Positions 1 through 64,000 of a stretch of 64,000 bases of DNA are shown here, piece by piece. Source of the DNA: Chitinophagaceae bacterium UBA7600 (GTDB taxonomy: Bacteria > Bacteroidota > Bacteroidia > Chitinophagales > Chitinophagaceae); contig DLKC01000020.1 in assembly GCA_002478885.1 (NCBI GenBank), forward strand, positions 8,444 to 72,443, in the 5' to 3' direction. Position numbers and translations under genes: made by a program. Under the pieces are notes generated by a model. The model ran no database searches, was not told the origin of the DNA, and saw nothing but the letters and a program-made list of their open reading frames with translations. The first letter of the stretch is position 1. Each line of letters begins with the position of its first letter.

Positions 1-1
1 C

Positions 2-616
2 TCCGATAAATTCGGCATAAGTCTTAGAACTGTTTACCGCGATATAAAAGCACTTACCAACCTTGGTATTCCCGTTAGTTTTGAAAAATCAAAAGGCTAT
101 TTTTTGGTACAGGGTTATTTTCTGCCACCCGTTGCTTTCAGCAGCGAAGAAGCGAATGCACTGCTCCTTACAGAGGCGCTGGTTTACGCGTTTGCCGACA
201 AATCCATACAAAAACACTACTCCACGGCACTGAATAAAATAAAATCTGTACTGCGATCTTCCCAAAAAGAACAGCTCGACCTGCTCGATGACAGCATTAA
301 AATGCAGATGCATCCAAACCTCACACTTAACTTCGAATATCTTTCCATCATACAACACGCCATAAGTGCCGGGCAAAAATTGCTCATCTCTTACAAAAGC
401 AGGAATGAGGAATCCAGTAAACGCAGCGTTGAGCCTATCGGCCTCATCTTTTATGCGTTTAGCTGGCATCTCATCGCATGGTGCAGTATGCGCAAAGACT
501 ACCGCGACTTTAAAGTAAACCGAATCACCGCGCTTTGCACAACAGATGAAAGTTTTTCCAAAACGACCCACATGAACATGGAAGAGTATATGAAAATGCT
601 CCCGGTAGATTATTAG
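2..616 (+). CDS. WYL-domain transcriptional regulator (YafY-like), 5' end outside the window
   Basis: An open frame runs from the first bases of the window, so the start codon lies upstream. The first ~35 codons read as the recognition part of an HTH_11 winged helix (ISLRTVYRDIKAL, then a beta-wing ending KGYFLVQG). Next come the helical linker (SSEEANALLLTEAL) and the WYL region (KLLISYKSR, then SVEPIGLIFYAFSWHLIAWC). WYL proteins are usually repressors or activators that bind DNA through the N-terminal wing and a ligand or nucleic acid through WYL. The TTG at 104 is an internal codon, not the start. The DinB gene follows on the same strand, a common pairing in Bacteroidota, but an interspersed element lies between them. 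The family call is firm; the target is unknown. Confidence 0.85.
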   Translation, partial: SDKFGISLRTVYRDIKALTNLGIPVSFEKSKGYFLVQGYFLPPVAFSSEEANALLLTEALVYAFADKSIQKHYSTALNKIKSVLRSSQKEQLDLLDDSIKMQMHPNLTLNFEYLSIIQHAISAGQKLLISYKSRNEESSKRSVEPIGLIFYAFSWHLIAWCSMRKDYRDFKVNRITALCTTDESFSKTTHMNMEEYMKMLPVDY

Positions 617-622
617 GATTTA

Positions 623-689
623 ATGAACCCATCTTTCCAACATATATGCGGCTGCTGTTGCGTCGCACTCTTGTACGTTCCGTCCATTA
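623..689 (-). repeat. Interspersed intergenic element, copy 1 (TGCGACGCA core)
   Basis: The core is at 658–669 on the minus strand, followed by GTAC-type flank. It begins 42 nt after the WYL stop codon. Flanks contain CGGCTG and CAGCCG, a 6-bp complementary pair around the core. Outer boundaries are approximate. Confidence 0.85.
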
Positions 690-806
690 TTCAGCCGGCT
701 CATAGTGTGAAGCTTTCAGTAAAGAAAATTTTTGCTGCAAAAAATAACACTGACATAGGGTTGTCAGTTACTCTTGTTTGCTTTGTGGCATAAAATAAAA
801 AACGCC

Positions 807-1310
807 ATGACATTTACAGAATCATTTCTCGAAGAATTGGAAAGAGAAGCCGTTACTACCCGCAAAATGCTCGAAAGAGTGCCCGAAGACAAATTCGATT
901 GGAAGCCACATGAAAAAAGCATGAGCCTTAGGGCGCTTGCCAATCACGTGGCAGAAATTCCATCGTGGTATGGATTAATCCTTAACACGCCGGAACTCGA
1001 TTTTGCTGCTGGGGAATACCAGCCGCAGCCCATCACAAGCAGGGCCGAATTGCTCGTCTTTTTTGAAAAGAACCTTGCAGAAGCTAGAGAAAGCCTGGCA
1101 AAAGCAAATGATAGCATGCTCGAACCCACTTGGACGATGCGTAGCGGTGATACGATCTTCTTCACCGAACCAAAGTCCAAAGTGATGAGGGATTGTTTTT
1201 GCCAGGTGGTACACCACCGTGCACAACTGGGTGTTTACCTGCGATTGCTCAACATACCCATACCCGGCAGCTATGGACCCAGCGCAGATGATATGCAGGG
1301 ATTTGCATAA
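807..1310 (+). CDS. DinB-superfamily protein
   Basis: About 167 aa if translation starts at the ATG at 807; an in-frame TTG at 774 exists, but MTFTESFLEELEREA is the usual DinB beginning. The fold is a four-helix bundle that carries a metal site in many members. The expected histidines are visible: the H of LANHVAEIP, and the HH of CQVVHHRAQLGVYLR near the C-terminus. DinB proteins include bacillithiol-type S-transferases and damage-inducible proteins; the substrate here cannot be told. It follows a WYL regulator on the same strand, which may control it. A sequence of about 190 nt with an interspersed element separates the two genes, so they may not be co-transcribed. Confidence 0.85.
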   Translation: MTFTESFLEELEREAVTTRKMLERVPEDKFDWKPHEKSMSLRALANHVAEIPSWYGLILNTPELDFAAGEYQPQPITSRAELLVFFEKNLAEARESLAKANDSMLEPTWTMRSGDTIFFTEPKSKVMRDCFCQVVHHRAQLGVYLRLLNIPIPGSYGPSADDMQGFA

Positions 1311-1393
1311 CAATTTTGGAATAAATGCTAATCGGCTGGTAGCTTACCAGCCGATTGTATTTGCGCCAAAAAATTCCCAGGCCAGGGGGTGAT

Positions 1394-2377
1394 TTACATA
1401 TACCAAACATCCTCTGCTGCAAAACTTAGTTTTACCGTATCGCCAGCAAGAAAGCTGGTTTTGTTTACATATGCTTTTAGCAAATGCTGGCCAACCAACA
1501 CCTCTATGGCATAGTGATTACCGCGAAAAAAGACTCTGGTAATGGTTGCAACAGCCCCTTCGCCGGTTGCCGGCTGCAGCACCAGGTTTTCGGGCCTCAC
1601 CACCACCTTTTTTTCATTTACGGTAAGCTCCTTACAGGCTGCCTGTAGCCCAGGCGCTGCAATATCGATTATATTGTATGCGCCAAAAAGTCCTGCGCAA
1701 TACTCGCTTACCGGTCTCCTGTAAATTTCTTTCGCAGTACCGCGTTGAACTATCTCGCCGTCTTTCATAATAAAAATGGTGTCGGCCCAGGAAAGAATAT
1801 CCTCCGCATCGTGGGAGATCATCATACAGGTGATGCCCAGTTTTTCCGCCAGGCCGTGAATTACCTCTTTGATCACAGCCCTGTGCAGGCTATCGAGATT
1901 GGAGAACGGCTCGTCGAGCAGTAAGAGCTTTGGGGAAGTGATCAACAGTTTTGCCAGCGCTATGCGTTGTTTTTCGCCGCCAGAAAGTTGATCGGTTTTC
2001 CGGGCCAGTAAATGTTCAATCTGGCAAACTTTGTAAAGATTAAAGGCTTCATCGGCAGTGAGTTGATTAGCATAGTCAAGTATTTCGTGTACATAATAAT
2101 TATTGCGCAGTTCAAAATGTTGCGAGAGATATGCGATTGACCTGTGACCGGGCAATAACTTATCGAGTGGACCTGCTACTCTTTCGCCTGCTAACCTTAT
2201 TTCTCCGGCGTGAGGTTGCACGAGCCCGGCCAGCATTTTCATTAGAGATGTTTTACCTGAGCCTGTTTCACCGGCTATGGCAATCTGTTCAAAAGCCTGC
2301 TGGCTAAAACTTGTTGGCCTTACTGTGTAATTGCCCCCTTCCTTTCGGCTAATATTGTCGACCGTTAATAGTGCCAT
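1394..2377 (-). CDS. ABC transporter ATP-binding protein with C-terminal TOBE domain
   Basis: The nucleotide-binding domain is complete: Walker A GETGSGKTS near residue 36, signature LSGGEKQ, Walker B LLLLDEPF, D-loop SNLD and H-loop SHD. The last ~80 residues look like the TOBE regulatory domain of PotA/CysA/FbpC-type importers (VVVRPENLVL, then VEVLVGQHL-like strands). Start chosen at 2377 (MALLTVDN); an ATG six codons upstream is also open. Importer ATPases of this type normally sit with a permease and a binding protein, and neither is present here. It could serve a distant permease. Polyamine, sulfate, iron or molybdate would all be possible substrates; nothing in the sequence decides. 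Confidence 0.85.
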   Translation of the reverse strand: MALLTVDNISRKEGGNYTVRPTSFSQQAFEQIAIAGETGSGKTSLMKMLAGLVQPHAGEIRLAGERVAGPLDKLLPGHRSIAYLSQHFELRNNYYVHEILDYANQLTADEAFNLYKVCQIEHLLARKTDQLSGGEKQRIALAKLLITSPKLLLLDEPFSNLDSLHRAVIKEVIHGLAEKLGITCMMISHDAEDILSWADTIFIMKDGEIVQRGTAKEIYRRPVSEYCAGLFGAYNIIDIAAPGLQAACKELTVNEKKVVVRPENLVLQPATGEGAVATITRVFFRGNHYAIEVLVGQHLLKAYVNKTSFLAGDTVKLSFAAEDVWYM

Positions 2378-2488
2378 GCTGCGAAAATACTTCAAAGCCT
2401 ATTATTGCTGCGTGCATTTACGAATGGCGCCGGAACTGTGGCTGTAATGGGCGATAGTAAAGTCTTTGGTTAAGTCCGAATAGCCGAA

Positions 2489-2555
2489 AGAAGCCCGGAA
2501 CCTTGAAGTGTGCGACGCAACAGGCGCTGAACAGCGGACCAGTGCCGGGGCAATA
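2489..2555 (+). repeat. Interspersed intergenic element, copy 2 (TGCGACGCA core)
   Basis: The core at 2509–2520 reads TGTGCGACGCAA. It lies between divergent genes (ABC ATPase and lipoprotein) and is one of the few copies not near a stop codon. Its flanks hold GTCCG/CGGAC and CCCGG/CCGGG, each 5 bp and complementary. Spurious short ORFs here come from the element. Confidence 0.8.
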
Positions 2556-2727
2556 AGAATAATGATACCTGCGGGGAAAATATAAGTGCTAACATAAAAA
2601 GGGCAACAAATATTTGCGCGGCTCAAATAAGATAGTTAGATTTATACAGTTTAATACGTACCCACTTTGTCCTCGAAAAATCTTCGCTAACAGGTTTCCA
2701 TTTTTAAAACTTTAAAACTTTTTCGAC

Positions 2728-3276
2728 ATGAAAAAAATTTCACTGTTGGCCATTGGTGCCACATTCCTGTTTTCCTGCGGAGAAAGGCCCGCTGAACAAC
2801 CCGCTGCTGCTTCAACGGCGCCCATCGCTACTCAAACCCAACCTGCTGAATTTGCCGATGCCAAATACGCCGATATCGGCAAGCAGGGATTAGCAGCGCT
2901 TTCAAAAGGAGATGTAGACCTATGGATGACGGCCATGGCAGACAATGTGAAATATTACTTTAATGGTGGTGACAGCATTATTGGGAAAGCAGCTGTTTCG
3001 GATTACTGGAAAAAAAGACGAGGCGAAGTGATTGACACCATCTTCTTTACAAGCGATATATGGTTGCCGTTAAAGGTAAACGCACCGCAGCAGCCCGTTC
3101 AGGCTCCAGGTATTTGGCTGTTGAGTTGGTACCAGGTGCATTCGTCATACAAAGCTTCCGGCAAATCGATGGTTCAATGGATACATACCGATATGCACTT
3201 TGATGCAAATGACAAAATTGACCAGGTAATTCAGTACCTGGACAGATCAGTTATTAATGCAGCGATGCAGAAATAA
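2728..3276 (+). CDS. SPII lipoprotein with SnoaL/NTF2-like fold
   Basis: 182 aa. The N-terminus is a lipoprotein signal (MKKISLLAIGATFLFSC, lipobox FSC, Cys17), then a Pro/Ala-rich linker. From about residue 48 the pattern (YADIGKQGLAALSKGDVDLWMTAMADN, YYFNGGDSIIGKAAVSDYW, then a C-terminal IDQVIQYLD strand) fits the NTF2-like/SnoaL fold seen in many uncharacterised secreted proteins. Such proteins often bind small ligands; no catalytic residues can be named. It is monocistronic, convergent with the thioredoxin operon, and ends in a strong shared hairpin. Confidence 0.75.
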   Translation: MKKISLLAIGATFLFSCGERPAEQPAAASTAPIATQTQPAEFADAKYADIGKQGLAALSKGDVDLWMTAMADNVKYYFNGGDSIIGKAAVSDYWKKRRGEVIDTIFFTSDIWLPLKVNAPQQPVQAPGIWLLSWYQVHSSYKASGKSMVQWIHTDMHFDANDKIDQVIQYLDRSVINAAMQK

Positions 3277-3293
3277 AATGTTCGTGTATTACA

Positions 3294-3336
3294 AAAGAAC
3301 GCGGCTTATCATAGTAATGATAAGCCGCATTCTTTT
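3294..3336. terminator. Bidirectional intrinsic terminator
   Basis: A perfect 12-bp stem GCGGCTTATCAT / ATGATAAGCCGC (3301–3312 and 3317–3328) with a 4-nt loop. It is extended by A-rich and T-rich arms (AAAGAAC and ATTCTTTTT). It sits between the convergent lipoprotein and thioredoxin genes and can end transcripts from both sides. Confidence 0.9.
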
Positions 3337-3352
3337 TCAGTCAAAAGTAATG

Positions 3353-3649
3353 TCATGCAAATGACAGCAGGTTTTTAAGTAACCGGTCTTTCTCCAGCAT
3401 CCCGGCGTGACGCCAGACAGGTTTTCCGTTTTTAAAAATAATAAAGGTCGGCACTGCCTGCACGTTGAATTGCTGTGATATCGCGTGATTACGATCGATA
3501 TTTATTTTCAGCACGCGTGCCCGGCCCTGAACATCTTTACCAATCGCTGCAACTGCCGGCGCCATTGCTTTGCAAGGCCCACACCAGTCGGCGTGGAAAT
3601 CTACCAAAACAGGTTTATCGCCATTGATGATGCTGTTGAAAGATTCCAT
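3353..3649 (-). CDS. Thioredoxin-family protein
   Basis: 98 aa, cytoplasmic, no signal peptide. The active site is W22-C23-G24-P25-C26, with the cis-proline loop VQAVPTF at the expected distance. It is close to the size of classical thioredoxin. It should reduce disulfides of cytoplasmic proteins using thioredoxin reductase. The start codon overlaps the stop of the upstream dnaJ-like gene by one base (TAATG), so the two are translationally coupled. With hsp20 further upstream, the operon looks like a protein-quality and redox-stress unit. Confidence 0.9.
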   Translation of the reverse strand: MESFNSIINGDKPVLVDFHADWCGPCKAMAPAVAAIGKDVQGRARVLKINIDRNHAISQQFNVQAVPTFIIFKNGKPVWRHAGMLEKDRLLKNLLSFA

Positions 3650-4581
3650 TATGAAATATTTTTTAGTTTTTCGAAAAGTTCTTTTTGTGCCGCTGTTAAA
3701 TGCTCCGGAATATGTACATGCAGCATTAAATAAAGATCACCGTGCTGTGTTGTTCCGTAGACAGGCATTCCCTTGCCTTTTACCCGAACCTGCTTTCCAT
3801 TTTGTGAGCCGGAAGCGATTTTTATTTTTATTTTGCCCGCAAGTGTATCAACAATCAGTTCACCGCCAAGCACAGCCGAATAAAGATCAACCGCCTGGTG
3901 TTTGTACAGGTCGTCACCCCTGCGTTCATAGAGCGCATTTGGTTTTATTCTTATGCGCACATACAAGTCTCCGTGCTGTCCTGCGCTGCTACCTTTTCCG
4001 CCTTTACCTTTTATACGTAGTTGCTGACCATCGTAAGCACCCGGCCTGGTATTAACACGCAACTTTTCATTTTCCAGTTGAAGCATAATGGTGGCGCCGT
4101 TATAGGCTTCTTCAAGCGTTAACGTAACTTCGGATTCAAGGTCATGCCCTTTGAACTGGGTGGCACCTGTATTACCTTTTTTTGCATTTTTTGAAGCAGA
4201 GAAAAATGTTTCAAAGAAATCAGAGAAACCGCTGCCGCCAAAGGCTGATCCACCACTGCTCCCAAAAAAATCGCTGAGGTCTCCTTCAAAATGAAAAGCC
4301 TGGTTACCCTGGCCGCCAAAACCTCCAAACGGCTGGTCGGCACCGGCATGCTGGTACTTATTCCAATTCTCACCGAGCGTGTCATATTTCTTTCTTTTCT
4401 CAGGATCGCCCAGCACTTCATTCGCTTCGTTGATCAGCTTAAACTTGTTCTCTGCGTCTTTGTCGCCCTGGTTTTTATCAGGATGATATTTCACTGCGAG
4501 TTTACGGTAGGCTTTTTTTATTTCATCCTGCGTAGCCTTCTTGTCGATGCCCAAAACCTGGTAGTAATCTCTATATTCCAT
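3649..4581 (-). CDS. DnaJ/CbpA-type co-chaperone without zinc finger
   Basis: 310 aa. The N-terminal J domain has the invariant HPD (H33–D35) that stimulates DnaK ATPase. A Gly/Phe-rich linker follows (FGGFGG, then [12 protein letters not shown]). Two C-terminal peptide-binding beta domains come next, starting near residue 145 ([19 protein letters not shown]). The cysteine-rich zinc finger of class A DnaJ is missing, so this is a class B, CbpA-like protein. It probably hands unfolded substrates to DnaK, which is not in the window. It lies between hsp20 (70 nt upstream) and the overlapping thioredoxin gene. Confidence 0.92.
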
Positions 4582-4651
4582 AACACTTCATTTTATTTTA
4601 AAAAAAGGGAAGCAAAGCCTCCCTCTTTTTAAAATTTTTTGGCCGCAAAAA

Positions 4652-5104
4652 TTAATTTACAGCAATGCTTTTTACTGACTGAGGCTTTCCGATGGTTCTC
4701 TTTGGAACTTTTATCTGCAGAATTCCATCCTTATATCCTGCAACAATCTTATCGCTTTCCACCACATCAGCAGGTAATGTAAATGAGCGGCTGAATGACC
4801 GGTAGTTGAATTCTCTCCGCGTATATTTCCCGTCTTCGTTTTTCTCCTCCTTTTCCTGGGTTTGTTCAGAAGAAATCGTAAGCACATGTTTATCAAGCTC
4901 AATTTTAAAATCCTCCTTCTTCATGCCCGGTACCGCGAGTTCAATTTCAAATTCATTTTCTTTTTCCTTGACGTTCACTGAAGGCAGCGTACTACCTGCC
5001 GTTGTGAAATTTTTGTCATTCCAGTCAAACAAGTCTTTGCTAAAGAAATCATCAAAAAAACTGTTCAACGGGAACATGCTGTTTCTTTTCATTAAAGTTG
5101 TCAT
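4652..5104 (-). CDS. Small heat-shock protein, Hsp20/alpha-crystallin family
   Basis: About 150 aa from the ATG at 5104 (MTTLMKRNSMFPLNSFFDDFF); an in-frame start 14 codons upstream would add a non-conserved segment. The alpha-crystallin domain runs from about residue 40 (LPSVNVKEKENEFEIELAVPGMKKEDFKI) and includes the FNYRSFSRSFTLP strand and the closing A-G-YKDGILQIKVPK motif. These proteins form oligomers that hold unfolding clients for refolding by DnaK/DnaJ, which fits the J-domain gene downstream. It is the first gene of the stress operon. No CIRCE-type operator was seen. Confidence 0.92.
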   Translation of the reverse strand: MTTLMKRNSMFPLNSFFDDFFSKDLFDWNDKNFTTAGSTLPSVNVKEKENEFEIELAVPGMKKEDFKIELDKHVLTISSEQTQEKEEKNEDGKYTRREFNYRSFSRSFTLPADVVESDKIVAGYKDGILQIKVPKRTIGKPQSVKSIAVN

Positions 5105-5209
5105 AGCTAAAATTTTAATGTTGATGATGTTGTTAACAATAAGCAACGATCAATTGCAATACCAGCCCGATTTTCCTGCATTTTTTTCATGTTGTTGAAC
5201 AGAAAAAAG

Positions 5210-5249
5210 AAAACTTGTCATTGACCCTCTCAATCAAATGACAAGTTTT
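5210..5249 (-). terminator. Intrinsic terminator of the serine hydrolase gene
   Basis: A perfect 13-bp stem, AAAACTTGTCATT (5210–5222) with AATGACAAGTTTT (5237–5249), and a 14-nt loop. On the minus strand it is followed by a T-rich tract, as expected for the end of the upstream minus-strand gene. It also insulates the hsp20 promoter. Confidence 0.85.
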
Positions 5250-5273
5250 CAAAACTTATCTGCAGAGACTTTT

Positions 5274-5340
5274 TGGGTGTCGGCATTTGCACTTCGTGGC
5301 ATCAACTCTTGCGTCGCACTCTTCAACTTAAGTGCTGCAT
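5274..5340 (-). repeat. Interspersed intergenic element, copy 3 (TGCGACGCA core)
   Basis: The core is at 5309–5320 on the minus strand, 48 nt beyond the serine hydrolase stop and upstream of its terminator. Flanks contain GCACTT and AAGTGC, a 6-bp complementary pair. Confidence 0.85.
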
Positions 5341-5367
5341 TCAACAAGAGCTGCAACGCCGTGAGTA

Positions 5368-6750
5368 TTATTCTTTAAATGCATCCAACACTTCTTTCAA
5401 AAATCTATTGGCATCTATATTATGCAGTCCAAGCCTTACCACAACCAACTTTTTCGACGGAATGATATATATACCCTGGCCGCCATATCCGTCGGCGTAA
5501 AACATATCGCCAGGGACATCCGGGAATTGTCTTTCACCAGGATCACTTTCAGAGAGACCGTTCAGCCAAAACTGGTAGCCATATTGTTTAAGCTTATCTG
5601 CCTGGCAGGGTTGAACAGACTCCTTCACCCAATCTGGCGGTAGTACTTGCGTCCCGTTCCACATGCCATTATTATAATAGAGCAATCCAAACCTCGCAAA
5701 ATCCCTTGCGGTGGCATAGCTGTACGACGAGCCGATATAAGTGCCTGAAGCGTCTGGTTCAAGCAAAAAGCTATAAGCATTGATCTTATAGAATAACGAA
5801 TCATAAGGAAAGGCATGATAACTCTTTTCGCCTGTAGTTCTCCTTATAATTGCGCTAAGAACATTGCTGTTTCCGCTCGAATAACTGAACACAGAGCCAG
5901 GCGTATACTTTAGTGGCCTGGCCTCAGTAAATGCAGCCATATTTCCCTCACTGAAAAGCATCCTGGTTACTTCGCTTGGTCGCTCATAGTTTTCGAGAAA
6001 GTCTAAACCCGTGGTCTGCTGTAATATGTTTTTGAGTGTTATCTTTTCTTTATCGGTGCCCTTCCAGGATGGAACCGGTGCCGCTGAATCAACTGCAAGC
6101 TTTCCATTCTTAACCAGTATGCCCGTTAAAGCAGCGGTAACGCTTTTTGACATCGACCAGCCAAGCATTACGGTGTTTTTATCAAAACCAGCCGCATATT
6201 TCTCGGCTACTATTTCGCCGTTGTACAGTATAACTATAGCCCGTGTATGAGTTGCGTTCCCTTCTGCATCTTTTCTTGCAAAAACACTATCGACTGCGTT
6301 GTTCAGTTTCACGCGGCTAAATGATGCTGCTATCGTATCCGGCAGCTTATCACCGTTAGGCCAAGCAATATTTTCTGTATTAATTGCAGGCTTATCGGGA
6401 ATATCTACCGGCTGGCTTCTTATCTCTTCTTCAGTTATGCCTTGGATAAGTGTACAGCCAAAGCCCTTACGATAAATGGTCTTTCGTTTTGCAAAACCCC
6501 ATACCGAACCCGTAACCGAAGAATCCTTTTCGTTTACAACGAAAGTGCCGAGCGACAAAGGGAAACTGCTGAGATCTTCGTTAATGACATCAGCCGGGTT
6601 ACGGTGTTGCAGGTACACCGATGAACAAAGGTTCTTGGAGCCATATCCGCTGACCGCAGGAAATACGCCGCTTGCTATCCATATAAAAGCAGCCAAAACG
6701 ACGATGAATATCCAGAGTGCGATTTTTCTGATGCTTTTTCGCTTTGCCAT
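5368..6750 (-). CDS. Beta-lactamase-fold serine hydrolase, membrane anchored
   Basis: 460 aa. A single N-terminal membrane helix (residues ~9–30) without a clear cleavage site probably anchors it, with the catalytic domain in the periplasm. The penicillin-binding-protein/class C fold is shown by the SxxK motif S199-M-S-K202, the tyrosine motif YSSGN in the middle, and GYGGQ near the C-terminus in place of KTG. This pattern is common in 6-aminohexanoate-dimer hydrolases and related esterases or amidases rather than true beta-lactamases. The substrate is unknown. It is monocistronic and ends in a strong terminator. Confidence 0.85.
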   Translation of the reverse strand: MAKRKSIRKIALWIFIVVLAAFIWIASGVFPAVSGYGSKNLCSSVYLQHRNPADVINEDLSSFPLSLGTFVVNEKDSSVTGSVWGFAKRKTIYRKGFGCTLIQGITEEEIRSQPVDIPDKPAINTENIAWPNGDKLPDTIAASFSRVKLNNAVDSVFARKDAEGNATHTRAIVILYNGEIVAEKYAAGFDKNTVMLGWSMSKSVTAALTGILVKNGKLAVDSAAPVPSWKGTDKEKITLKNILQQTTGLDFLENYERPSEVTRMLFSEGNMAAFTEARPLKYTPGSVFSYSSGNSNVLSAIIRRTTGEKSYHAFPYDSLFYKINAYSFLLEPDASGTYIGSSYSYATARDFARFGLLYYNNGMWNGTQVLPPDWVKESVQPCQADKLKQYGYQFWLNGLSESDPGERQFPDVPGDMFYADGYGGQGIYIIPSKKLVVVRLGLHNIDANRFLKEVLDAFKE

Positions 6751-6845
6751 AAAAATTATCTGAAGAACCGGTTAACTAAATATACAAATCAAGCTTTATA
6801 AAACCTGTTGACTAATAACTTTAACCGCAATATTTAAAGTAGCAA

Positions 6846-6878
6846 TTTGTTTCGTTTGTTGGGTAATTAATAACTTTA
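6846..6878 (+). promoter_or_regulatory. Candidate Bacteroidota promoter for tRNA-Thr
   Basis: TTTG (6846–6849), a 21-nt spacer and TAACTTTA (6871–6878), close to the phylum consensus TTTG…TAnnTTTG. The -7 box ends 8 nt before the mature tRNA. The final G of the -7 box is replaced by A, so the call is tentative. Confidence 0.45.
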
Positions 6879-6886
6879 TCGCCATT

Positions 6887-6959
6887 GCCAACTTAGCTCA
6901 GCTGGTAGAGCATTTCATTCGTAATGAAAGGGTCGTCGGTTCGATTCCGATAGTTGGCT
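6887..6959 (+). tRNA. tRNA-Thr, anticodon CGT
   Basis: A 73-nt cloverleaf. The acceptor arms GCCAACT / AGTTGGC pair perfectly. The D arm is AGCTCAGCTGGTAGAGC. The anticodon stem TTTCA / TGAAA encloses loop TTCGTAA with anticodon CGT (reads ACG, Thr). The T arm is GTCGG-TTCGATT-CCGAT. The discriminator is T and CCA is not encoded. Confidence 0.96.
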
Positions 6960-7005
6960 CACTTGCATTTAGTTTTTTTCTAGTCATTTTTACATCAAAT
7001 AAAAA

Positions 7006-7039
7006 ATCCGGGTGATCAAATTTTGATTCATACCCGGAT
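7006..7039 (-). terminator. Intrinsic terminator of the small hypothetical gene
   Basis: ATCCGGGT (7006–7013) pairs with ACCCGGAT (7032–7039), with extra inner pairing ATCAAA/TTTGAT. On the minus strand it runs into TTTTTTATTT. It lies 33 nt past the stop of the minus-strand gene at 7073. Confidence 0.8.
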
Positions 7040-7072
7040 GATTTAATCTTTAAACCAATCAGACTAAAGTGC

Positions 7073-7345
7073 TTATACCAGCGCCTTATTTGCTGTGAAG
7101 GAGAGTTTAACTATTTCAGATCCGCTGTATATTTTCGCCATTTCAATATTTTTTGTGCGCTTCCATTCGTCAATATTTGCACGCATCACAATACGCCAAA
7201 AATTCTTTGATTTTAATTCTTCATAATCGTTGGCTTCGACAAAAAGACCGAGGATCGGATTTCTTTTTTTGAAATCTATTCTTATACAGTTATTAGCCGG
7301 TACATTTTGAGTTTCGCAAAACTTTGCGATTGCATCATTTGTCAT
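7073..7345 (-). CDS. Small hypothetical protein
   Basis: About 90 aa from the ATG at 7345 (MTNDAIAKFCETQ); a longer frame to 7387 has no better start. It is soluble and charged, with a compact alpha/beta look (NNCIRIDFKKRNPILGLFVEANDYEELKSKNFWRI…). There are no signal peptide, membrane segment or catalytic motif. It is followed by a good terminator and lies downstream of the RRM gene on the same strand, with that gene's own terminator between them. The coding call rests on the terminator and the protein-like composition. I do not recognise the family. Confidence 0.65.
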   Translation of the reverse strand: MTNDAIAKFCETQNVPANNCIRIDFKKRNPILGLFVEANDYEELKSKNFWRIVMRANIDEWKRTKNIEMAKIYSGSEIVKLSFTANKALV

Positions 7346-7423
7346 CTTGTAGTGTATTTTTATGGGTCGTTGGCAAACCGACACCATTTTTGATTATGAT
7401 AAAAAACAGGTGCTATGTTATAA

Positions 7424-7447
7424 AAAAGCCCTGGTTAAAGGGCTTTT
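7424..7447 (-). terminator. Intrinsic terminator of the RRM gene
   Basis: A perfect 9-bp stem AAAAGCCCT (7424–7432) / AGGGCTTTT (7439–7447) with a 6-nt loop. On the minus strand it continues into a T-run. It is 25 nt beyond the RRM stop codon. Confidence 0.88.
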
Positions 7448-7471
7448 GTTAAAGTTATCTTTCAAAAAAAA

Positions 7472-7759
7472 TTACCATCTCTTGTTTCCGCCGCCAAATG
7501 AAGATCTGTCTGAGTTGCTTTTCTCCCTTGCGATTGTAACCGATAAAGGCCTTCCTTGTATTTCTTTACTGTTAAGTTGTTTCATTGCCTCCTGACCTTC
7601 TTCTTCAGAAGGCATTTCGACAAAGCCAAAACCACGGGAACGATTGGTTAGTTTATCTGAAATGATCTTTGCAGATGAAACTTCACCAAATTTTGAAAAC
7701 AACTCTCTCAGGTCTTCCACAGTTGTATGAAAACTGAGATTTGAAACATACATGTTCAT
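7472..7759 (-). CDS. Single-RRM RNA-binding protein
   Basis: 95 aa. One RNA recognition motif fills the protein: RNP2 MYVSNL near the start and RNP1 RGFGFVEM around residues 43–50, followed by a short Gly/Ser/Arg tail (SDRSSFGGGNKRW). Bacterial proteins of this size bind single-stranded RNA and are often induced by cold. The upstream region is very AT-rich with a long leader, which would fit post-transcriptional control, though no structure could be shown. It is monocistronic with its own terminator. Confidence 0.93.
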   Translation of the reverse strand: MNMYVSNLSFHTTVEDLRELFSKFGEVSSAKIISDKLTNRSRGFGFVEMPSEEEGQEAMKQLNSKEIQGRPLSVTIAREKSNSDRSSFGGGNKRW

Positions 7760-8155
7760 AAAAAATAAATTAAAATAAATAATTAAAAATACCGATGATC
7801 AGAAAAGGAAGCAAATAGCAGTGAATGAAGTGTAGATACAATAGAGAAGCGTGTAAATAGCTGTATCGTTCAGTAAACTTTGTGCTTTCAATACTCAATC
7901 AAGGCCATGAAGATAGATAAATAAATTGTTTACGGGTTAATTATTATTACGGAAGTCTTTAACGGCAATCAATATTAACACTAAAATATATTTTAGGGCG
8001 GGTACGTGTCCTCGTACTTAAAGCTTTTTAAGCAATCATGTTGCCTGAACACAGTAGATAGCAGCCTTGCTATTCAATGATGCCACATAGGAAGAACCAT
8101 GAATCGAGCGTGGCAACAGGTGATGCCATTTTTGCAGAAAGTTGATAACAAAAAA
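7760..8155. other. Gene-free spacer with a decayed interspersed element
   Basis: No credible ORF is present. The stretch at 8108–8150 (GAGCGTGGCAACAGG, TGATGCCATTTTTGCAGAAAG) matches the right arm of the GTGACAC-type elements at 15142 and 36676, but its core is destroyed. A GTAC-N8-GTAC segment near 8000 may be a second decayed piece. Confidence 0.4.
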
Positions 8156-9229
8156 TTATTGTTTCAGAATTTTTTTAACGTTGCCCGAGTAAATTTTTTT
8201 TAATGCTGCATCGCTTAGATTCAGGGCTTGCAGCGGCCAATGATAGTCGAAAAAATCTCTTTCGTAAAAGTGTTCATCGGCTGTTTCAAGTATGCGAAAT
8301 GTGACCTGGTACATTCTTCTATCAGTTCCCATATCTGTTCCATAAACTATACGATCTGCATATTCTTCGAGGAAGGCTTTTGTATAGCGGGGCACAGGCG
8401 CGATCTCGCCATACCGCGCGGCAATATCTGCATAAAGGTTTGGGTATTTGTCGAAAAGCGCCCCGAGTTTTGCGAGATCAGAACAACAGTTAGCAAGATG
8501 GCAAGCAATAAAAGTAGTATTTGGATTATTTTTCACCGCATCTTCCAAGGTATTCACTAAAGCATCGTGATTAAGTATGCCTTTTTTTGAAAGATCAACT
8601 TTCCAGGTTCCTGCATTCATTAAGCCATCGTTGAGTGAATCGTTATTCAGATACATCCAATTGTCTTCAGCAACGTGAATACTTACCGGCATATGGAGTG
8701 CTGCACATTTTTCGAGCAACGGTTTCATTTGCGGATCGTTAATATGTAGTCCGTAACCGGCTACGGGCTCGGAATACAGTTCTCCAAGGCCCTTATCACC
8801 TAGCTCGCCAACACCTTTTGCACCCATTTTATAGCAACGCTCCAATTCCTCCAGGGCATGTTTTTGCCAACCTGGTTTGTCATAGCCCGTGTAATCGAAG
8901 CCGCACCATATTTCAAAACGATCTTTATATCGGGCATATTTTTTGACAACGGAGTCAAAAGCGGGGCCGGTTGTATAAGAAAGAATCATTGTTGTTGCGA
9001 TGTTAGATTCGTTCATTATTCTTACCCATGCATCAACAGCTGAGTCTGTTTTGGGATAATCATGAGAATGAAAATCTGTAGCAGGATACTTTGCCTTCGT
9101 TACCGATGTTACAGGTATCTTATAAATTGAAACAGGCTTAAAGTCTTTGAGTGTTATATCCTGAGAAAATGAAACTGTTGCAACAAACAAGAAGTAAAAA
9201 GGCAACATGAATGCTGATATTTTTTTCAT
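8156..9229 (-). CDS. Secreted amidohydrolase-family protein (amidohydrolase_2 type)
   Basis: 357 aa with a Sec signal peptide (cleavage after residue ~22, SFSQ). The TIM-barrel metal-hydrolase motifs are in order: HSHD at residues 54–57 for HxH, SIHVAED in mid-protein, ACHLANCC for the next His, and YGTDMGTD near the C-terminus for the catalytic Asp. This matches the PF04909-type family of hydrolases and decarboxylases, several of which act on carboxylated aromatics or lactones. The substrate cannot be read from the sequence. The signal peptide places it in the periplasm. It is monocistronic; the 276 nt upstream is AT-rich and shared with the divergent sulfatase gene. Confidence 0.85.
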   Translation of the reverse strand: MKKISAFMLPFYFLFVATVSFSQDITLKDFKPVSIYKIPVTSVTKAKYPATDFHSHDYPKTDSAVDAWVRIMNESNIATTMILSYTTGPAFDSVVKKYARYKDRFEIWCGFDYTGYDKPGWQKHALEELERCYKMGAKGVGELGDKGLGELYSEPVAGYGLHINDPQMKPLLEKCAALHMPVSIHVAEDNWMYLNNDSLNDGLMNAGTWKVDLSKKGILNHDALVNTLEDAVKNNPNTTFIACHLANCCSDLAKLGALFDKYPNLYADIAARYGEIAPVPRYTKAFLEEYADRIVYGTDMGTDRRMYQVTFRILETADEHFYERDFFDYHWPLQALNLSDAALKKIYSGNVKKILKQ

Positions 9230-9505
9230 TTAATGAAATTAAGAGATTGACAAAAAAAAAAACGGCGCATTTATCAGAAACGACAAGATCACCAAGTACA
9301 TATTAAATGAAAATATTATTTTAATCGCAGTTCAACAGGGAGCACTTTTATTTCTCAGAATTTATTGATTAAAAAATAATTTAAAGAGCCGGAAAATATA
9401 AAGAATTGGTTACCCGTGCTGTATCTGGTAAAAAATTTCATTACTTTTATTTTTTTAAAAACCGTCCCTAAAGCTTAAACTTATTTTAACCAACGACACC
9501 TTAAA

Positions 9506-12500
9506 ATGAAATCGATCCCCAATTACATAAAATGGCTACATAAGTATGCACGAAAAATGCTGCTTGTATTGTCGCTGATGGCATCAACAAGTAAAATTTT
9601 TGCACAACAGTCTCAGCAGCGATATAATGTAATTCTCATATCACTAGATGATATGAATGATAGAACGAGTTACCTCGGGTATCCTGCGGTGTTGACTCCA
9701 AATCTTCAAAGGTTAATAAATAAAGGAACTGCGTTTACCTCGGCATACTGCCAGTTCCCCTTGTGCAACCCCTCCCGTGTTTCAATGATGTCAGGATGGC
9801 GACCCGATAAAACGGGCGTATTCGGAAACAATATGGACCCAGCCGCTTATGTTCCCGCAAATGTGAAATACCTGCAGGATTATCTACATTCCTTTGGCTA
9901 TCGCACAGAGCGCTACGGCAAGATTTATCACGGGCAATTTGAATATGAATTTACCTGGGACTATGCAGAAGGCGGAAGTTCAAGCAACTTTGCAAAAAAT
10001 GCCGGCGAGCCTTTAACAAATTTTGATCCTGCTTCGTGGGGCATTTATCCAAAAAAAGATTCAGGGGGAGACTATACACTAGTTCAGGACCTCGTTGCAA
10101 GCCTGAAACAAAACCGTACGCAACCTGGTTTTTATGGGATTGGCTTAGGTGTACATAATCCTTTTACACCAAACCTCGCAAACTGGAATAAGTACGGTGA
10201 CCCCTCGGTTAAGGTAGACCTACCGTTTTGGCAGAGCACAACAACCGTTAAAGGAAATAGCGCAAGAACCATTCAAATACCAACCAACACGCCAGCAAAT
10301 GATAGAAACGATATACCGCAGGTGGCATTTTTTGCCAATAACACATTAGTACAGGCGGATTCAGAATGGAGAAAAACTGTGCAGGCATACTACGGCGAGG
10401 TTTCGACGATGGACCGCAACCTTGGTGTACTGCTTGATGAAATGGATCGCGACCATTTATGGGATAATACCGTAGTTGTTTTAATCAGTGATCACGGGCA
10501 GCACTTGGGTGAGCATAACGGATTATGGTTGAAGAATACGCTGTTTGAAGAATCCATCCATATTCCATTGGTGGTATATGCCCCCGGCAAACCAGCAGGT
10601 ATTTGCAACAAATTTGTTGAAGCGGTCGATATATATCCAACCATAACCGAGTTGTGCCGTGTTCCAACACCCGCTGATGTGGAAGGATCGAGTTTTGTAA
10701 GGCTTTTAGACGATCCAACACAAACGTGGAAAAAGGCTTCTTTTACACAAACTGCCCCCGGACCAGCATTTCCACTTGTTTCGAAGTGCGAGGCAATACG
10801 GACAGACAGGTATCATTATAATTACTGGGGCAGCTACGGAGAAGAACTCTACGACAGGCAAAACGATCCAAACGAATGGACAAATCTTGTAAATAATTCA
10901 AGTTACGCTTCTGTTTTAAATCAAATGCGAACCCTCAGGCAGCAAGGCTGGCAATCTTCAAAACCGCCTGCCTGTGACTCGGTGATTTATTATTTTGATA
11001 AAGATGGCGATGGTTATGGTACTGATGCAAAAACATTTAAAGGTTGCTATCAGCCCATTGGTTATGTAAGTCCAGGCGGCGATTGTGATGATAATAATAA
11101 CGCAATCAATCCCGGCGCAGCGGAAGTTTGTGATGGGATTGACAATAACTGTAACGGCCAAATAGATGAAGGCGTTCAAACAGCATTTTATAAAGACAAT
11201 GACAGTGACGGGTTCGGCGATATAAACAACAAGGTCTTCGCTTGCGCAAAACCGGCGGGCTTTGTTACCGACAGCACTGATTGCAACGATAATAACACTT
11301 TGATTAATCCGGCCGCAACAGAAGTTGCAGATGGAGTCGATAACAATTGTAACGGGGCGATTGATGAAAACCTTGTTCCTTTCTACCGTGACGAGGACAA
11401 TGACGGATATGGAGATATTAATCAAAAGACGTTTGGAAACAGCACCCCGCCTTCTGGTTATGTTCCTGACAGTACAGACTGCAACGATAACAATGCAGCT
11501 ATTTATCCGGGAGCACCTGAACTTTGCGATGGGATAGATAATAATTGTGATGGGGTAGTCGATGAAGGGTTCACACAGCAAACATGGTACAGGGATGCAG
11601 ATGGTGACGGCTTCGGAAGTCTGGACTCGTCCCTGCAATCATGTAATGCACCGGCCGGTTATGTGGCCGGAAACACCGATTGTGACGATCATAACGCATT
11701 CGTATATCCCGGCGCACCGGAAATCTGTGATGGCGTTGATAACAACTGCGACGGCGTTGTTGACGAAGGATTCGAAAAACAACAATGGTACAGAGATGCT
11801 GATGGGGATGGCTTCGGCGACGGTAACAACGCAACAATGTCTTGCAGTATACCTGCCGGTTATGTGGACAATAACACTGATTGCAATGACAATAATGCCA
11901 GCATTTACCCGGGCGCACCGGATATATGCGATGGCATCGACAATGATTGTGACGGCCAGGTTGATGAAGATGGCCAACTTATCTTCTATCGCGATGGCGA
12001 CAATGATGGTTATGGAAACCCAGCCGATTTTGTAAACGCCTGTACAAAACCCGATGGCTACGTTAGCAATAACACAGATTGTAACGACGACAACGCCACT
12101 GTATATCCCGGGGCACCAGAAATTTGCGATGGGTTTGATAATAATTGCAACGGCACGGTTGATGAGAACACCATTACTGCAACCATTGTGCAAACGGGCA
12201 CCGTTTCCGTTTGTATCGGTTCTTCAACAGTACTTACCGCAAACAGTCTTGCAAACACAAACTATAAATGGTTTAAAAATGGAGCTGTAATCGACGGAGC
12301 AAACACATCCTCTCTCACGGTAAATGCAGTCGGAAATTACAGTGTCGAAGAAACTCTTAACAGCCTGTGCAAAGACACATCCGACATAACCATTGTAGCA
12401 ACAACTCCTAAACCTAAGGCAACGATCACCGCACTCGGCAACCTTAATATTTGCGCCACCGGATCAGTAGTTTTGCAGGCCAACAGCGGAACAGGTTTAA

Positions 12501-12949
12501 CCTATCAATGGAGAAAAAACAACGTCAATATTCCGGGTGCAACTTCGAGGAATTACACCGTTACAACTGCTGGCAATTACAGGGTTAATGTGACCAACAA
12601 ATTCAACTGCACAACGGCATCAACAATTACGCAGGTAACATCGACTTGCTTTGCAGCATCAACCTCACAGCAAGTCACAGAAAAAGTTGCAGGAAACAAC
12701 ATCTTTTCTGTTTATCCAAACCCTGCACGCGATAAAATCATTATTCATTTTGTTGCAGACAAAGCAGGCAATATACAAATAAAGATATTTGGCATCGCCG
12801 GCCAGGAGCTTTTCTCGAAAATGCAGACTGCTATAAAAGGTCCTAACGACTACAGCATGCAGGTAGCTTCACTGAGCCAGGGAATGTACTATGTAGAACT
12901 TAGCGATGATGCGAGAAACATGCGAACAAAATTGATTATTGAAAAGTAA
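9506..12949 (+). CDS. T9SS-secreted sulfatase with six MopE-type repeats and Ig-like domains
   Basis: 1147 aa. After a signal peptide (ends near FAQQ, residue 35), residues ~40–490 form an arylsulfatase/iduronate-2-sulfatase-like domain. Metal ligands LISLDDMND come first, then the formylglycine site C87-N-P-S-R91, and DHGQHLGEH later. C87 would need a formylglycine-generating enzyme, which is not in the window. Next are six MopE-like repeats of 60–70 aa (each with DxDGDGYG, DCNDNN, YPGAPE and CDGxDNNCxGxxDE; the second has ADGVDNN instead of CDG), probably a calcium/metal-binding stalk. Two Ig-like domains follow, then a Por sorting domain (FSVYPNPARDKI…). It should be exported by T9SS, anchored or released, and remove sulfate from a polysaccharide. 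A strong terminator follows. Confidence 0.92.
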   Translation: MKSIPNYIKWLHKYARKMLLVLSLMASTSKIFAQQSQQRYNVILISLDDMNDRTSYLGYPAVLTPNLQRLINKGTAFTSAYCQFPLCNPSRVSMMSGWRPDKTGVFGNNMDPAAYVPANVKYLQDYLHSFGYRTERYGKIYHGQFEYEFTWDYAEGGSSSNFAKNAGEPLTNFDPASWGIYPKKDSGGDYTLVQDLVASLKQNRTQPGFYGIGLGVHNPFTPNLANWNKYGDPSVKVDLPFWQSTTTVKGNSARTIQIPTNTPANDRNDIPQVAFFANNTLVQADSEWRKTVQAYYGEVSTMDRNLGVLLDEMDRDHLWDNTVVVLISDHGQHLGEHNGLWLKNTLFEESIHIPLVVYAPGKPAGICNKFVEAVDIYPTITELCRVPTPADVEGSSFVRLLDDPTQTWKKASFTQTAPGPAFPLVSKCEAIRTDRYHYNYWGSYGEELYDRQNDPNEWTNLVNNSSYASVLNQMRTLRQQGWQSSKPPACDSVIYYFDKDGDGYGTDAKTFKGCYQPIGYVSPGGDCDDNNNAINPGAAEVCDGIDNNCNGQIDEGVQTAFYKDNDSDGFGDINNKVFACAKPAGFVTDSTDCNDNNTLINPAATEVADGVDNNCNGAIDENLVPFYRDEDNDGYGDINQKTFGNSTPPSGYVPDSTDCNDNNAAIYPGAPELCDGIDNNCDGVVDEGFTQQTWYRDADGDGFGSLDSSLQSCNAPAGYVAGNTDCDDHNAFVYPGAPEICDGVDNNCDGVVDEGFEKQQWYRDADGDGFGDGNNATMSCSIPAGYVDNNTDCNDNNASIYPGAPDICDGIDNDCDGQVDEDGQLIFYRDGDNDGYGNPADFVNACTKPDGYVSNNTDCNDDNATVYPGAPEICDGFDNNCNGTVDENTITATIVQTGTVSVCIGSSTVLTANSLANTNYKWFKNGAVIDGANTSSLTVNAVGNYSVEETLNSLCKDTSDITIVATTPKPKATITALGNLNICATGSVVLQANSGTGLTYQWRKNNVNIPGATSRNYTVTTAGNYRVNVTNKFNCTTASTITQVTSTCFAASTSQQVTEKVAGNNIFSVYPNPARDKIIIHFVADKAGNIQIKIFGIAGQELFSKMQTAIKGPNDYSMQVASLSQGMYYVELSDDARNMRTKLIIEK
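10979..12168 (+). repeat. In-gene tandem repeats encoding the MopE-like array
   Basis: Six degenerate repeats of about 195–210 bp inside the sulfatase gene, each ending in the CDG-DNNC-DG-DE block. The Asp/Asn-rich composition keeps the antisense frame open, which yields long false ORFs on the minus strand. Confidence 0.85.
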
Positions 12950-12952
12950 AAT

Positions 12953-12984
12953 AAAAGGCCATGACGAACTCTTCATGGCCTTTT
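12953..12984 (+). terminator. Intrinsic terminator of the sulfatase gene
   Basis: A perfect 12-bp stem AAAAGGCCATGA (12953–12964) / TCATGGCCTTTT (12973–12984) with an 8-nt loop, ending in a T-run. It starts 3 nt after the stop codon. Confidence 0.93.
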
Positions 12985-13014
12985 ACTTTCCGGCTTAAAT
13001 TGCTGAATAAAATT

Positions 13015-13081
13015 ATGTTACGCGCCGACGTAACTCCGGTTAAGCATCGTTGCGTCGCACTCTTGTACTGTATCAATTGCA
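13015..13081 (-). repeat. Interspersed intergenic element, copy 4 (TGCGACGCA core)
   Basis: The core is at 13050–13061 on the minus strand with the GTAC flank. It lies beyond the sulfatase terminator, between that gene and the next plus-strand gene. Confidence 0.85.
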
Positions 13082-13225
13082 GCCTCAAACAGCGGAAAGC
13101 ATCCTTCATTACCATATTTTAGCACCTGCTTCATTTGGTTGTTCATTTATTATTGAAATACCAACCAGCACTTAGCCTTTCAATAGAATTATTTCTCATC
13201 TTGCGTGCAGACTTACACCAGTTTT

Positions 13226-13753
13226 ATGAAAAGACTTTCTATTATTATTTTCAGTTTGTACACAACCGCTGCGGGCTTCGGTCAGGGAATAAAAAAATAC
13301 GATATCGGCAATTCGGGTTGTGAAGCTTATTTCTATTGCGATCCGGGCACAGCAACTGTTGACTACACGCCGGATTCATCATTGGTTTATACCATGGAAT
13401 GCATTAACGAACAGTTGCACTACGGGTTGATTTGTGTGAAATTTATTTCCTCCATAACGCCGGTTAAAGAAAAAGAAGACCTGATGATACAATACATCGA
13501 CTACCTGAAAGATCAATTTAAAATAAAAGAATCTGCGGGGTATGGCAAAGGTCACACAATGGACAATTATGCCCCTGCGACCGGTGTAATAGATTTCTGG
13601 AAAGATGACACAGGTGCCGAATGGAAAATAAAAAGCTGGACAGACGGATACTATATCGGCTTTATGTATGTGTATGCAGACGGAAGTTTAAATAGCGCCA
13701 ATATTTCTAAAATGGATTTATTTCTCAACGGTTTCAGGTTTCCGGGAATGTAG
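13226..13753 (+). CDS. Secreted protein of unknown function
   Basis: About 175 aa from the ATG at 13226. A Sec signal peptide (MKRLSIIIFSLYTTAAGFGQ) is followed by a soluble alpha/beta domain with three cysteines (GCEAYFYCDPG, MECINEQ) and a Tyr/Trp-rich C-terminal half (FWKDDTGAEWKIKSWTDGYYIGFMYVYADG). I recognise no family and see no catalytic motif or lipobox, so it is probably free in the periplasm. It is convergent with the DUF58 gene with only 7 nt between the stop codons, and separated from the sulfatase by a terminator and an interspersed element. Confidence 0.75.
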   Translation: MKRLSIIIFSLYTTAAGFGQGIKKYDIGNSGCEAYFYCDPGTATVDYTPDSSLVYTMECINEQLHYGLICVKFISSITPVKEKEDLMIQYIDYLKDQFKIKESAGYGKGHTMDNYAPATGVIDFWKDDTGAEWKIKSWTDGYYIGFMYVYADGSLNSANISKMDLFLNGFRFPGM

Positions 13754-13760
13754 CGTAACA

Positions 13761-15107
13761 CTACAACAGCTGTCTTGCCTTTATTTCCAGGTATTTATTT
13801 AACGCATTTACTGTAAGACTTTGAGGTGCCGTTAGTATCGTTAGAATACCGCTTTGATTTAGCTCTTTCACTATCTGTCTCTTCTCGAACGCAAAATTTT
13901 CTGCAACGGTTTTGCTATACACCCCTTCAAGATTTACAGAATCCTTACTGATATATTTTGTGAGCTCTGTATTTTCAAAAAAAATGGTAACCAGCAAATG
14001 GTTTTCTGCAATCTTCTTCAGGTAAGGTAGCTGTCGCCTCATGCCGGTCAGCGATTCGAAATTGGTGAAAAGAATAATCAAGCTGCGCTGGGTTATTTTT
14101 CTTCTTATGTTTATATAAAGCCTTTCGTAGTCGCTCTCGAGGTAGCGTGTTTTCTGGTTGTAGAGGGCTTCAAGAATGTGCTGCATTTGCAAAGCCCTTT
14201 TCTCTGCAGGCAAAAAAGCACTGATGTTTTCAGCAAAAGTTACCAGCCCTGCCCTGTCCAGCTTTTGCAACGCAACATTACTTAACACAAGCGAGGTATT
14301 AATGGAATAGTCAAGCAGGCTTAAACCGTCGAAGGGCATTTTCATTACGCGGCTCTTATCTATAATACAATACAACTGTTGACTCTTTTCTTCCGTATAG
14401 TTGTTTACCATAAGCCCGCCTTTTCTTGCAGTTGCTTTCCAGTTCACGGTTCGGTAGTCATCGCCTGAAACATATTCTTTTATTTGTTCAAACTCCATAC
14501 TGTGGCCGATACGCCGCAGCTTTTTTACACCGGCTTCGCTCAGCCGGTTGCTTATGGCCATCAACTGGTATTTTCTTAATTGCAGGTAGGAGGGATAAAC
14601 CGGCACTTCGGTGGGCTCGCCCATGATAAACTTCCGGTTGAGCAGTTTTACGGGAGATGCAGTAAACAGGTTAATCTTTCCGAACTCGTATTGACCGCGC
14701 TTTACAGGACGTAAATAATATTTCAACACTTTTGTGGTGCCGGCTTCCAGTGTTACGTAAAAATGAAGATCGCGGCGCTGGAACTGGTGAGGAATTTCGT
14801 CGATCACTTCAACGTTTACTTTGAAAGAATAAAAGTTTTCGATATCAATACGAATTTCGTTTTCGTCGCCGTTGCTCAATCGCTCCGCGTGAGAACGCAC
14901 AGCAAACAGTCCGCGTGTTCCCGGGTAAAGCAATGCGTAATCGTACGCAAGCAAAAAGCATAAGACCAGCAGTGCAGCATAGGGTACTATACCCATCCAC
15001 GGCAAAAAGAAGTTTAATACAAACAACACGATGCATACAGAGGATGCAGCAAAGAATCTTTGCGTTAAGAACAGTGTACCGATATATTTCCGGATAAAAC
15101 TTTTCAA
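13761..15107 (-). CDS. DUF58 domain membrane protein
   Basis: 448 aa. Two N-terminal membrane helices (residues ~17–36 and ~40–58) are followed by a beta-sandwich-like region and the DUF58 motif (GIGHSMEFEQIKEYVSGDDYRTVNWKATARKGGLMVNNY, here RRIGHSMEFEQ). A von Willebrand A-like domain lies C-terminal. DUF58 proteins pair with MoxR ATPases, which are upstream in the same operon, and are thought to help assemble or activate envelope complexes. The frame is closed upstream by a stop four codons before the TTG at 15107, so TTG appears to be the start. The next Met (residue 38) would remove the first helix. An element lies between this gene and moxR. Confidence 0.9.
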   Translation of the reverse strand: MKSFIRKYIGTLFLTQRFFAASSVCIVLFVLNFFLPWMGIVPYAALLVLCFLLAYDYALLYPGTRGLFAVRSHAERLSNGDENEIRIDIENFYSFKVNVEVIDEIPHQFQRRDLHFYVTLEAGTTKVLKYYLRPVKRGQYEFGKINLFTASPVKLLNRKFIMGEPTEVPVYPSYLQLRKYQLMAISNRLSEAGVKKLRRIGHSMEFEQIKEYVSGDDYRTVNWKATARKGGLMVNNYTEEKSQQLYCIIDKSRVMKMPFDGLSLLDYSINTSLVLSNVALQKLDRAGLVTFAENISAFLPAEKRALQMQHILEALYNQKTRYLESDYERLYINIRRKITQRSLIILFTNFESLTGMRRQLPYLKKIAENHLLVTIFFENTELTKYISKDSVNLEGVYSKTVAENFAFEKRQIVKELNQSGILTILTAPQSLTVNALNKYLEIKARQLL

Positions 15108-15121
15108 ACAGATTGTTTAGT

Positions 15122-15188
15122 AATGTTACCTAAAGTACAAGTGAGTGACACAACTGGCGATGCCATTTGCACAAAAGCCGGCTAAAAA
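15122..15188 (+). repeat. Interspersed intergenic element, copy 5 (GTGACAC core)
   Basis: The core TGAGTGACACAA is at 15142–15153. It is 38 nt from the MoxR stop codon and lies inside the MoxR–DUF58 gap, so it is probably transcribed with the operon. The right arm (CTGGCGATGCCATTTGCAC) closely matches the copy at 36676. Confidence 0.85.
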
Positions 15189-15190
15189 AA

Positions 15191-16153
15191 TCAGCGCGGC
15201 ACTTCCACGCGTTTTGTAATTTCTTTAACCACATCTTCAGCATTGCTGCCTTCCATTTCCTTTTCCGGCGCAAGAATAATGCGATGGCAAAGCACCGGAT
15301 GCAACACGCGGATCACATCGTCCGGCGTAACAAAATCCCGGCCACTGATTGCCGCAATTGCTTTGGCAGCACGTAATACAGCCACAGAAGCACGGGGGCT
15401 CGCCCCGAGAAACAACGCTTTATTGTTGCGCGTTTCGTAAACCAGCGACGCTATATAGCGCATTACTTTTTCTTCAATATGCAGATTGCTCACCTGTTGC
15501 CTAAACCTGGCGATAGCTTCACCATTGAGCACTGCATGCACGGTTTCGTTGAAATGTGAGGTAATGCCATGATGTGCATTCTGCAGAATTTTTACTTCCT
15601 CATCGGGTGAGGGATACCGCACCTCTATTTTAAAAAGAAAACGGTCGAGCTGCGCTTCGGGCAAGCGGTAAGTACCTTCATGCTCCACCGGGTTTTGCGT
15701 GGCCAGCACCATAAAGGGTTGTGGCATGGCGTACGTAACACCATCATAGGTAACCTGTCGCTCTTCCATAACCTCAAATAAAGCAGCCTGTGTTTTTGCA
15801 GGGCTTCTGTTGATCTCATCAATCAGAACAATATTGCTGAATATGGGGCCTTGTTTAAAGCTAAAAGAAGCCGTTTGAGGATTGAATACCGAAGTGCCGA
15901 TTACATCACTTGGCATAAGGTCGGGAGTAAACTGAATTCGGCTGAAAGGCACATCGATACTGCGTGCCAGGAGTTTTGCCGTTAGCGTTTTGGCTACACC
16001 GGGCACACCTTCAATCAATACGTGGCCATCGGCAAGCATGGCAGCAATAAGCAATTCTACCATTTCTTCCTGTCCAACGATCACTTTCGCGATCTCGGTT
16101 TTTATTTTCTGAACAGCATCGTTCAATGCCCATAGTTCATTTGTCTCTTCCAT
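15191..16153 (-). CDS. MoxR-family AAA+ ATPase
   Basis: 320 aa, cytoplasmic. Walker A is GVPGVAKT (residues ~50–57), Walker B LIDEINR (~110–116), sensor 1 LATQNP and the arginine region RFLFKIEV. The C-terminal lid holds GASPRAS and a conserved FVTPDDV. MoxR ATPases act as chaperones for partner proteins with vWA or DUF58 domains; the DUF58 partner is next downstream. The gene starts 4 nt after the frameshifted DUF4350 gene, so it belongs to the same transcript. Confidence 0.95.
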   Translation of the reverse strand: MEETNELWALNDAVQKIKTEIAKVIVGQEEMVELLIAAMLADGHVLIEGVPGVAKTLTAKLLARSIDVPFSRIQFTPDLMPSDVIGTSVFNPQTASFSFKQGPIFSNIVLIDEINRSPAKTQAALFEVMEERQVTYDGVTYAMPQPFMVLATQNPVEHEGTYRLPEAQLDRFLFKIEVRYPSPDEEVKILQNAHHGITSHFNETVHAVLNGEAIARFRQQVSNLHIEEKVMRYIASLVYETRNNKALFLGASPRASVAVLRAAKAIAAISGRDFVTPDDVIRVLHPVLCHRIILAPEKEMEGSNAEDVVKEITKRVEVPR

Positions 16154-16157
16154 GCAT

Positions 16158-17356
16158 TTATGTTTTGGATAACCTGTAAAATTCGTCGATATCGGTGCAG
16201 AGTTTCATCAGCAGATCGTCTGTAACGGCCGGCTGTGCATCAGCTCTCTTGATATTGTGCAAAATCGTATCGATGAGTTTTTTGGACACACCTGATTTTT
16301 TTTGCAACTGCAGCACAAAATATTCACCTGTATCGTTTGTTGAAAGATAATAACGGTTGCGGATCCTATCGAACCAGAACTGTATTTTCTTTGATGCGAT
16401 GCTGTTATTATCGTGCCTGCTGAGGTAAACACCGGAAACAGTTTCCACAAATTCAAGAGTAGAATTCTTCAGAAGCTCTATTACAGGAATGGGCCGCTGT
16501 TTACGTTTCATCTCAAAGAAAACATAAAGGAGTAAAACAATAATAGTAAGATACAACGCCCATTTTAGTGGTGTCTTGGATAGAAAGAATCGTAATGGCG
16601 TTTCAGCTCCTTCGCGGCCAGATTTATAATATTCATCCCAATAGATCACCTTCGTATTTGCAGGGACATAAGACAAGGCCGGGCCGTATATTCAGCATTA
16701 TTATTATAGAGCATAAAATAGTTGCTGAAACAAACCGGCGTGGCGTGTATGAAAAAATATCCTTTGCCGTAACCGACCCGCACAAAATCCGGAAGGCTGT
16801 CGTTATCAATACCAAGCACCGTGGTTGAATCGTTCCTGTTCACACGGCTGAAATAGCCTGCAAAGGTTGTTGGCTTAAATCCAAAGTTTTTTGGAGCCTT
16901 TAGCATAGGATTTACAAAATTGACCGAGATCGTATCAGTTTCAATAAACGAATTGTGCATGTCGGTTTTCAGGCCGAGCGTGTCGAGAAATTTATCGCCA
17001 AACTGCAAGGCTGAAACAAACACAATATTGCCATCATCCACATACTTCAGCAGTTCTTCGAGGTCGGCCTTACCTGGACTAAACGACTGGCCGATCAAAA
17101 AATAAGCACTGTTCTCCTGAGTTTTGCCATCTTCGTTATGCAGTACATTATAAACAGGCTCCCTTTCCGAAATGATGCCGGCTGCGGGAAATAATTGCTG
17201 CAATTGTGTATAAGGAATATAAGCACCAAAAGGATTTTTATCTGTTCGGCTAAGCGTTGGTGTCCAGTCGAACCTTCTCGGCGCATTCAGTTGTGCCACT
17301 ATGTATATCAGCAGCAGCACGGAGAATATTATTATGGGTATTTTATTCCTGCCCAC
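16158..17356 (-). pseudogene. DUF4350-type membrane protein gene split by a one-base frameshift
   Basis: Two overlapping frames make one family-length protein of ~400 aa. The upstream part (start 17356) has an N-terminal membrane helix and the DUF4350-like domain (GAYIPYTQLQQLFP … YFLIGQSFSPGKADLEELLKYV), reaching NYFMLYNNNAEYTAR before going out of frame. The downstream part resumes as LSYVPANTKVIYWDEYYK, followed by a second membrane helix (ALYLTIIVLLLYVFFEM) and a C-terminal cytoplasmic domain. The break is near 16677–16684, in a run of G and C (minus strand ACGGCCCGGCC). One extra G would restore the frame. It may be a real mutation or a sequencing error in that run. The GTG start directly abuts the TAG of the DUF4129 gene. 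Confidence 0.8.
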
Positions 17357-18046
17357 CTAACTCAATTGACTTTTAAAGTGCGTAAATGTGCCGCCGATGT
17401 TATCAAAATCGCCTTTGCCTATCTCCCTATGGCCATACCAGGCCATATCGAACAAACTGGTGATGTCGCTGAACGCTTCACCAAAAACGGTGTCCTTCAA
17501 TTCATTTTTATAGTCTGCATTTGTCTTGCCAGGCAGCCAGGCGATCAGATTTTTGTCGGCAAGCAGTTTCAGATTCTGAAGGTACAGCAGGCGGATGGCC
17601 AGCCTGTAGTTGCCGTTCAACGTAGCATCTTTAATGGCCTCTTCAAACGATATGCTGTGAATATTTTCTTCTTCAATACTATAATGCGTGTTTGCCACAT
17701 TTGTTGCAAACATAGCAACCCTGTTCATACGCATTACGCGAAAAACAAAGAATCCAATGGCAAATAATGCAAGCAGAATATAAATAATATTCATGGTTGT
17801 TCTGCCCGATTCTGTGCTCATGATTTCATCATACAAGTCCCAAATCCAGTTCCAAAAACGATCCCATAACGACTGCTGTTCAACTGGCTCTGCCTGGTAT
17901 TGAAAGTCCCTTTGAACTTTGAAAGAATCAATCGCATTTATATTAAAGGAACGCAGGTTTACTGCCGCCGAATCAAAGGCTGGCTTTTGCTTTGCCACGG
18001 CGGCAAATGAAAAAAAACTCAGAAGGATCAATAGTGTGAATCTCAT
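17357..18046 (-). CDS. DUF4129-type membrane protein
   Basis: 229 aa. A signal peptide (cut near VAKQ, residue 19), a short periplasmic segment rich in Trp (SLWDRFWNWIWDLYDEI), one membrane helix (residues ~85–103, MNIIYILLALFAIGFFVF), and a cytoplasmic C-terminal domain. The motif YRLAIRLLYLQNLKLLADKNLIAW is typical of DUF4129 proteins. It belongs to the conserved RDD/SpoIIM/MoxR/DUF58 cluster. It ends with TAG directly followed by the GTG of the DUF4350 gene, so translation is probably coupled. Confidence 0.82.
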   Translation of the reverse strand: MRFTLLILLSFFSFAAVAKQKPAFDSAAVNLRSFNINAIDSFKVQRDFQYQAEPVEQQSLWDRFWNWIWDLYDEIMSTESGRTTMNIIYILLALFAIGFFVFRVMRMNRVAMFATNVANTHYSIEEENIHSISFEEAIKDATLNGNYRLAIRLLYLQNLKLLADKNLIAWLPGKTNADYKNELKDTVFGEAFSDITSLFDMAWYGHREIGKGDFDNIGGTFTHFKSQLS

Positions 18047-18063
18047 TAACTGATAAAATATTT

Positions 18064-18130
18064 TATGTACCCGGCACCGGCTTATGAATCATCTTCCATT
18101 GCGTCGCACTCTTGTGCGTTCACATCAATG
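18064..18130 (-). repeat. Interspersed intergenic element, copy 6 (TGCGACGCA core)
   Basis: The core is at 18099–18110 on the minus strand. It lies within the operon, between the membrane-protein gene at 18144 (34 nt away) and the DUF4129 gene. Flanks contain CCATTG and CAATGG, a 6-bp complementary pair. Confidence 0.85.
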
Positions 18131-18143
18131 GGCAGCACGCTTT

Positions 18144-19022
18144 TTAATATTGTTCCTCATTACCGGTATTGCCTGCAAGCCCGCTGCCAAGGTCTTCCAA
18201 TCTTCTCTCAAGACCGGTTCCATCCCGTAATTCGGCGAGGTTATAGTATTGCAAACCCACTGCCACAAAGAGTACCAGGTAAAAGAAATATTGAAGCATC
18301 GTGACAAATGATGTTACAATTGCTGCTGTTGAACTGATTTCTTTTGTAGAAAAATAAGAACCAACACCGATAAATATGCCCAGCACAAGACCAATTACCA
18401 TTGAACAAACAGAAGATATAAGTCCTGCCACGATGTAAATACCGAGTGAGTTCCAGAAATTTTCCTTTATCAGTTCAAAACATCTGCTAAAGGTTTCACC
18501 GATTGACTTATCCTCGTTCACTATAACAAAAGGATATGGAAACAATACCACCATCAGGTAAATACCAGGCAAGACGCAGAAGATAAAACCTGCAAAAACT
18601 ACAATTCCCTCCAGTAAACTGAATATGGCTACCCTGAAAAAATATTTGCCAAACAAACGCCATATATCTGCCGCCGTTGGCGACAAACCATTTTCATCAG
18701 ACAATTTCATGTAAAGGGCAACGACTGTTATCATTGCGCCAAAAGCTACTAACGAAAATATTACCGATAAGAAATAACCCGGTGTGTACAACGAAAACAC
18801 CGTTTTGCTGGTAAAGCCTCCTGATTGTAACTCATCGAGAAAACCAAATGCCTCTTTCTGATAAATGCCAGAAAGTATAACACTTACCAGCATAAAAGCG
18901 CCTGCCACCAACACAAATGCCGTGAGTAATGGCTTCAATTCCTGTTTAATAAACTGGAAAGTGTCGCTTATATTCTGACTAAAGTCTCTTAGTTTCCTGA
19001 GTTGAATTTTTTGCTGAGCCAT
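18144..19022 (-). CDS. Polytopic membrane protein of the SpoIIM/MoxR cluster
   Basis: 292 aa with about six membrane helices (residues ~30–55, ~75–105, ~125–160, ~190–225 and ~240–260 are strongly hydrophobic). The stretch CVLPGIYLMVVLFPYPFVIVNEDKSIGETFSRCFEL resembles the membrane domain found beside glycerophosphodiester phosphodiesterases, though no enzyme domain is attached. It starts inside the SpoIIM gene (34-nt overlap) and so is co-translated with it. The function is unknown; the position suggests a part of the same envelope machine. Confidence 0.75.
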   Translation of the reverse strand: MAQQKIQLRKLRDFSQNISDTFQFIKQELKPLLTAFVLVAGAFMLVSVILSGIYQKEAFGFLDELQSGGFTSKTVFSLYTPGYFLSVIFSLVAFGAMITVVALYMKLSDENGLSPTAADIWRLFGKYFFRVAIFSLLEGIVVFAGFIFCVLPGIYLMVVLFPYPFVIVNEDKSIGETFSRCFELIKENFWNSLGIYIVAGLISSVCSMVIGLVLGIFIGVGSYFSTKEISSTAAIVTSFVTMLQYFFYLVLFVAVGLQYYNLAELRDGTGLERRLEDLGSGLAGNTGNEEQY

Positions 19023-20020
19023 TCGTTAAAGTTTTTTGTAGATGTTAAATTACCGGAACTGGTAAGGCCTGCATCGATACGTTTGTGCAACCTTGCAGGG
19101 TAAATAAAGAAATACCAAATAATAAAAAATGCCGAGCCTGCCAATATTGAAAGGCTCACAGCCAGCGGCATCCCAGTGTAACGTGTTACGAAGCTTTCGA
19201 AAAATGCCGCAACAATAAACATTGGCACCAGGCCGAAAACGATTTTCAATCCATCCCTGCCACCTCTTGCCACAGAAGCAGCTCGTGTATATGTGCCGGG
19301 AAAAAGAATACTGCTTCCCAGTATCATACCCGAAGCGCCGGCAACAACAATGCTCCACAATTCCATCGTTCCATGTATAAAAACCACTGTAATGAACTTA
19401 AAACCCAAGTCGTTTGAAATAAAATAATACTGAAACGACCCCATCATCACGCCATTACTGAAAAGAAGCCAAAGGCTGCCCACAGAAAAAAAGATTCCAA
19501 GCACATACCCAAAAAACGAAACCGATATATTATTGTAAGCGATCATTGCAAACATACTGAGACCATCCCCTTGCTTATATACGCCGAAAGGATCGCCGTT
19601 CTCAATATTTTTCGCAGTCATGTTTACGTAGTCATCACCCAGAATAAGCCGCACAAAATTTTCATCATATTTGGCAGATAGCGCTCCCATCAGCGAGAAC
19701 ATTACAAAAAAAGCGAGTGATATGAGAAACTGCTTACGGTAACGCATAAACAGGTAAGGCAGCTCAAATTGCCAGAACCAGAAGATGCGGCTTTTCTTTT
19801 CTTTTTTATTCCGGTAAATTTTTTGATGAAACTGAGCTGCAAGACCATTTAGGAATTTTACCGTGTTACTATCAGGATAAAATGTTCTCGCAAAGGCAAG
19901 ATCGTCGGTAAGTTCTGTAAACCGGCTGGCCATGACATCGGTAGAAATATCCTGGTTCAGTTCGTCCCTGTACAGGTTCCACTTCTCCGCATTTTGTTTC
20001 AAAAACTGAGCTTCTCGCAT
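18989..20020 (-). CDS. SpoIIM-family (stage II sporulation protein M-like) membrane protein
   Basis: 343 aa. A soluble helical N-terminus (~100 residues) is followed by several membrane helices (QFLISLAFFVMFSLMGALSA; ISVSFFGYVLGIFFSVGSLWLLF; GTMELWSIVVAGASGMILGSSI; and two near the C-terminus). The motif VFIHGTMELWSIVVAGASG is diagnostic of the SpoIIM/DUF95 family in non-sporulating bacteria. It is the first gene of the minus-strand operon and diverges from the RDD gene 81 nt away. Its role outside sporulation is unknown. Confidence 0.9.
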   Translation of the reverse strand: MREAQFLKQNAEKWNLYRDELNQDISTDVMASRFTELTDDLAFARTFYPDSNTVKFLNGLAAQFHQKIYRNKKEKKSRIFWFWQFELPYLFMRYRKQFLISLAFFVMFSLMGALSAKYDENFVRLILGDDYVNMTAKNIENGDPFGVYKQGDGLSMFAMIAYNNISVSFFGYVLGIFFSVGSLWLLFSNGVMMGSFQYYFISNDLGFKFITVVFIHGTMELWSIVVAGASGMILGSSILFPGTYTRAASVARGGRDGLKIVFGLVPMFIVAAFFESFVTRYTGMPLAVSLSILAGSAFFIIWYFFIYPARLHKRIDAGLTSSGNLTSTKNFNEWLSKKFNSGN

Positions 20021-20101
20021 GGCAGGGTTTTGATACTATAAAAATAAAGGCTTATGTGATATGAAGTAAGAAAATAAAAATTATTTATACATCTTTGAAG
20101 C

Positions 20102-20827
20102 ATGGCTGTTATAAACATTACCACCCCACAAAACATTGAACTGGAGTATGAGTTGGCGAGCCTTGGTGACCGGATGGTCGCATGTATAATTGATTTGCTT
20201 ATCATAATTGCTTATTGCATACTTGTAAGTATGATATCCAGTTTCACACGTGGCATTTCAGGCGACATAATTGCACTATTCTATATTATAGTGTTTCTGC
20301 CGGTAACTTTTTACACGCTTCTAAGTGAGCTTATGCTTAATGGACAAACTGTGGGCAAACGGGTAATGGCCATAAAAGTGATTAGCCTTAACGGTAACCG
20401 TCCTGCTTTTTCGCAATACCTGATAAGATGGTTGTTCAGATTGATTGATCTTTGGATGTTTAGCTTCGTACCCGCGGTGATCGTTATAGCGGTTACCGAA
20501 AAGCATCAAAGAGTCGGCGACCTTGTAGCTGGAACAACCCTGGTAAAAACAAAGCCTAAAACAAGCCTGGAACAGACCATTTATGTACCGCAGGTAAAAG
20601 AAGATTACCAAGTGCTTTACCCGGAAGTGATCAACTTAAATGATCGCGACATGCTTTTGGTAAAAGAAGTGTTGCTAAATGTTCAAAAAAGCGGCAACAG
20701 CATGCTTACCCTTCAAACCATGCAAAAAATAGAGCAAGTGTTGCACATACGATCTCAACACGCAGACCCAAGGGATTTCTTAGCCACGGTTTTGGGCGAT
20801 TACAATCATCTAACTTCTAAATTATAA
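20102..20827 (+). CDS. RDD-family membrane protein
   Basis: 241 aa. The family signature is complete: LASLGDRMVACIIDLLII near residue 20, then membrane helices at ~25–45, ~60–80 and ~115–135, GKRVMAIKV in the middle and QRVGDLVAGTTLV after the last helix. The ~90-residue cytoplasmic tail is soluble and helical. RDD proteins are often encoded beside SpoIIM and MoxR genes, here divergently, and some transport Na+ or protons; this one is not assigned. Confidence 0.92.
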   Translation: MAVINITTPQNIELEYELASLGDRMVACIIDLLIIIAYCILVSMISSFTRGISGDIIALFYIIVFLPVTFYTLLSELMLNGQTVGKRVMAIKVISLNGNRPAFSQYLIRWLFRLIDLWMFSFVPAVIVIAVTEKHQRVGDLVAGTTLVKTKPKTSLEQTIYVPQVKEDYQVLYPEVINLNDRDMLLVKEVLLNVQKSGNSMLTLQTMQKIEQVLHIRSQHADPRDFLATVLGDYNHLTSKL

Positions 20828-20880
20828 ACATAAAGCCAACGATACAACCATTGTATTGAAGAATCGATAAACCTGCTCAA

Positions 20881-20947
20881 TAATGTTACTGCTGCTGAAG
20901 AGTGCGACGCAACAGGCGCCAAACAGCATTGAGTTGCCTGGCCCCAA
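20881..20947 (+). repeat. Interspersed intergenic element, copy 7 (TGCGACGCA core)
   Basis: The core is at 20901–20912. It lies between the convergent RDD and esterase genes, 50 nt from the esterase stop. CTCAAT and ATTGAG flank it as a 6-bp complementary pair. Confidence 0.87.
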
Positions 20948-20961
20948 AAAATAATCTCTTA

Positions 20962-22626
20962 TTAAATGCTGATCTTTTGTGTTTGTGTTGTATTGCCTTG
21001 TGATACCCTGAGTATATAAATACCTGGCGTTAGCTGGCTGCAATCGAGCGTGATTTGCGTGTTATTTACAATTGTATTTTTAACCGGCCTGCCATACAAA
21101 TCAAACAGATTAATATATGCAGTGCCGTCTTTGTTAAGGGAAACATGAATGCTTCGGTTTGACTGGCTGACGTTGAACAAAGGGTTCGAAATTGATTTTT
21201 TAAGTAGCGCATCCACAGCAACTGCTCCTGGCTTTGCGGTAGGACAGTTGGCATGATTGCTAACGACCGAACAGCCGTAGCGGTAGTTTTCGCAATCAAC
21301 AAACTTTGTATCCTGAAGGTTTGTGGCAATGTTGTTTGTAACCGCCTGGAAGAATGAAGCGGCTCGTTCGACGAGGTAAGGAATGATAAGTGTTTTATTA
21401 TTCTGAACATTAATATCCGTTCCAAAATTTGATGTATTGCTTAAACCGTGCTTCATATCGCTGTCAAGATAAAGCTCAGCCGGAATTCCAAGGTTTTTGG
21501 TGAGTATATTATAAATGCCTTGTGTGCCGAATAAAGCGAGGTCTTTTGACGGCCCGCCAATATCGTTGTTTGGCAAACTGAAATTGTTTCCTTGCGCACT
21601 GCAAACTGTTGCGCTGCGAAAGAAACTGTCAGCCGAGTAATAAATGTTTGCCTTATTAACTGGTACGGTTACATCCAGAGCGCCCTGGAATGCAATCATC
21701 GGCGGATTAAGGCTGACGCCCGACTTCGATCTGTTTTTCTGAAAAAATGTTTCGGGTGTTGTGGCATATGCAGCCGGTACGTAAGCGCCGCCCCACAAAT
21801 CCAGCACGCCTTTTATTTTGAATTTTACAGTACCCGGGCCGCGGTAACTGCTATCGTCAAGGGTACCCAATTTATTTTTTGCGTCACCAAAGATTTCATA
21901 CAACATGTCGGTAGTATAATAGGCAATGCTCATAGCAATAATGCCGCCCGAACTTACGCCTCCAACAAAAACATTATCAGTATCGATACTATATACGGGT
22001 GGTGTGGGACTTGATTGATATGCGATAATTGACCGTATTGCACCACGTCCATCCTGGAATGCCCTATAGGTCGCCAAAAATGCGCTAGCTGAAAAATAAT
22101 TATTATTCACATCACCGTTAACCACATTTGGATCTTTTAATCTGCCCGAGCGATAATGCACATCGAATGCCACAAAACCGCGTTTGGCAAACTCGCGACA
22201 ATAGTTGTCGATGTTGCCACCAAGGTCAGAATCGTTGCAATCAGAAAAGCCGCCGCCATGAAAAAGCACAATTGCGGGTAACGGCTTATTCTTATAACAG
22301 TGATAGGCGGTTTTATCAGAAGGATAATAAACATCATAAACAAGCATATCTCCCTGATCCAGCTTACAATTGTAAGGAACTACATTGCCACAGTCGTCGA
22401 GATAGGGATTGGTACTTTTATACGATATATCCGCAAGCATATTCTTTACGGCGTATTTGATGCCGTACTGAACGGCTATATCCACATCAGAAAATATAGG
22501 CACTACAGGGTTTGCGGAACAGGCGAGCGGGCTTTGAACATTGCCGCAATTAAAATCCTGGGCAACAGCTATGTTGCCAGCTGTGGAACATATCAATAAT
22601 GAAAAGAATAATAGCCTGCTTCGCAT
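20962..22626 (-). CDS. T9SS-secreted alpha/beta hydrolase (esterase/lipase type)
   Basis: About 554 aa from the ATG at 22626 (MRSRLLFFSLLICSTAG, signal peptide); the open frame continues 14 codons upstream. The hydrolase fold carries the oxyanion motif LFHGGGFSD and the nucleophile elbow GGVSSGG, as in hormone-sensitive-lipase and feruloyl/acetyl esterase-like enzymes. A candidate catalytic His is in DMKHGLSN. Many cysteines suggest disulfides. The last ~80 residues form a Por sorting domain (INLFDLYGRPVKNTIVNN … GIYILRVSQG), so export is by T9SS. The substrate may be an ester-decorated polysaccharide, but this is a guess. Confidence 0.87.
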   Translation of the reverse strand: MRSRLLFFSLLICSTAGNIAVAQDFNCGNVQSPLACSANPVVPIFSDVDIAVQYGIKYAVKNMLADISYKSTNPYLDDCGNVVPYNCKLDQGDMLVYDVYYPSDKTAYHCYKNKPLPAIVLFHGGGFSDCNDSDLGGNIDNYCREFAKRGFVAFDVHYRSGRLKDPNVVNGDVNNNYFSASAFLATYRAFQDGRGAIRSIIAYQSSPTPPVYSIDTDNVFVGGVSSGGIIAMSIAYYTTDMLYEIFGDAKNKLGTLDDSSYRGPGTVKFKIKGVLDLWGGAYVPAAYATTPETFFQKNRSKSGVSLNPPMIAFQGALDVTVPVNKANIYYSADSFFRSATVCSAQGNNFSLPNNDIGGPSKDLALFGTQGIYNILTKNLGIPAELYLDSDMKHGLSNTSNFGTDINVQNNKTLIIPYLVERAASFFQAVTNNIATNLQDTKFVDCENYRYGCSVVSNHANCPTAKPGAVAVDALLKKSISNPLFNVSQSNRSIHVSLNKDGTAYINLFDLYGRPVKNTIVNNTQITLDCSQLTPGIYILRVSQGNTTQTQKISI

Positions 22627-22868
22627 ATTATACCAACTCGTTTTAAAAAGGGTAATGTAAAATATCAATTTCCAGCCACTAAGGATACTGTAACAGCAGT
22701 TAGTACGGATAAAAGGACATATACTGCCAATAAAGCGTGAAGGTATAAAATATTTTCACTTTACCTATTTTCCACAGACAAAATTCTAGTTTGCTTGCCC
22801 TTTTATGATAACAATTATCTCCGATTATAAATCTTTTAAAGATAACTAGGCCTTGCTTTTAACAAGTG

Positions 22869-22900
22869 TTTGATAACATCTGGTACAATAACTGCGTTTA
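22869..22900 (+). promoter_or_regulatory. Weak candidate promoter for the beta-barrel pair
   Basis: TTTG at 22869–22872 and TGCGTTTA at 22893–22900 with a 20-nt spacer. The second box misses two consensus positions, so support is weak. Confidence 0.25.
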
Positions 22901-22922
22901 TACAAATTAAAATGAGTCGACC

Positions 22923-23390
22923 ATGAAAAAAACAGCTGCGACTATCATTATCGCTTTTGCTTTAATATCTGGTGCAATGGCACAGTCAACTTATAACAGG
23001 GCTATCGGATTAAAGGCAGGCGGAGGAATTTCTATTACCTATAAAAAATTCTTAAGTGCTAATAATAACCTCGAAGCACAAACCACCTTATGGAATAAAG
23101 GCTTTAGAGTAAGTGGTCTTTATGAATTCAATTTTTATCATTTCAGCAAGGTGCAGGGCCTTTCTATTTTTGCCGGACCGGGCGCTCATATTGGCTTTTG
23201 GAAAAGTCAATATCAAAAAGATTACAATTCAAAAGCCGAGTTTGGGGTTGATGGAATAATAGGCCTGGATTATAAATTCAAAGACCTTCCTGTTAATGCC
23301 AGCCTCGACTGGCAACCGGCAGTTACGGTGGTTGGGGATGCAGGTTTTTCCCCGTCTTTCGGCGGCATTGCCGTGAGATATACTTTTTAA
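22923..23390 (+). CDS. Small outer-membrane beta-barrel-like protein, first of a tandem pair
   Basis: 155 aa with a signal peptide (MKKTAATIIIAFALISGAMAQ). The mature part alternates hydrophobic and polar residues (AIGLKAGGGISITYKKF, GFRVSGLYEFNFYHF, GLSIFAGPGAHIGFW, DGIIGLDYKF, NASLDWQPAVTV) and ends in Phe after VRYTF. Both are hallmarks of small outer-membrane barrels that insert through BAM. The next gene is a paralogue, so the pair arose by tandem duplication. No enzymatic function is evident. Confidence 0.8.
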   Translation: MKKTAATIIIAFALISGAMAQSTYNRAIGLKAGGGISITYKKFLSANNNLEAQTTLWNKGFRVSGLYEFNFYHFSKVQGLSIFAGPGAHIGFWKSQYQKDYNSKAEFGVDGIIGLDYKFKDLPVNASLDWQPAVTVVGDAGFSPSFGGIAVRYTF

Positions 23391-23434
23391 CGCTTATACC
23401 ATACTTTTGCCCACTCAAAAAATCAGGACATAAT

Positions 23435-23914
23435 ATGAAAAAGACGATCAGCGCTTTATTTGCAGTTCTTGTTTTTGCCTTATCCGCTAATGCACAAAAC
23501 AACAGTAGCAGTTATAAAACAGCCTTGGGTATTAAATTTTATCCCGGTGCTATTTCGCTTAAAACTTTCAACAAACCCAACCGGGCGTTTGAAGGTCTGG
23601 CGTATATTTACGGCGATGGCATACGTTTTACAGGCCTTTACGAAATTCATGGCGATATCAATGGTGCCGACGGTTTAAAATGGTATATCGGGCCTGGTGC
23701 ACACATTGGCTTTTTTAACGACGGATGGAAGAAAGATCACCCCGATGAAAATTCAACTATTGCAATCGGTGTTGATGGCGTGCTGGGGCTGGACTATAAA
23801 ATATCCGGCGCTCCTATTAATGTTAGTCTCGACTGGCAGCCCTCTTTCAACTTTGTTGGTTATAACAGCTTCGAAGCAGGCTGGGGCGGTCTTGGTGTAC
23901 GATACACTTTCTAA
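23435..23914 (+). CDS. Small outer-membrane beta-barrel-like protein, second of a tandem pair
   Basis: 159 aa, paralogous to the gene 45 nt upstream. It has the same order: signal peptide (…LSANAQ), GIKFYPGAIS, IRFTGLYEIH, KWYIGPGAHIGFF, GVDGVLGLDYK, NVSLDWQPS, and the C-terminal GVRYTF. The copies differ at many positions but keep the glycine and aromatic skeleton, so the duplication is not recent. A strong terminator follows, so the two are probably co-transcribed. Confidence 0.8.
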   Translation: MKKTISALFAVLVFALSANAQNNSSSYKTALGIKFYPGAISLKTFNKPNRAFEGLAYIYGDGIRFTGLYEIHGDINGADGLKWYIGPGAHIGFFNDGWKKDHPDENSTIAIGVDGVLGLDYKISGAPINVSLDWQPSFNFVGYNSFEAGWGGLGVRYTF

Positions 23915-23929
23915 ACGAACAAATCATAT

Positions 23930-23963
23930 AAAGCCACGGCGTTAGTCGTGGCTTTCGGTTTTT
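23930..23963 (+). terminator. Intrinsic terminator of the beta-barrel pair
   Basis: A perfect 9-bp stem AAAGCCACG (23930–23938) / CGTGGCTTT (23947–23955) with an 8-nt loop, followed by a T-tract. Confidence 0.9.
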
Positions 23964-23987
23964 ATCAGTATCCCCTTCACAAAATAT

Positions 23988-24054
23988 ATTGATACCGGCA
24001 GTAGTTTTTATAGCATCGTCTCTTGCGTCGCACTCTTCTCTTGTGCTTTACTGC
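23988..24054 (-). repeat. Interspersed intergenic element, copy 8 (TGCGACGCA core)
   Basis: The core is at 24023–24034 on the minus strand. GGCAGTA (23997–24003) and TACTGCC (24049–24055) form a 7-bp complementary pair around it. The element lies after the terminator and before the subtilase gene. Confidence 0.87.
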
Positions 24055-24214
24055 CAACCTCAACATTAAAACTGCGACATTGCAGCAAACACAGGCGGGT
24101 TGCGCTTGCTGTTGCTAACGGCAGGGCGGAGAAAAAAATACTTTCATTATCAGGATATTTTCTTCATATTCGCAACCGCTACATCAGCAACAAGATCGTC
24201 AAACAATCATCCTG

Positions 24215-27082
24215 ATGAAATACACGCTACTCCTGCTTACATTACTGTTCTTTACCTTCAGTTTATACGCACAGGAAGATCAAAAGAATAATGAAGCCTT
24301 AATAAGAAGGTATGCAGTTTCATCAAAGGAAATTCCTCAAGCGGCTTTTCGCCAATACAACTCACAAGATTCGAACGGCATTAAATATTTCCTTGTAGCA
24401 GTTAACCCGGTTTTTCAAAAACAATTCCTTACCGCTGCAAGGCAAACAATAAAACGCAGGGTTGCAATAAACTGGTTTATCGTAAAGGCCGACACAGCCA
24501 CTTTTACCTATACCAGCAAAATTTTCGAAGCAAACAATACCTGGAAGCTAAGCTCTTCGTTATTACCGACTACAGGAATATCAAAAAATAAACGTTCAAT
24601 ATACTATATACAGGCCGAACAACTATCTGAGTTTCTTTACTTCGTCAGCAATCATGCAAATGACATTTCAATAAAGCAGATCAATAACGAAGCCCACGTT
24701 GCGGCCATAAGCACTACCTACGATTTTATACTTAATCACTTACTGCCGATGCACAACGTTCTATTCATTGATCGGCAACTACGAAGGCCAGCAGAAGAAA
24801 CTGTGATCAATGACTATGATAAAAGCGTCAACGCGATCAATCTTTTTTATACCGCACACCCCGCATTAAACGCTGATGCACTTACTGTATCAGTAAAAGA
24901 AACCTGGTTTGACACCACAGACATAGATTTTAGATCACGCTACATCAATTCCGGGGTGGGCAGCAGTAGCAACAGCACGCATGCTACTACTATGGCAACT
25001 ATCATCGGTGGTGCGGGTAATTCCTTTTACAGTGGTAGAGGCATCGCATGGGGAGCTAGGCTCACAAGTTCAGACTATATCAACCTGCTTCCTGATGATA
25101 ACTCAGTTTACCAACAGTATGGCATCTCTGTTCAAAATAATTCCTACGGAGTTGGCATTGAAAATTTCTATGGCGCTGACGCTGCAGCTTACGACGCATC
25201 AGCAATCGCCAACCCAACACTTTTGCAGGTATTTTCGGCGGGTAATTCCGGCAGCCATATTAGTACTGACGGACCATATGCAGGGGTTCCAGGTTATGCC
25301 AATCTTACGGGTAGTTTCAAACAAGCCAAGAATATCCTGGTGGTTGGCTCGGTTGACTCATTTTACAATGTGCCTTTCCTTAGCTCCAAAGGGCCAGCTT
25401 TCGATGGAAGAATAAAACCAGAACTTGTTGCTTATGGCAATGATGGTAGTTCAGGAGCTGCCGCAATCACATCGGGCACCGCACTCGTAACGCAATCAGC
25501 TTACGCTGCCAATCATAATAACCAGCTTCCGCCCAATGCTTTGGTTAAAGCCATCATCATTAACAGCGCTGATGATGTTTACACAAAAGGGCCAGACTAT
25601 TTTTCCGGCTTTGGTAATGTAAACACTAACCGTGCTGTAAATGATATGATTGCCTCGAGCTATTTTTCGGGAACGGTTGGGCAAAATGAAACAAAAAGTT
25701 TTTCTGTCACCGTTCCGGCTAATGCGGCGAACCTGAAAATCACGTTGGTTTGGAATGATGAGGCTGCAGCAGCAAATGCCTTCACCGCTTTGATCAATGA
25801 TCTTGACATCCAGGTAAAAGATCCCGCCGGTAATAATTATCTTCCCTGGATACTTAACAGTTCACCCGATTCAACAGCGCTTGCTCAATTACCATTAAGA
25901 AAAAGAGACAGCCTTAATAATATCGAACAGGTTACTATTGATGTTCCTTCAGAGGGCGAGTATATTATCTCAGTAATCGGTTTCAATTTGAGTAGCGTTT
26001 CACAGGATTTTCATATCGCCTACCGCTGGGATACGATCAACCATTTCCAATTTATCTCTCCCACTGCTGCAGATTTTTTTAATAGTGGCGAACAAAACAT
26101 CTTCCGTTGGCAATCAACTTATAACAGTCAAAAAGCCAGGCTTGAATACAGCACCGACAAGGGCTTAAGTTGGGATTTAATTAGCGACACGGTCGATTTA
26201 TCCGTTCCTTATCTGCTTTGGCAAGCTCCTTCAATTAATTCAACAGCACTGGCAAGAATAATCATAGGGTCAGATGTGTATTACTCCGATACATTCCCTA
26301 TATCCCAACAACTCTATCCCATTGTTGGCTTCAGTTGCAACGATTCGGCTTTGATCTACTGGTCTCCACTTGAAAATGTGAACCAGTATAAAGTTTCCAT
26401 GCTCGGAGATAAATATCTCGAAACATTGGCTATAACCCGCGATACAAGTTTTATCATCAACAAAAGCAATTATCCCGATCCGTTTATTGCCGTTGCGCCT
26501 TTTGTTGGCGACAATTTCAACGGCGTAAACAGCTTTACTTTTAATTACAGCACACAGGGAACCGGTTGCTACATAAGCAACTTTCTTGCTGACTTACAAA
26601 ACAACGAAGCCTTGTTACGTCTTTCGCTGGGAACGGTTTTTCATGCGTCGGCGGTAATATTCCAGAAGCTGACGGCAACCGGGTGGATAAACATCAATAC
26701 AAGTGAACCTGTTATCAGCACTGATATTTCTTATACTGATAAGTCTCTTACAAACGGCATTAACACTTACAGGGCTCTCTTAAAATTAACCAACGGCGCC
26801 GAACTTACCAGCAATGAAGCGTTTGTATATTACTTTAAAAACGGCGACTTTGTGTTGATGCCGAATCCTGTGAAACAAGGCCAGAAACTCACGATACTCT
26901 CAAACACCTTCACCACAAATACCCTTGTCATTTTCGATGCAACAGGAAGAAAAGTCTTGCAACAACAAATCAGTGGCAGCCGTAGCGATATCAATATAAC
27001 GGCACTGGCCAGGGGAATTTATTTTGTACTTATTTACGACGAAAAAGAGAAACTTTTCAGCAGTAAATTATTAATTCATTGA
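24215..27082 (+). CDS. T9SS-secreted subtilisin-family (S8) protease
   Basis: 955 aa with signal peptide (LYAQ, residue ~20). Residues ~215–490 form the subtilase domain: STHATTMATIIGG carries the catalytic His, QNNSYGVG the oxyanion Asn, and GSSGAAAITSG replaces the usual GTSMATP and keeps the Ser. The strand that normally ends in the catalytic Asp reads VSVKETWFDTTD, so the Asp position appears to be Glu or is shifted. A P-domain-like beta-sandwich (KITLVWNDEAAA … LINDLDIQVKDPAGN) and Ig-like domains follow, then a Por sorting domain (FVLMPNPVKQGQ … ALARGIYFVLI). Secretion through T9SS is firm; proteolytic activity is likely but less certain. Confidence 0.88.
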   Translation: MKYTLLLLTLLFFTFSLYAQEDQKNNEALIRRYAVSSKEIPQAAFRQYNSQDSNGIKYFLVAVNPVFQKQFLTAARQTIKRRVAINWFIVKADTATFTYTSKIFEANNTWKLSSSLLPTTGISKNKRSIYYIQAEQLSEFLYFVSNHANDISIKQINNEAHVAAISTTYDFILNHLLPMHNVLFIDRQLRRPAEETVINDYDKSVNAINLFYTAHPALNADALTVSVKETWFDTTDIDFRSRYINSGVGSSSNSTHATTMATIIGGAGNSFYSGRGIAWGARLTSSDYINLLPDDNSVYQQYGISVQNNSYGVGIENFYGADAAAYDASAIANPTLLQVFSAGNSGSHISTDGPYAGVPGYANLTGSFKQAKNILVVGSVDSFYNVPFLSSKGPAFDGRIKPELVAYGNDGSSGAAAITSGTALVTQSAYAANHNNQLPPNALVKAIIINSADDVYTKGPDYFSGFGNVNTNRAVNDMIASSYFSGTVGQNETKSFSVTVPANAANLKITLVWNDEAAAANAFTALINDLDIQVKDPAGNNYLPWILNSSPDSTALAQLPLRKRDSLNNIEQVTIDVPSEGEYIISVIGFNLSSVSQDFHIAYRWDTINHFQFISPTAADFFNSGEQNIFRWQSTYNSQKARLEYSTDKGLSWDLISDTVDLSVPYLLWQAPSINSTALARIIIGSDVYYSDTFPISQQLYPIVGFSCNDSALIYWSPLENVNQYKVSMLGDKYLETLAITRDTSFIINKSNYPDPFIAVAPFVGDNFNGVNSFTFNYSTQGTGCYISNFLADLQNNEALLRLSLGTVFHASAVIFQKLTATGWININTSEPVISTDISYTDKSLTNGINTYRALLKLTNGAELTSNEAFVYYFKNGDFVLMPNPVKQGQKLTILSNTFTTNTLVIFDATGRKVLQQQISGSRSDINITALARGIYFVLIYDEKEKLFSSKLLIH

Positions 27083-27089
27083 CAATTTT

Positions 27090-27156
27090 TTGGGCCCGGC
27101 TTTCTAACATCTATTAAGTTTTACTTGCGTCGCACACTTTAGCGTCAAGCTCACTG
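27090..27156 (-). repeat. Interspersed intergenic element, copy 9 (TGCGACGCA core)
   Basis: The core at 27125–27136 (minus strand, TTGCGTCGCACA) starts 43 nt after the subtilase stop. The right arm includes TTTTTTGGGCCCGGCTTT just past that stop, the tail seen in many copies. Confidence 0.85.
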
Positions 27157-27193
27157 GTCAAAAAAACAGCACGAACGAAGCTGTTAATACAAG

Positions 27194-27862
27194 TTAATCA
27201 GCTCCTGTTTCCGTTGCTGTTGTACCGGGCACAACCAGCGCCCTGTCTTTTCTTCGCATTATAAATTGCATAATCCAACCAATAAATAACGCAGCCGCGA
27301 TAATGATGGCGGCAACCAGGTTGGAGTTCAGTTTGGAAGATAAACTGCCTGCGTAAGCGTATATTACCGATACAATAAAATGGCCGGCAATGGAATAGTA
27401 GAGAAAGTTTTTAAAAGTAATAGCCGTCGTTCCAGATACAACGGATACTGCTTCAGAAATAATAGGCAATGCCTTTGAAATTGTGATTGCCACATTCCCG
27501 AATTTATGAAACAGCCTGTCGCTGATCTCCCGGTCCTTTGGTGAGAAGAATTTATTGATCAGCGGGTTTGATTTTCTTCCCAGGTAAAAACCGATACAGC
27601 TCGACAAAACTCCTGACACCAGTGACAGGGCAGCACCAACAGCAAAACCCAACACTTCTCCGTTCAGGATCATCACGAGGCTGGAAGGAACCGGAAGTAT
27701 GATATCTGCAGTTAAGAAAAAAAAGCTAAGGAGCGCATAGGTAAATAAAGACTGTGTTGAATGGAGATTTACTTCAACAAGTTTTTCCATGTCGCCAAAC
27801 ATCAGGAAAACGGCGATGATGATAAAGCTGCAAAAAATAAACAACGATAAGAGTTTCTTCAT
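27194..27862 (-). CDS. VTT/DedA-type (SNARE-associated) inner-membrane protein
   Basis: 222 aa with 5–6 membrane helices. The segment PVPSSLVMILNGEVLGFAVGAALSLVSGVLSSCIGFYLGR is the DedA/VTT core: a re-entrant Pro-rich loop followed by a Gly-rich helix ending in GR. A second re-entrant part, KALPIISEAVSVVSGTTAI, follows. Members of the family flip phospholipids or undecaprenyl phosphate. It is convergent with the subtilase gene and divergent from the sugar-dehydrogenase-like gene. Confidence 0.85.
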   Translation of the reverse strand: MKKLLSLFIFCSFIIIAVFLMFGDMEKLVEVNLHSTQSLFTYALLSFFFLTADIILPVPSSLVMILNGEVLGFAVGAALSLVSGVLSSCIGFYLGRKSNPLINKFFSPKDREISDRLFHKFGNVAITISKALPIISEAVSVVSGTTAITFKNFLYYSIAGHFIVSVIYAYAGSLSSKLNSNLVAAIIIAAALFIGWIMQFIMRRKDRALVVPGTTATETGAD

Positions 27863-27906
27863 GAAGCAGTAGTTGATTTAGGTAGAAGGCCATGTTGACC
27901 TGCTGC

Positions 27907-27973
27907 GTAAAGATAAACAGTACAAGAGTGCGACGCAACAGTCGATGCTATTTTGTATGGTGCCGGGCTCAAA
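27907..27973 (+). repeat. Interspersed intergenic element, copy 10 (TGCGACGCA core)
   Basis: The core at 27927–27938 has the full TACAAG left flank and a GTGCCGGGCTCAAAATAAA tail. It lies between divergent genes, upstream of the propeller gene at 28035. Confidence 0.87.
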
Positions 27974-28034
27974 ATAAAAATGCGCCACGCGTATAAGATT
28001 GCATCAGTACTTTTGCGGCCACAAAAGCCGCCGC

Positions 28035-29270
28035 ATGAAACAATTCTGTTTGAAACCGTTGCTTATAATTTTGTCTCTGTGTTTATCACAATGCTTATTC
28101 AGCCAAAACTATGCTACCATCAATATCCAGGCCGATGCGAAACTGCAATTGCCCGCAGGTTTTACAGCAACTGTTGTAGCGGAAGGCTTGCCGGGAGCGA
28201 GGCATATTGCGGTAACCAAACAAGGTGGCGTTTATATAAAACTTTCTCAACTGAAAAATGGCAAAGGAATTATTTACCTGAAGGATACAAATGGCGATGG
28301 AAGTTTTGACATGCAAACTGCATTCGGTGATTACCCCGGCACAGGCATTTACATAAAGGATGATTATTTGTACGCGTCTTCGAATGATGATGTGTTCCGT
28401 TATCAACTCGATAGGAATGGCGAAGTAATGCATCCAGATGCGCCTGAAAGAATTATAACAGGACTAGTCAATCACAATCGCGATAATTCAAAATCAATAA
28501 CAGTTGATAACAAAAACAACATCTATGTAAATGTTGGCTCTTATCTTAATGCCTGTATTGTTGATCCAAACGCAAAGATGGCGACAACGCCCTGTCCGTT
28601 ACTGGATTCAGCCGGTGGTATCTGGCAGTTTAAAACCAACAGACTTAACCAGCAAATAAAAGATGCGGTTCATTACGGAATTGGGTTCAAAAATGTGGTT
28701 GGGCTTGACTGGAACAGCAAAACAAATTCTCTGTTTATGCTGCAGCACGGCAGAGATCAATTGCACGATCTTTACCCGCAATATTATTCTGAAGAACAGG
28801 CAAAAATGCTTCCAGCCGAGACGATGTATGAAGTGCATAAAGGCACCGATGGTGGCTGGCCTTATGTTTATTACGATCACTTTCAACACAAAAAAATATT
28901 GTCGCCTGAATATGGTGGCGATGGCAAAAAAACTGGTGGCGAAAATGCTGCTGACCCATTGGTCGCTTTCCCGGCACACCTTGCACCCAATGGCTTGCTG
29001 TTTTACACCGGCAACAATTTTCCGGCGAAATATAAGAATGGTGCTTTCATTGCTTTTCATGGTAAATCTCCTGAATTACAAAAAGGATATTTTCTTGGTT
29101 TTATAGCTTTTAAAAATGGTAAGCCATCTGGCGAATGGGAAACGTTTGCAAGCAACTTTACCACAGATAATATTGCGCACAAGCCATGTGGGCTTGCGCT
29201 TGCTCCGGATGGTTCGCTATATGTTACCGACGACGCAAACGGAAACATTTACCATATTCAGTTCAAGTAG
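28035..29270 (+). CDS. Secreted sorbosone/glucose dehydrogenase-like beta-propeller (PQQ-type)
   Basis: About 411 aa from the ATG at 28035 (MKQFCLKPLLIILSLCLSQCLFSQ, signal peptide). The six-bladed propeller of the soluble PQQ sugar dehydrogenase family is suggested by LPAGFTATVVAEGLPGARHIAV, IGFKNVVGLDWNS, LFMLQHGRDQLHDLYP, TDGGWPYVYY and LAPDGSLYVTDDANGNIY. Typical members oxidise aldoses in the periplasm with PQQ. PQQ biosynthesis genes are not in the window, so cofactor supply is unknown. It is convergent with the GH5 gene, with only 19 nt between the stops. Confidence 0.82.
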   Translation: MKQFCLKPLLIILSLCLSQCLFSQNYATINIQADAKLQLPAGFTATVVAEGLPGARHIAVTKQGGVYIKLSQLKNGKGIIYLKDTNGDGSFDMQTAFGDYPGTGIYIKDDYLYASSNDDVFRYQLDRNGEVMHPDAPERIITGLVNHNRDNSKSITVDNKNNIYVNVGSYLNACIVDPNAKMATTPCPLLDSAGGIWQFKTNRLNQQIKDAVHYGIGFKNVVGLDWNSKTNSLFMLQHGRDQLHDLYPQYYSEEQAKMLPAETMYEVHKGTDGGWPYVYYDHFQHKKILSPEYGGDGKKTGGENAADPLVAFPAHLAPNGLLFYTGNNFPAKYKNGAFIAFHGKSPELQKGYFLGFIAFKNGKPSGEWETFASNFTTDNIAHKPCGLALAPDGSLYVTDDANGNIYHIQFK

Positions 29271-29289
29271 AAAGACGGCCTTTTTTATA

Positions 29290-30432
29290 TTATTGCTTTG
29301 TCATAAGATCAAGCAATTTTTTATCGAGCTTGTGCCCGTACCAATCTTCATATGCAACATCTTCACGCTTTGAATCGAGTACGCCAAAATCGCCGATAAA
29401 GTTCCATAAAGCAAAGCCAATATTATTGGAAGACAGGATATCGAGCACATCTCCAAACCATGCAAGAAAAACTTCGTGCGGTGTTTTATTCCAGCAGCCA
29501 CATTCGCCGCAATGCACGCCGGCACCGCTTTTGGAAAGATCGATCCACGGCTTGTAATAAGTTCCCAGCATTTCGCGGCTCAGGTATTTTTCGCCAACCT
29601 GACCAGGCCATTTTGGTTCGGGCATATGCTCCGGATCTTTATTGGCCCAGGGTGCTTTATAATGCGAAATGCTTCCCGGGTTATAGCCCCTGCAACTCTG
29701 CGCAATATCAAGATCAGTAATCTCTGTGATAACAGTATTGCCAACATTATTACCATCTGCTATAACGAGGTGATTTGAATTTTCTTTCCTTATCGCTGCC
29801 AATGCTTCCTGCGCCACTTTACGATAAACATCTCCGGGTACAGGTCCTGAATGCGAATGCTGATCATTCATATCATCACGCATGCTCGGCTCATTAACCA
29901 AATCAAAGCTTATTCTACTTCTCGAAACATTCTTATAGCGTTTTGCCCACATGTTCCAGTGAAAATAAAACGCCTTTTGCGCCGCTTCGTCTTTCCACAA
30001 ATTATAAGGCTCGTGAAAACCAGCGTTGATGCAATAACCTGGCGCACGATGTAAGTTAAGACTCACATGCAAGCCATATTTATGCGCCATAGTAACAAGC
30101 GAATCAATTTGCTCCACCGCCTTTTGATTAATGTTATAAACCTGTTCAGGCACGATGTCTTTATTCCTGTCAAAATCAAGATAACAAGGATAAGCAATCG
30201 GTATGCGAACGAAGTCAAATCCCCAACCTTGCATCCATTTAAAATGATCTTCTGTTGTTGAAAGGTTACCGGTCAAAGGTTTTGGCGAGAAAAAGTCAGT
30301 TAGGTTAAAACCCTTCCATTTAGGTAGTTTGTTTGTTGCTGCAGTTAATGGTGATGATAAAACTTTTGTACTGGTTAAGCCAATAGCCGCAGCCGCCATG
30401 CCGCTGTTTTTAATGAATGACCTGCGTTTCAT
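29290..30432 (-). CDS. Glycoside hydrolase family 5 (cellulase-like)
   Basis: About 380 aa from the ATG at 30432; the N-terminus MKRRSFIKNSGMAAAAIG is a twin-arginine-like export signal. The TIM barrel contains the GH5 acid/base in FDLVNEP (E181) and a nucleophile in GVHCGECGCWN (E310). Arg and His of the active site are in FVRIPIAYP and LNLHRAPGY. GH5 covers endoglucanases, mannanases and related enzymes; the subfamily cannot be fixed from the sequence alone. It should act on a beta-linked glycan in the periplasm or outside. Confidence 0.9.
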   Translation of the reverse strand: MKRRSFIKNSGMAAAAIGLTSTKVLSSPLTAATNKLPKWKGFNLTDFFSPKPLTGNLSTTEDHFKWMQGWGFDFVRIPIAYPCYLDFDRNKDIVPEQVYNINQKAVEQIDSLVTMAHKYGLHVSLNLHRAPGYCINAGFHEPYNLWKDEAAQKAFYFHWNMWAKRYKNVSRSRISFDLVNEPSMRDDMNDQHSHSGPVPGDVYRKVAQEALAAIRKENSNHLVIADGNNVGNTVITEITDLDIAQSCRGYNPGSISHYKAPWANKDPEHMPEPKWPGQVGEKYLSREMLGTYYKPWIDLSKSGAGVHCGECGCWNKTPHEVFLAWFGDVLDILSSNNIGFALWNFIGDFGVLDSKREDVAYEDWYGHKLDKKLLDLMTKQ

Positions 30433-30522
30433 TTCTGTTGATTTGATCTTTAAATATATCATGAAATGTTTAAAGCTCTTTCACCTGGCAAGAAGCATAC
30501 ATGCAGCAATTAAAGCAGGATT

Positions 30523-30589
30523 TTTTTGAACGGGCTTTCGCCTGTAAATCGGCATTGTTGCGTCGCACTCTTGTACTTCAAAGCGCTAC
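30523..30589 (-). repeat. Interspersed intergenic element, copy 11 (TGCGACGCA core)
   Basis: The core is at 30558–30569 on the minus strand, 25 nt from the stop of the alpha/beta hydrolase gene. Its tail points to the GH5 start. The left flank is GAAGTACAAG. Confidence 0.87.
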
Positions 30590-30593
30590 GCCG

Positions 30594-31622
30594 TTACTTG
30601 TTTAGAAAGCTTCTTATTGTATTTAAATAAAGCTGTGGCTGCTCAACCTGAATAAAGTGCCCGGCTCCAGGTATTAATGCTAACTGGTGGTTTTTGAAAA
30701 GCTGGAGGTATTCATTTGTAAAGCCCCATGGCTGATTATCGCATTGACCTTTCATTACCAGAACGGGAATGTTTAGTTGTTGTATTTTGTTACGTACGTC
30801 TGCAGTTTTTTGCAGGCTGTTAAAAGTCATGAGTCCGGCGTAATAGCCATAACCTGCGTCTTGCCTCGGAATAGCCGCCGTGTCGCAAACAGTTGACCGG
30901 TTAACAAGAGCACTTTGATAAGTTACAAAATCATCCGCTTCTTTATCTGTCGCCAGTTTTTTTCCAAAGGATGAAGCAAAATATGCCATGCATTTTGTCC
31001 GGATGTTTGCAGACTCACTATTGCCTTCCGCATTTGTGTAGAATGGCTGTTTCAACTGAAAGCTGTCAGGCGCTTCTATGCTGCGTAAGGCAAGGTTTAC
31101 CGGGTAAATAGGCCCCGGGCTAGTGAAAATTATTTTGTGAACAAGTGTTGGGTTCTCCGCTGCGAACAACGCGGCCAGGATTGCTCCCCACGACTGGCCG
31201 ATTAGTATCACTTTTTCTGCGCCAATCTTTTTAATTATTTCCCGCAGGTCATTTATATGTCTTGAAACCGTGTATTGTTTTATGTCATCAAGCCGGTTTG
31301 AATAGCCGCTTCCAACCTGGTCGTAGAGATAAACATCATAACCATTTTGTGCAAGCGGTGCGAGTGTTTCAATATTTGATCCGGTAATATGGCCGCCTGG
31401 CCCTCCATGCAAATAAATAACAGGATAAAGCTTTTTGTTTAAATCTGCATGTATGATTGTGTAAGCAATATCAGACCCGGTTGGTAAAATCCAATGTGTT
31501 GTATCCACGCGGGTTGCTAATGCAGGGACGCCGTAACTCCGTGGATAAAATACTTTGAACAGGAGCAACAGCAATGTAAATATTGCGATGATTATGAGAG
31601 ACCGTAGGAAGTTTTTCTTCAT
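30594..31622 (-). CDS. Alpha/beta hydrolase, proline iminopeptidase-like, membrane anchored
   Basis: About 342 aa from the ATG at 31622; the frame is open further upstream, but that part runs into an interspersed element and the next gene. One N-terminal membrane helix (LRSLIIIAIFTLLLLLF) puts the enzyme in the periplasm. Motifs are HGGPGGH (oxyanion), GQSWG (nucleophile Ser), MKGQCDNQPWG (acid) and GAGHFIQVEQP (His), in the order of the S33 family. S33 enzymes are prolyl aminopeptidases, epoxide hydrolases or lactonases. The substrate is unknown. Confidence 0.87.
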   Translation of the reverse strand: MKKNFLRSLIIIAIFTLLLLLFKVFYPRSYGVPALATRVDTTHWILPTGSDIAYTIIHADLNKKLYPVIYLHGGPGGHITGSNIETLAPLAQNGYDVYLYDQVGSGYSNRLDDIKQYTVSRHINDLREIIKKIGAEKVILIGQSWGAILAALFAAENPTLVHKIIFTSPGPIYPVNLALRSIEAPDSFQLKQPFYTNAEGNSESANIRTKCMAYFASSFGKKLATDKEADDFVTYQSALVNRSTVCDTAAIPRQDAGYGYYAGLMTFNSLQKTADVRNKIQQLNIPVLVMKGQCDNQPWGFTNEYLQLFKNHQLALIPGAGHFIQVEQPQLYLNTIRSFLNK

Positions 31623-31647
31623 GTGAGTTACTGTATTTTTTTGCCGA

Positions 31648-31714
31648 CCAGGGCTATACAGTAAACGAGTGCGACGCAAGTAAAGTATAATAGCAGCAGC
31701 GAAGCTGGGTATAA
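31648..31714 (+). repeat. Interspersed intergenic element, copy 12 (TGCGACGCA core)
   Basis: The core is at 31668–31679, 38 nt from the quinoprotein stop. TATAC / GTATA flank it (5 bp, could be chance). Confidence 0.85.
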
Positions 31715-31716
31715 AA

Positions 31717-33909
31717 TTATTTTTCTCCAGGTAACGCAAATGCCAGGTATGCGTCGCTGGCTTTTGTTCCAAGTTTACCGCCACCACATGCAATAACGAG
31801 GTATTGTTTACCATTTAATTCATACATAGCCGGTGTTGCAAAACCAGGAGCAGGCAGTTTATATTCCCACAATAATTTGCCGTTAGTTTTATTAAAGCCG
31901 CGGATTTTGCCGTCTCTTGTGGCCGCTATAAACACAACACCGCCGGCTGTAACGACAGGGCCACCATAATTTTCGGTACCAGTTCGCGGTATTCCCTTCG
32001 CGGTTAATTCTTCGTACTCACCCAACACGGTTTTCCAGACGAGTTCGCCGGTGTTGAGGTCAATTGCATTTAACGTTCCCCATGGCGGAATTATAGCGGG
32101 GTAGCCTTCAGGTGTAAGGAATTTTGTGTAGCCGGTCATTTTATACGGCATGATGTTGATACTGTCGATTTTTACAACTGGCGGTATGAATTGCTTTTGT
32201 TGCTCGTTCTTCAGATCAAGTACAAAACTGGCGATTGCTTTCTTTTCTTCATCTGCAAGTCGGTTGAATGCCGGCATCATCCTCCTGCCGCTGTTGATTA
32301 ATGAAACAAACTGCTCTTCATTGTATTTTTTATTTACATCGATAAGTGTTGGCGTGTTGCCCCTGCCCTTTTTATCATCGCCGTGACAAGTCATACAGGT
32401 TTGCATATATATTCGCTGCCCTGCCTGCAGATAGTTTTCATTTTTGGGTAATTCCGGCTTATTATCGACCATTTGTTGCACATTAACCATTTCGTTGGCA
32501 TTGATATACATTATTCCTGTTGCAGGATCGAATGCAGGGCCGCCCCATTCGGCGCCACCATCGTAGCCGGGGAAAACAAGCGTGGGTGTTTTACCCGGTG
32601 GTATATTCATTTTGCCGTAACGGTAACCTTTCATAAGTGCTTGTATCTTTTTCCTTGAGCTATCAGGCATGTAAGGATTAATATCATCTGCAGTCAGCGT
32701 TTGTCTTACAAACGGTGCCGGCCTTACAGGTATTGGTTGAGTTGGCCATACTTGTTCACCGGCGAGCTCACTCACGGTGTCGGCTGGCACTTCGTTAATT
32801 TCAAAAACAGGTTTCCCCGTTTCTCTTTCAAACACATAGACCATCCCGTTTTTTGTGGGCTGTGCAACGGCATCGATCTTTTTCCCGTCTTTGTTTATCG
32901 TGACAAGCGCAGGCGGCGTTGGAAGATCTTTATCCCAAAGATCATGATGCATAAACTGGAAATGCCAGATGCGTTTGCCTGTTGCCGCATCAATCGCGAT
33001 TAGGCAATTGGCAAAAAGGTTGGCACCTTTTCTTTTGCCACCATAAAAATCATACGCCGCGGAGCCAGTAGCGGCAAACAATATTCCCCGTCTTTCGTCG
33101 AGTGAAAAACCGCTCCATGGATTAGCGCCACCGAGGTATTTATAAGCAGTTGTATCCTGCCATGTATCGAAACCATACTCGCCCGGCTGAGGAATTGTGT
33201 GAAAGATCCATTTCAATTTGCCGGTACGTACATCATAGGCTCTTATGTGACCTGGAGCCGAAGGCGGCGCTTCATCTACCCTTGCTCCAATGATCAAAAG
33301 ATCTTTGTAAATTATTCCAGGTGAAGTAGCGACAACAAAAAGGTCATGTACATCGCGGCCGAGATCGTTGTGCAAATCTATATAGCCACTGTCAGCAAAA
33401 CTGCTGATTGGCTTGCCTGTGTTTGCATCAATGGCATAGGTGTTGGAACCTGCAGTAAAGAAAATACGTTTGTCATCTTTTCCATCTGTCCAGTATGCCA
33501 CACCACGGCTATTGATCATGATATGGAAGGCGAAACGGTTGGCATCAAAATCTGTTTTTGCATTCGCATCAAAAACCCATTTTTCCTTCCCTGTCGCGGC
33601 ATCGATGGCAAACAATTTCATCTGCGGGCCAACGCCGTACAATATACCATCGACCATTATCGGATTGCATTGTATCTGCGAATGATTTACGGTGTCTGCA
33701 TCGCCAGTATGATAAGCCCATGCTACGGTTAGTTCGTATACATTGTTTGTGTCAATCTGCGTAAGCGATGAATAGCGGATCATGTCTTTTGAACCGCCAT
33801 AGTTGGGCCAGCCGGTATATGCGTTTTGTTGGTTGCTGTTACAAGCCGCCAGAGCGACCAGCCAAAACGCAAAAAATATAATGCGGTAACCAGTTATCTT
33901 ATTTGTCAT
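31717..33909 (-). CDS. PQQ-dependent dehydrogenase with inserted cytochrome c domain (lipoprotein)
   Basis: 730 aa. An SPII signal (FWLVALAAC) predicts a lipid-anchored periplasmic enzyme. Propeller repeats of the quinoprotein family include GWPNYGGSKDMIRYSSLTQID, AIDAATGKEKWVFDA, LIIGARVDEAPPSAPGHIRAYDVRTG and FAATGSAAYDFYGG. A cytochrome c domain with CMTCH (heme site, residue ~504) is inserted between about residues 488 and 575, before the last blades (PPWGTLNAIDLNTGELVWKT). It should oxidise a sugar or alcohol and pass electrons through heme c to the respiratory chain. With the propeller protein at 28035 it makes two putative PQQ enzymes within 6 kb. Confidence 0.9.
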   Translation of the reverse strand: MTNKITGYRIIFFAFWLVALAACNSNQQNAYTGWPNYGGSKDMIRYSSLTQIDTNNVYELTVAWAYHTGDADTVNHSQIQCNPIMVDGILYGVGPQMKLFAIDAATGKEKWVFDANAKTDFDANRFAFHIMINSRGVAYWTDGKDDKRIFFTAGSNTYAIDANTGKPISSFADSGYIDLHNDLGRDVHDLFVVATSPGIIYKDLLIIGARVDEAPPSAPGHIRAYDVRTGKLKWIFHTIPQPGEYGFDTWQDTTAYKYLGGANPWSGFSLDERRGILFAATGSAAYDFYGGKRKGANLFANCLIAIDAATGKRIWHFQFMHHDLWDKDLPTPPALVTINKDGKKIDAVAQPTKNGMVYVFERETGKPVFEINEVPADTVSELAGEQVWPTQPIPVRPAPFVRQTLTADDINPYMPDSSRKKIQALMKGYRYGKMNIPPGKTPTLVFPGYDGGAEWGGPAFDPATGIMYINANEMVNVQQMVDNKPELPKNENYLQAGQRIYMQTCMTCHGDDKKGRGNTPTLIDVNKKYNEEQFVSLINSGRRMMPAFNRLADEEKKAIASFVLDLKNEQQKQFIPPVVKIDSINIMPYKMTGYTKFLTPEGYPAIIPPWGTLNAIDLNTGELVWKTVLGEYEELTAKGIPRTGTENYGGPVVTAGGVVFIAATRDGKIRGFNKTNGKLLWEYKLPAPGFATPAMYELNGKQYLVIACGGGKLGTKASDAYLAFALPGEK

Positions 33910-34079
33910 AGCGGCAATTGGTTAAAGCTGTAAAAAAGTGAACGTAAAAAAAGTCAAAATGAGCAGAGAAAAAGTCATCTTCGACCATGATGGGCTGAAC
34001 TCGTTAGTGAGTTATGCCGGATGAGCCGGCACTACCGCACAAACGTTGCTGCCACAGAAATCCAAAACTGACAAAAAAA

Positions 34080-35558
34080 TCAACTCATCCAATTCTTAGC
34101 AGCGCTGGCAGTCCACTTGGTCGTTATTTTTTTAAGGTTTGTCCAGAAACGTACGCCATCCATTCCGGTAATATCGCCATAACCAAACCGGCTGCTGTTC
34201 CAACCGCCAAAGGAAAATGGTTCACGGGGCACCGGAACGCCAATGTTGACGCCGATCATACCCGCGCTTGCTTTTTCTGAAAAGTATCGCGCAGTGCCGC
34301 CGTTTGTAGTGTAGATTGCTGCAGCGTTGCCATACGGATTGGCATTTTCTATTGCAAGTGCTTCATCAAGCGAACCAACTCGCAACACGGTAAGTACCGG
34401 CCCAAATATCTCATCACAGGCGCACTCGTTTGTTGGCTCTACTCCTGCTATAATCGTTGGGTTTACATAATTGCCCTGCTCTTTTCCTTTCACAAAAGCA
34501 TTACGGCCGTCAACCAGAATATCCGCACCATTTTGCTCAGCTCTTGTAATATAATTTTCGATACGCTGCTTTGCAGCAGGGCTTATTACCGCACCAAGAT
34601 TAATACCTGCCCTGATCTTTTGCGCCTCCGCTATGATCTTTTCAAGAATATGATCGGAGTTACCAACGAGTATCAACACGCTCGCTGCCATGCAACGCTG
34701 ACCTGCGCAACCATAGGCACTCGCTGCAACGTTAGCGGCGGTAATGTCAGCGTCTGCATCGGGCATAACCACCAGGTGATTTTTTGCGCCACCCAAAGCC
34801 AATACCCGTTTACCGGCCATTGTTCCTTTCTGGTAAACCAATTTTGCAACGGCTGATGAACCAACAAATCCAACTGCTTTTATATCATTGTTATCAAGCA
34901 AGGCCTCTACTGTTGTTTTATCACCATGCACAATATTGTAAACACCCTTCGGCAAACCTGCGCGCTGCAGGTATTCAGCCAGCACATTCGGTGTAAGCGG
35001 GACTTGCTCTGATGGCTTATGAATAAAAGTGTTGCCGGTGCCTATTGCAATCGGTATCATCCATAATGGCACCATTGCTGGAAAGTTAAAGGGCGTAATG
35101 CCAGCCACAACACCCAATGGGTAACGCCTCGATGCGCAATCTACGCCGCGGCTTACTTCGAGTAGTTCCTGATTGTAAATCTGCGGCAGCGAGGTAGCGA
35201 ATTCCGTTACTTCAAGGCCCTTTTCAATCTCAGCTTTTGATTCGCTATGTGTTTTGCCATTCTCTTCACTAACCAATTCAGCAAGGGCATTGAGGTCGTT
35301 TTCTACGAGTTGTTTAAACCGGAATAATACTTGCGCACGGTCTTTAACCGGTACTTCGCTCCACGATGCAAATGCATTTTTTGCAACGTTCACCGCATCC
35401 CTTACCAGGTTACCGTCAGCCACTGGAACATTACCAATCACCGAACCATCGAGGGGAGAGTTTACTTCAATAACCGGCGCATCCTGCTGCAAGGTTTCTT
35501 CGCCATTAATATAGTGCCCGGTTGTTTTTACCCTGGCAGATGAAAGCACATCATTCAT
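34080..35558 (-). CDS. mmsA: Methylmalonate-semialdehyde dehydrogenase (CoA-acylating)
   Basis: About 492 aa from the ATG at 35558 (MNDVLSSARVKTTGHYINGEE). NAD(P)-aldehyde dehydrogenase fold; the catalytic Cys is C289 in GCAGQRCMA. The position of the usual general-base Glu is replaced (ALGGAKNH instead of ELGGK), as expected for the CoA-dependent MMSDH family. It would convert methylmalonate or malonate semialdehyde to propionyl- or acetyl-CoA in valine, beta-alanine or inositol breakdown. No other genes of those pathways are adjacent. Two facing elements lie upstream in the 437-nt gap. Confidence 0.9.
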   Translation of the reverse strand: MNDVLSSARVKTTGHYINGEETLQQDAPVIEVNSPLDGSVIGNVPVADGNLVRDAVNVAKNAFASWSEVPVKDRAQVLFRFKQLVENDLNALAELVSEENGKTHSESKAEIEKGLEVTEFATSLPQIYNQELLEVSRGVDCASRRYPLGVVAGITPFNFPAMVPLWMIPIAIGTGNTFIHKPSEQVPLTPNVLAEYLQRAGLPKGVYNIVHGDKTTVEALLDNNDIKAVGFVGSSAVAKLVYQKGTMAGKRVLALGGAKNHLVVMPDADADITAANVAASAYGCAGQRCMAASVLILVGNSDHILEKIIAEAQKIRAGINLGAVISPAAKQRIENYITRAEQNGADILVDGRNAFVKGKEQGNYVNPTIIAGVEPTNECACDEIFGPVLTVLRVGSLDEALAIENANPYGNAAAIYTTNGGTARYFSEKASAGMIGVNIGVPVPREPFSFGGWNSSRFGYGDITGMDGVRFWTNLKKITTKWTASAAKNWMS

Positions 35559-35645
35559 ATGAGAGATTTTATTTTTTGCAAACATCGTAGCGCAGGTAAG
35601 TTACAGCAGGAAGTTTGTACAATGCGGGTATGCAATAAAATATTT

Positions 35646-35712
35646 TATGGCACCTGCTTAGCACATGTATTGGGCTTTACTTGCGTCGCACTATTCAACG
35701 CTTTTATCACTG
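35646..35712 (-). repeat. Interspersed intergenic element, copy 13 (TGCGACGCA core)
   Basis: The core is at 35681–35692 on the minus strand. It faces the copy at 35778 head to head, with 97 nt between the core starts. The left flank is reduced to GTTGAAT. GCACA / TGTGC are complementary arms (5 bp). Confidence 0.85.
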
Positions 35713-35757
35713 TGCGACAAAAATGTTTATTTCGTCAAAACTATTTTTTTGGCCTGG

Positions 35758-35824
35758 CCGAACTCCTGCTGCTGAAGAGTGCGACGCAACCAAAGCAGCC
35801 ACGATTACAGTAGCCCGGTACATA
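35758..35824 (+). repeat. Interspersed intergenic element, copy 14 (TGCGACGCA core)
   Basis: The core is at 35778–35789 with left flank GCTGCTGAAG and tail AGCCCGGTACATAAAAA. It is paired with the copy at 35681. Confidence 0.87.
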
Positions 35825-35825
35825 A

Positions 35826-35850
35826 AAAGACCCGCTGACGACAGGTCTTT
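35826..35850 (-). terminator. Probable terminator of the DUF1801 gene
   Basis: AAAGACC (35826–35832) / GGTCTTT (35844–35850), 11-nt loop. On the minus strand it runs into TTTTTAT. It is about 145 nt beyond the DUF1801 stop codon, which is rather far. Confidence 0.55.
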
Positions 35851-35995
35851 CTATTTAGTTGTGCATCTGAAATATTCTTTTGCTGCAGTTAACCGTGTAA
35901 AATTCCGCCGCGAATAAGGATTACTTTGATAAAATAAATGGGCGCTATAATACCTTGTGGTATGGTGCGACCGCGTATCAGAGCATTTATTACAA

Positions 35996-36376
35996 TCATT
36001 GCTTCCATTTCGCATCATTCTGCTGGCTTTCTTTTACCCGGAACCGGGTAATCTTTTTTATCAGCGTAAGTGGCAAAGGCTTATCGTGCGGAAATTGAAC
36101 AGAGCTTTCGGCTTTGTGATATTTTGCAAGGTCTTTAGCAAACTTGAGTATGGCAGACGGCGTTGGGTAAAACCCAATATGATTTTTAAACACGGCAAAT
36201 GTAACAAGTATGCGACTGTAAGAATATGCTGGCATGCCCCATTTCAAGCCCTGCTCTGCCCCTGGAGCGGCAGAAAGAATACATTCATGCATTTGCCAAA
36301 GTCTTTCTTTTGTTGCTTCCGGTGCCAAATCGATATACTCTTCAATCGTCTTTGGTTTTATTTTATCTGTTGCCAT
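35996..36376 (-). CDS. DUF1801 protein (YdhG/iron-chaperone-like)
   Basis: About 126 aa from the ATG at 36376 (MATDKIKPKTIEEYIDLAPEA). The DUF1801 pattern is present: a helix with ERLWQMHECILSAAPGAEQGLKWGMPAYSY, followed by a strand pair FAVFKNHIGFYPTPSAI and a C-terminal helix with basic residues. The fold resembles frataxin/YdhG-like proteins. The cellular role is unknown. It is transcribed alone, cytoplasmic, with long gaps on both sides. Confidence 0.85.
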   Translation of the reverse strand: MATDKIKPKTIEEYIDLAPEATKERLWQMHECILSAAPGAEQGLKWGMPAYSYSRILVTFAVFKNHIGFYPTPSAILKFAKDLAKYHKAESSVQFPHDKPLPLTLIKKITRFRVKESQQNDAKWKQ

Positions 36377-36464
36377 CGTTAGTACTTTTAGAAACAAAGT
36401 TTTTTGAGTAGTGCCGTTTAACTACATTAATCCCATTGGAGCCGAAACTACACAGCCTATTTTT

Positions 36465-36531
36465 TTGTTCCCAACACCTGTATTTCAATTAAGCTTTAGT
36501 TGCGTCGCACTCTTTTACGTTGAAAACAACA
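36465..36531 (-). repeat. Interspersed intergenic element, copy 15 (TGCGACGCA core)
   Basis: The core is at 36500–36511 on the minus strand. TTTCAA / TTGAAA flank it (6 bp complementary). It is upstream of the DUF1801 gene. Confidence 0.85.
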
Positions 36532-36655
36532 TTGAGCAAAAAAGTTCAAGTTCGACTAAGAACATGGTGCTGTGATGTTTCATTTGTAACGTTTCCATTT
36601 AGCAATGGCCAGAAACAAAATGATAACCGCGATTACGCATTTTTATTTTGCCGAT

Positions 36656-36722
36656 CAAAAAACCGAGCCCTGAAGTGAGTGACACAACCGGCTATGCCAA
36701 TTGCACTAAAGCCGATGCCATG
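36656..36722 (+). repeat. Interspersed intergenic element, copy 16 (GTGACAC core)
   Basis: The core TGAGTGACACAA is at 36676–36687, 38 nt from the stop of the GH109-like gene. The right arm (CCGGCTATGCCAATTGCAC) is nearly that of the copy at 15142. Confidence 0.87.
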
Positions 36723-36724
36723 AA

Positions 36725-38128
36725 TCACTTCATCACTTTTGTGTTTCCGCCTTTCTGCATCGATATATCTACGGGCGCATTGGTCTTCCAGGATCCATTA
36801 GTGAAATCTGGCACATCAATCGAGTTCGAACGATTGGCCACAGACCACTCGCTAAGCGGCGCAATGGAACTCCACAAGGCAGCGTCGTACACATCTATGT
36901 CGAGCGGCAGTCCATTACGAAGGCAATCAATGGTACGCCAGTCCATCAAGAAATCCATGCCTCCATGCCCACCAACCTGTTTCGCCATCTCTCCTATTTT
37001 TTTTACGATCGGTGGCTGGTATTGATCCTGCAGTTTTTTAAATTCTTCATCGCTTAACCATCCTTCATGACTTAAAGCAATCTTTGGTGGGTCGGGATAT
37101 TTTAACGCAGAACCTTTGGTGCCGCTGATCTTATGTATACGCGAATAAACATTGGGCGATGTAACATCGTGCTGAAGCATAATAGTGCGGCCAAGCGCAG
37201 TTTTGATAACGGTCGTGTTCATATTGCCGCGATATTTCTTGCCTGCATATGGCTTATAAAAATCATCTTTTGCAGCAAGATCATTTGCCATTGCGGCCAT
37301 TTGAAAATCGTTACCAGACATAGATGTGAGGTAATCCATTTTATCGCCGCGGTTAATACTCATTGCCTGCGCAACAGGACCAAGTCCATGCGTTGGATAC
37401 AAATTTCCGTTGCGCATATTTTCTTTCAGCCGCCACATATCGGAATAAGTGGTCTTGGAAAAATTGCTATCGATCAGCGTGTGAATATAGGCGCCTTCTC
37501 CATGCACGATCTCACCAAACAATCCCTGCCTGTTCATATTAAGCGTAAGCAGTTCGAAAAAGTCGTAGCAACAATTCTCAAGAATCATACAATGCCTGCG
37601 GGTCTTTTCACTCGTTTCCACCAACTGCCAGCATTCATCAATTGTTTTGGCGGCCGGCACTTCAACGCAGGCATGTTTGCCATGCTGCATCGCGTAAACA
37701 GCCATGGGCGCGTGCAGGCTCCACGGTGTAGCAATGTAAATAAGATCTATATCGTCGCGTTCACACATTTTCTTCCATGCGTCTTCGCTGCTTGTGTACA
37801 GGTCTGGACTGTGGGTGGTTCCTTCAAGTTTCTTTTTCATCGCATTCACCTTGTCGGGTTGCTTATCGCAAAGGCCTTTTATTTGCACGCCTTCAATAAT
37901 GCTCATTCTTTCTACAGCTGCAGGCCCGCGATTACCAAGCCCTATAAAACCGATACGAACGTTATCAAGTTTTGGCGCCGCATAGCCACTCATGTTGAAC
38001 TTTTGCGATTGCGTATTTATCACCTGCGTTGTGGGTCGCATAGCATAAGACCCAGCCATACCGGCACCAGCAATACCGATGCCGGTAAGCCCTGACACCT
38101 TCAGAAAATTTCTGCGATTTTGTTTCAT
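36725..38128 (-). CDS. Gfo/Idh/MocA-family oxidoreductase, GH109-like (secreted by Tat)
   Basis: About 467 aa from the ATG at 38128 (MKQNRRNFLKVSGLTGIGIAG, twin-arginine signal). A Rossmann fold follows (VRIGFIGLGNRGPAAVERM), then IATPWSLHAPMAVYAMQHGKHACVEVPAAKTIDECWQLV. The block MILENCCYDFFELLTLNMNRQGLFGEIVHGEGAYIH is characteristic of GH109 alpha-N-acetylgalactosaminidases, which use tightly bound NAD. Tat export is expected because the cofactor is loaded in the cytoplasm. The likely substrate is an N-acetylhexosamine glycoside, but GH109 members differ and some are simple dehydrogenases. Confidence 0.85.
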   Translation of the reverse strand: MKQNRRNFLKVSGLTGIGIAGAGMAGSYAMRPTTQVINTQSQKFNMSGYAAPKLDNVRIGFIGLGNRGPAAVERMSIIEGVQIKGLCDKQPDKVNAMKKKLEGTTHSPDLYTSSEDAWKKMCERDDIDLIYIATPWSLHAPMAVYAMQHGKHACVEVPAAKTIDECWQLVETSEKTRRHCMILENCCYDFFELLTLNMNRQGLFGEIVHGEGAYIHTLIDSNFSKTTYSDMWRLKENMRNGNLYPTHGLGPVAQAMSINRGDKMDYLTSMSGNDFQMAAMANDLAAKDDFYKPYAGKKYRGNMNTTVIKTALGRTIMLQHDVTSPNVYSRIHKISGTKGSALKYPDPPKIALSHEGWLSDEEFKKLQDQYQPPIVKKIGEMAKQVGGHGGMDFLMDWRTIDCLRNGLPLDIDVYDAALWSSIAPLSEWSVANRSNSIDVPDFTNGSWKTNAPVDISMQKGGNTKVMK

Positions 38129-38157
38129 GATTTTATTTTTAACTATTTGAACTTTTT

Positions 38158-38224
38158 TTGAGCCAGGCTTCATGGCAACTATTGGGCTTTTCTTGCGTCG
38201 CACCCTTGTACGTCATAACGCCAC
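38158..38224 (-). repeat. Interspersed intergenic element, copy 17 (TGCGACGCA core)
   Basis: The core at 38193–38204 on the minus strand reads TTGCGTCGCACC, one base off the consensus. It is 53 nt from the stop of the gene at 38257. Its tail (TTTTTTTGAGCC) points to the GH109-like gene's start. Confidence 0.85.
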
Positions 38225-38256
38225 GCACCAAAGCTTCTTCTTTTTTGTTTATTCAC

Positions 38257-39537
38257 TTATGCTTTAAGCCATTTATCAAACCAATCGAATGCTTCGGCCT
38301 GCATGGCTTTATCAAACTTATGCGGCCCGGGATAGAACGAACATCTATAACGTTCGGAAGCTCCGGTCTTTTCATAAATCTGTTTCAATATCGCATCGGC
38401 ATTTTTCATTTCCGGTAGTGTGTAAAGGTCATCATTGATATCGTTCAACACCAAAGTTGGCGAAGGCGTGCGAAGGCTGATAATCTCGGGAAAGTCCATT
38501 TCATTTGGCAACAGCGGCACATAAACCATCCATGTGTGCGTAAAGGATTTGTGCAACATAAAATCTTTCCATGTCGTCATAAACCCAACCGGCACCGCAC
38601 ATTTAATTCGTTCATCAATACCAGCCATAAATACAGTGCGCATGCCACCCCCTGATAAGCCACCACAGCCGATGCGATCAGCATCTACATCATTTCTTTT
38701 GCAAAGAATATCCAGTGCAATTTTATCTTCTGCAAAGAATACGCCCGGCCATGTTGTTCCCGCGCAGAACAGCGATTTGGCCATAATATGTTCATGTTCC
38801 CCGGCCCATGCGTTGTAGGCGTCAATATTTTCCTGCTTTTCGGGATCACTATCGCTTAAACCTTTTCTTATGTTATCGGGCACATCTGCCAACTTAACTC
38901 TTCTGCTTGCGAAAGGAAATGCGTCTGAAACCAAAACAACATAACCACGCCGTGCAATTTCGTTTGCCCATGCCATGCCTTCATAATATTCCTGTTGATG
39001 TGCAAGCATCATAGGGTGTTGGGTGTCGCTCGTTCTGGTAATTTTTCTTGTGCCAAAGTATTTGTTGCCGCCATGATCATGGAAAGCAAGAATAGCGGGC
39101 AATTTTCCCTTTGCATTTGCGGGCTTTAGTACGATCGCTTCGGTTGCATTGCCATAAGCTAACTGCCAGGAAATTTCCTCCACATGGAGGCCATCATATT
39201 CATATTGCCTGTTTACTTTCACATCAGGCATCCCGCCCATCTCCGGAATAGACAGGCGATCGGTTAGTTGCTTTCTTGCTGTCTTACGCCAATCATTCAC
39301 ATTTTTAAAATGCCCATTCCGAAAGGAATGCGATGGAAGTTTTTTTTCAATGAGCGACGCTGCCCATTCGCCATACTGTCCAATCAGGCTAGTGCTGTTT
39401 TCGTTATTCATTGTCTGCAATATTTCTGGTTGAAGTTCTGAAGCATTTGCAAAAGGCTGCATCAGGTTGCCCCCTGCGAAAGCCAGCCCGGTAAGGCCTG
39501 CAGACTTTATAAACTCCCTTCGTTTATTTTTTTTCAT
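38257..39537 (-). CDS. Tat-exported alpha/beta hydrolase (acetyl-xylan-esterase/dienelactone-hydrolase-like)
   Basis: About 426 aa. Start 39537 (MKKNKRREFIKSAGLTGLAFAGG, twin-arginine signal) or 9 nt upstream. The fold shows LAFHDHGGNKYFG (oxyanion region), CGGLSGGGMRTVFMAG (nucleophile Ser), NDINDDLYTLPEM (acid) and YPGPHKFDKAMQAEAFDWFDKW (His). The architecture matches large secreted esterases often found in polysaccharide clusters. The upstream serine hydrolase gene ends within a few bases of this start, so the two form an operon. Confidence 0.85.
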   Translation of the reverse strand: MKKNKRREFIKSAGLTGLAFAGGNLMQPFANASELQPEILQTMNNENSTSLIGQYGEWAASLIEKKLPSHSFRNGHFKNVNDWRKTARKQLTDRLSIPEMGGMPDVKVNRQYEYDGLHVEEISWQLAYGNATEAIVLKPANAKGKLPAILAFHDHGGNKYFGTRKITRTSDTQHPMMLAHQQEYYEGMAWANEIARRGYVVLVSDAFPFASRRVKLADVPDNIRKGLSDSDPEKQENIDAYNAWAGEHEHIMAKSLFCAGTTWPGVFFAEDKIALDILCKRNDVDADRIGCGGLSGGGMRTVFMAGIDERIKCAVPVGFMTTWKDFMLHKSFTHTWMVYVPLLPNEMDFPEIISLRTPSPTLVLNDINDDLYTLPEMKNADAILKQIYEKTGASERYRCSFYPGPHKFDKAMQAEAFDWFDKWLKA

Positions 39538-39548
39538 TGCCGGCATGT

Positions 39549-40817
39549 TTATTCATTCAATGCGGCATGTGCCATCATGTTAAAATAATCGGCGAGCTGC
39601 CCATGAGTTGTACCAGACAACTGCCTGTAAAAAACAATAACCATTTTATCTTTTGGATCAACCCAATAGCTGGTGGCGAATGCACCGCCCCAACTGTATG
39701 TTCCTTCGTGGTTCAATGATTTGCCGCTGGTTTCATTTGTTACAATTGAAAAACCCAGCCCAAATTTGTTGCCGCCAAAATCTATATCGCCGATCTGGTT
39801 TTGCGTCATAATGCGCACTGTGTTGGGGCTTAATAATCGCACCCCGTTATACTCGCCGCCGTTAAGCATCATTTGCAGGAAGATTGCATAATCATATATA
39901 GTAGACGAAAGCCCGCCCCCACCTGAGAAATAGGCTTTTTTCTTAAGAGGATAATCCGCGCTGATACCGAGTGTTTTTTCTGTTAGCATATTCAAATGCC
40001 CCAGAGAATCCTCCCGGTACATTGTTGCAAGCCTTGAGGCCTTCTCTGCGGGTACATTAAAATAAGTGTCCTTCATTCCCAATGGCTGGAATATCCTTTT
40101 CTGAAAAAACGCATCCAGTGACATGCCCGACCATATTTCCACCAGGTAGCCGAGCAGGTCAATACCCAAGCTGTAAGACCATCTTTCACCAGGCTGGTTC
40201 ATGAGCGGTAACGTGCCCAGCCGCGTCATGGCCTGGGCAAGTGACTGGTCATATACTTCAAGGCCTGCCGTGATATTGTTCTTCGCATAAATGGCCTTTG
40301 CTTCAGGGCTTCCTATTTGAGCGTACCCAAGTCCTGAAGTGTGTGTGATAATATCCCTGATTGTAATATTTCTTTTCGCAGGAACAGTTGTATACGTAGA
40401 ATCCGCGGGATTAAACTTGTCCAACACCTGCTGGTTGGCAAAAGACGGAATGTACTTTGCAACAGGATCATCAAGCAAAAACTTTCCTTCTTCGAAAAGG
40501 ATCATTGCCGCTGCTGTTGTGATGGCTTTTGTTTGCGAAGCGATACGAAAAATATCATCCTTGGGCAAAGGCGTTTTCATTTCTGTATTATCGTAACCGG
40601 CAGATTTGTAGTAAACCACTACTCCATTCCTGGCGATAAAACCTACGGCTCCATTGACCCAACCTTTCTTCACCCAATCGTTCATCGCATCATCAATCCG
40701 TTTTAAACGATCTGCTGAAAAGCCCTGCTGCGAGGGATTTGGCGAAACAGTTAGTTTTTGTGAAACAGCAATAAATACTGTTAATACAAAAGGCAGGAAA
40801 AGTATTATTTTTTTCAT
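39549..40817 (-). CDS. Secreted beta-lactamase-fold serine hydrolase (EstB-like)
   Basis: 422 aa with a signal peptide (VFIAVSQ, residue ~20). The SxxK motif is S94-Q-T-K97, YSLG is the tyrosine motif, and HEGTYSWGGAFATSYWVDP gives the third motif (H-x-G type rather than KTG). This pattern belongs to class C-like esterases such as EstB and not to ordinary beta-lactamases. It precedes an alpha/beta hydrolase in one operon, which suggests ester cleavage. An interspersed element separates it from the FAH-family gene. Confidence 0.87.
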   Translation of the reverse strand: MKKIILFLPFVLTVFIAVSQKLTVSPNPSQQGFSADRLKRIDDAMNDWVKKGWVNGAVGFIARNGVVVYYKSAGYDNTEMKTPLPKDDIFRIASQTKAITTAAAMILFEEGKFLLDDPVAKYIPSFANQQVLDKFNPADSTYTTVPAKRNITIRDIITHTSGLGYAQIGSPEAKAIYAKNNITAGLEVYDQSLAQAMTRLGTLPLMNQPGERWSYSLGIDLLGYLVEIWSGMSLDAFFQKRIFQPLGMKDTYFNVPAEKASRLATMYREDSLGHLNMLTEKTLGISADYPLKKKAYFSGGGGLSSTIYDYAIFLQMMLNGGEYNGVRLLSPNTVRIMTQNQIGDIDFGGNKFGLGFSIVTNETSGKSLNHEGTYSWGGAFATSYWVDPKDKMVIVFYRQLSGTTHGQLADYFNMMAHAALNE

Positions 40818-40838
40818 TGATTTGCTTTATTTGCTGAG

Positions 40839-40905
40839 TAATGTTGAAAGCGAACAAGTGAGTGACACAAGGGACGCTGATCAATGCGATTAAGCCCGCT
40901 TCAAG
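40839..40905 (+). repeat. Interspersed intergenic element, copy 18 (GTGACAC core)
   Basis: The core TGAGTGACACAA is at 40859–40870, 39 nt from the FAH-family stop. TTGAAAGCG and CGCTTCAA flank it (8 bp complementary with one bulge). Confidence 0.87.
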
Positions 40906-40908
40906 ATC

Positions 40909-41757
40909 CTATTTCTTTACAGTAACCGTATTCGTTAATGTGCCGATACTCCCGATCGTGATATTGACCACGTCATTTTCGTGCAGGGTGAAATCGTTTG
41001 GCGGAACAACGCAGGTCCCGGTCATTAAAAAACAACCCTGCGGAAAATCCATCTCACGAAACAAAAAAGATGCAAGCTCTTTCAGCGAACGTTTCATCCG
41101 GCTAAGCGTGGTAGAGTCATCGAACATTCTCTGGCCGCCGCGAAAGATGGTCATATGAATCACCGTATCCGGCGGGATCGCCTGTTCAAGCACCTGCAAA
41201 CAGGGGCCCAGGGATGCGCTGCGTTCGTACATTTTTGCTTGTGGTAAATACAACGGGTTTTCGCCTTCGATGCTACGTGAACTCATGTCGTTGCCAATCG
41301 TATATGCCTGGATATTTCCTTCGTCGTTGATGAATAAAGTAAGCTCGGGTTCCGGCACATTCCATGTTGAGTCTTTGCGAATGCGCACTTCCTGTTTGTG
41401 CCCCGCAACGCGATGCGGCAAAGATTTGAAGAACAATTCAGGCCGCTCTGCTTCATAAACGCGCTGGTAACAATCAGCGGCGCCTGTGTCTTCCGATTCT
41501 TCCATGCGTGCATCGCGACTGCGTAAGTAGGTTACGCCGGCCGCCCAGACTTCCTGCGAGCCTATTGGCGGCAACAAATAATTTTCGATATAATTCTCCG
41601 CCTCTGCCCTGCTTATGATTTCCAGCGCCGGAATTTCGCCGATGATATCCTGGTAGAGGTTGGACTGGTTTATCACCGCATCCCAGTCATTGCTAAGCCT
41701 GTACCAGTTACTCTTGTAATGAAGCAGGTTTGCTTTGGAAGTTTTGTATAAATGCAT
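40909..41757 (-). CDS. FAH-family protein, 2-keto-3-deoxy-pentonate dehydratase-like
   Basis: 282 aa, cytoplasmic. The FAH fold shows the metal-binding EPELTLFIN and [31 protein letters not shown]; the N-terminal [15 protein letters not shown] is typical of the KdaD-like branch, which dehydrates 2-keto-3-deoxy-arabinonate to 2,5-dioxopentanoate (2-oxoglutarate semialdehyde). The aldehyde dehydrogenase that would use this product is two genes upstream (43231). The FAH superfamily is broad, so the reaction is an inference from branch motifs and context. It starts 9 nt after the lipoprotein gene. Confidence 0.78.
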
Positions 41758-41766
41758 GTTTCTTTT

Positions 41767-43017
41767 TTATTTTTTGATAGTATCCAAATCAACACCCAGC
41801 AGTTGCTGCGTAAGTTTATTCAACAAGTTATAATCGCCCTGCAAATGCATAGTTGTTTGCTTGTAAACGCCGGTTGCTCCTTTCTTTAAATCCAGCGCCG
41901 GCGACGATGATTCCACTTCGTAAAAAGGGCCCATCTGCGTACCGTCGGCGAGTGGCCCATCGTTATAGGAATTAATCACATCGCCCTTGTAAGGCGTTTT
42001 CTGTAATTCCCATTTACTGTTTACATACTGCGCGTCTTTGTGCACTTCAGGCAATACCAGCGTGAGCACATCTTTTTCAAAATCAAAACTTGCTGCAATG
42101 GGTTTTGCGATCATTGGTGACAGGCCAATCTTACTCCGGTATTTACCGTCGCAGGTAAAAAAGAGCACACTGTCTTTTACCTGTAACCGCTCCGGGGGCA
42201 CGGTTCCAAAATAATTGTCGGTGATAAAACTTCTTGCACCAGGCACGCCCTGGAACGGAATGATGACCGTTGTCTTCGCGGATGGAGTAAACATTCCCAA
42301 TAACCAAATCGACAAAACACCTTTGTCTTTTGACCAATCCCGGTCGCCGCTGTTTGTGATTTTATTCTCAGTTTCAAATGCCACCATATGCACGCCTTCC
42401 GGAATGGCTGCATTGATTTTTGTTTCAGCTGCCTGCCTGCTTAACAGCGAAACACTGCGTTCGATATTGATATTAAAAATAGTGCCGCTATAATTTGTAA
42501 GTGTGGCCTTTTGAGTAAATACGGCTTTTGATTTGTCAGATTGTGCAACATCGTAGGGAATACTGTCTATAACCGCCGGCACCTGCCAGTTCTTATAAAC
42601 AAAAGAATCGCTGCCTTTAAAATAAATGGAATACTGGCCGCCTTCGGGACCAAGCCAAAAACGCTCCTCGCCGCCAAAAGCATTCATGTGCGGCAATTTT
42701 TTGCCAGACGCTATCAGGTCGTATTTCATCCAGCCATAGCTGATGCCGGTGTCACCGGTGGCGGTACTTGTCATAACCCGTCCCTGGAAATCCGCTGACA
42801 GCAATACTTTGGCGCTGCCATCTTCGCTGGTGAGTTCAACAACTTTTGTGTTGTTTTTTTTCAGAAAAGCCGCGTCGTAACCATAGCTGCCTTTACTAAA
42901 ACTAACCGCTGTCGCGGCGCTGCTTTCTTCATGGGTTGCATTGTTGTTGCACGCTATAACAGCAATAGCAAAGGCTATTGCGCTTATTGGTTTGACAATT
43001 GTTTTGGTTTGCTTCAT
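41767..43017 (-). CDS. Lipoprotein with mutarotase-like beta-sandwich (DUF6786-like)
   Basis: 416 aa. SPII signal (AIAFAIAVIAC), Ser/Ala-rich linker, then a long beta-rich domain with MNAFGGEERFWLGPEGGQYSIYF, NINIERSVSLL, VAFETENKITNSGDRDWSKDKGVLSIWLLGMF and the C-terminal DGPLADGTQMGPFYEVESSSPA. The pattern resembles the galactose-mutarotase-like super-sandwich of uncharacterised Bacteroidota lipoproteins. I recall it as DUF6786, without certainty. It could bind or epimerise a sugar in the periplasm. It is co-transcribed with the FAH-family gene. Confidence 0.7.
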   Translation of the reverse strand: MKQTKTIVKPISAIAFAIAVIACNNNATHEESSAATAVSFSKGSYGYDAAFLKKNNTKVVELTSEDGSAKVLLSADFQGRVMTSTATGDTGISYGWMKYDLIASGKKLPHMNAFGGEERFWLGPEGGQYSIYFKGSDSFVYKNWQVPAVIDSIPYDVAQSDKSKAVFTQKATLTNYSGTIFNINIERSVSLLSRQAAETKINAAIPEGVHMVAFETENKITNSGDRDWSKDKGVLSIWLLGMFTPSAKTTVIIPFQGVPGARSFITDNYFGTVPPERLQVKDSVLFFTCDGKYRSKIGLSPMIAKPIAASFDFEKDVLTLVLPEVHKDAQYVNSKWELQKTPYKGDVINSYNDGPLADGTQMGPFYEVESSSPALDLKKGATGVYKQTTMHLQGDYNLLNKLTQQLLGVDLDTIKK

Positions 43018-43040
43018 GTGCTTGATACGTTAGATTTTTT

Positions 43041-43107
43041 TTGTTTGCCAGCATTTGTTTTTCATAGCGGCTTCGTTGTGTCACTCACTTCAAGGTTCCG
43101 ATCGCAA
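43041..43107 (-). repeat. Interspersed intergenic element, copy 19 (GTGACAC core)
   Basis: The core is at 43076–43087 on the minus strand, the only minus-strand copy of this core type. It faces the copy at 43176, with 100 nt between core starts. Complementary flanks ATTTG / CAAAT (5 bp). Confidence 0.85.
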
Positions 43108-43155
43108 ATCATTAACAGCGAACTGTAAAACCGGTTATACAAAAGGCGTGTTGAA

Positions 43156-43222
43156 TAAAGCCGCGAAAGCCGAAGAGTGCGACGCAAGCGAAGCCACATT
43201 TTTATTCAAAAGCCCGGAACAT
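43156..43222 (+). repeat. Interspersed intergenic element, copy 20 (TGCGACGCA core)
   Basis: The core is at 43176–43187, 44 nt from the aldehyde dehydrogenase stop. TTGAATAAA (43151–43159) and TTTATTCAA (43201–43209) form the best arm pairing of any copy (9 bp). Confidence 0.9.
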
Positions 43223-43230
43223 AAAGAACT

Positions 43231-44736
43231 TTACAGAATATCTTCATCGGTATAATTTCCATTTACCATGCGCCAGACCTGCGCCGGATTCTCATTTTTC
43301 AACTCGTCAGGCAACAGGACCTGCGGACAATTCTGGTAACATACTGCTCTTGTAAACCGAAAGATCGCATTGGTGCCTACAGACGTGGTTTTGCTGTCGG
43401 TCGTTGCGGGGTAAGGACCGCCATGCACCATGGCATACGTAACCTCCACACCGGTAGGTACATTGTTGAAAATAATCCTGCCCGCTTTCAATTCAAGCTG
43501 GCGCACCAGTTTTTCATTTGCTGTTATATCATCTTCTGTTCCCCAAACACTGCAGGTAAGCTGTCCTTCAAGCGCCGCAGCGATGCTGAGCATTTCGGCT
43601 TCATCGTCAGCGATCACGTGAATTGACAAAGGCCCAAACACTTCGTGCGATAAATTTTTATCGGCCAGGAAATCTTTACCGGACACCTTAAACATATAAG
43701 CACTTATATAATCGCCGGGCACTTCCTTTCCTGAAACCAGTTTGCCTAGTTTATCATTTTGCTGCAACGCACCAACGCCTGCTTTAAAGCCTTTGCAAAT
43801 AGGCCCGGTGAGCATTAGCGCAGCCGGCGCGTTTTGAATATGCGTGGCAAACTGTTGCAGGAATTGTTCCGTTGCTTCACTTTTTAAAGAAATGATCAAA
43901 CCTGGGTTGGTGCAAAATTGTCCGGTACTTAAAAGGTTTGATGTGGCGAGTTTCTCAGCAAGTTCAGCAGATTGTTCTTTAACAATACCAGGCAAAATAA
44001 ACACGGGGTTAACACTGCCCATCTCTGCGTAAACAGGAATTGGTTCTGCCCTTCGAACAGCTGCATCAAAAATGGCTTTACCAGCGTTAAGCGAACCGGT
44101 GAAGCCTACCGCTTTTATGTGGGGATTTGTTACCAGTTCAATGCTGGCGTGGTTATCAGTTGTATGAATGATAGAGAAAACGCCATCCGGCAAGCCGCAT
44201 ATGGGAACCGATGCATAAATGATCGTGGCCACTTTATCCGACGTTTCAGGATGACCCGGATGCGCTTTACAAACAACCGGGCAACCGGCAGCCAAGGCAG
44301 ATGCAGTATCGCCCCCCGCTACCGAAAAAGCAAAAGGGAAATTACTTGCGCCAAACACAGCCACGGGTCCGAGTGGCATTTGCATTTGTCTTATATCGGG
44401 CCTGGGAAATGGTTTTCGATCGGGTATCGCTGTGTCGATGATGGCGTTAACCCATGAGCCATCAGTTAACAATGCGGCAAACATTCTCAATTGAGCAATC
44501 GTGCGGACAAGTTCACCCTCAAGGCGGGGCCTGGGAAGATGAGTTTCCTTCATGGCTGTTTCAACGAGGTCGTCTTTTGCAGAAGCAATATTGTCTGCTA
44601 TCGTTTCCAAAAACAATGCTTTTTGTTCGCCGCTTTTAAGCCGGTATGCTTTAAATGCTTTGTTCGCCTTCGCCGCAGCATTCGCAATTTCTTCCGAAGA
44701 GGCTGCCCTTGGTTTGTACACTGAATTATCGTTCAT
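43231..44736 (-). CDS. 2,5-dioxovalerate (2-oxoglutarate semialdehyde) dehydrogenase-like
   Basis: 501 aa from the ATG at 44736 (MNDNSVYKPRAASSEEIANAAAKANKAF). NAD(P)-aldehyde dehydrogenase fold: FPFAFSVAGGDTASALAAGCPVVCKAHPGHPETS, catalytic E238 in YAEMG and C275 in STGQFCTNPG. The HPGHP motif and the C-terminal MVHGGPYPATTD are characteristic of KGSADH enzymes. They oxidise 2-oxoglutarate semialdehyde to 2-oxoglutarate at the end of non-phosphorylative pentose or hexarate pathways. The FAH-type dehydratase downstream would make its substrate. The gene starts 1 nt after the propeller gene's stop. Confidence 0.88.
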   Translation of the reverse strand: MNDNSVYKPRAASSEEIANAAAKANKAFKAYRLKSGEQKALFLETIADNIASAKDDLVETAMKETHLPRPRLEGELVRTIAQLRMFAALLTDGSWVNAIIDTAIPDRKPFPRPDIRQMQMPLGPVAVFGASNFPFAFSVAGGDTASALAAGCPVVCKAHPGHPETSDKVATIIYASVPICGLPDGVFSIIHTTDNHASIELVTNPHIKAVGFTGSLNAGKAIFDAAVRRAEPIPVYAEMGSVNPVFILPGIVKEQSAELAEKLATSNLLSTGQFCTNPGLIISLKSEATEQFLQQFATHIQNAPAALMLTGPICKGFKAGVGALQQNDKLGKLVSGKEVPGDYISAYMFKVSGKDFLADKNLSHEVFGPLSIHVIADDEAEMLSIAAALEGQLTCSVWGTEDDITANEKLVRQLELKAGRIIFNNVPTGVEVTYAMVHGGPYPATTDSKTTSVGTNAIFRFTRAVCYQNCPQVLLPDELKNENPAQVWRMVNGNYTDEDIL

Positions 44737-44737
44737 C

Positions 44738-45769
44738 TTAATTTTTTTGTGTTGTCGTTTTCCTGAATTTTTGAACCATGTTACCATATATGTCGCCCAC
44801 ATAAATGTTGCCCTCATCGTCGGTTGCGATATCGTGGTAGCGGCAGGCCGGGCCTTCGTATGAACCCGATCTTCCAAACCTGTTATTTGTATCACCTTTG
44901 CTATCGAAAATAATCACATCAGATCCAACAGGGTCTTTTACGTCGCGTGCTATATAGTCAACGGCAAGCACTTCCTTCAGCTTTTTATCAAAAGTTACCG
45001 AATACATATTGCCAAAACCTGCCGCTGCATATTCACGCAAAAATTTGCCTGTTGAATCAAATAGCTGCACGCGCCTGTTCTCCCTGTCGGCAACAACTAC
45101 GTTTTCATTTTCGTCAAGTGTTATGCCATGGGGAATATTAAACTCACCTGGCCCACTCCCCTCTTTGCCCCAGGCAAAAAGAAATTTTCCATCTGCAGAG
45201 AACTTCGCTACCCTGCTGTTGCCATAGCCATCGCTTACATAAAAGGCGCCGTTTTTTGTTACAGCCACGTCTGTAGGCATATTGAAATGCCCGCCATCGT
45301 CTCCGGCGATCTTTGTTGTACCAATCGACATTAACAGTTTACCATCGTGGCTGAATTTGAAGACCTGTTGTAGTGCTACATCCGTCAGCCATATATTATC
45401 ATCTTTATCCACTGTTAAGCCATGCGGCATAATAAACATATGGCTGCCCCAGCTATTGACAAGTGTTCCTTTATCGCGATCGAGTTCGAGCACGGTGTTT
45501 GCCTGGATCAAAGAATCGGGCATCGGGCCTGCCAATGGCCATTCACGGTAAGCCCTTTGAAAAACAAAAACATGTTGTTTACTGTCAATACCAATCCCGG
45601 TTGGATTCCCGAGCTTAAGTGCTGCCGGTAACCGGGGCCAGTCCTTTACCAGTTCATAACCAGCCAACTCCATGTTTGCGGGCTGCGAGGCCTGCCCGGG
45701 CAAAACATTGTCTCCGCAGAAAAGAGCAACCGAAATGTACATGCAACACATGGCTATTTTCATTTCCAC
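44738..45769 (-). CDS. Secreted NHL-repeat beta-propeller protein
   Basis: About 341–343 aa. It starts at the GTG at 45769, overlapping the GH172 stop by one base, or at the ATG at 45763 (MKIAMCCMYISVALFCG, signal peptide). NHL repeats include NPTGIGIDSKQHVFVFQR, MPHGLTVDKDDNIWLTDVALQQVFKFS, MPTDVAVTKNGAFYVSDGYGNSRVAKFS, IPHGITLDENENVVVADRENRRVQLFD and DIATDDEGNIYVGDIYGNMVQKF, a six-bladed propeller. Related folds bind proteins or ligands, or act as lactonases or amidating lyases. Between a glycosidase and a sugar-acid dehydrogenase a lactonase role is attractive but unproven. Confidence 0.82.
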   Translation of the reverse strand: MEMKIAMCCMYISVALFCGDNVLPGQASQPANMELAGYELVKDWPRLPAALKLGNPTGIGIDSKQHVFVFQRAYREWPLAGPMPDSLIQANTVLELDRDKGTLVNSWGSHMFIMPHGLTVDKDDNIWLTDVALQQVFKFSHDGKLLMSIGTTKIAGDDGGHFNMPTDVAVTKNGAFYVSDGYGNSRVAKFSADGKFLFAWGKEGSGPGEFNIPHGITLDENENVVVADRENRRVQLFDSTGKFLREYAAAGFGNMYSVTFDKKLKEVLAVDYIARDVKDPVGSDVIIFDSKGDTNNRFGRSGSYEGPACRYHDIATDDEGNIYVGDIYGNMVQKFRKTTTQKN

Positions 45770-47022
45770 TATTTTGTTTGCTTCAGTTTTGCTGTTCTCA
45801 AAGCAACTGGCTGAAGTGATTCCAGATTATCCGACGGCTTATCGAGATAAAAATATACCGTTGCCGATACATCATCGGAGCGGTAAAAATTTGTCCAGCC
45901 TTTTGGCATGGTCGTGTCAAGCGTTAATATTTTTTTATCCTTGTAGTGAAGAATAATCTTTCCTGTATCGGTCGTAACGGGAATAAGCGGTGCGTTTTTT
46001 TGTTGAAACTGTACTACATTGTCCGTTCCGTCACCGCCGATCTGCTGAATTACAACCTTACAGCCTGTCTTAAAATAAACAGGATCCGGAATATGATAGC
46101 GATAGAAAGACCACTCTAACGTGGAGTCATTTGCAATCGTGCAACCTGAATAGTTGCTGATGAATTTCCCCTGCCCCCAACCTGTTCCTATATAATCTTC
46201 TGTTCCCGTTCCGTTCAGTGTGGGATAGTCTTTATCCCCATCCATGTATATTTTCACTTCACCTTCACCAAACCAGGACTTGCCATACAACGGGTTACCA
46301 TTAACGCCGATATTGGCGCCCAGGTACCTTCCCTTTCCTTCCACATTAGGCAATATTTCAAAATCGTTTTCCAGTTTGGTAGCAGTGTCACGATGCCAGT
46401 ATGCATGAAAATAGAGCCAGCTGTTGTTCCACTTATTTACCAGGTTGTAATCAACATCAAAAAAACAATTTCGCAGTTCATGACCCGATTCATTGGTCAC
46501 CACAATTTTTGCTGCCTTTTTAAATGGCATCTGTATCATGGAAACAAAAGACCTTCCTTCCGGGCTTGCAAACAGTGCATTTTGAAAAACGGTAGTCTTG
46601 CCAAGTCCAACCCCGAAAAAATCTCCGAAAGGCACTGAAACGGCCGGTTTGTTTTCGCCATCCCAGTACATATCCAGCCGCAGTGAGCGAAGCATTTCCG
46701 GTGAGCGGTCGTTTATGGTCACCCACATGCGGTTTATAATACCCGGCCCATCTGTTTCAAGCAGCACATAAGATTCGCCTGCTTTAATCGCATCGTAAGC
46801 ATGGCCTTTCGCAGTGCTGTTTTCCTTGCCACCTGCGCCTTTAACGCCGTTCCTGTTTTCGGGGCTGCTCCAGCGGGTCGAGGCGTTGTCGTTAAACGAA
46901 TACATACTGCCGGGAGTATCGCTATCATCATCCTGCTCTTCGCAGGATGGCAATAAAAAAAGCAGGCAATATAATAAGGGCAATAAAAGTAACCTCACAA
47001 GGTTAGTTGCTTTATATGGCAT
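45769..47022 (-). CDS. GH172-family (DUF2961) lipoprotein glycosidase
   Basis: 417 aa. SPII signal (LLYCLLFLLPSC, Cys27) followed by an acidic linker. The DUF2961 domain contains GPGIINRMWVTI, SVPFGDFFGVGLG, FNxxF-like MPFKKAAKI, FGEGEVKIYMDGD and the hallmark NGTGTEDYIGTGWG (E275), which carries a catalytic acid in this family. GH172 enzymes hexamerise and cleave alpha-fructofuranose or alpha-D-arabinofuranose linkages. As a lipoprotein it should work in the periplasm or at the surface. It is the first gene of the operon that continues with the propeller and the aldehyde dehydrogenase; this favours an arabinose-type substrate. Confidence 0.87.
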   Translation of the reverse strand: MPYKATNLVRLLLLPLLYCLLFLLPSCEEQDDDSDTPGSMYSFNDNASTRWSSPENRNGVKGAGGKENSTAKGHAYDAIKAGESYVLLETDGPGIINRMWVTINDRSPEMLRSLRLDMYWDGENKPAVSVPFGDFFGVGLGKTTVFQNALFASPEGRSFVSMIQMPFKKAAKIVVTNESGHELRNCFFDVDYNLVNKWNNSWLYFHAYWHRDTATKLENDFEILPNVEGKGRYLGANIGVNGNPLYGKSWFGEGEVKIYMDGDKDYPTLNGTGTEDYIGTGWGQGKFISNYSGCTIANDSTLEWSFYRYHIPDPVYFKTGCKVVIQQIGGDGTDNVVQFQQKNAPLIPVTTDTGKIILHYKDKKILTLDTTMPKGWTNFYRSDDVSATVYFYLDKPSDNLESLQPVALRTAKLKQTK

Positions 47023-47125
47023 AAAATCGGGTTATTACTGAACAACAATCAGGCTATGAAAATAACTAAAGCTACTCAAACATTTGAGCAATGATGCAAA
47101 CGATTGTTTTGAACGGAGAAAATAT

Positions 47126-47192
47126 TTATGGGCCGGGCAGTATGGCAGGTGGCGGCTTTGTTGCGTCGCACACTTGTACTTCCTCATCTACG
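47126..47192 (-). repeat. Interspersed intergenic element, copy 21 (TGCGACGCA core)
   Basis: The core is at 47161–47172 on the minus strand (TTGCGTCGCACA). It is paired with the GTGACAC-type copy at 47218, and the core starts are 57 nt apart. Neither is near a stop codon. Confidence 0.87.
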
Positions 47193-47197
47193 CCCAG

Positions 47198-47264
47198 CAA
47201 AGAACAAAGCGTACAAGTGAGTGACACAACGATGCTCATAACAGCACCTTCAGCCCGTCACCAA
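47198..47264 (+). repeat. Interspersed intergenic element, copy 22 (GTGACAC core)
   Basis: The core TGAGTGACACAA is at 47218–47229 with the full GTACAAG left flank. It is head to head with the copy at 47161, which carries the other core type. Confidence 0.87.
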
Positions 47265-47369
47265 AAACTTACCGAAAAATAAATGCAGGTTTATTAACTG
47301 CGCATCGAAAGCATTTGATTGTTATCTTTCCGTTATTGAAAACCGTTTAGACAGGAACGAACCAACAAA

Positions 47370-49718
47370 ATGAAAGTCGACCAACTTTACACACAAAACC
47401 CCTTAAAAAATAAATATACCAGCATTTTATTTTTTGTTATTGCGGCGCCGTTCCTTTTTACCTTAAGCGCTGCAAGCCAGGAAAATAAAAAGGCCGATTC
47501 ATTGCTCATTTACATAAAGCGTATTACCTCTTCCAACGATTCGGCGAATATTTACGGGGCATACAGGCAGCTTCGGGCAGCCGATGCAACAACATTGTTG
47601 AACCAGGATGTTGCCGATGCAATTGCACGGCTCGAAACAAAGCTTTCGGAAAAGGACTACTTTGATTTTGCAAGCAGTTTTTTTACCAGGCTCATGGGCA
47701 TCAATACACCGGAGGTGAACGATTACAGTATAAAGTGGGGGAAAGCATTTGTTGAAAAATATGCTGAAAAAAAATCTGCCTATGCGCACTCAGTTTACTT
47801 TGTAATTTTAAGAAACCTACGGGTGCCATATCGTAACAGTGCGCATATTTATGAAGGCATTGAATATTTCGGCACAATAAATAAGAAATTCCTCGCGGCA
47901 AAAGATTCCAGCGGATTATCGCTCGTAAACAACGTACTCGCTACTTTTTACAGCCGGCTTGGCTTAACCGATAAGAGCGCTTATTATATGCTCAAGTCTG
48001 TTGATTACCTCGACGAAAAACAGCCGGGCAAGGGTAATATGCCGGCCGACGCTTTGTTTGGCAAATCAGGAAAAGTAAACAGGTACTCTGTTTTGGGAAG
48101 TTATTATGTAAATGAAAACAAACCCGAAAAGGCTGAATTTTATCTTAATGAAGCTGTCCGCCGCTATTTCGAACTGGACTCACCGATGTTTTTTAACGAC
48201 GCGCCTTTCCTTTTTCTTCAAATAGCACGATGCAAGACCTTATTAAAGAGCGACAGCAGCCAATACTATTACCAGCAGGCCTTGCACTATTTTGATATGT
48301 ATGATTCGCCGCCTGGTGTCGTGGGCTATTACTACCAGGAAAGAGGCGCAGATTTCCTGGGCAAGAACATGCTCGATTCTGCTGCCTTTTACGTATCCAA
48401 ATCGAAAGCGATCAAAGATTCGCTGCAGTTGCACATCTCCAGCATCTATGGCGAGCTGGTGCCTTATTATTATACAGCGCAAATCCTGGTAAAACAGGGA
48501 AAACCTGCGCCGGCAATTACTTTGTTGCAAAGCGAGATTACCGAGTTGAAACAGAACAACGTCAGAAAGCGGCTTGTGGAAGACCTGTTGCTGATCTCAC
48601 AGGCTTACCAGCTCTCGGGAAAAAACAATGAAGCCTATCAAAACCTTAACGAGGCTTTTTTGCTGAATAAAAAGATTACGGATGATGAAAATGAAGCAAG
48701 ATCGGTAAGCTATGAAATTGAAAGAAAAATGCTGGAGAATGAAAACACGATCAACCAGCTTGACGCGCAGAACGAGGCCAACAAAAAAGTGCAATATTAT
48801 TTAACCGGTATTGTTTCCCTGCTCGGATTACTTGCCATTTCGCTGGGTGTGTTTTATGCAGGCAAAAGAAAATCAAACAGGCAGCTTGCCTCAAAGAACG
48901 ATGAATTGGCAAAAATGCTTAGCCAGCTAAAAGAAACGCAGTCGAAGCTGATCCACTCAGAGAAAATGGCATCGCTGGGAGAGCTTACAGCGGGTATAGC
49001 GCATGAGATACAGAACCCGCTCAATTTCGTGAACAATTTCTCCGACATCAATACAGAGCTCATCGGCGAACAACTGGAGTCGCTGATAGCCGGCGATATA
49101 GACGATGCCATTGACATTGCCAACAACATAAAAGATAACGAGCGCAAGATCAATCATCATGGCAAACGCGCAGATTCGATTGTAAAGGGCATGCTGCAGC
49201 ATTCAAGAAACAGCAATGGGTTAAAGGAATTCACCGATATCAACAAACTGGCCGATGAATATATGCGCCTTTCTTACCAGGGGCTTCGTGCAAAGGACAA
49301 ATCGTTTAACACAGATATACAAACCGCATTTGCTGATAATGTTGGCAGCATTAACATTATTCCGCAGGATATTGGGCGTGTGCTATTGAACTTGTTCAAC
49401 AATGCGTTCTACGCCCTTAACCAGAAGCAGAAAAAAGAAGCTGAAAACGGCAGGGCATTTAAACCAACGGTTACTGTAAGCACAAAAAGAACTGAAAAAA
49501 CAGTTGAAATTACGGTCGCGGATAATGGTTCGGGCATACCTCAAAAAGTAGTGGACAAGATTTTTCAGCCGTTCTTTACCACCAAACCAACGGGCGAAGG
49601 AACGGGCCTTGGCTTAAGCTTAAGCTATGACATTATTAAAGCACATGGTGGGGAAATAAAAGTGGAAAGCAGCGAAGCAGAAGGCACAACTTTTATCATT
49701 GAATTGCCTGTGAACTGA
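47370..49718 (+). CDS. Histidine kinase with periplasmic TPR-like sensor
   Basis: 782 aa. An N-terminal signal/anchor helix (SILFFVIAAPFLFTLSAAS) is followed by a helical ~430-residue periplasmic region with TPR-like repeats (KAEFYLNEAVRRYFEL, YYYQQALHYFDMY, ALLLQSE-type helices, NEAYQNLNEAFLLNKK). Then come one membrane helix (residues ~476–497), a short coiled coil, HisKA with the phospho-acceptor His545 in IAHEIQNPLNF, and HATPase_c (NLFNNAFYAL, DNGSGIP, TGEGTGLGLSLSYDI). The transmitter is nearly the same as in the next three kinases. No response regulator is adjacent. Confidence 0.93.
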   Translation: MKVDQLYTQNPLKNKYTSILFFVIAAPFLFTLSAASQENKKADSLLIYIKRITSSNDSANIYGAYRQLRAADATTLLNQDVADAIARLETKLSEKDYFDFASSFFTRLMGINTPEVNDYSIKWGKAFVEKYAEKKSAYAHSVYFVILRNLRVPYRNSAHIYEGIEYFGTINKKFLAAKDSSGLSLVNNVLATFYSRLGLTDKSAYYMLKSVDYLDEKQPGKGNMPADALFGKSGKVNRYSVLGSYYVNENKPEKAEFYLNEAVRRYFELDSPMFFNDAPFLFLQIARCKTLLKSDSSQYYYQQALHYFDMYDSPPGVVGYYYQERGADFLGKNMLDSAAFYVSKSKAIKDSLQLHISSIYGELVPYYYTAQILVKQGKPAPAITLLQSEITELKQNNVRKRLVEDLLLISQAYQLSGKNNEAYQNLNEAFLLNKKITDDENEARSVSYEIERKMLENENTINQLDAQNEANKKVQYYLTGIVSLLGLLAISLGVFYAGKRKSNRQLASKNDELAKMLSQLKETQSKLIHSEKMASLGELTAGIAHEIQNPLNFVNNFSDINTELIGEQLESLIAGDIDDAIDIANNIKDNERKINHHGKRADSIVKGMLQHSRNSNGLKEFTDINKLADEYMRLSYQGLRAKDKSFNTDIQTAFADNVGSINIIPQDIGRVLLNLFNNAFYALNQKQKKEAENGRAFKPTVTVSTKRTEKTVEITVADNGSGIPQKVVDKIFQPFFTTKPTGEGTGLGLSLSYDIIKAHGGEIKVESSEAEGTTFIIELPVN

Positions 49719-50058
49719 TCTTTATAGCCCGGGCAGAAGAACAGGCATTATGCTATACTGCGCTTGCCCCGAAAGGGCCGATCAGGGGCTGCACACTTCA
49801 ACTTCTGCAACACGGTGGGCCGTTTTGCAAACCCGGCTGACGGTTCAAAAGCCGGGAAAATCATTTTTGCCCACCCGTGAGGCGAACGCACAAGTGAGTG
49901 ACACAACAAAAGCTGAAGCCCGGAACGAAAGCCAGTAAAACAATTTTATTCTTTAAACCAGCAGCAGGTAAAAAGCATTTAATAAATTTGAGCACAGTCT
50001 AAAAGACTTTAGCAATTTATAACAGCGCTTTTCTAATTAACATCTGTCAAAAGCAAAT
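49719..50058. other. Gene-free region with one element
   Basis: No credible ORF; apparent short frames have no coding character. It holds the GTGACAC-type element with core at 49895. The last ~100 nt before the next gene are AT-rich and presumably include its promoter. Confidence 0.55.
49875..49941 (+). repeat. Interspersed intergenic element, copy 23 (GTGACAC core)
   Basis: The core TGAGTGACACAA is at 49895–49906 with CGCACAAG on the left and AAGCCCGGAAC in the right arm. It is 177 nt from the kinase stop, farther than most copies. Confidence 0.85.
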
Positions 50059-50889
50059 ATGCCCCCCATGACCAACAAGAAAAATAACCGGATCAATTTT
50101 TCAAAGATCAAATTTGGAAGGCGGCCGTTAGTTCATGACGAAAGAACGTTTGAATTATCTGGCTACCTGGATAACGAGAACCTGCCTCCCCTTCCAAAGC
50201 AGCACCACTGGGGCAAAAAAATAAAGAAGGATAAATGGGGTGTTATGGGAAACTTCAGGACCAATTTATGCACCTGTGCGGCGGCGGGCCACATGATAAT
50301 GACATGGACTTCCAATACAGGCAGGTTAAAAAGACCGGACGATGAAGATATTATGAAAGCCTACTGCGCGCTTACAAATTACATTCCTGAAACAGATGAG
50401 AACGACGAAGGTGTTGAAGCTTTGAAAGTGTTAAAATACTGGCGTAAAAACGGCATTGCCGGGCAGAAGATCGTTGCGTTTGCAAGGCTTCAGGATAAGA
50501 ACAGGGAACAGTTGTTAAAGACAATTTACCTGTTTGGAGGCTGTTATGTGGGACTTAACCTGCCAAAATCGGCCGAACGACAATATAACACAACCAAAAA
50601 ATGGACAATACCCAGGGGCGGGAAAAAAAGGGATGCAAAAAAAGGTTCGTGGTTCGGCCACATGGTGCTGGTGACAGGCTACAAGAACGACGAACTTAGA
50701 ATAGTGACGTGGGGACAGGAAATGATCATGACCATTGATTTTTGGGAAGCATACGCTGAAGAATCGTACGCTGTATTTAGTGAGGCCTTTATAAAACATG
50801 ACAAAACGCCAACAGGCATAGCGGTTGATATCCTGGAAAATGATATTGAACGCTTACAAAAAAGAAAAGCGGGAGTTAACCCGCTTTAA
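50059..50889 (+). CDS. Papain-like-fold cysteine peptidase-like protein
   Basis: 276 aa (start 50059 or the ATG 9 nt later). No signal peptide; basic N-terminus. RTNLCTCAAAGHMI (C71/C73) matches the active-site Cys helix of C1/C39-type folds. SWFGHMVLVTGYKND carries the His (H201). IVTWGQEMIMTIDFWEAYAEESYAVFSE corresponds to the NSWG strand, with Trp-Gly kept but the usual Asn replaced by Thr. Similar proteins are scattered in bacteria without known roles. It might be a peptidase, a peptide cyclase-like enzyme, or an inactive relative. Flanked by a kinase and a tiny basic protein. Confidence 0.65.
   Translation: MPPMTNKKNNRINFSKIKFGRRPLVHDERTFELSGYLDNENLPPLPKQHHWGKKIKKDKWGVMGNFRTNLCTCAAAGHMIMTWTSNTGRLKRPDDEDIMKAYCALTNYIPETDENDEGVEALKVLKYWRKNGIAGQKIVAFARLQDKNREQLLKTIYLFGGCYVGLNLPKSAERQYNTTKKWTIPRGGKKRDAKKGSWFGHMVLVTGYKNDELRIVTWGQEMIMTIDFWEAYAEESYAVFSEAFIKHDKTPTGIAVDILENDIERLQKRKAGVNPL
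50866..50887. terminator. Hairpin terminator overlapping the end of the peptidase-like gene
   Basis: AAAGCGGG (50866–50873) / CCCGCTTT (50880–50887) with a 6-nt loop, including the last codons of the plus-strand gene. The T-tract is better on the minus strand, so it may also end the convergent basic-protein gene. Confidence 0.7.
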
Positions 50890-50997
50890 AAATCTATTTT
50901 GATTTAACCCGAATGAACTATTACGCTTTTACTGCAGGAAACCCATAACCGTGCCTGTTAAAAGCATGCCGCAGAAAAGGTGATAAGACAAACTGTT

Positions 50998-51120
50998 TTA
51001 ACTTCCTTTAGTTGGTACACCTCCGAATTTTATTGGTTTAGACTTTGCGGGAGCTTTTGCTGCCGCTGCTTTTTTTGCCGGTGCTGCTTTCTTTTTCGCA
51101 GCTGCTTTTTTTGTTGCCAT
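50998..51120 (-). CDS. Tiny Lys/Ala/Pro-rich basic protein (histone H1-like)
   Basis: 40 aa, ATG at 51118–51120 and TAA at 50998–51000. The first 28 residues are nearly all Lys, Ala and Pro in KKAAAKKKAAP-type repeats, as in the C-terminal tail of histone H1 and in bacterial H1-like DNA-binding proteins. The C-terminus is short and different (PIKFGGVPTKGS). Such proteins bind DNA or RNA non-specifically and can compact the nucleoid. It is shorter than most annotated relatives, so it could be a stand-alone tail. Convergent with the peptidase-like gene. A plus-strand frame across the same bases looks like an artefact. Confidence 0.65.
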   Translation of the reverse strand: MATKKAAAKKKAAPAKKAAAAKAPAKSKPIKFGGVPTKGS

Positions 51121-51449
51121 AAGATGACGTTTTTTGAGATGGGGGAATATTGTTATTTGACAGGCTGCGATTGATTTGATTTTATTATACAGCCAGTCAT
51201 GTAATGCAATTTAAACATTTTAGATAATCAAATTTTATTTTTCATTTTTTGCTGATAGTGGCTTTATCATTATCTACCCGGTATGCTAAAAACTGCGAAT
51301 GCACACCAGACAACCAATAACTTTTTTACATAAAAAATGAAAAAATGGCAAAGCCGGGAAACTTAATTATCTTTCGATTTCATTGATCGGCTGACTGCTG
51401 AAAAGAGTTGTTAGCAATAAGCGTACCCCTCGCATAAAATGGTTTCCGT
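51121..51449. other. Gene-free region upstream of the propeller kinase
   Basis: No credible ORF. AT-rich with a possible decayed interspersed element near 51394–51420 (GCTGAAAAGAG, then TTAGCAA), which lacks the core. Promoters for both flanking divergent genes should be here. Confidence 0.45.
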
Positions 51450-54400
51450 ATGAACGAAGAAAGGATTAAAAATCAATGGCATATTTCAACCTTAAAACAC
51501 ATACCGGCGATCGTAGGATTTGCGTTCATTCTTTCCTGCGCCCAACAAACCAACCCAGGTAATAGTACTCCCGGGCAAAATACCACCACTGTATCGTTGC
51601 ATCGAAGCCTTCTAACCGACCTGCCGGCCGAAAGTAAACCTCTGCCGGTTTTCCAGGATAAAGCCGCTGCGCCAAAGACCGCATCGATGGCGGACCTGAC
51701 TCAAAAGAACAGGCTGGTATCCACAACTCATTTTTTTGTTGACTCTTTAACAGGTTTAACTATACCAGAAGACGCGCAAGGCAAGGGTTTGTTTACCGCT
51801 TATACTACCGACGAAGGTCTTGCGCTTGACCAGATATACTGCAGTTATAAAGACCGGAGCGGCAACCTGTGGTTTGGCACTTCCGGTGGTGGTGTAAGCA
51901 AGTACGACGGCAAGACTTTCACCAACTACACCAAATTGCAGGGACTGTCCAACAACGTGGTTTGGAGCATCCTGGAAGACAAGAATGGTAATCTTTGGTT
52001 TGGCACTGACGGCAATGGCGTAAGCAAATATGATGGCAGGGTGTTCACCAATTATTCCGTTGCACAGGGGCTCGCCAATGACGTAGTATTTAGCATCAAA
52101 GAAGATCAGAAAGGCAACCTGTGGTTTGCCACTTTAAAGGGAGGGGTCAGCAAATATGATGGCAAGACTTTTACCACTTATTCAATAGCCCAGGGCTTGC
52201 CCAGCAATGCGGTGAGAGACATCCTAGAAGACAAGCAAGGTACCATGTGGTTTGGAACGCTGGGAGGAGGATTATGCAGTTTCGATGGTAAACGATTTAC
52301 CACTTATACAACAGCAAACGGGCTTTCAAACGATACTATCAGGAGTCTGCACCAGGACAAGAAAGGACGTATCTGGCTGGCGACAGATGGCGGAGGCTTG
52401 TGCGCATACGATGGAACAAAGTTTACCAGCTACAGCACTATGCAAGGGCTTGCCAACAATAAGGTATGGACGGTTACCGAGGACAGCAAGGGAAATATCT
52501 GGGCGGGAACAAACGGTGGCGGCGCAAGCAAATTCGACGGGCAACATTTTACCAATTACACAACGCTCCAGGGGCTTGCCAACAACAATGTCAGGTGTAT
52601 TAGCGAAGACGAAAGTGGCAATATATGGTTTGGCACTTTTGGAGGTGGCGTGTGCAAATTCGAAGGAAAGAGTTTTACCAATTATACTAAAGCGCAGGGG
52701 TTGCCCAATAACGTAGTTTACAGCATTACCGAAGACAATACCGGCAACCTGTGGTTGGGTACCTTTGGCGCAGGCGTTTGCAGGTATGACAGGAAAAGTT
52801 TTACCTGTTACAACAGCACACAGGGGCTTAAAAGTAACCTGATTTATTGCACGTCAAAAGACAGCAAAGGCAATCTCTGGTTTGGCACTTTTGAAAGCGG
52901 TGCAATAAAATTCGATGGCAGCCATTTTACGAACTATAGCACGGCACAAGGGCTTGCCAATAACGTTGTCTTTTGCATTACTGAAGACCAGGAGGGCAAT
53001 CTCTGGTTCGGCACTTCCGGTGGGGGGGTAAGTAAATTTGATGGAAAATCGTTCACGAGTTTTACAAAAGCGACCGGGCTTCCTGACAACGAAGTGTTTT
53101 GCATAACCAAAGACAGAAAGGGGAACCTCTGGTTTGGGACATCAGGCGGCGGAATATGCAGGTTTGATGGTAAGAGCTTTATGAACTTTTCTGTAGAACA
53201 GGGCCTCGCCGACAATCTGGTCTGGGCGATTACCGAAGACGGTGCGGGCAATGTGTGGATAGGCACACAACAAGGATTGAGCGTAATGCCGGCAAAAAAA
53301 GCGGCCATGCTCGATGCCATTCACAGCACTGACACAACACTCACCGGGCCCGTTTTCGAGACCTTTACCAATAAAGACGGCCTGCCCGACAATTTCATTA
53401 CGCAGATCGTGCAGGGCACCGATGATAAATTATACATCGGCACCAATTTAGGTATTTGTGAACTACTGCCAGGCCCAACAACAACCGCCCCGGAAAAGCA
53501 ATGGCATGCAGGCAGGATCTTCAATTCGCATACAGGTTACCCCGTTAAAGATGTAAATGCAGGAAGCGGGGCTATGTTCAGGGATAGTAAAGGCATTATC
53601 TGGATCGGAACCGGTTCCGATAAAACAGGGTTGGTGCGGTTTGATCCAAAAGCAGATATTGTCCAATCTGATAAGCCCCCCGTTGTGGTGATCCAGGCCG
53701 TAAAAATCAACCAGGAAAACTTAATATGGAACGATCTTGATACAACTTACACTTCAATAGCGGTAAAAGCAACACACCCTGCACCCAATATTGCCGAAGA
53801 AATCAATGCATTTGGCAGGCCACTCTCAGATGCCGAAAGAGATGCCAACCGTGAAAAGTTCGGGGATATTGCTTTTCGCGGAATAAGAAGTTGGTACCCC
53901 ATTCCTGAAAACCTTGTTTTACCCCACGATAAAAACAGCATCAGCTTTGACTTTAATGCCATAGAAACAGGGAAAAACCACCTGGTGAAATACCAGTATA
54001 TGCTGGTGGGTTACGACAAAAACTGGAACCCGGCAAGCGATAAATCCAACGCGACCTTTGGCAATATTTATGAAGGCAGTTATACATTCAAAGTAAGGGC
54101 CCAAAGCCCGGACGGTTTGTGGAGCGAGCCGATCAGTTATTCATTCCGTGTGCTACCGCCCTGGTGGAGAACCTGGTGGATGTACCTGCTTTATGCGGCA
54201 ATCGTTGTTTCTGCCATTGCGCTGATCTTTCGCTGGAACACCAAGAGAATTATCTATCAAAAACACGTGCTTGAACAAAAAGTAGCTGTTGCCACTGCAC
54301 AGATCAGGGAGGAGAAAGAGAATGTAGAAGCCCAAAAGAAAATAGTGGAGAACACGTTGAAAGTATTGGAATCAGCACAGGCACAGCTTATACAGGCTGA

Positions 54401-55151
54401 AAAAATGGCGTCCCTCGGGGAACTCACCGCCGGAATTGCCCACGAGATCCAGAACCCCCTGAACTTTGTAACCAATTTTTCTGATATCAATAAAGACCTT
54501 ATCGACGAACAGGTAGAGGAGTTGAAAAGTGGCAATATAGAAGAGGCCATCCATATAGCCGATGATATCAGGCAAAATGAAGAAAAGATCAACCAGCATG
54601 GAAAACGGGCGGATGCCATCGTAAAAGGAATGCTGCAGCACTCCCGCACAAATCCGGGCGCACAGGAACCTGTCGCCATCAATAAGTTCGCCGACGAATA
54701 CCTGCGCATCTCCTACCATGGCCTTCGGGCAAAAGACAAGGAGTTCAATGTTAGCATCAAAACCGATTTTGATGAAACCATCGGATCAGTCAACCTTGTG
54801 CCGCAGGATATTGGACGCGTATTACTCAATCTTTACAACAATGCATTTTTTGCTGTTAAAGAAAGACAGAAGAAATCCCACGACCGCAGCTATGAGCCTA
54901 CCGTTGTGGTTGCAACAAAAAAACAACCGGGCAAAACGGAGATCAGTATAAGTGACAACGGAACAGGTATACCATCCGGCATCCTCGACAAGATTTTTCA
55001 ACCCTTTTTTACCACCAAATCTTCAGGCGAGGGAACGGGGCTTGGGCTAAGCCTTAGTTACGACATTGTCAAAGCCCATGGCGGCGAGATAAGGGTGGCG
55101 AGCAAGGAGGGCGAGGGCACAGTATTTACCATCCAGCTTCCCCATAAATAG
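51450..55151 (+). CDS. Histidine kinase with two-component-regulator propellers and Y_Y_Y domain
   Basis: 1233 aa. An SPII-like signal (FAFILSC, Cys30) suggests the N-terminus is lipid-anchored. From residue ~123 there are about 14 Reg_prop repeats, enough for two seven-bladed propellers; the consensus is GLxNNVVxxIxEDxxGNLW and FGTxGGGVSKFDGKxFTNY. A Y_Y_Y domain (KYQYMLVGYDKNW, residue ~844), one membrane helix (~909–928), a coiled coil, HisKA with H998 (IAHEIQNPLNF) and HATPase_c (NLYNNAFFAV, DNGTGIP) follow. Unlike hybrid HTCS proteins it has no receiver or AraC domain. It probably senses a periplasmic ligand, often a glycan in this family. The FIST gene follows 29 nt later. Confidence 0.93.
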   Translation: MNEERIKNQWHISTLKHIPAIVGFAFILSCAQQTNPGNSTPGQNTTTVSLHRSLLTDLPAESKPLPVFQDKAAAPKTASMADLTQKNRLVSTTHFFVDSLTGLTIPEDAQGKGLFTAYTTDEGLALDQIYCSYKDRSGNLWFGTSGGGVSKYDGKTFTNYTKLQGLSNNVVWSILEDKNGNLWFGTDGNGVSKYDGRVFTNYSVAQGLANDVVFSIKEDQKGNLWFATLKGGVSKYDGKTFTTYSIAQGLPSNAVRDILEDKQGTMWFGTLGGGLCSFDGKRFTTYTTANGLSNDTIRSLHQDKKGRIWLATDGGGLCAYDGTKFTSYSTMQGLANNKVWTVTEDSKGNIWAGTNGGGASKFDGQHFTNYTTLQGLANNNVRCISEDESGNIWFGTFGGGVCKFEGKSFTNYTKAQGLPNNVVYSITEDNTGNLWLGTFGAGVCRYDRKSFTCYNSTQGLKSNLIYCTSKDSKGNLWFGTFESGAIKFDGSHFTNYSTAQGLANNVVFCITEDQEGNLWFGTSGGGVSKFDGKSFTSFTKATGLPDNEVFCITKDRKGNLWFGTSGGGICRFDGKSFMNFSVEQGLADNLVWAITEDGAGNVWIGTQQGLSVMPAKKAAMLDAIHSTDTTLTGPVFETFTNKDGLPDNFITQIVQGTDDKLYIGTNLGICELLPGPTTTAPEKQWHAGRIFNSHTGYPVKDVNAGSGAMFRDSKGIIWIGTGSDKTGLVRFDPKADIVQSDKPPVVVIQAVKINQENLIWNDLDTTYTSIAVKATHPAPNIAEEINAFGRPLSDAERDANREKFGDIAFRGIRSWYPIPENLVLPHDKNSISFDFNAIETGKNHLVKYQYMLVGYDKNWNPASDKSNATFGNIYEGSYTFKVRAQSPDGLWSEPISYSFRVLPPWWRTWWMYLLYAAIVVSAIALIFRWNTKRIIYQKHVLEQKVAVATAQIREEKENVEAQKKIVENTLKVLESAQAQLIQAEKMASLGELTAGIAHEIQNPLNFVTNFSDINKDLIDEQVEELKSGNIEEAIHIADDIRQNEEKINQHGKRADAIVKGMLQHSRTNPGAQEPVAINKFADEYLRISYHGLRAKDKEFNVSIKTDFDETIGSVNLVPQDIGRVLLNLYNNAFFAVKERQKKSHDRSYEPTVVVATKKQPGKTEISISDNGTGIPSGILDKIFQPFFTTKSSGEGTGLGLSLSYDIVKAHGGEIRVASKEGEGTVFTIQLPHK
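51816..53201 (+). repeat. Eleven in-frame 126-bp tandem repeats encoding propeller blades
   Basis: Units begin at GGT/GGN codons every 126 bp from 51816; the twelfth begins at 53202. All eleven are exactly 42 codons with no indels, and the protein repeats are highly alike. That points to recent expansion or continuing homogenisation. Later blades (from 53202) are degenerate. Confidence 0.88.
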
Positions 55152-55180
55152 TTTTTCAAAAAATCACGCATACGAGTGCC

Positions 55181-56320
55181 ATGAGAGCTAAAACGATTAA
55201 AACCACATCTACCGAAGAATTTCAATCTGCTTTGCAAGAATCAATGGATGATGGATTTAAGCCAACGCTCGCCATCGCATTTGTTTCAAAAAGCCAGGAC
55301 AGGAAAGCCATTACAGCAATACTAAGCCAGCATGATATTGCCGTTTTCGGTTGCACCACCAACGGCGAATTTATCAGCGAGGATCTCCAAAAAGGTTCTG
55401 CAGCCATTTTATTGCTTGACATGAAAAAAGAATATTTCGATATTTATTTTCATGAATTCACCGAACCCAATTACCGGGAGGCGGCGAGAAATATTGCCAA
55501 AAAGGCCAAAGACAAATTTGCAGTGCCGGCTTTTTTAATCGGTGTCAGCAATTATGAAACTGATGGCGAAGAAATTTTGCATGGTATAGAAGATGTGGCC
55601 GGAATGAACGTAAACGCTTGTGGTGGCGGTGCCGGCGATGATTATGCGTTTACTGATAATTACGTTTTTACCAATGGAAGAGATAACGGCAAAGCCATTC
55701 TTTGCCTTGCACTTGACGAAACTAAAATAGAAATCAAAGGCATTGCCACCTGCGGATGGAAAGCGGTGGGCACGGTAAGAACTGTAACCAAAAGTTCAGG
55801 CAACCATGTGTACACCGCAGATGATGTTCCTGTGCTAGACCTCACGATAAAATATGGCGGGCTTGAAAATGTAACACCCGACAACCAGAACACCCTCATA
55901 GAAATTGCTGCCAATTTCCCCCTGCAACTACAAAGGGAAAAAGGCGACCCCGTTATGCGGCCGGGACTTATGATAGACTGGAGCGACCGCTCCTATTACA
56001 CCAGTGGCAGCGTGCCGCAGGGTTCAAAAGTGCGGTTCTCCCTTCCGCCCGATTGGGATGTAATGGAAAAGGTTGTAAATTCAGCAACCCACCTGAAAGA
56101 AACGGAAATGCCTGAGGCCGATGCGGTGGTCGTGTTTAGCTGTGCAGGCAGAATCCTGGCACTCGGGCCCTTAATGGCAGAAGAGATTGAAGGCATAGGA
56201 AAGGTATGGAACGTGCCAATGGCCGGCATGTTTTCCAATTCAGAACTTGGAAGGGCAACAGGTGGTAACCTGGAAATGCATAATATTACAACCTGTGTAG
56301 TTGCATTAAAAGAAAAATAG
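55181..56320 (+). CDS. FIST-domain sensory protein
   Basis: 379 aa, cytoplasmic. FIST_N features: TLAIAFVSKSQDR, IAVFGCTTNGEFIS, FLIGVSNYETDGEEILHGIEDV and the Gly-rich NACGGGAGDDYAFTDNYVF. FIST_C features: GSVPQGSKVRFSLPPDWDVME, DAVVVFSCAGRILALG and MAGMFSNSELGRATGGNLEMHNITTCVVAL. FIST domains usually sense amino acids or other small ligands and are often fused to signalling domains. Here the protein stands alone, 29 nt after the propeller kinase, so it is probably co-transcribed and may modulate that kinase. An element follows 42 nt after the stop. Confidence 0.92.
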   Translation: MRAKTIKTTSTEEFQSALQESMDDGFKPTLAIAFVSKSQDRKAITAILSQHDIAVFGCTTNGEFISEDLQKGSAAILLLDMKKEYFDIYFHEFTEPNYREAARNIAKKAKDKFAVPAFLIGVSNYETDGEEILHGIEDVAGMNVNACGGGAGDDYAFTDNYVFTNGRDNGKAILCLALDETKIEIKGIATCGWKAVGTVRTVTKSSGNHVYTADDVPVLDLTIKYGGLENVTPDNQNTLIEIAANFPLQLQREKGDPVMRPGLMIDWSDRSYYTSGSVPQGSKVRFSLPPDWDVMEKVVNSATHLKETEMPEADAVVVFSCAGRILALGPLMAEEIEGIGKVWNVPMAGMFSNSELGRATGGNLEMHNITTCVVALKEK

Positions 56321-56326
56321 TAGTTT

Positions 56327-56393
56327 GTGTACCCGGCAGCAGTGCTGTAGTTAAGCTGCTGTTGCGTCGCACTCTTCAGCCGCAGCAAGACAT
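56327..56393 (-). repeat. Interspersed intergenic element, copy 24 (TGCGACGCA core)
   Basis: The core is at 56362–56373 on the minus strand, starting 42 nt after the FIST stop. The tail (TTTGTGTACCCGGCAGC) begins right at that stop. Left flank GCTGCGGCTGAAG. Confidence 0.88.
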
Positions 56394-56507
56394 TGAGCAA
56401 GAGCGCTGAAAACAGCTATACCGGTAAGAACCGCAGAACAACCATACTGCTGCTCTCTATTCAGCCCTTACCCGGAGCAACATAACCAACAACATTCCCC
56501 GGCAAAT

Positions 56508-56551
56508 AACGAAGGATGAACGAAGGATCAACGAAGGATGAACGAAGGATC
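56508..56551 (+). repeat. Four tandem copies of an 11-bp repeat
   Basis: AACGAAGGATG and AACGAAGGATC alternate twice, so the array is also two perfect 22-bp units. It is intergenic, 268 nt before the large kinase gene. It could be a slippage array or a set of binding sites spaced about one helical turn apart. Confidence 0.85.
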
Positions 56552-56818
56552 AATGGCTTACCGGCGAAGCATCTGTATAGTATTCACCGGGTATCTACGG
56601 TTTAATAGTACCTGAACGCATGCTATGCCAACCGGCCGATGGGTTCGTACATCAGCAAAAGATGAAGTCGCAGTATCACGATGCCGTACAGCAATTTCAT
56701 GAAATGTCTTAGCATGAGTATTTGCAATTGCCGCAAGCAAAAAAGTAAACGTAAAAAAGCCAATTCCCATGAAAAACGCTGATTAAAATAAACCCAGTTT
56801 AAAAATCAAGCGCAAAGA

Positions 56819-59800
56819 ATGGAGCAAAACATTCAATCCCTTATTGACCTCGTTACCGCCAAGGAAAGTCTTTCCCCGGAAGAAAAGGCTGCAATGATCG
56901 CTATGCTGAAAGAGACTGACAAGCAGCTCACCGTAACGGCATTTAAACTTGACCGCACCGAAAAAGTCAAGCGCACCACCGCCATTTTACTCGAAGAAAC
57001 CATAGAGGAACTGGAGAACAAAAGAAAGGCCATCGAAGCACAGAACCGCGAGCTGGAAATTGAAGCAGCACTGGAGCGGGTACGAGCCATAGCAATGGGC
57101 ATGAACAAGGCCGAAGACATGCCGGATGTTTGTAAAACCATTTCGCAGCAACTGCAACTATTGGATGTAAAAGAAATCCGCAATGTACAAACCGCCATTT
57201 TTTATGAAGATCGCGGAACTTATATGAACTATGAATACTATGCAAAACACGATAAAACAATCACCACTGAAACCAGTTACACCAATCACGGCATTCACCA
57301 GGCTTTTGCCGATCAAATGCTGAAAGGAAAAGGGGAATTCTATGCAACGCATATAAACGATGCTGATGTGAAAGACTGGATTGCTTATCAAAAAACCACC
57401 AATGTTTTTATTGATACTTATTTAGAAACTGCCACATCCTTAAACTATTACTGGTATTCGTTGGGACCGGTTGCCCTGGGTATTTCGACCTACAAACCAT
57501 TACAGGAACAAGAGACAGATCTATTCAAACGCTTTTTAAAAGTGTTTGAGCTTTCCTACACAAGGTACCTGGATATAGAAAAAGCAGCAATACAGGCAAG
57601 AGAGGCGCAAATACAATTGGCATTGGAAAGAGTCCGGGCAAGAACAATGGCCATGCAAAAAAGTGATGAATTACTTGAAACTGCGGAGCTATTGTTCGAC
57701 CAATTAAGACAACTGGGTGCTGAACTGCAGGGAGTAGCATTTGCGATATGTGATGAGAATAGCCAGATGGTCCAAAAATGGACAAGCATTGGCGTTTTTT
57801 CTGTTCCCTGTAATATTGAACCCGGGGAAGAAGGCATGTACCAAGCCTGGAAAAACCAGTCGGGAATGTATGAGGAAGTGTATGACGGGGAAAAGATAAA
57901 GCGGTATTACGAATTGTTTATGGAGATACCTGAATTTAGACAGGGTATCCAAAAATTTATAGCATCAGGTTACCCATTACCGACATGGCAAAAGAACCAT
58001 GCTGTTGTTTTTAAACACGGGTACTTGCTTATTATTACAACAAAACCGTTTAACGAAACAGCTATTTTTTTAAGGTTTGGAAAAGTATTCGAACAAACCT
58101 ATACCCGCTTTCTCGACCTGCAAAAGGCAGAAATGCAGGCAAAGGAAGCCAGGATTCAATTAGCATTGGAACGTGCACGGGCACAAAGCATGATCATGCA
58201 GCATTCCAAAGAACTGGATGATACGTTGCGTGTGTTTCACGAACAGGTTTTACAGTTGAATATTCCGTCAGCCTTTTCGTTTTTGTGGTTGCCGGACGAA
58301 CCAGAGAGCAATCATATATTCTGGGCTGCCTGGGCAGAAAACAATTTATTCAGAAGCAAAGCCATCAGCTATCCGCTTGACAGGAATGAACCTGCCACTG
58401 CACAATGTTTAATTGACTGGAAAAGCGATGAGCCTGTTGTTTCTTATCATGTGCCGCCCGGTGGCGTTGCCAATTATTTTGCTGCATGGAGTGAACTGAT
58501 TGCAGGTGTTGAGCAATTAAAGCCCGAATATTTTAGCGATGGCCTGTATTATGTTGAAGCATTCATGAAGTATGGATGTTTTGGCGTAATGGTTAAGCAT
58601 CCATTGCAGGAAGCAGAAAAGAAAATTCTCGAACGTTTTGCCATAGAATTTGAACGTGCTTATACCCGTTTTCTCGATCTGCAAAAGGCAGAAGCACAGG
58701 CAAGAGAAGCGCAAATTCAACTGGCGCTGGAAAGAGTGCGGGCAAGGACCATGGCCATGCAAAGCAGCGAGGAGCTGGCTGAGGTCTCGTTCCTGCTTAA
58801 CAAGCAGGTTGTGGAATTGGGCATTCCCACACGTGGCTGCGCTTTTAACATTTATGGCAAGCATGAGTCTACAGAATGGTTTAGCAACCTTGAAGGCACT
58901 TTACCCACTTATAAAATTCCGAGAGAAAAAATATTCCTCCAATATTATGAAGCAGGACAGCGGGGAGAAACTTTACTGATTGAAGCATTTGACAAGAAGC
59001 GAATCAAACAACATTATGATTACCTGCATTCCCTCCATTTATTAGGTAATGATGAGGAGGTTGTGGAAAAGATCCGCAACGCCATGCCGGATTCCCAGGT
59101 AGACCATGTAGCATATTTCAAGTATGGCTACCTATTATTTATCACACTGGCTCCTGCCCCCGAATCGCATGACATTTTCAAACGGTTCGCCAAAGAATTT
59201 GAACAAACCTATACCCGTTTTCTCGACCTGCAAAGGGCTGAAGCACAGGTAAGAGAAGCACAGATAGAAGCGGCGTTGGAGAGGATCAGGAGTAAAGCAA
59301 TGGCAATGCAGAACAGTAATGACCTTGACGCTTTAATCAGTCATCTTTTCTATGAAAGCACCAAGCTTGACTTTGTATTAGACAGGTGCATCGTAATGAT
59401 CGTTGAACCGGAAACACTTGATACAACATGGGTATTGTCAAACCCTGAAACGCCATCAGAGCCAACCAATCATTTGGTGAGGTATCATGAATACAAACCA
59501 TACCTCGCTTATATTGACGCATGGAAGAATAGAACTGAAAAATGGCTTTATATGCTCGAAGGTGATGAAAAGAAAAACTGGGACCAGCATCTTTTTTATC
59601 AAACCGAACTATCAAAACTACCGGAACCGGTTAAACAGGGAATGCAGGTACTTAAAAGCATTCGCCTGAACAGCTCCTTCAGCAATTTTGGCAGTATTAC
59701 TTTATCAAGTTTTGAACCACTTAGCGAACAACAGTTTGATATTTTGATTCGTTTTACAAAAGTTTTTGATCTTACCTATACACGTTTCAATGATTTAAGA

Positions 59801-62377
59801 CAAACCGAAGCGCAGGCGAGGGAAGCCCAAATACAATTAGCATTAGAAAGGGTGCGTGCAAGAACGATGGCAATGCAAAAGCAAAAAGACTTGTTTGATG
59901 TAGCAAATGCTTTCGGAGGGCAACTGGTAGCATTGGGCTTAAGAGTGGATTATATCTCCTTTATGTATGGGCCGATATCTAAAAAAAGAGATTGGAACCT
60001 GTGGGGATGTGTTCCGGATTTAGAAAACTCTGCCCAAAACAATATTATTCCTTACAAGCAAACAGCTTATTTTATAAAAACCGAAGAAAGCGTTGATAGA
60101 TATGAAAACACCGGTAATCCGATACAGGTAAAAACGTTTACAAAAGAAGAGAAGAACGAATTTCTAGACCACTACTTTTCTGTTGCACAACCTTTGCCGG
60201 ATGAATTTAAAAAACTTGTTTATGATGCACCTGGCTCCTGCATTGTGGATGCCTTTTTAAACGAGGTTACCGTTTCTATTTGCAGGTATGATGCGCAAGA
60301 ACATTACACAGAAGAACAGCTTGATATTTTTAAGCGGTTTTCTCAAGAGTTCAGGCAGGCATATATTCGTTTCCTTGATTTACAAAAAGCCGAATTACAG
60401 GTAAGAGAAGCACAGATTGAAGGAGCTTTGGAAAAAGTGCGCTCCCGTTCTTTAGCTATGCACAAAAGCGATGAAATAAAAAGTGTGGTAGCAATGGTGG
60501 TGGAAAAGATCACGGAGCTGAATATTGAGATGAACGGAGGAGTTTCGCTTGCCACATTTATCCCCGGCTCAAAAGACCTGCTGCATTGGTTTTTGAACCC
60601 CGAACATTTTGATGAGCCATTGACCATGCACCTTCCTTACTTCAGCAACCTCATTTATGATGACTGCATGGATGCAAGAGCAAAAGGAAATGAACTCTTT
60701 TCAAATGTTTATAATCTTACAAACAAAAATGAGTACTTCAGTTATGCATTTGAGCACTCAGCGTTTAAGAACGTGCCGGAAGAATTGAAACAATGGATAC
60801 TGGAACAACCTTATTTTGGTTTTTCGTTTGCCATTCAGAAAAACTCAGGCATTTTCCTGAATGATTATACAGGCAAATATTTCTCAAAAGAAACCAACAA
60901 TATTCTGGTACGTTTTTCAAGGGTGTTTGAGCAGGCATATGTTCGTTTTCTCGATCTCCAAAAAGCAGAAGCACAAGTGCGGGAAGCACAAATAGAAATT
61001 GCCCTGGAAAGAGTAAGAGCAAGAACAATGGCTATGCAAAAATCTGATGAGCTTTCCGGTACAGCTGCAGTTTTATTTCAGCAATTGATTGCATTGGATA
61101 TTGCTCCAAATCGTCTGTATATCATTATTACGAAAGAGAATAGTTCCCAAATGGAAGCTTGGGTAACTGATGAAGACGGAAGTAAAGTAAGCATGGGATT
61201 TAATGGTGATAACACGAAGAATGAAACGCTGCACAAAATGTACAATGGCTGGGTGCAAAAAAAGAAAACGCTTATCATTGATATGCAAGGTGAAGAATTG
61301 CAGCAATATTTTCATTACCTGCATAATGAACTGAAAGTTCCTTTCAAAGGCGGACTGGATCAAAAAAGAAGGGTGCAGCATATTGCCTACTTCAGCCATG
61401 GGTTAATTGGTATGGCTTCTCCTGAAGAGCAACCAGCTGAAACCCTGGAATTGCTTGAACGATTTGCTTCTGTATTCAACCTTACGTTCACCCGTTTCAA
61501 CGACCTTAAAGTTGCAGAAGCACATGCGTTGCAGGCAGAGCATGACCTTATTGAAATAAAAGCTGCCCGTAAAAAAGCCGAAGAGGCTTTGTCTGAACTG
61601 CAGGCAACACAAAAACAACTCATACAAAGTGAGAAGATGGCAAGCCTTGGAGAGCTCACCGCAGGCATTGCGCATGAGATACAGAACCCTTTGAACTTCG
61701 TCAATAATTTTTCAGACATCAATGCCGAACTGATTGATGAACAAATCGAAGAATTAAAAGCCGGCAATATCAATGATGCGATAGACATTGCCCGGGACAT
61801 TAAACAAAATGAAGCCAAGATCAACCATCACGGCAGGCGTGCCGATGGTATTGTAAAAGGCATGTTACAGCATTCCCGCTCAGGCACCGGCGACAAGGAG
61901 CTTGCGAATATCAATAAACTGGCAGACGAATACCTCCGCCTCTCCTACCATGGCATGAGATCGAAGGAGAAAGACTTTAATGCAGACATTAAAACAGCGT
62001 TTGATGAAACAACGGGCAACGTCAATATCGTGCCCCAGGATATTGGCAGGGTGCTGCTGAATCTCTACAACAATGCGTTTTATGCGGTGAATGAAAAGAC
62101 AAAGCTGAAAATTTCAGACTTCAAGCCTGAAGTCTGTGTTACAACGAAAAAGACCAACGGCAGGATTGAGATAAGCGTGGCAGATAACGGCAATGGCATT
62201 CCGCAAAACATCGTTGACAAAATCTTCCAACCATTTTTCACAACGAAGCCAACCGGTTCAGGGACGGGACTTGGTTTGAGTTTGAGTTATGATATTGTAA
62301 AGGCGCATGGCGGGGAAATAAGAGTGGAGACAAAAATTGACGAAGGAACTGCATTTATTGTTCAATTACCTGTCTGA
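56819..62377 (+). CDS. Giant cytoplasmic histidine kinase with eight repeated sensor modules
   Basis: 1852 aa with no signal peptide or membrane helix. After a ~75-residue coiled start, eight modules of ~180–195 aa follow, beginning near residues 79, 264, 445, 631, 814, 1003, 1198 and 1390. Each opens with a coil of the type REAQIQLALERVRARTMAMQ and continues with a GAF-like alpha/beta part ending FEQTYTRFLDLQKAEAQ. A coiled coil leads into HisKA with H1619 (IAHEIQNPLNF) and HATPase_c (NLYNNAFYAV, DNGNGIP, GSGTGLGLSLSYDI). The modules differ strongly between the coils, so each may sense a different signal. The transmitter matches the neighbouring kinases. Confidence 0.93.
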   Translation: MEQNIQSLIDLVTAKESLSPEEKAAMIAMLKETDKQLTVTAFKLDRTEKVKRTTAILLEETIEELENKRKAIEAQNRELEIEAALERVRAIAMGMNKAEDMPDVCKTISQQLQLLDVKEIRNVQTAIFYEDRGTYMNYEYYAKHDKTITTETSYTNHGIHQAFADQMLKGKGEFYATHINDADVKDWIAYQKTTNVFIDTYLETATSLNYYWYSLGPVALGISTYKPLQEQETDLFKRFLKVFELSYTRYLDIEKAAIQAREAQIQLALERVRARTMAMQKSDELLETAELLFDQLRQLGAELQGVAFAICDENSQMVQKWTSIGVFSVPCNIEPGEEGMYQAWKNQSGMYEEVYDGEKIKRYYELFMEIPEFRQGIQKFIASGYPLPTWQKNHAVVFKHGYLLIITTKPFNETAIFLRFGKVFEQTYTRFLDLQKAEMQAKEARIQLALERARAQSMIMQHSKELDDTLRVFHEQVLQLNIPSAFSFLWLPDEPESNHIFWAAWAENNLFRSKAISYPLDRNEPATAQCLIDWKSDEPVVSYHVPPGGVANYFAAWSELIAGVEQLKPEYFSDGLYYVEAFMKYGCFGVMVKHPLQEAEKKILERFAIEFERAYTRFLDLQKAEAQAREAQIQLALERVRARTMAMQSSEELAEVSFLLNKQVVELGIPTRGCAFNIYGKHESTEWFSNLEGTLPTYKIPREKIFLQYYEAGQRGETLLIEAFDKKRIKQHYDYLHSLHLLGNDEEVVEKIRNAMPDSQVDHVAYFKYGYLLFITLAPAPESHDIFKRFAKEFEQTYTRFLDLQRAEAQVREAQIEAALERIRSKAMAMQNSNDLDALISHLFYESTKLDFVLDRCIVMIVEPETLDTTWVLSNPETPSEPTNHLVRYHEYKPYLAYIDAWKNRTEKWLYMLEGDEKKNWDQHLFYQTELSKLPEPVKQGMQVLKSIRLNSSFSNFGSITLSSFEPLSEQQFDILIRFTKVFDLTYTRFNDLRQTEAQAREAQIQLALERVRARTMAMQKQKDLFDVANAFGGQLVALGLRVDYISFMYGPISKKRDWNLWGCVPDLENSAQNNIIPYKQTAYFIKTEESVDRYENTGNPIQVKTFTKEEKNEFLDHYFSVAQPLPDEFKKLVYDAPGSCIVDAFLNEVTVSICRYDAQEHYTEEQLDIFKRFSQEFRQAYIRFLDLQKAELQVREAQIEGALEKVRSRSLAMHKSDEIKSVVAMVVEKITELNIEMNGGVSLATFIPGSKDLLHWFLNPEHFDEPLTMHLPYFSNLIYDDCMDARAKGNELFSNVYNLTNKNEYFSYAFEHSAFKNVPEELKQWILEQPYFGFSFAIQKNSGIFLNDYTGKYFSKETNNILVRFSRVFEQAYVRFLDLQKAEAQVREAQIEIALERVRARTMAMQKSDELSGTAAVLFQQLIALDIAPNRLYIIITKENSSQMEAWVTDEDGSKVSMGFNGDNTKNETLHKMYNGWVQKKKTLIIDMQGEELQQYFHYLHNELKVPFKGGLDQKRRVQHIAYFSHGLIGMASPEEQPAETLELLERFASVFNLTFTRFNDLKVAEAHALQAEHDLIEIKAARKKAEEALSELQATQKQLIQSEKMASLGELTAGIAHEIQNPLNFVNNFSDINAELIDEQIEELKAGNINDAIDIARDIKQNEAKINHHGRRADGIVKGMLQHSRSGTGDKELANINKLADEYLRLSYHGMRSKEKDFNADIKTAFDETTGNVNIVPQDIGRVLLNLYNNAFYAVNEKTKLKISDFKPEVCVTTKKTNGRIEISVADNGNGIPQNIVDKIFQPFFTTKPTGSGTGLGLSLSYDIVKAHGGEIRVETKIDEGTAFIVQLPV

Positions 62378-62450
62378 ATGAAGGGTTAAAAGGATTACAC
62401 TGATTTTGTACGACTAAAGTAAAATATAAAGAGAAGACCCGTTCTTTAAA

Positions 62451-62579
62451 ATGAAATCTGTACATCGGTGCAATGTGGTTCAGACAGTGGATGATATTGT
62501 AAAAGCGCATGTTGGAGTGATAACAGTGGAGACAAAAGTTGATGAAGGAACGGCATTGATAATTGTGTTACCGGATTAA
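62451..62579 (+). pseudogene. Remnant of a histidine-kinase ATPase C-terminus
   Basis: A 42-codon frame whose last ~30 residues (DDIVKAHVGVITVETKVDEG, then TALIIVLPD) are a decayed copy of the end of the preceding kinase (YDIVKAHGGEIRVETKIDEG, then TAFIVQLPV). GG is changed to VG and the upstream ATPase domain is missing. It lies 73 nt after the intact kinase and just before the next one. It looks like a leftover of a deleted or recombined kinase copy and is unlikely to make a functional protein. Confidence 0.8.
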
Positions 62580-62583
62580 CTAT

Positions 62584-64000
62584 ATGAAACATTCAATATT
62601 TACATTAGCGCTATTTTACTTTTTTAATCTTGCCTCTGCACAGGACGTGCTTCACATTGAAAGCATACCAACGCAGGTTTCAGCATTTCAGACCGGGGTA
62701 GGAATTCCTTTGAACACAGGTTGGAAATGGAAAGACGGAGATTCTTTAGCCTGGAGTCGACCTGATTTTGATGACCATTTATGGCAACCTATTAATCCAC
62801 TACTCGATGTACACGATTCTTTGCCACAATTACCAAAAAGTTCAGTTTTCTGGCTTAGAACGCTATTTATACTGAATACTGCAATTCAAAAAAGACAATT
62901 GGCCTTACTTATTCAGCAAACGGGGGCATCTGAAGTCTATTTGAATGGCGAGTTAATAAAAAGTTTTGGCATTATTAATACAGATCCGGGTAAGACGTTT
63001 GCATATAATCCGGCGTTTCTTCCCGTTTTATTGCCTGTAAACAATAAGGATACGCAGGTGCTTGCGATAAGGTACCTGTTAGATAAAAATGCACACTATA
63101 CAAAGGCATTTGCGACCACTAACCCACTGTTCGAAGCGAAACTTCAGTATGCCAGTGAAGCTACCTCGAATTATTACTTAAATATCCAATTACTTAATAA
63201 TTATTACTTTTTTGCAACAGGACTTTTCTTTCTGCTCGCGCTCATACACGTAAGCTATTATTTTTTTCAAAAAGCACAGAGAGCGAACCTATTTTTTGCG
63301 TTATATGCATTGTGTTATATCGCTTTTATTCAGAGTTCTGTAGTAATAGATACACATATAGTAAGCGATAAGTATTATGCCCTAACCACAGGCCTACTGT
63401 TAATCATTATAATTGGCCCGCTATTACTAACAGCCATTTATGAATTATTACATGCAAAAAAGGATTGGATTTACAAAACACTTCTCTTGTTTTCGGGCAT
63501 TTCTGCAATTATGTATTTCTGGCAATATGAATGGGGCTGGCATGCAGGCGCAGACATAATGAGTTTGCTCATACAGATCGCCATTGTTAGAATCGTTTTT
63601 AAGGCTGTATACCAGAAGAAAAAAGGAGCGCGGATATTGGCTGTTGGATCGATTATTTTTTTAATATCATTTGGGCTATTTATATTAATCAGTCTTTTTT
63701 CTCCCCAAAATCTTCTATTGATGAATTTATTTTTTGTGTTTGGTGTGTTAAGCATCCCATTGGCAACTTCTATTTACCTGGGCCTGGAATTCGGATTTTT
63801 GAATTTCGCACTACAAGGGAAATTGGTAGAAGTAAGCGAATTGTCCATAAAAAATATTAACCAGGAAAAAGAAAAACAGCAGATCCTTGCCAACCAAAAC
63901 GAAACACTTGAAAAACAGGTAGCAGAAAGAACCGCTGAACTACAACAATCACTACAAAACCTTAAGTCGACCCAGGCCCAACTCATCCAATCTGAAAAAA
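62584..64000 (+). CDS. Histidine kinase with 7TMR-DISM sensor, 3' end outside the window
   Basis: 472 codons are visible and the frame is open at the window end. A signal peptide (LFYFFNLASAQ) is followed by a ~180-residue periplasmic beta domain like 7TMR-DISMED2 (NTGWKWKDGDSLAWSRPDFDD, FWLRTLF, GASEVYLNGELI). Seven membrane helices span about residues 205–400 (YYFFATGLFFLLALIHVSYYFF; LFFALYALCYIAFI; TGLLLIIIIGPLLLTAIY, and so on). A coiled coil (LEKQVAERTAELQQSLQ) then leads into TQAQLIQSEK, the start of the same HisKA as in the other three kinases. The gene starts 4 nt after the kinase remnant. Confidence 0.9.
   Translation, partial: MKHSIFTLALFYFFNLASAQDVLHIESIPTQVSAFQTGVGIPLNTGWKWKDGDSLAWSRPDFDDHLWQPINPLLDVHDSLPQLPKSSVFWLRTLFILNTAIQKRQLALLIQQTGASEVYLNGELIKSFGIINTDPGKTFAYNPAFLPVLLPVNNKDTQVLAIRYLLDKNAHYTKAFATTNPLFEAKLQYASEATSNYYLNIQLLNNYYFFATGLFFLLALIHVSYYFFQKAQRANLFFALYALCYIAFIQSSVVIDTHIVSDKYYALTTGLLLIIIIGPLLLTAIYELLHAKKDWIYKTLLLFSGISAIMYFWQYEWGWHAGADIMSLLIQIAIVRIVFKAVYQKKKGARILAVGSIIFLISFGLFILISLFSPQNLLLMNLFFVFGVLSIPLATSIYLGLEFGFLNFALQGKLVEVSELSIKNINQEKEKQQILANQNETLEKQVAERTAELQQSLQNLKSTQAQLIQSEK

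Follow-up and report, generated by a model that had tools for sequence, protein, structure and literature searches.

Chi sites are oriented and occur once per few kilobases, and a Chi site is a short oligomer that lies mostly within genes; the element described here is like Chi in its orientation and few-kilobase spacing and unlike Chi in being a 75-bp intergenic site. With the USS of the Pasteurellaceae and the DUS of the Neisseriaceae it has in common an order of 2000 copies per genome on both strands, a near-invariant core with degenerate flanks, some intergenic inverted pairs, and a distribution limited to a family. Passages of PMC1939737 cite Karlin et al. for the even spacing of Haemophilus USS, place 65% of USS and 35% of DUS within genes, state that uptake by H. 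influenzae is independent of USS orientation, and argue that uptake sequences are less even than compaction requires. Like these signals, the element has a short core that is strongly overrepresented on both strands and is evenly spaced, in its case per orientation and in four genomes. However, at ~75 bp and ~98% intergenic it departs from USS and DUS as known, which are short and partly intragenic, and its copies avoid only those of the same orientation, unlike USS and DUS. REP, BIME, and REPIN repeats with their RAYT (TnpA-REP) resemble the element in being intergenic and numerous, with a palindromic core and close inverted pairs, but it differs in having no predicted stem-loop, few near-identical copies, and no Y1_Tnp match in G163, the complete genome in which it is densest among those searched. 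MITEs and Correia-like elements likewise have inverted arms and a variable spacer; here, few high-identity copies were sampled, single arms are common, and positions are kept across species.

A profile made iteratively from 457 kb of the genome to which the window belongs (G000; the window is the whole 64-kb stretch of DNA analyzed) matched 24 places in the window. None of the 24 midpoints falls within a gene predicted by our own dicodon caller, and 88% of the window is coding. The matches, listed below, bear out the preliminary description, which had reported at least 24 intergenic copies of about 65–90 bp; the measured length is ~75 bp. It had also counted 18 copies of AGTGCGACGCAA with one change allowed, and this number is recovered when the single intragenic occurrence (10785, AGTGCGAGGCAA, unrelated flanks) is removed from the 19 places found at ≤1 mismatch. 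At ≤2 mismatches, AGTGCGACGCAA has 20 matches in the window versus 5.5 expected, a number reached in 0 of 100 shuffles. For TGAGTGACACAA, the 6 copies reported are 6 exact matches, and the 8 found at ≤2 mismatches, a number attained in 6 of 100 shuffles, are not significant by themselves. The flanks are related as described, with the alternatives TACAAG and GCTGAAG at the left amounting to a two-base AC/TG covariation. Consecutive copies are opposite in orientation in 20 of 23 cases.

Copies of the element in the window, with positions counted from the first nucleotide of the window.
Positions	Strand	Core	Remark	Profile score (bits)
619..696	-	AGTGCGACGCAA	tail 2 nt from stop codon	42.8
2482..2558	+	TGTGCGACGCAA		31.8
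5270..5346	-	AGTGCGACGCAA		38.3
13011..13088	-	AGTGCGACGCAA		28.7
15114..15191	+	TGAGTGACACAA	tail touches stop codon of MoxR-like AAA gene 15191-16153	43.9
18061..18137	-	AGTGCGACGCAA		49.6
20874..20950	+	AGTGCGACGCAA		44.6
23985..24061	-	AGTGCGACGCAA		34.5
27086..27163	-	TGTGCGACGCAA		39.5
27901..27976	+	AGTGCGACGCAA		52.1
30521..30595	-	AGTGCGACGCAA		39.7
31642..31718	+	AGTGCGACGCAA		26.0
35643..35719	-	AGTGCGACGCAA	left arm, close head-to-head pair with 35751..35827	30.2
35751..35827	+	AGTGCGACGCAA	right arm, close head-to-head pair with 35643..35719	42.0
36461..36538	-	AGTGCGACGCAA	left arm, close head-to-head pair with 36649..36725	43.5
36649..36725	+	TGAGTGACACAA	right arm, close head-to-head pair with 36461..36538	29.2
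38154..38230	-	GGTGCGACGCAA		43.3
40832..40908	+	TGAGTGACACAA		39.8
43038..43114	-	TGAGTGACACAA	left arm, close head-to-head pair with 43149..43226	30.4
43149..43226	+	AGTGCGACGCAA	right arm, close head-to-head pair with 43038..43114	42.9
47124..47199	-	TGTGCGACGCAA	left arm, overlapping head-to-head pair with 47191..47267; common palindromic left block	43.8
47191..47267	+	TGAGTGACACAA	right arm, overlapping head-to-head pair with 47124..47199	32.9
49868..49945	+	TGAGTGACACAA		31.3
56323..56399	-	AGTGCGACGCAA	tail 2 nt from stop codon	42.6

The MoxR-like protein encoded beside the fifth copy was searched against the genome contigs; it had no close relative there, and its best-scoring named relatives are Bacteroidota.

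Each copy consists of three blocks, namely a left block, a palindromic core, and a tail. The distance from the left block to the core centre is 29–30 bp in 86 of the 94 copies in which the block was found, and that from the core centre to the tail is 31–32 bp in 104 of 120 copies. The core palindrome is a DNA palindrome of 7–9 bp with an odd centre. Core positions are near invariant, and the remainder of the element is saturated. In G000, the median identity to the nearest neighbour is 0.718 (185 measurable of 197 copies) compared with 0.690 for column-shuffled copies, and element columns vary almost independently. The corresponding values are 0.770 and 0.721 in G163, 0.788 and 0.700 in G081, 0.819 and 0.744 in G125, and 0.779 and 0.731 in G004, where some copying is possible, although shuffling additionally removes the association of columns within core types. 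A neighbour at ≥0.9 identity was found for 0 of 185 copies in G000, 2 of 42 in G125, and 0 of 178, 0 of 51, and 0 of 34 in the other three of these five genomes. No long-range covariation was detected within the element, and single-base indels at profile columns 14, 43, and 57 rule out a protein-coding element. We infer a protein bound on duplex DNA with contacts some three helical turns apart.

In the whole of G000, 594 exact matches to the core AGTGCGACGCAA were counted (303 forward and 291 reverse), as opposed to one for the reversed pattern. Profile searches gave 197 copies in the 457 kb sampled from this 5.47-Mb genome (the window and stretches of the five contigs heading the hit list) and 204 copies in 400 kb of evenly spaced stretches from G163, a complete genome of another genus that contains 2287 matches to GYGACRCAAC. 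Only 4 and 1 of these copies, respectively, are intragenic, so that the intergenic enrichment described for the window extends beyond it, and the element occupies over half of the larger intergenic gaps in the sampled stretches. Stretches of G081, a congener of G163, were picked by orthology, and those of G125 and G004 were picked around matches. Reversed DNA of G000 and G163 gave 0 profile matches at E ≤ 0.1, as did 1.15 Mb of DNA from other bacteria (80 named loci), in which one match was seen at 0.3. The tRNA family was the sole Rfam match in the window at gathering thresholds, and three 20-kb stretches searched at E ≤ 5 yielded one weak match (E 2.1); no Rfam family matches the element, in agreement with the preliminary description, which knew of no matching family. 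Plasmid and phage records queried with one copy gave no match, and among the results listed by a literature search that included the exact motifs, no paper was on the element by title. Among the genomes sampled, a single incomplete genome is the only exception to the restriction of the element to one family. The element is absent or nearly so from G003 and G126, congeners of G125 and G004, respectively; G128 and G006 form a further pair of an element-rich genome and an element-poor congener.

Neighbouring copies are opposite in orientation in 170 of 184 cases in G163 and 143 of 176 in G000, mainly because same-orientation copies avoid each other. This avoidance operates below ~2 kb and peaks below 1.5 kb, where 6 of 163 spacings lie in G163 versus ~38 expected and 4 in G000 versus ~33. 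The CV of same-orientation spacing was 0.39 in G163, 0.53 in G000, 0.29 in G081, and 0.34 in G125, as compared with 0.71, 0.77, 0.68, and 0.67, respectively, for random placement in the same gaps, with each observed value below all 1000 simulations. Copies with intragenic midpoints (4 of 197, 1 of 204, 1 of 63, and 1 of 51) were dropped before this test; with them kept, the CV in G000 was 0.48. Alternation was 0.92 in G163 and 0.81 in G000 versus 0.82 and 0.75 in a phase-shifted null, and that in G081 fell inside the null. The value for G125 (0.795) was inside the random-placement range of 0.487–0.846, and the sparse genome G004 showed no alternation (8 of 15 non-close neighbours). When only copies of ≥38 bits were used, 77 of 114 neighbours alternated in G163 and 52 of 80 in G000, with CVs of 0.53 and 0.55; the lower alternation follows from the fact that dropping copies must reduce it. 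The tails of close pairs almost always point outward (39 of 39 pairs at ≤300 bp in the G000 stretches and 49 of 51 at ≤150 bp in those of G163), and single copies are common alongside them.

Such pairs would suit an old REP- or MITE-like repeat that was spread as an inverted pair by a transposase and has since decayed to arms, as would the greater likeness of copies than of column-shuffled ones in G163, G081, G125, and G004, and two G163 copies (L142, ~10.4 and ~14.2 kb) that match many places in G081, at up to 96–100% over ~30–50 bp around the core. The preliminary description had proposed a search for a RAYT or other transposase elsewhere in the genome, and G000 has three Y1_Tnp genes; however, no core lies within 1 kb of them (the nearest of two core types, at ≤2 mismatches, is at ~1.06 kb), and G163, the densest complete genome searched, has 0 Y1_Tnp matches, which weakens the link to RAYT. 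REP families with RAYT are recognized by a 20–40-bp stem-loop palindrome, a cognate RAYT flanked by the repeat, and many near-identical copies, whereas here 0 pairs were predicted in 70 sequences, no flanked RAYT was seen, and near-identical full copies were rare in five genomes. A near-invariant core within a saturated remainder also argues against this origin, as do positions kept between species: 22 of 31 testable copies of G163 recur at the corresponding gene end of G081, as do 22 of 24 testable G081 copies in the converse comparison. Nor would insertions be expected to give orientation-specific avoidance, and we regard a decayed REP/MITE as unlikely. Seven orthologous junctions aligned for target-site duplications or empty sites, and one stretch of the element-poor G003 searched for empty sites, were too diverged, in the former case to define ends. 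A terminator or other element of mRNA 3′ ends would account for the position of tails that face a stop codon, whose median distance from it is 7 nt in G000 (102 cases) and 12 nt in G163 (111 cases), and for a slight antisense excess of copies in codirectional gaps (73 versus 55, 77 versus 65, 20 versus 18, and 20 versus 8). Yet 86 of 188 copies in G000 and 89 of 200 in G163, almost half, face a start codon, and their profile differs little from that of the others (smallest p values of 0.001 over 73 columns and 0.006 over 66, respectively, weak after multiple testing), and orientation is weakly tied to gene direction. In G163, a simple hairpin scan placed candidate terminators near 23 of the 66 3′ ends that have a single antisense copy and near 22 of the 75 that have none, which are similar proportions, and the candidates overlapped the element at only 4 3′ ends in G163 and 4 in G000; the element itself contains no conserved hairpin with a U-tract, and a role as terminator is very improbable. 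Structured RNA is likewise disfavoured, given the absence of predicted pairs and the likeness of start-facing and stop-facing copies, which would be transcribed as complements.

Alternation itself could reflect an oriented chromosome-organizing site, bound by protein, at which two inward-facing copies delimit 1–4 genes of any orientation in the manner of a boundary or loop anchor. The '+ ... -' intervals span 0.6–7.3 kb (one exception in G163) with a median of ~2.5 kb, genes are present within 80 of 81 of them in G163 and 69 of 69 in G000, single-to-single transitions in G163 are alternating in 59 cases versus the same in 3, and there is little tie to gene direction. Even spacing per strand nevertheless yields most of the alternation, as the phase-shifted nulls indicate, bracket partners are unmatched in sequence or core class, and near-absence from G003 and G126 would be odd for a chromosome-wide structural system, which makes this reading rather unlikely. 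Brackets were also considered as transcription units, for which same-strand enrichment was not significant (34 of 51 versus a null of 30, and 32 of 49 versus 28; p 0.15 each), and as RNA panhandles, rejected in that the likeness between partners was about that of random pairs (z = +2.2 in G000 and -2.1 in G163). In our reading of three 20-kb stretches, 8 of 8 synteny breaks on the G163 side are at element-bearing junctions (23 of 49 junctions bear elements), which had suggested a bracketed cassette as a mobile unit. Against this, only 8 of 13 block ends on the G081 side have an element, larger gaps carry elements and breaks alike, and G004 has single, partnerless copies. Replicative local inversion is unsupported, in that two genes inside a G163-only bracket are oriented alike in G081 and G163 (one case). 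The spacing could also result, whatever the function of the element, from selection against deletions between direct repeats, in favour of which the avoidance is strongest below 1.5 kb. However, close same-orientation neighbours show no preference for unlike cores (the same core class within 2.2 kb in 13 of 18 cases versus 9.9 expected in G163, and in 11 of 16 versus 10.2 in G000), and the exact stretch in common is only ~20 bp, so this explanation appears quite improbable.

The element is probably a directional, host-maintained site in double-stranded DNA. Of the options in the preliminary description, a DNA-binding site fits best, with two features to be added to it, the rigid three-block geometry and the strand-specific even spacing; a MITE/REP family and structured RNA fit less well. 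A role as a signal for DNA uptake or exchange, comparable to Haemophilus USS, is the favoured but tentative prediction. A protein complex would bind the oriented 75-base site as double-stranded DNA and read it as a directional mark of self-DNA, to be imported or recombined, the tail-side DNA being the part handled; the process may be DNA uptake, or it may be some other directional step in exchanging or repairing DNA, for instance a recombination signal. One signal per ~4 kb would be needed on each strand, and a second signal nearby in the same orientation would add nothing. The signal could spread by point mutation and biased exchange, from which the rarity of near-identical copies, the tracking of one family, and the lack of the element in some congeners would follow. 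Somewhat more doubtful is a bolder reading, a strand-specific ruler in which a lineage of Bacteroidota would write a 75-bp directional intergenic signal approximately every 4 kb per strand for a machine that reads it one-sidedly, and which would be the first uptake or exchange signal with directional import in the phylum or the first oriented domain-boundary code in bacteria.

Thousands of 75-base sites per genome, as extrapolated from the samples and apparently under selection, are an unusually large investment, and the even spacing on each strand suggests that a directional process acts on DNA. If the uptake reading is true, the element would be a self-DNA code for a phylum for which the literature search found none described, and the reason why uptake signals are evenly spaced would become testable; if the structural reading is true, bacteria would possess a code of oriented boundaries. 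A passage of PMC7965970 reports that Riemerella columbina, from another family of Bacteroidota, favours its own DNA in transformation competition. ComEC is found in all 11 genomes searched, element-poor ones included, and does not discriminate rich from poor genomes. No binding protein for the element was found, and codon nativeness was not clearly related to the density of the element, with p values of 0.17 and 0.13 for stretches and of 0.40 and 0.05 for genes. The G163 stretch of lowest density (L144) has 2 copies versus a mean of ~10 per 20 kb, and its genes (10 of 16 scanned) include a DNA methylase, an HSDR_N protein, and a SusCD locus; such scarcity would follow if DNA acquired recently does not carry the signal.

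The preliminary description had counted 24 intergenic copies of the element in the window, and this count was confirmed by two short-pattern scans, which returned 18 and 6 copies outside genes. A profile built iteratively on 457 kb of the window's own genome (G000; the window plus 20 stretches) also gave 24 matches in the window, with 0 of 24 midpoints within predicted genes; gene predictions were made within the present analysis, and genomes were read in part. Across the 457 kb, 197 copies were found (~1 per 2.3 kb), 4 of them within genes, and the reversed-DNA control gave 0 matches. Of the 257 intergenic gaps of at least 60 bp in this sample, 149 bore copies: 102 of the 178 between codirectional genes, 24 of the 33 between convergent genes, and 23 of the 46 between divergent genes. 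In the whole G000 genome, the exact core occurred 303 + 291 times and the reversed pattern once.

Written in the left-to-tail direction, the consensus is TGCTSAnTAnnG..., GTACAAG or GCTGAAG, the core, CAACnnnGnnG..., and GCCGGGnnCAAAAAA. The core comes in two main types, AGTGCGACGCAA (first base also T or G) and TGAGTGACACAA. The two differ at paired bases of the odd-centred palindrome GYGACRC, where one change compensates for the other: 194 of the 196 copies have C-G or T-A. The left block lies 29–30 bp from the core centre in 86 of 94 copies, and the tail 31–32 bp from it in 104 of 120, each distance being approximately three helical turns. Outside the core, covarying positions were near neighbours, and RNAalifold predicted 0 pairs from 70 sequences. 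Because block spacing is mostly constant, covariation is between near neighbours, and RNA pairs are not predicted, the natural object would be double-stranded DNA contacted at three places. In three copies, a short hairpin like TGCCGGCTTATCCGGCA, apparently a different repeat set into the palindrome, interrupts the core.

Orientation was opposite in 20 of 23 neighbour pairs in the window. Neighbours alternated in 143 of 176 cases in G000, 170 of 184 in G163 (a complete genome of another genus, 400 kb sampled), 48 of 54 in its congener G081, and 31 of 40 in a further element-bearing genome, G125. For non-close neighbours alone the figures were 104 of 137, 118 of 131, 42 of 48, and 28 of 36, respectively; G004, in which the element is sparse, gave 8 of 15. 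Successive single copies in G163 alternated in 59 cases and matched in 3. Balanced brackets, with two inward-facing copies around 1–4 genes, were a first impression that is mostly explained by simpler same-orientation avoidance. Mutual avoidance of same-orientation copies accounts for most of the alternation, and same-orientation spacings below 1.5 kb numbered 6 against ~38 expected in G163 and 4 against ~33 in G000. The coefficient of variation of spacing, compared with random placement in the same gaps, was 0.39 versus 0.71 in G163, 0.53 versus 0.77 in G000, 0.29 versus 0.68 in G081, and 0.34 versus 0.67 in G125, under all 1000 simulations in each. The alternating fraction exceeded all random-placement simulations in G163, G000, and G081, and did not do so in G125. 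With one strand shifted against the other, alternation was 0.82 in G163 (observed 0.92) and 0.75 in G000 (observed 0.81); in G081 the observed 0.89 fell inside the null (0.83).

Tails pointed outward in all 39 close pairs within 300 bp in the G000 sample and, in the G163 sample, in 49 of the 51 pairs lying within 150 bp. Tails facing a stop codon lay at a median of 7 nt in G000 (102 cases) and 12 nt in G163 (111 cases), and those facing a start at 72 and 67 nt. Start-facing and stop-facing copies, which would be mutually complementary if transcribed as RNA, gave no convincing difference when compared by profile, and in codirectional gaps copy orientation was only weakly tied to gene direction. 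Same-class cores were avoided within close pairs of G163 (12 of 48 versus 26.5 expected) and G081 (1 of 7 versus 3.7), so perfect palindromes are avoided; G000 gave no clear effect (18 of 33 versus 21). Spacers of G163 close pairs can contain their own imperfect inverted repeats, with 76–84% mutual identity among such pairs across arms and spacer.

The required process would act on DNA, be directional, and largely ignore transcription, and one site every few kb per strand would suffice; its tail-side direction is a prediction. DNA uptake signals are the closest known match: they are similarly numerous, have degenerate flanks, occur in inverted pairs, and are reported as evenly spaced. The element differs from uptake signal sequences (USS) in length, genic share, and orientation and is therefore not classed as one. 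PMC1939737 describes even spacing of uptake sequences, citing Karlin et al., and argues that they are less even than compaction would need and that uptake ignores sequence orientation. Within Bacteroidota, PMC8459023 describes natural transformability in a member of another family, and PMC7965970 a preference of R. columbina for its own DNA. A chromosome-boundary role is one main rival.

The other main rival is an old REP/MITE-like repeat, on which the likeness among copies bears. In G000, where identity could be measured for 185 of the 197 copies, the median to the nearest neighbour was 0.718, compared with 0.690 for shuffled columns, and 0 of the 185 had a neighbour at 0.9 or above. Real and shuffled medians were 0.770 and 0.721 in G163, 0.788 and 0.700 in G081, 0.819 and 0.744 in G125, and 0.779 and 0.731 in G004, with 0.9 attained only by 2 of 42 G125 copies. 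Copies outside G000 thus show some family likeness. Part of it arises because the shuffle uncouples columns that are linked within a core type, and some local copying may have occurred. Between G163 and G081, whose long matches are 69–80% identical, 22 of the 31 G163 copies that could be tested, and 22 of the 24 in G081, had a counterpart at the corresponding gene end in the other genome, and identity at variable columns was 0.51 in shared pairs (21 pairs) versus 0.44 in random pairs, a pattern with the look of long-kept sites.

Locations of individual features (L handles denote sequence stretches)
Feature	Location	Observation
Interrupted core	L041:6016-	hairpin
Interrupted core	L046:17046-	hairpin
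Interrupted core	L032:19109-	hairpin
G163 close pair	L149:13708	inverted-repeat spacer
G163 close pair	L149:17729	inverted-repeat spacer
G163 close pair	L148:7028	inverted-repeat spacer
G163 close pair	L150:14021	inverted-repeat spacer
Regular stretch	L135 (G163:C1:275001-295000)	16 strictly alternating copies among eight predicted same-strand genes; close pairs ~ every 2.6 kb; greatest regularity of any stretch examined
Poor stretch	L144 (G163:C1:2750001-2770000)	just 2 copies; DNA methylase, HSDR_N protein, SusCD locus; perhaps acquired DNA
Congener comparison	L137/L142/L145 vs L154-L162	strong gene-order rearrangement; G163-side breaks coincide with element-bearing gaps
Out-of-family matches	G413:C129:4201-4406	one close pair
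Viral-labelled contigs	L217-L229	18-bp core pattern on 13 stretches, which may be host flanks of proviruses
tRNA gene	window 6887-6959	sole Rfam match in window at gathering thresholds

Of the 59 genomes searched, 18 had the exact core, counting that of the window; all 18 belong to one family, and several have only one to three copies. A sequence-only model matched 90 of 147 family genomes (own counted) and was patchy within genera: G003 had 0 matches versus 32 in G125, G126 had 1 versus 32 in G004, and G006 had 0 versus 32 in G128; the figure of 32 equals the number of candidates that were scored for each genome. Of 295 genomes sampled across the class, 5 matched, four from the same family and one from outside it; the latter is 71% complete, and its 3 matches may be contamination or transfer. 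In G163, GYGACRCAAC was counted 2287 times, against 31 for the control.
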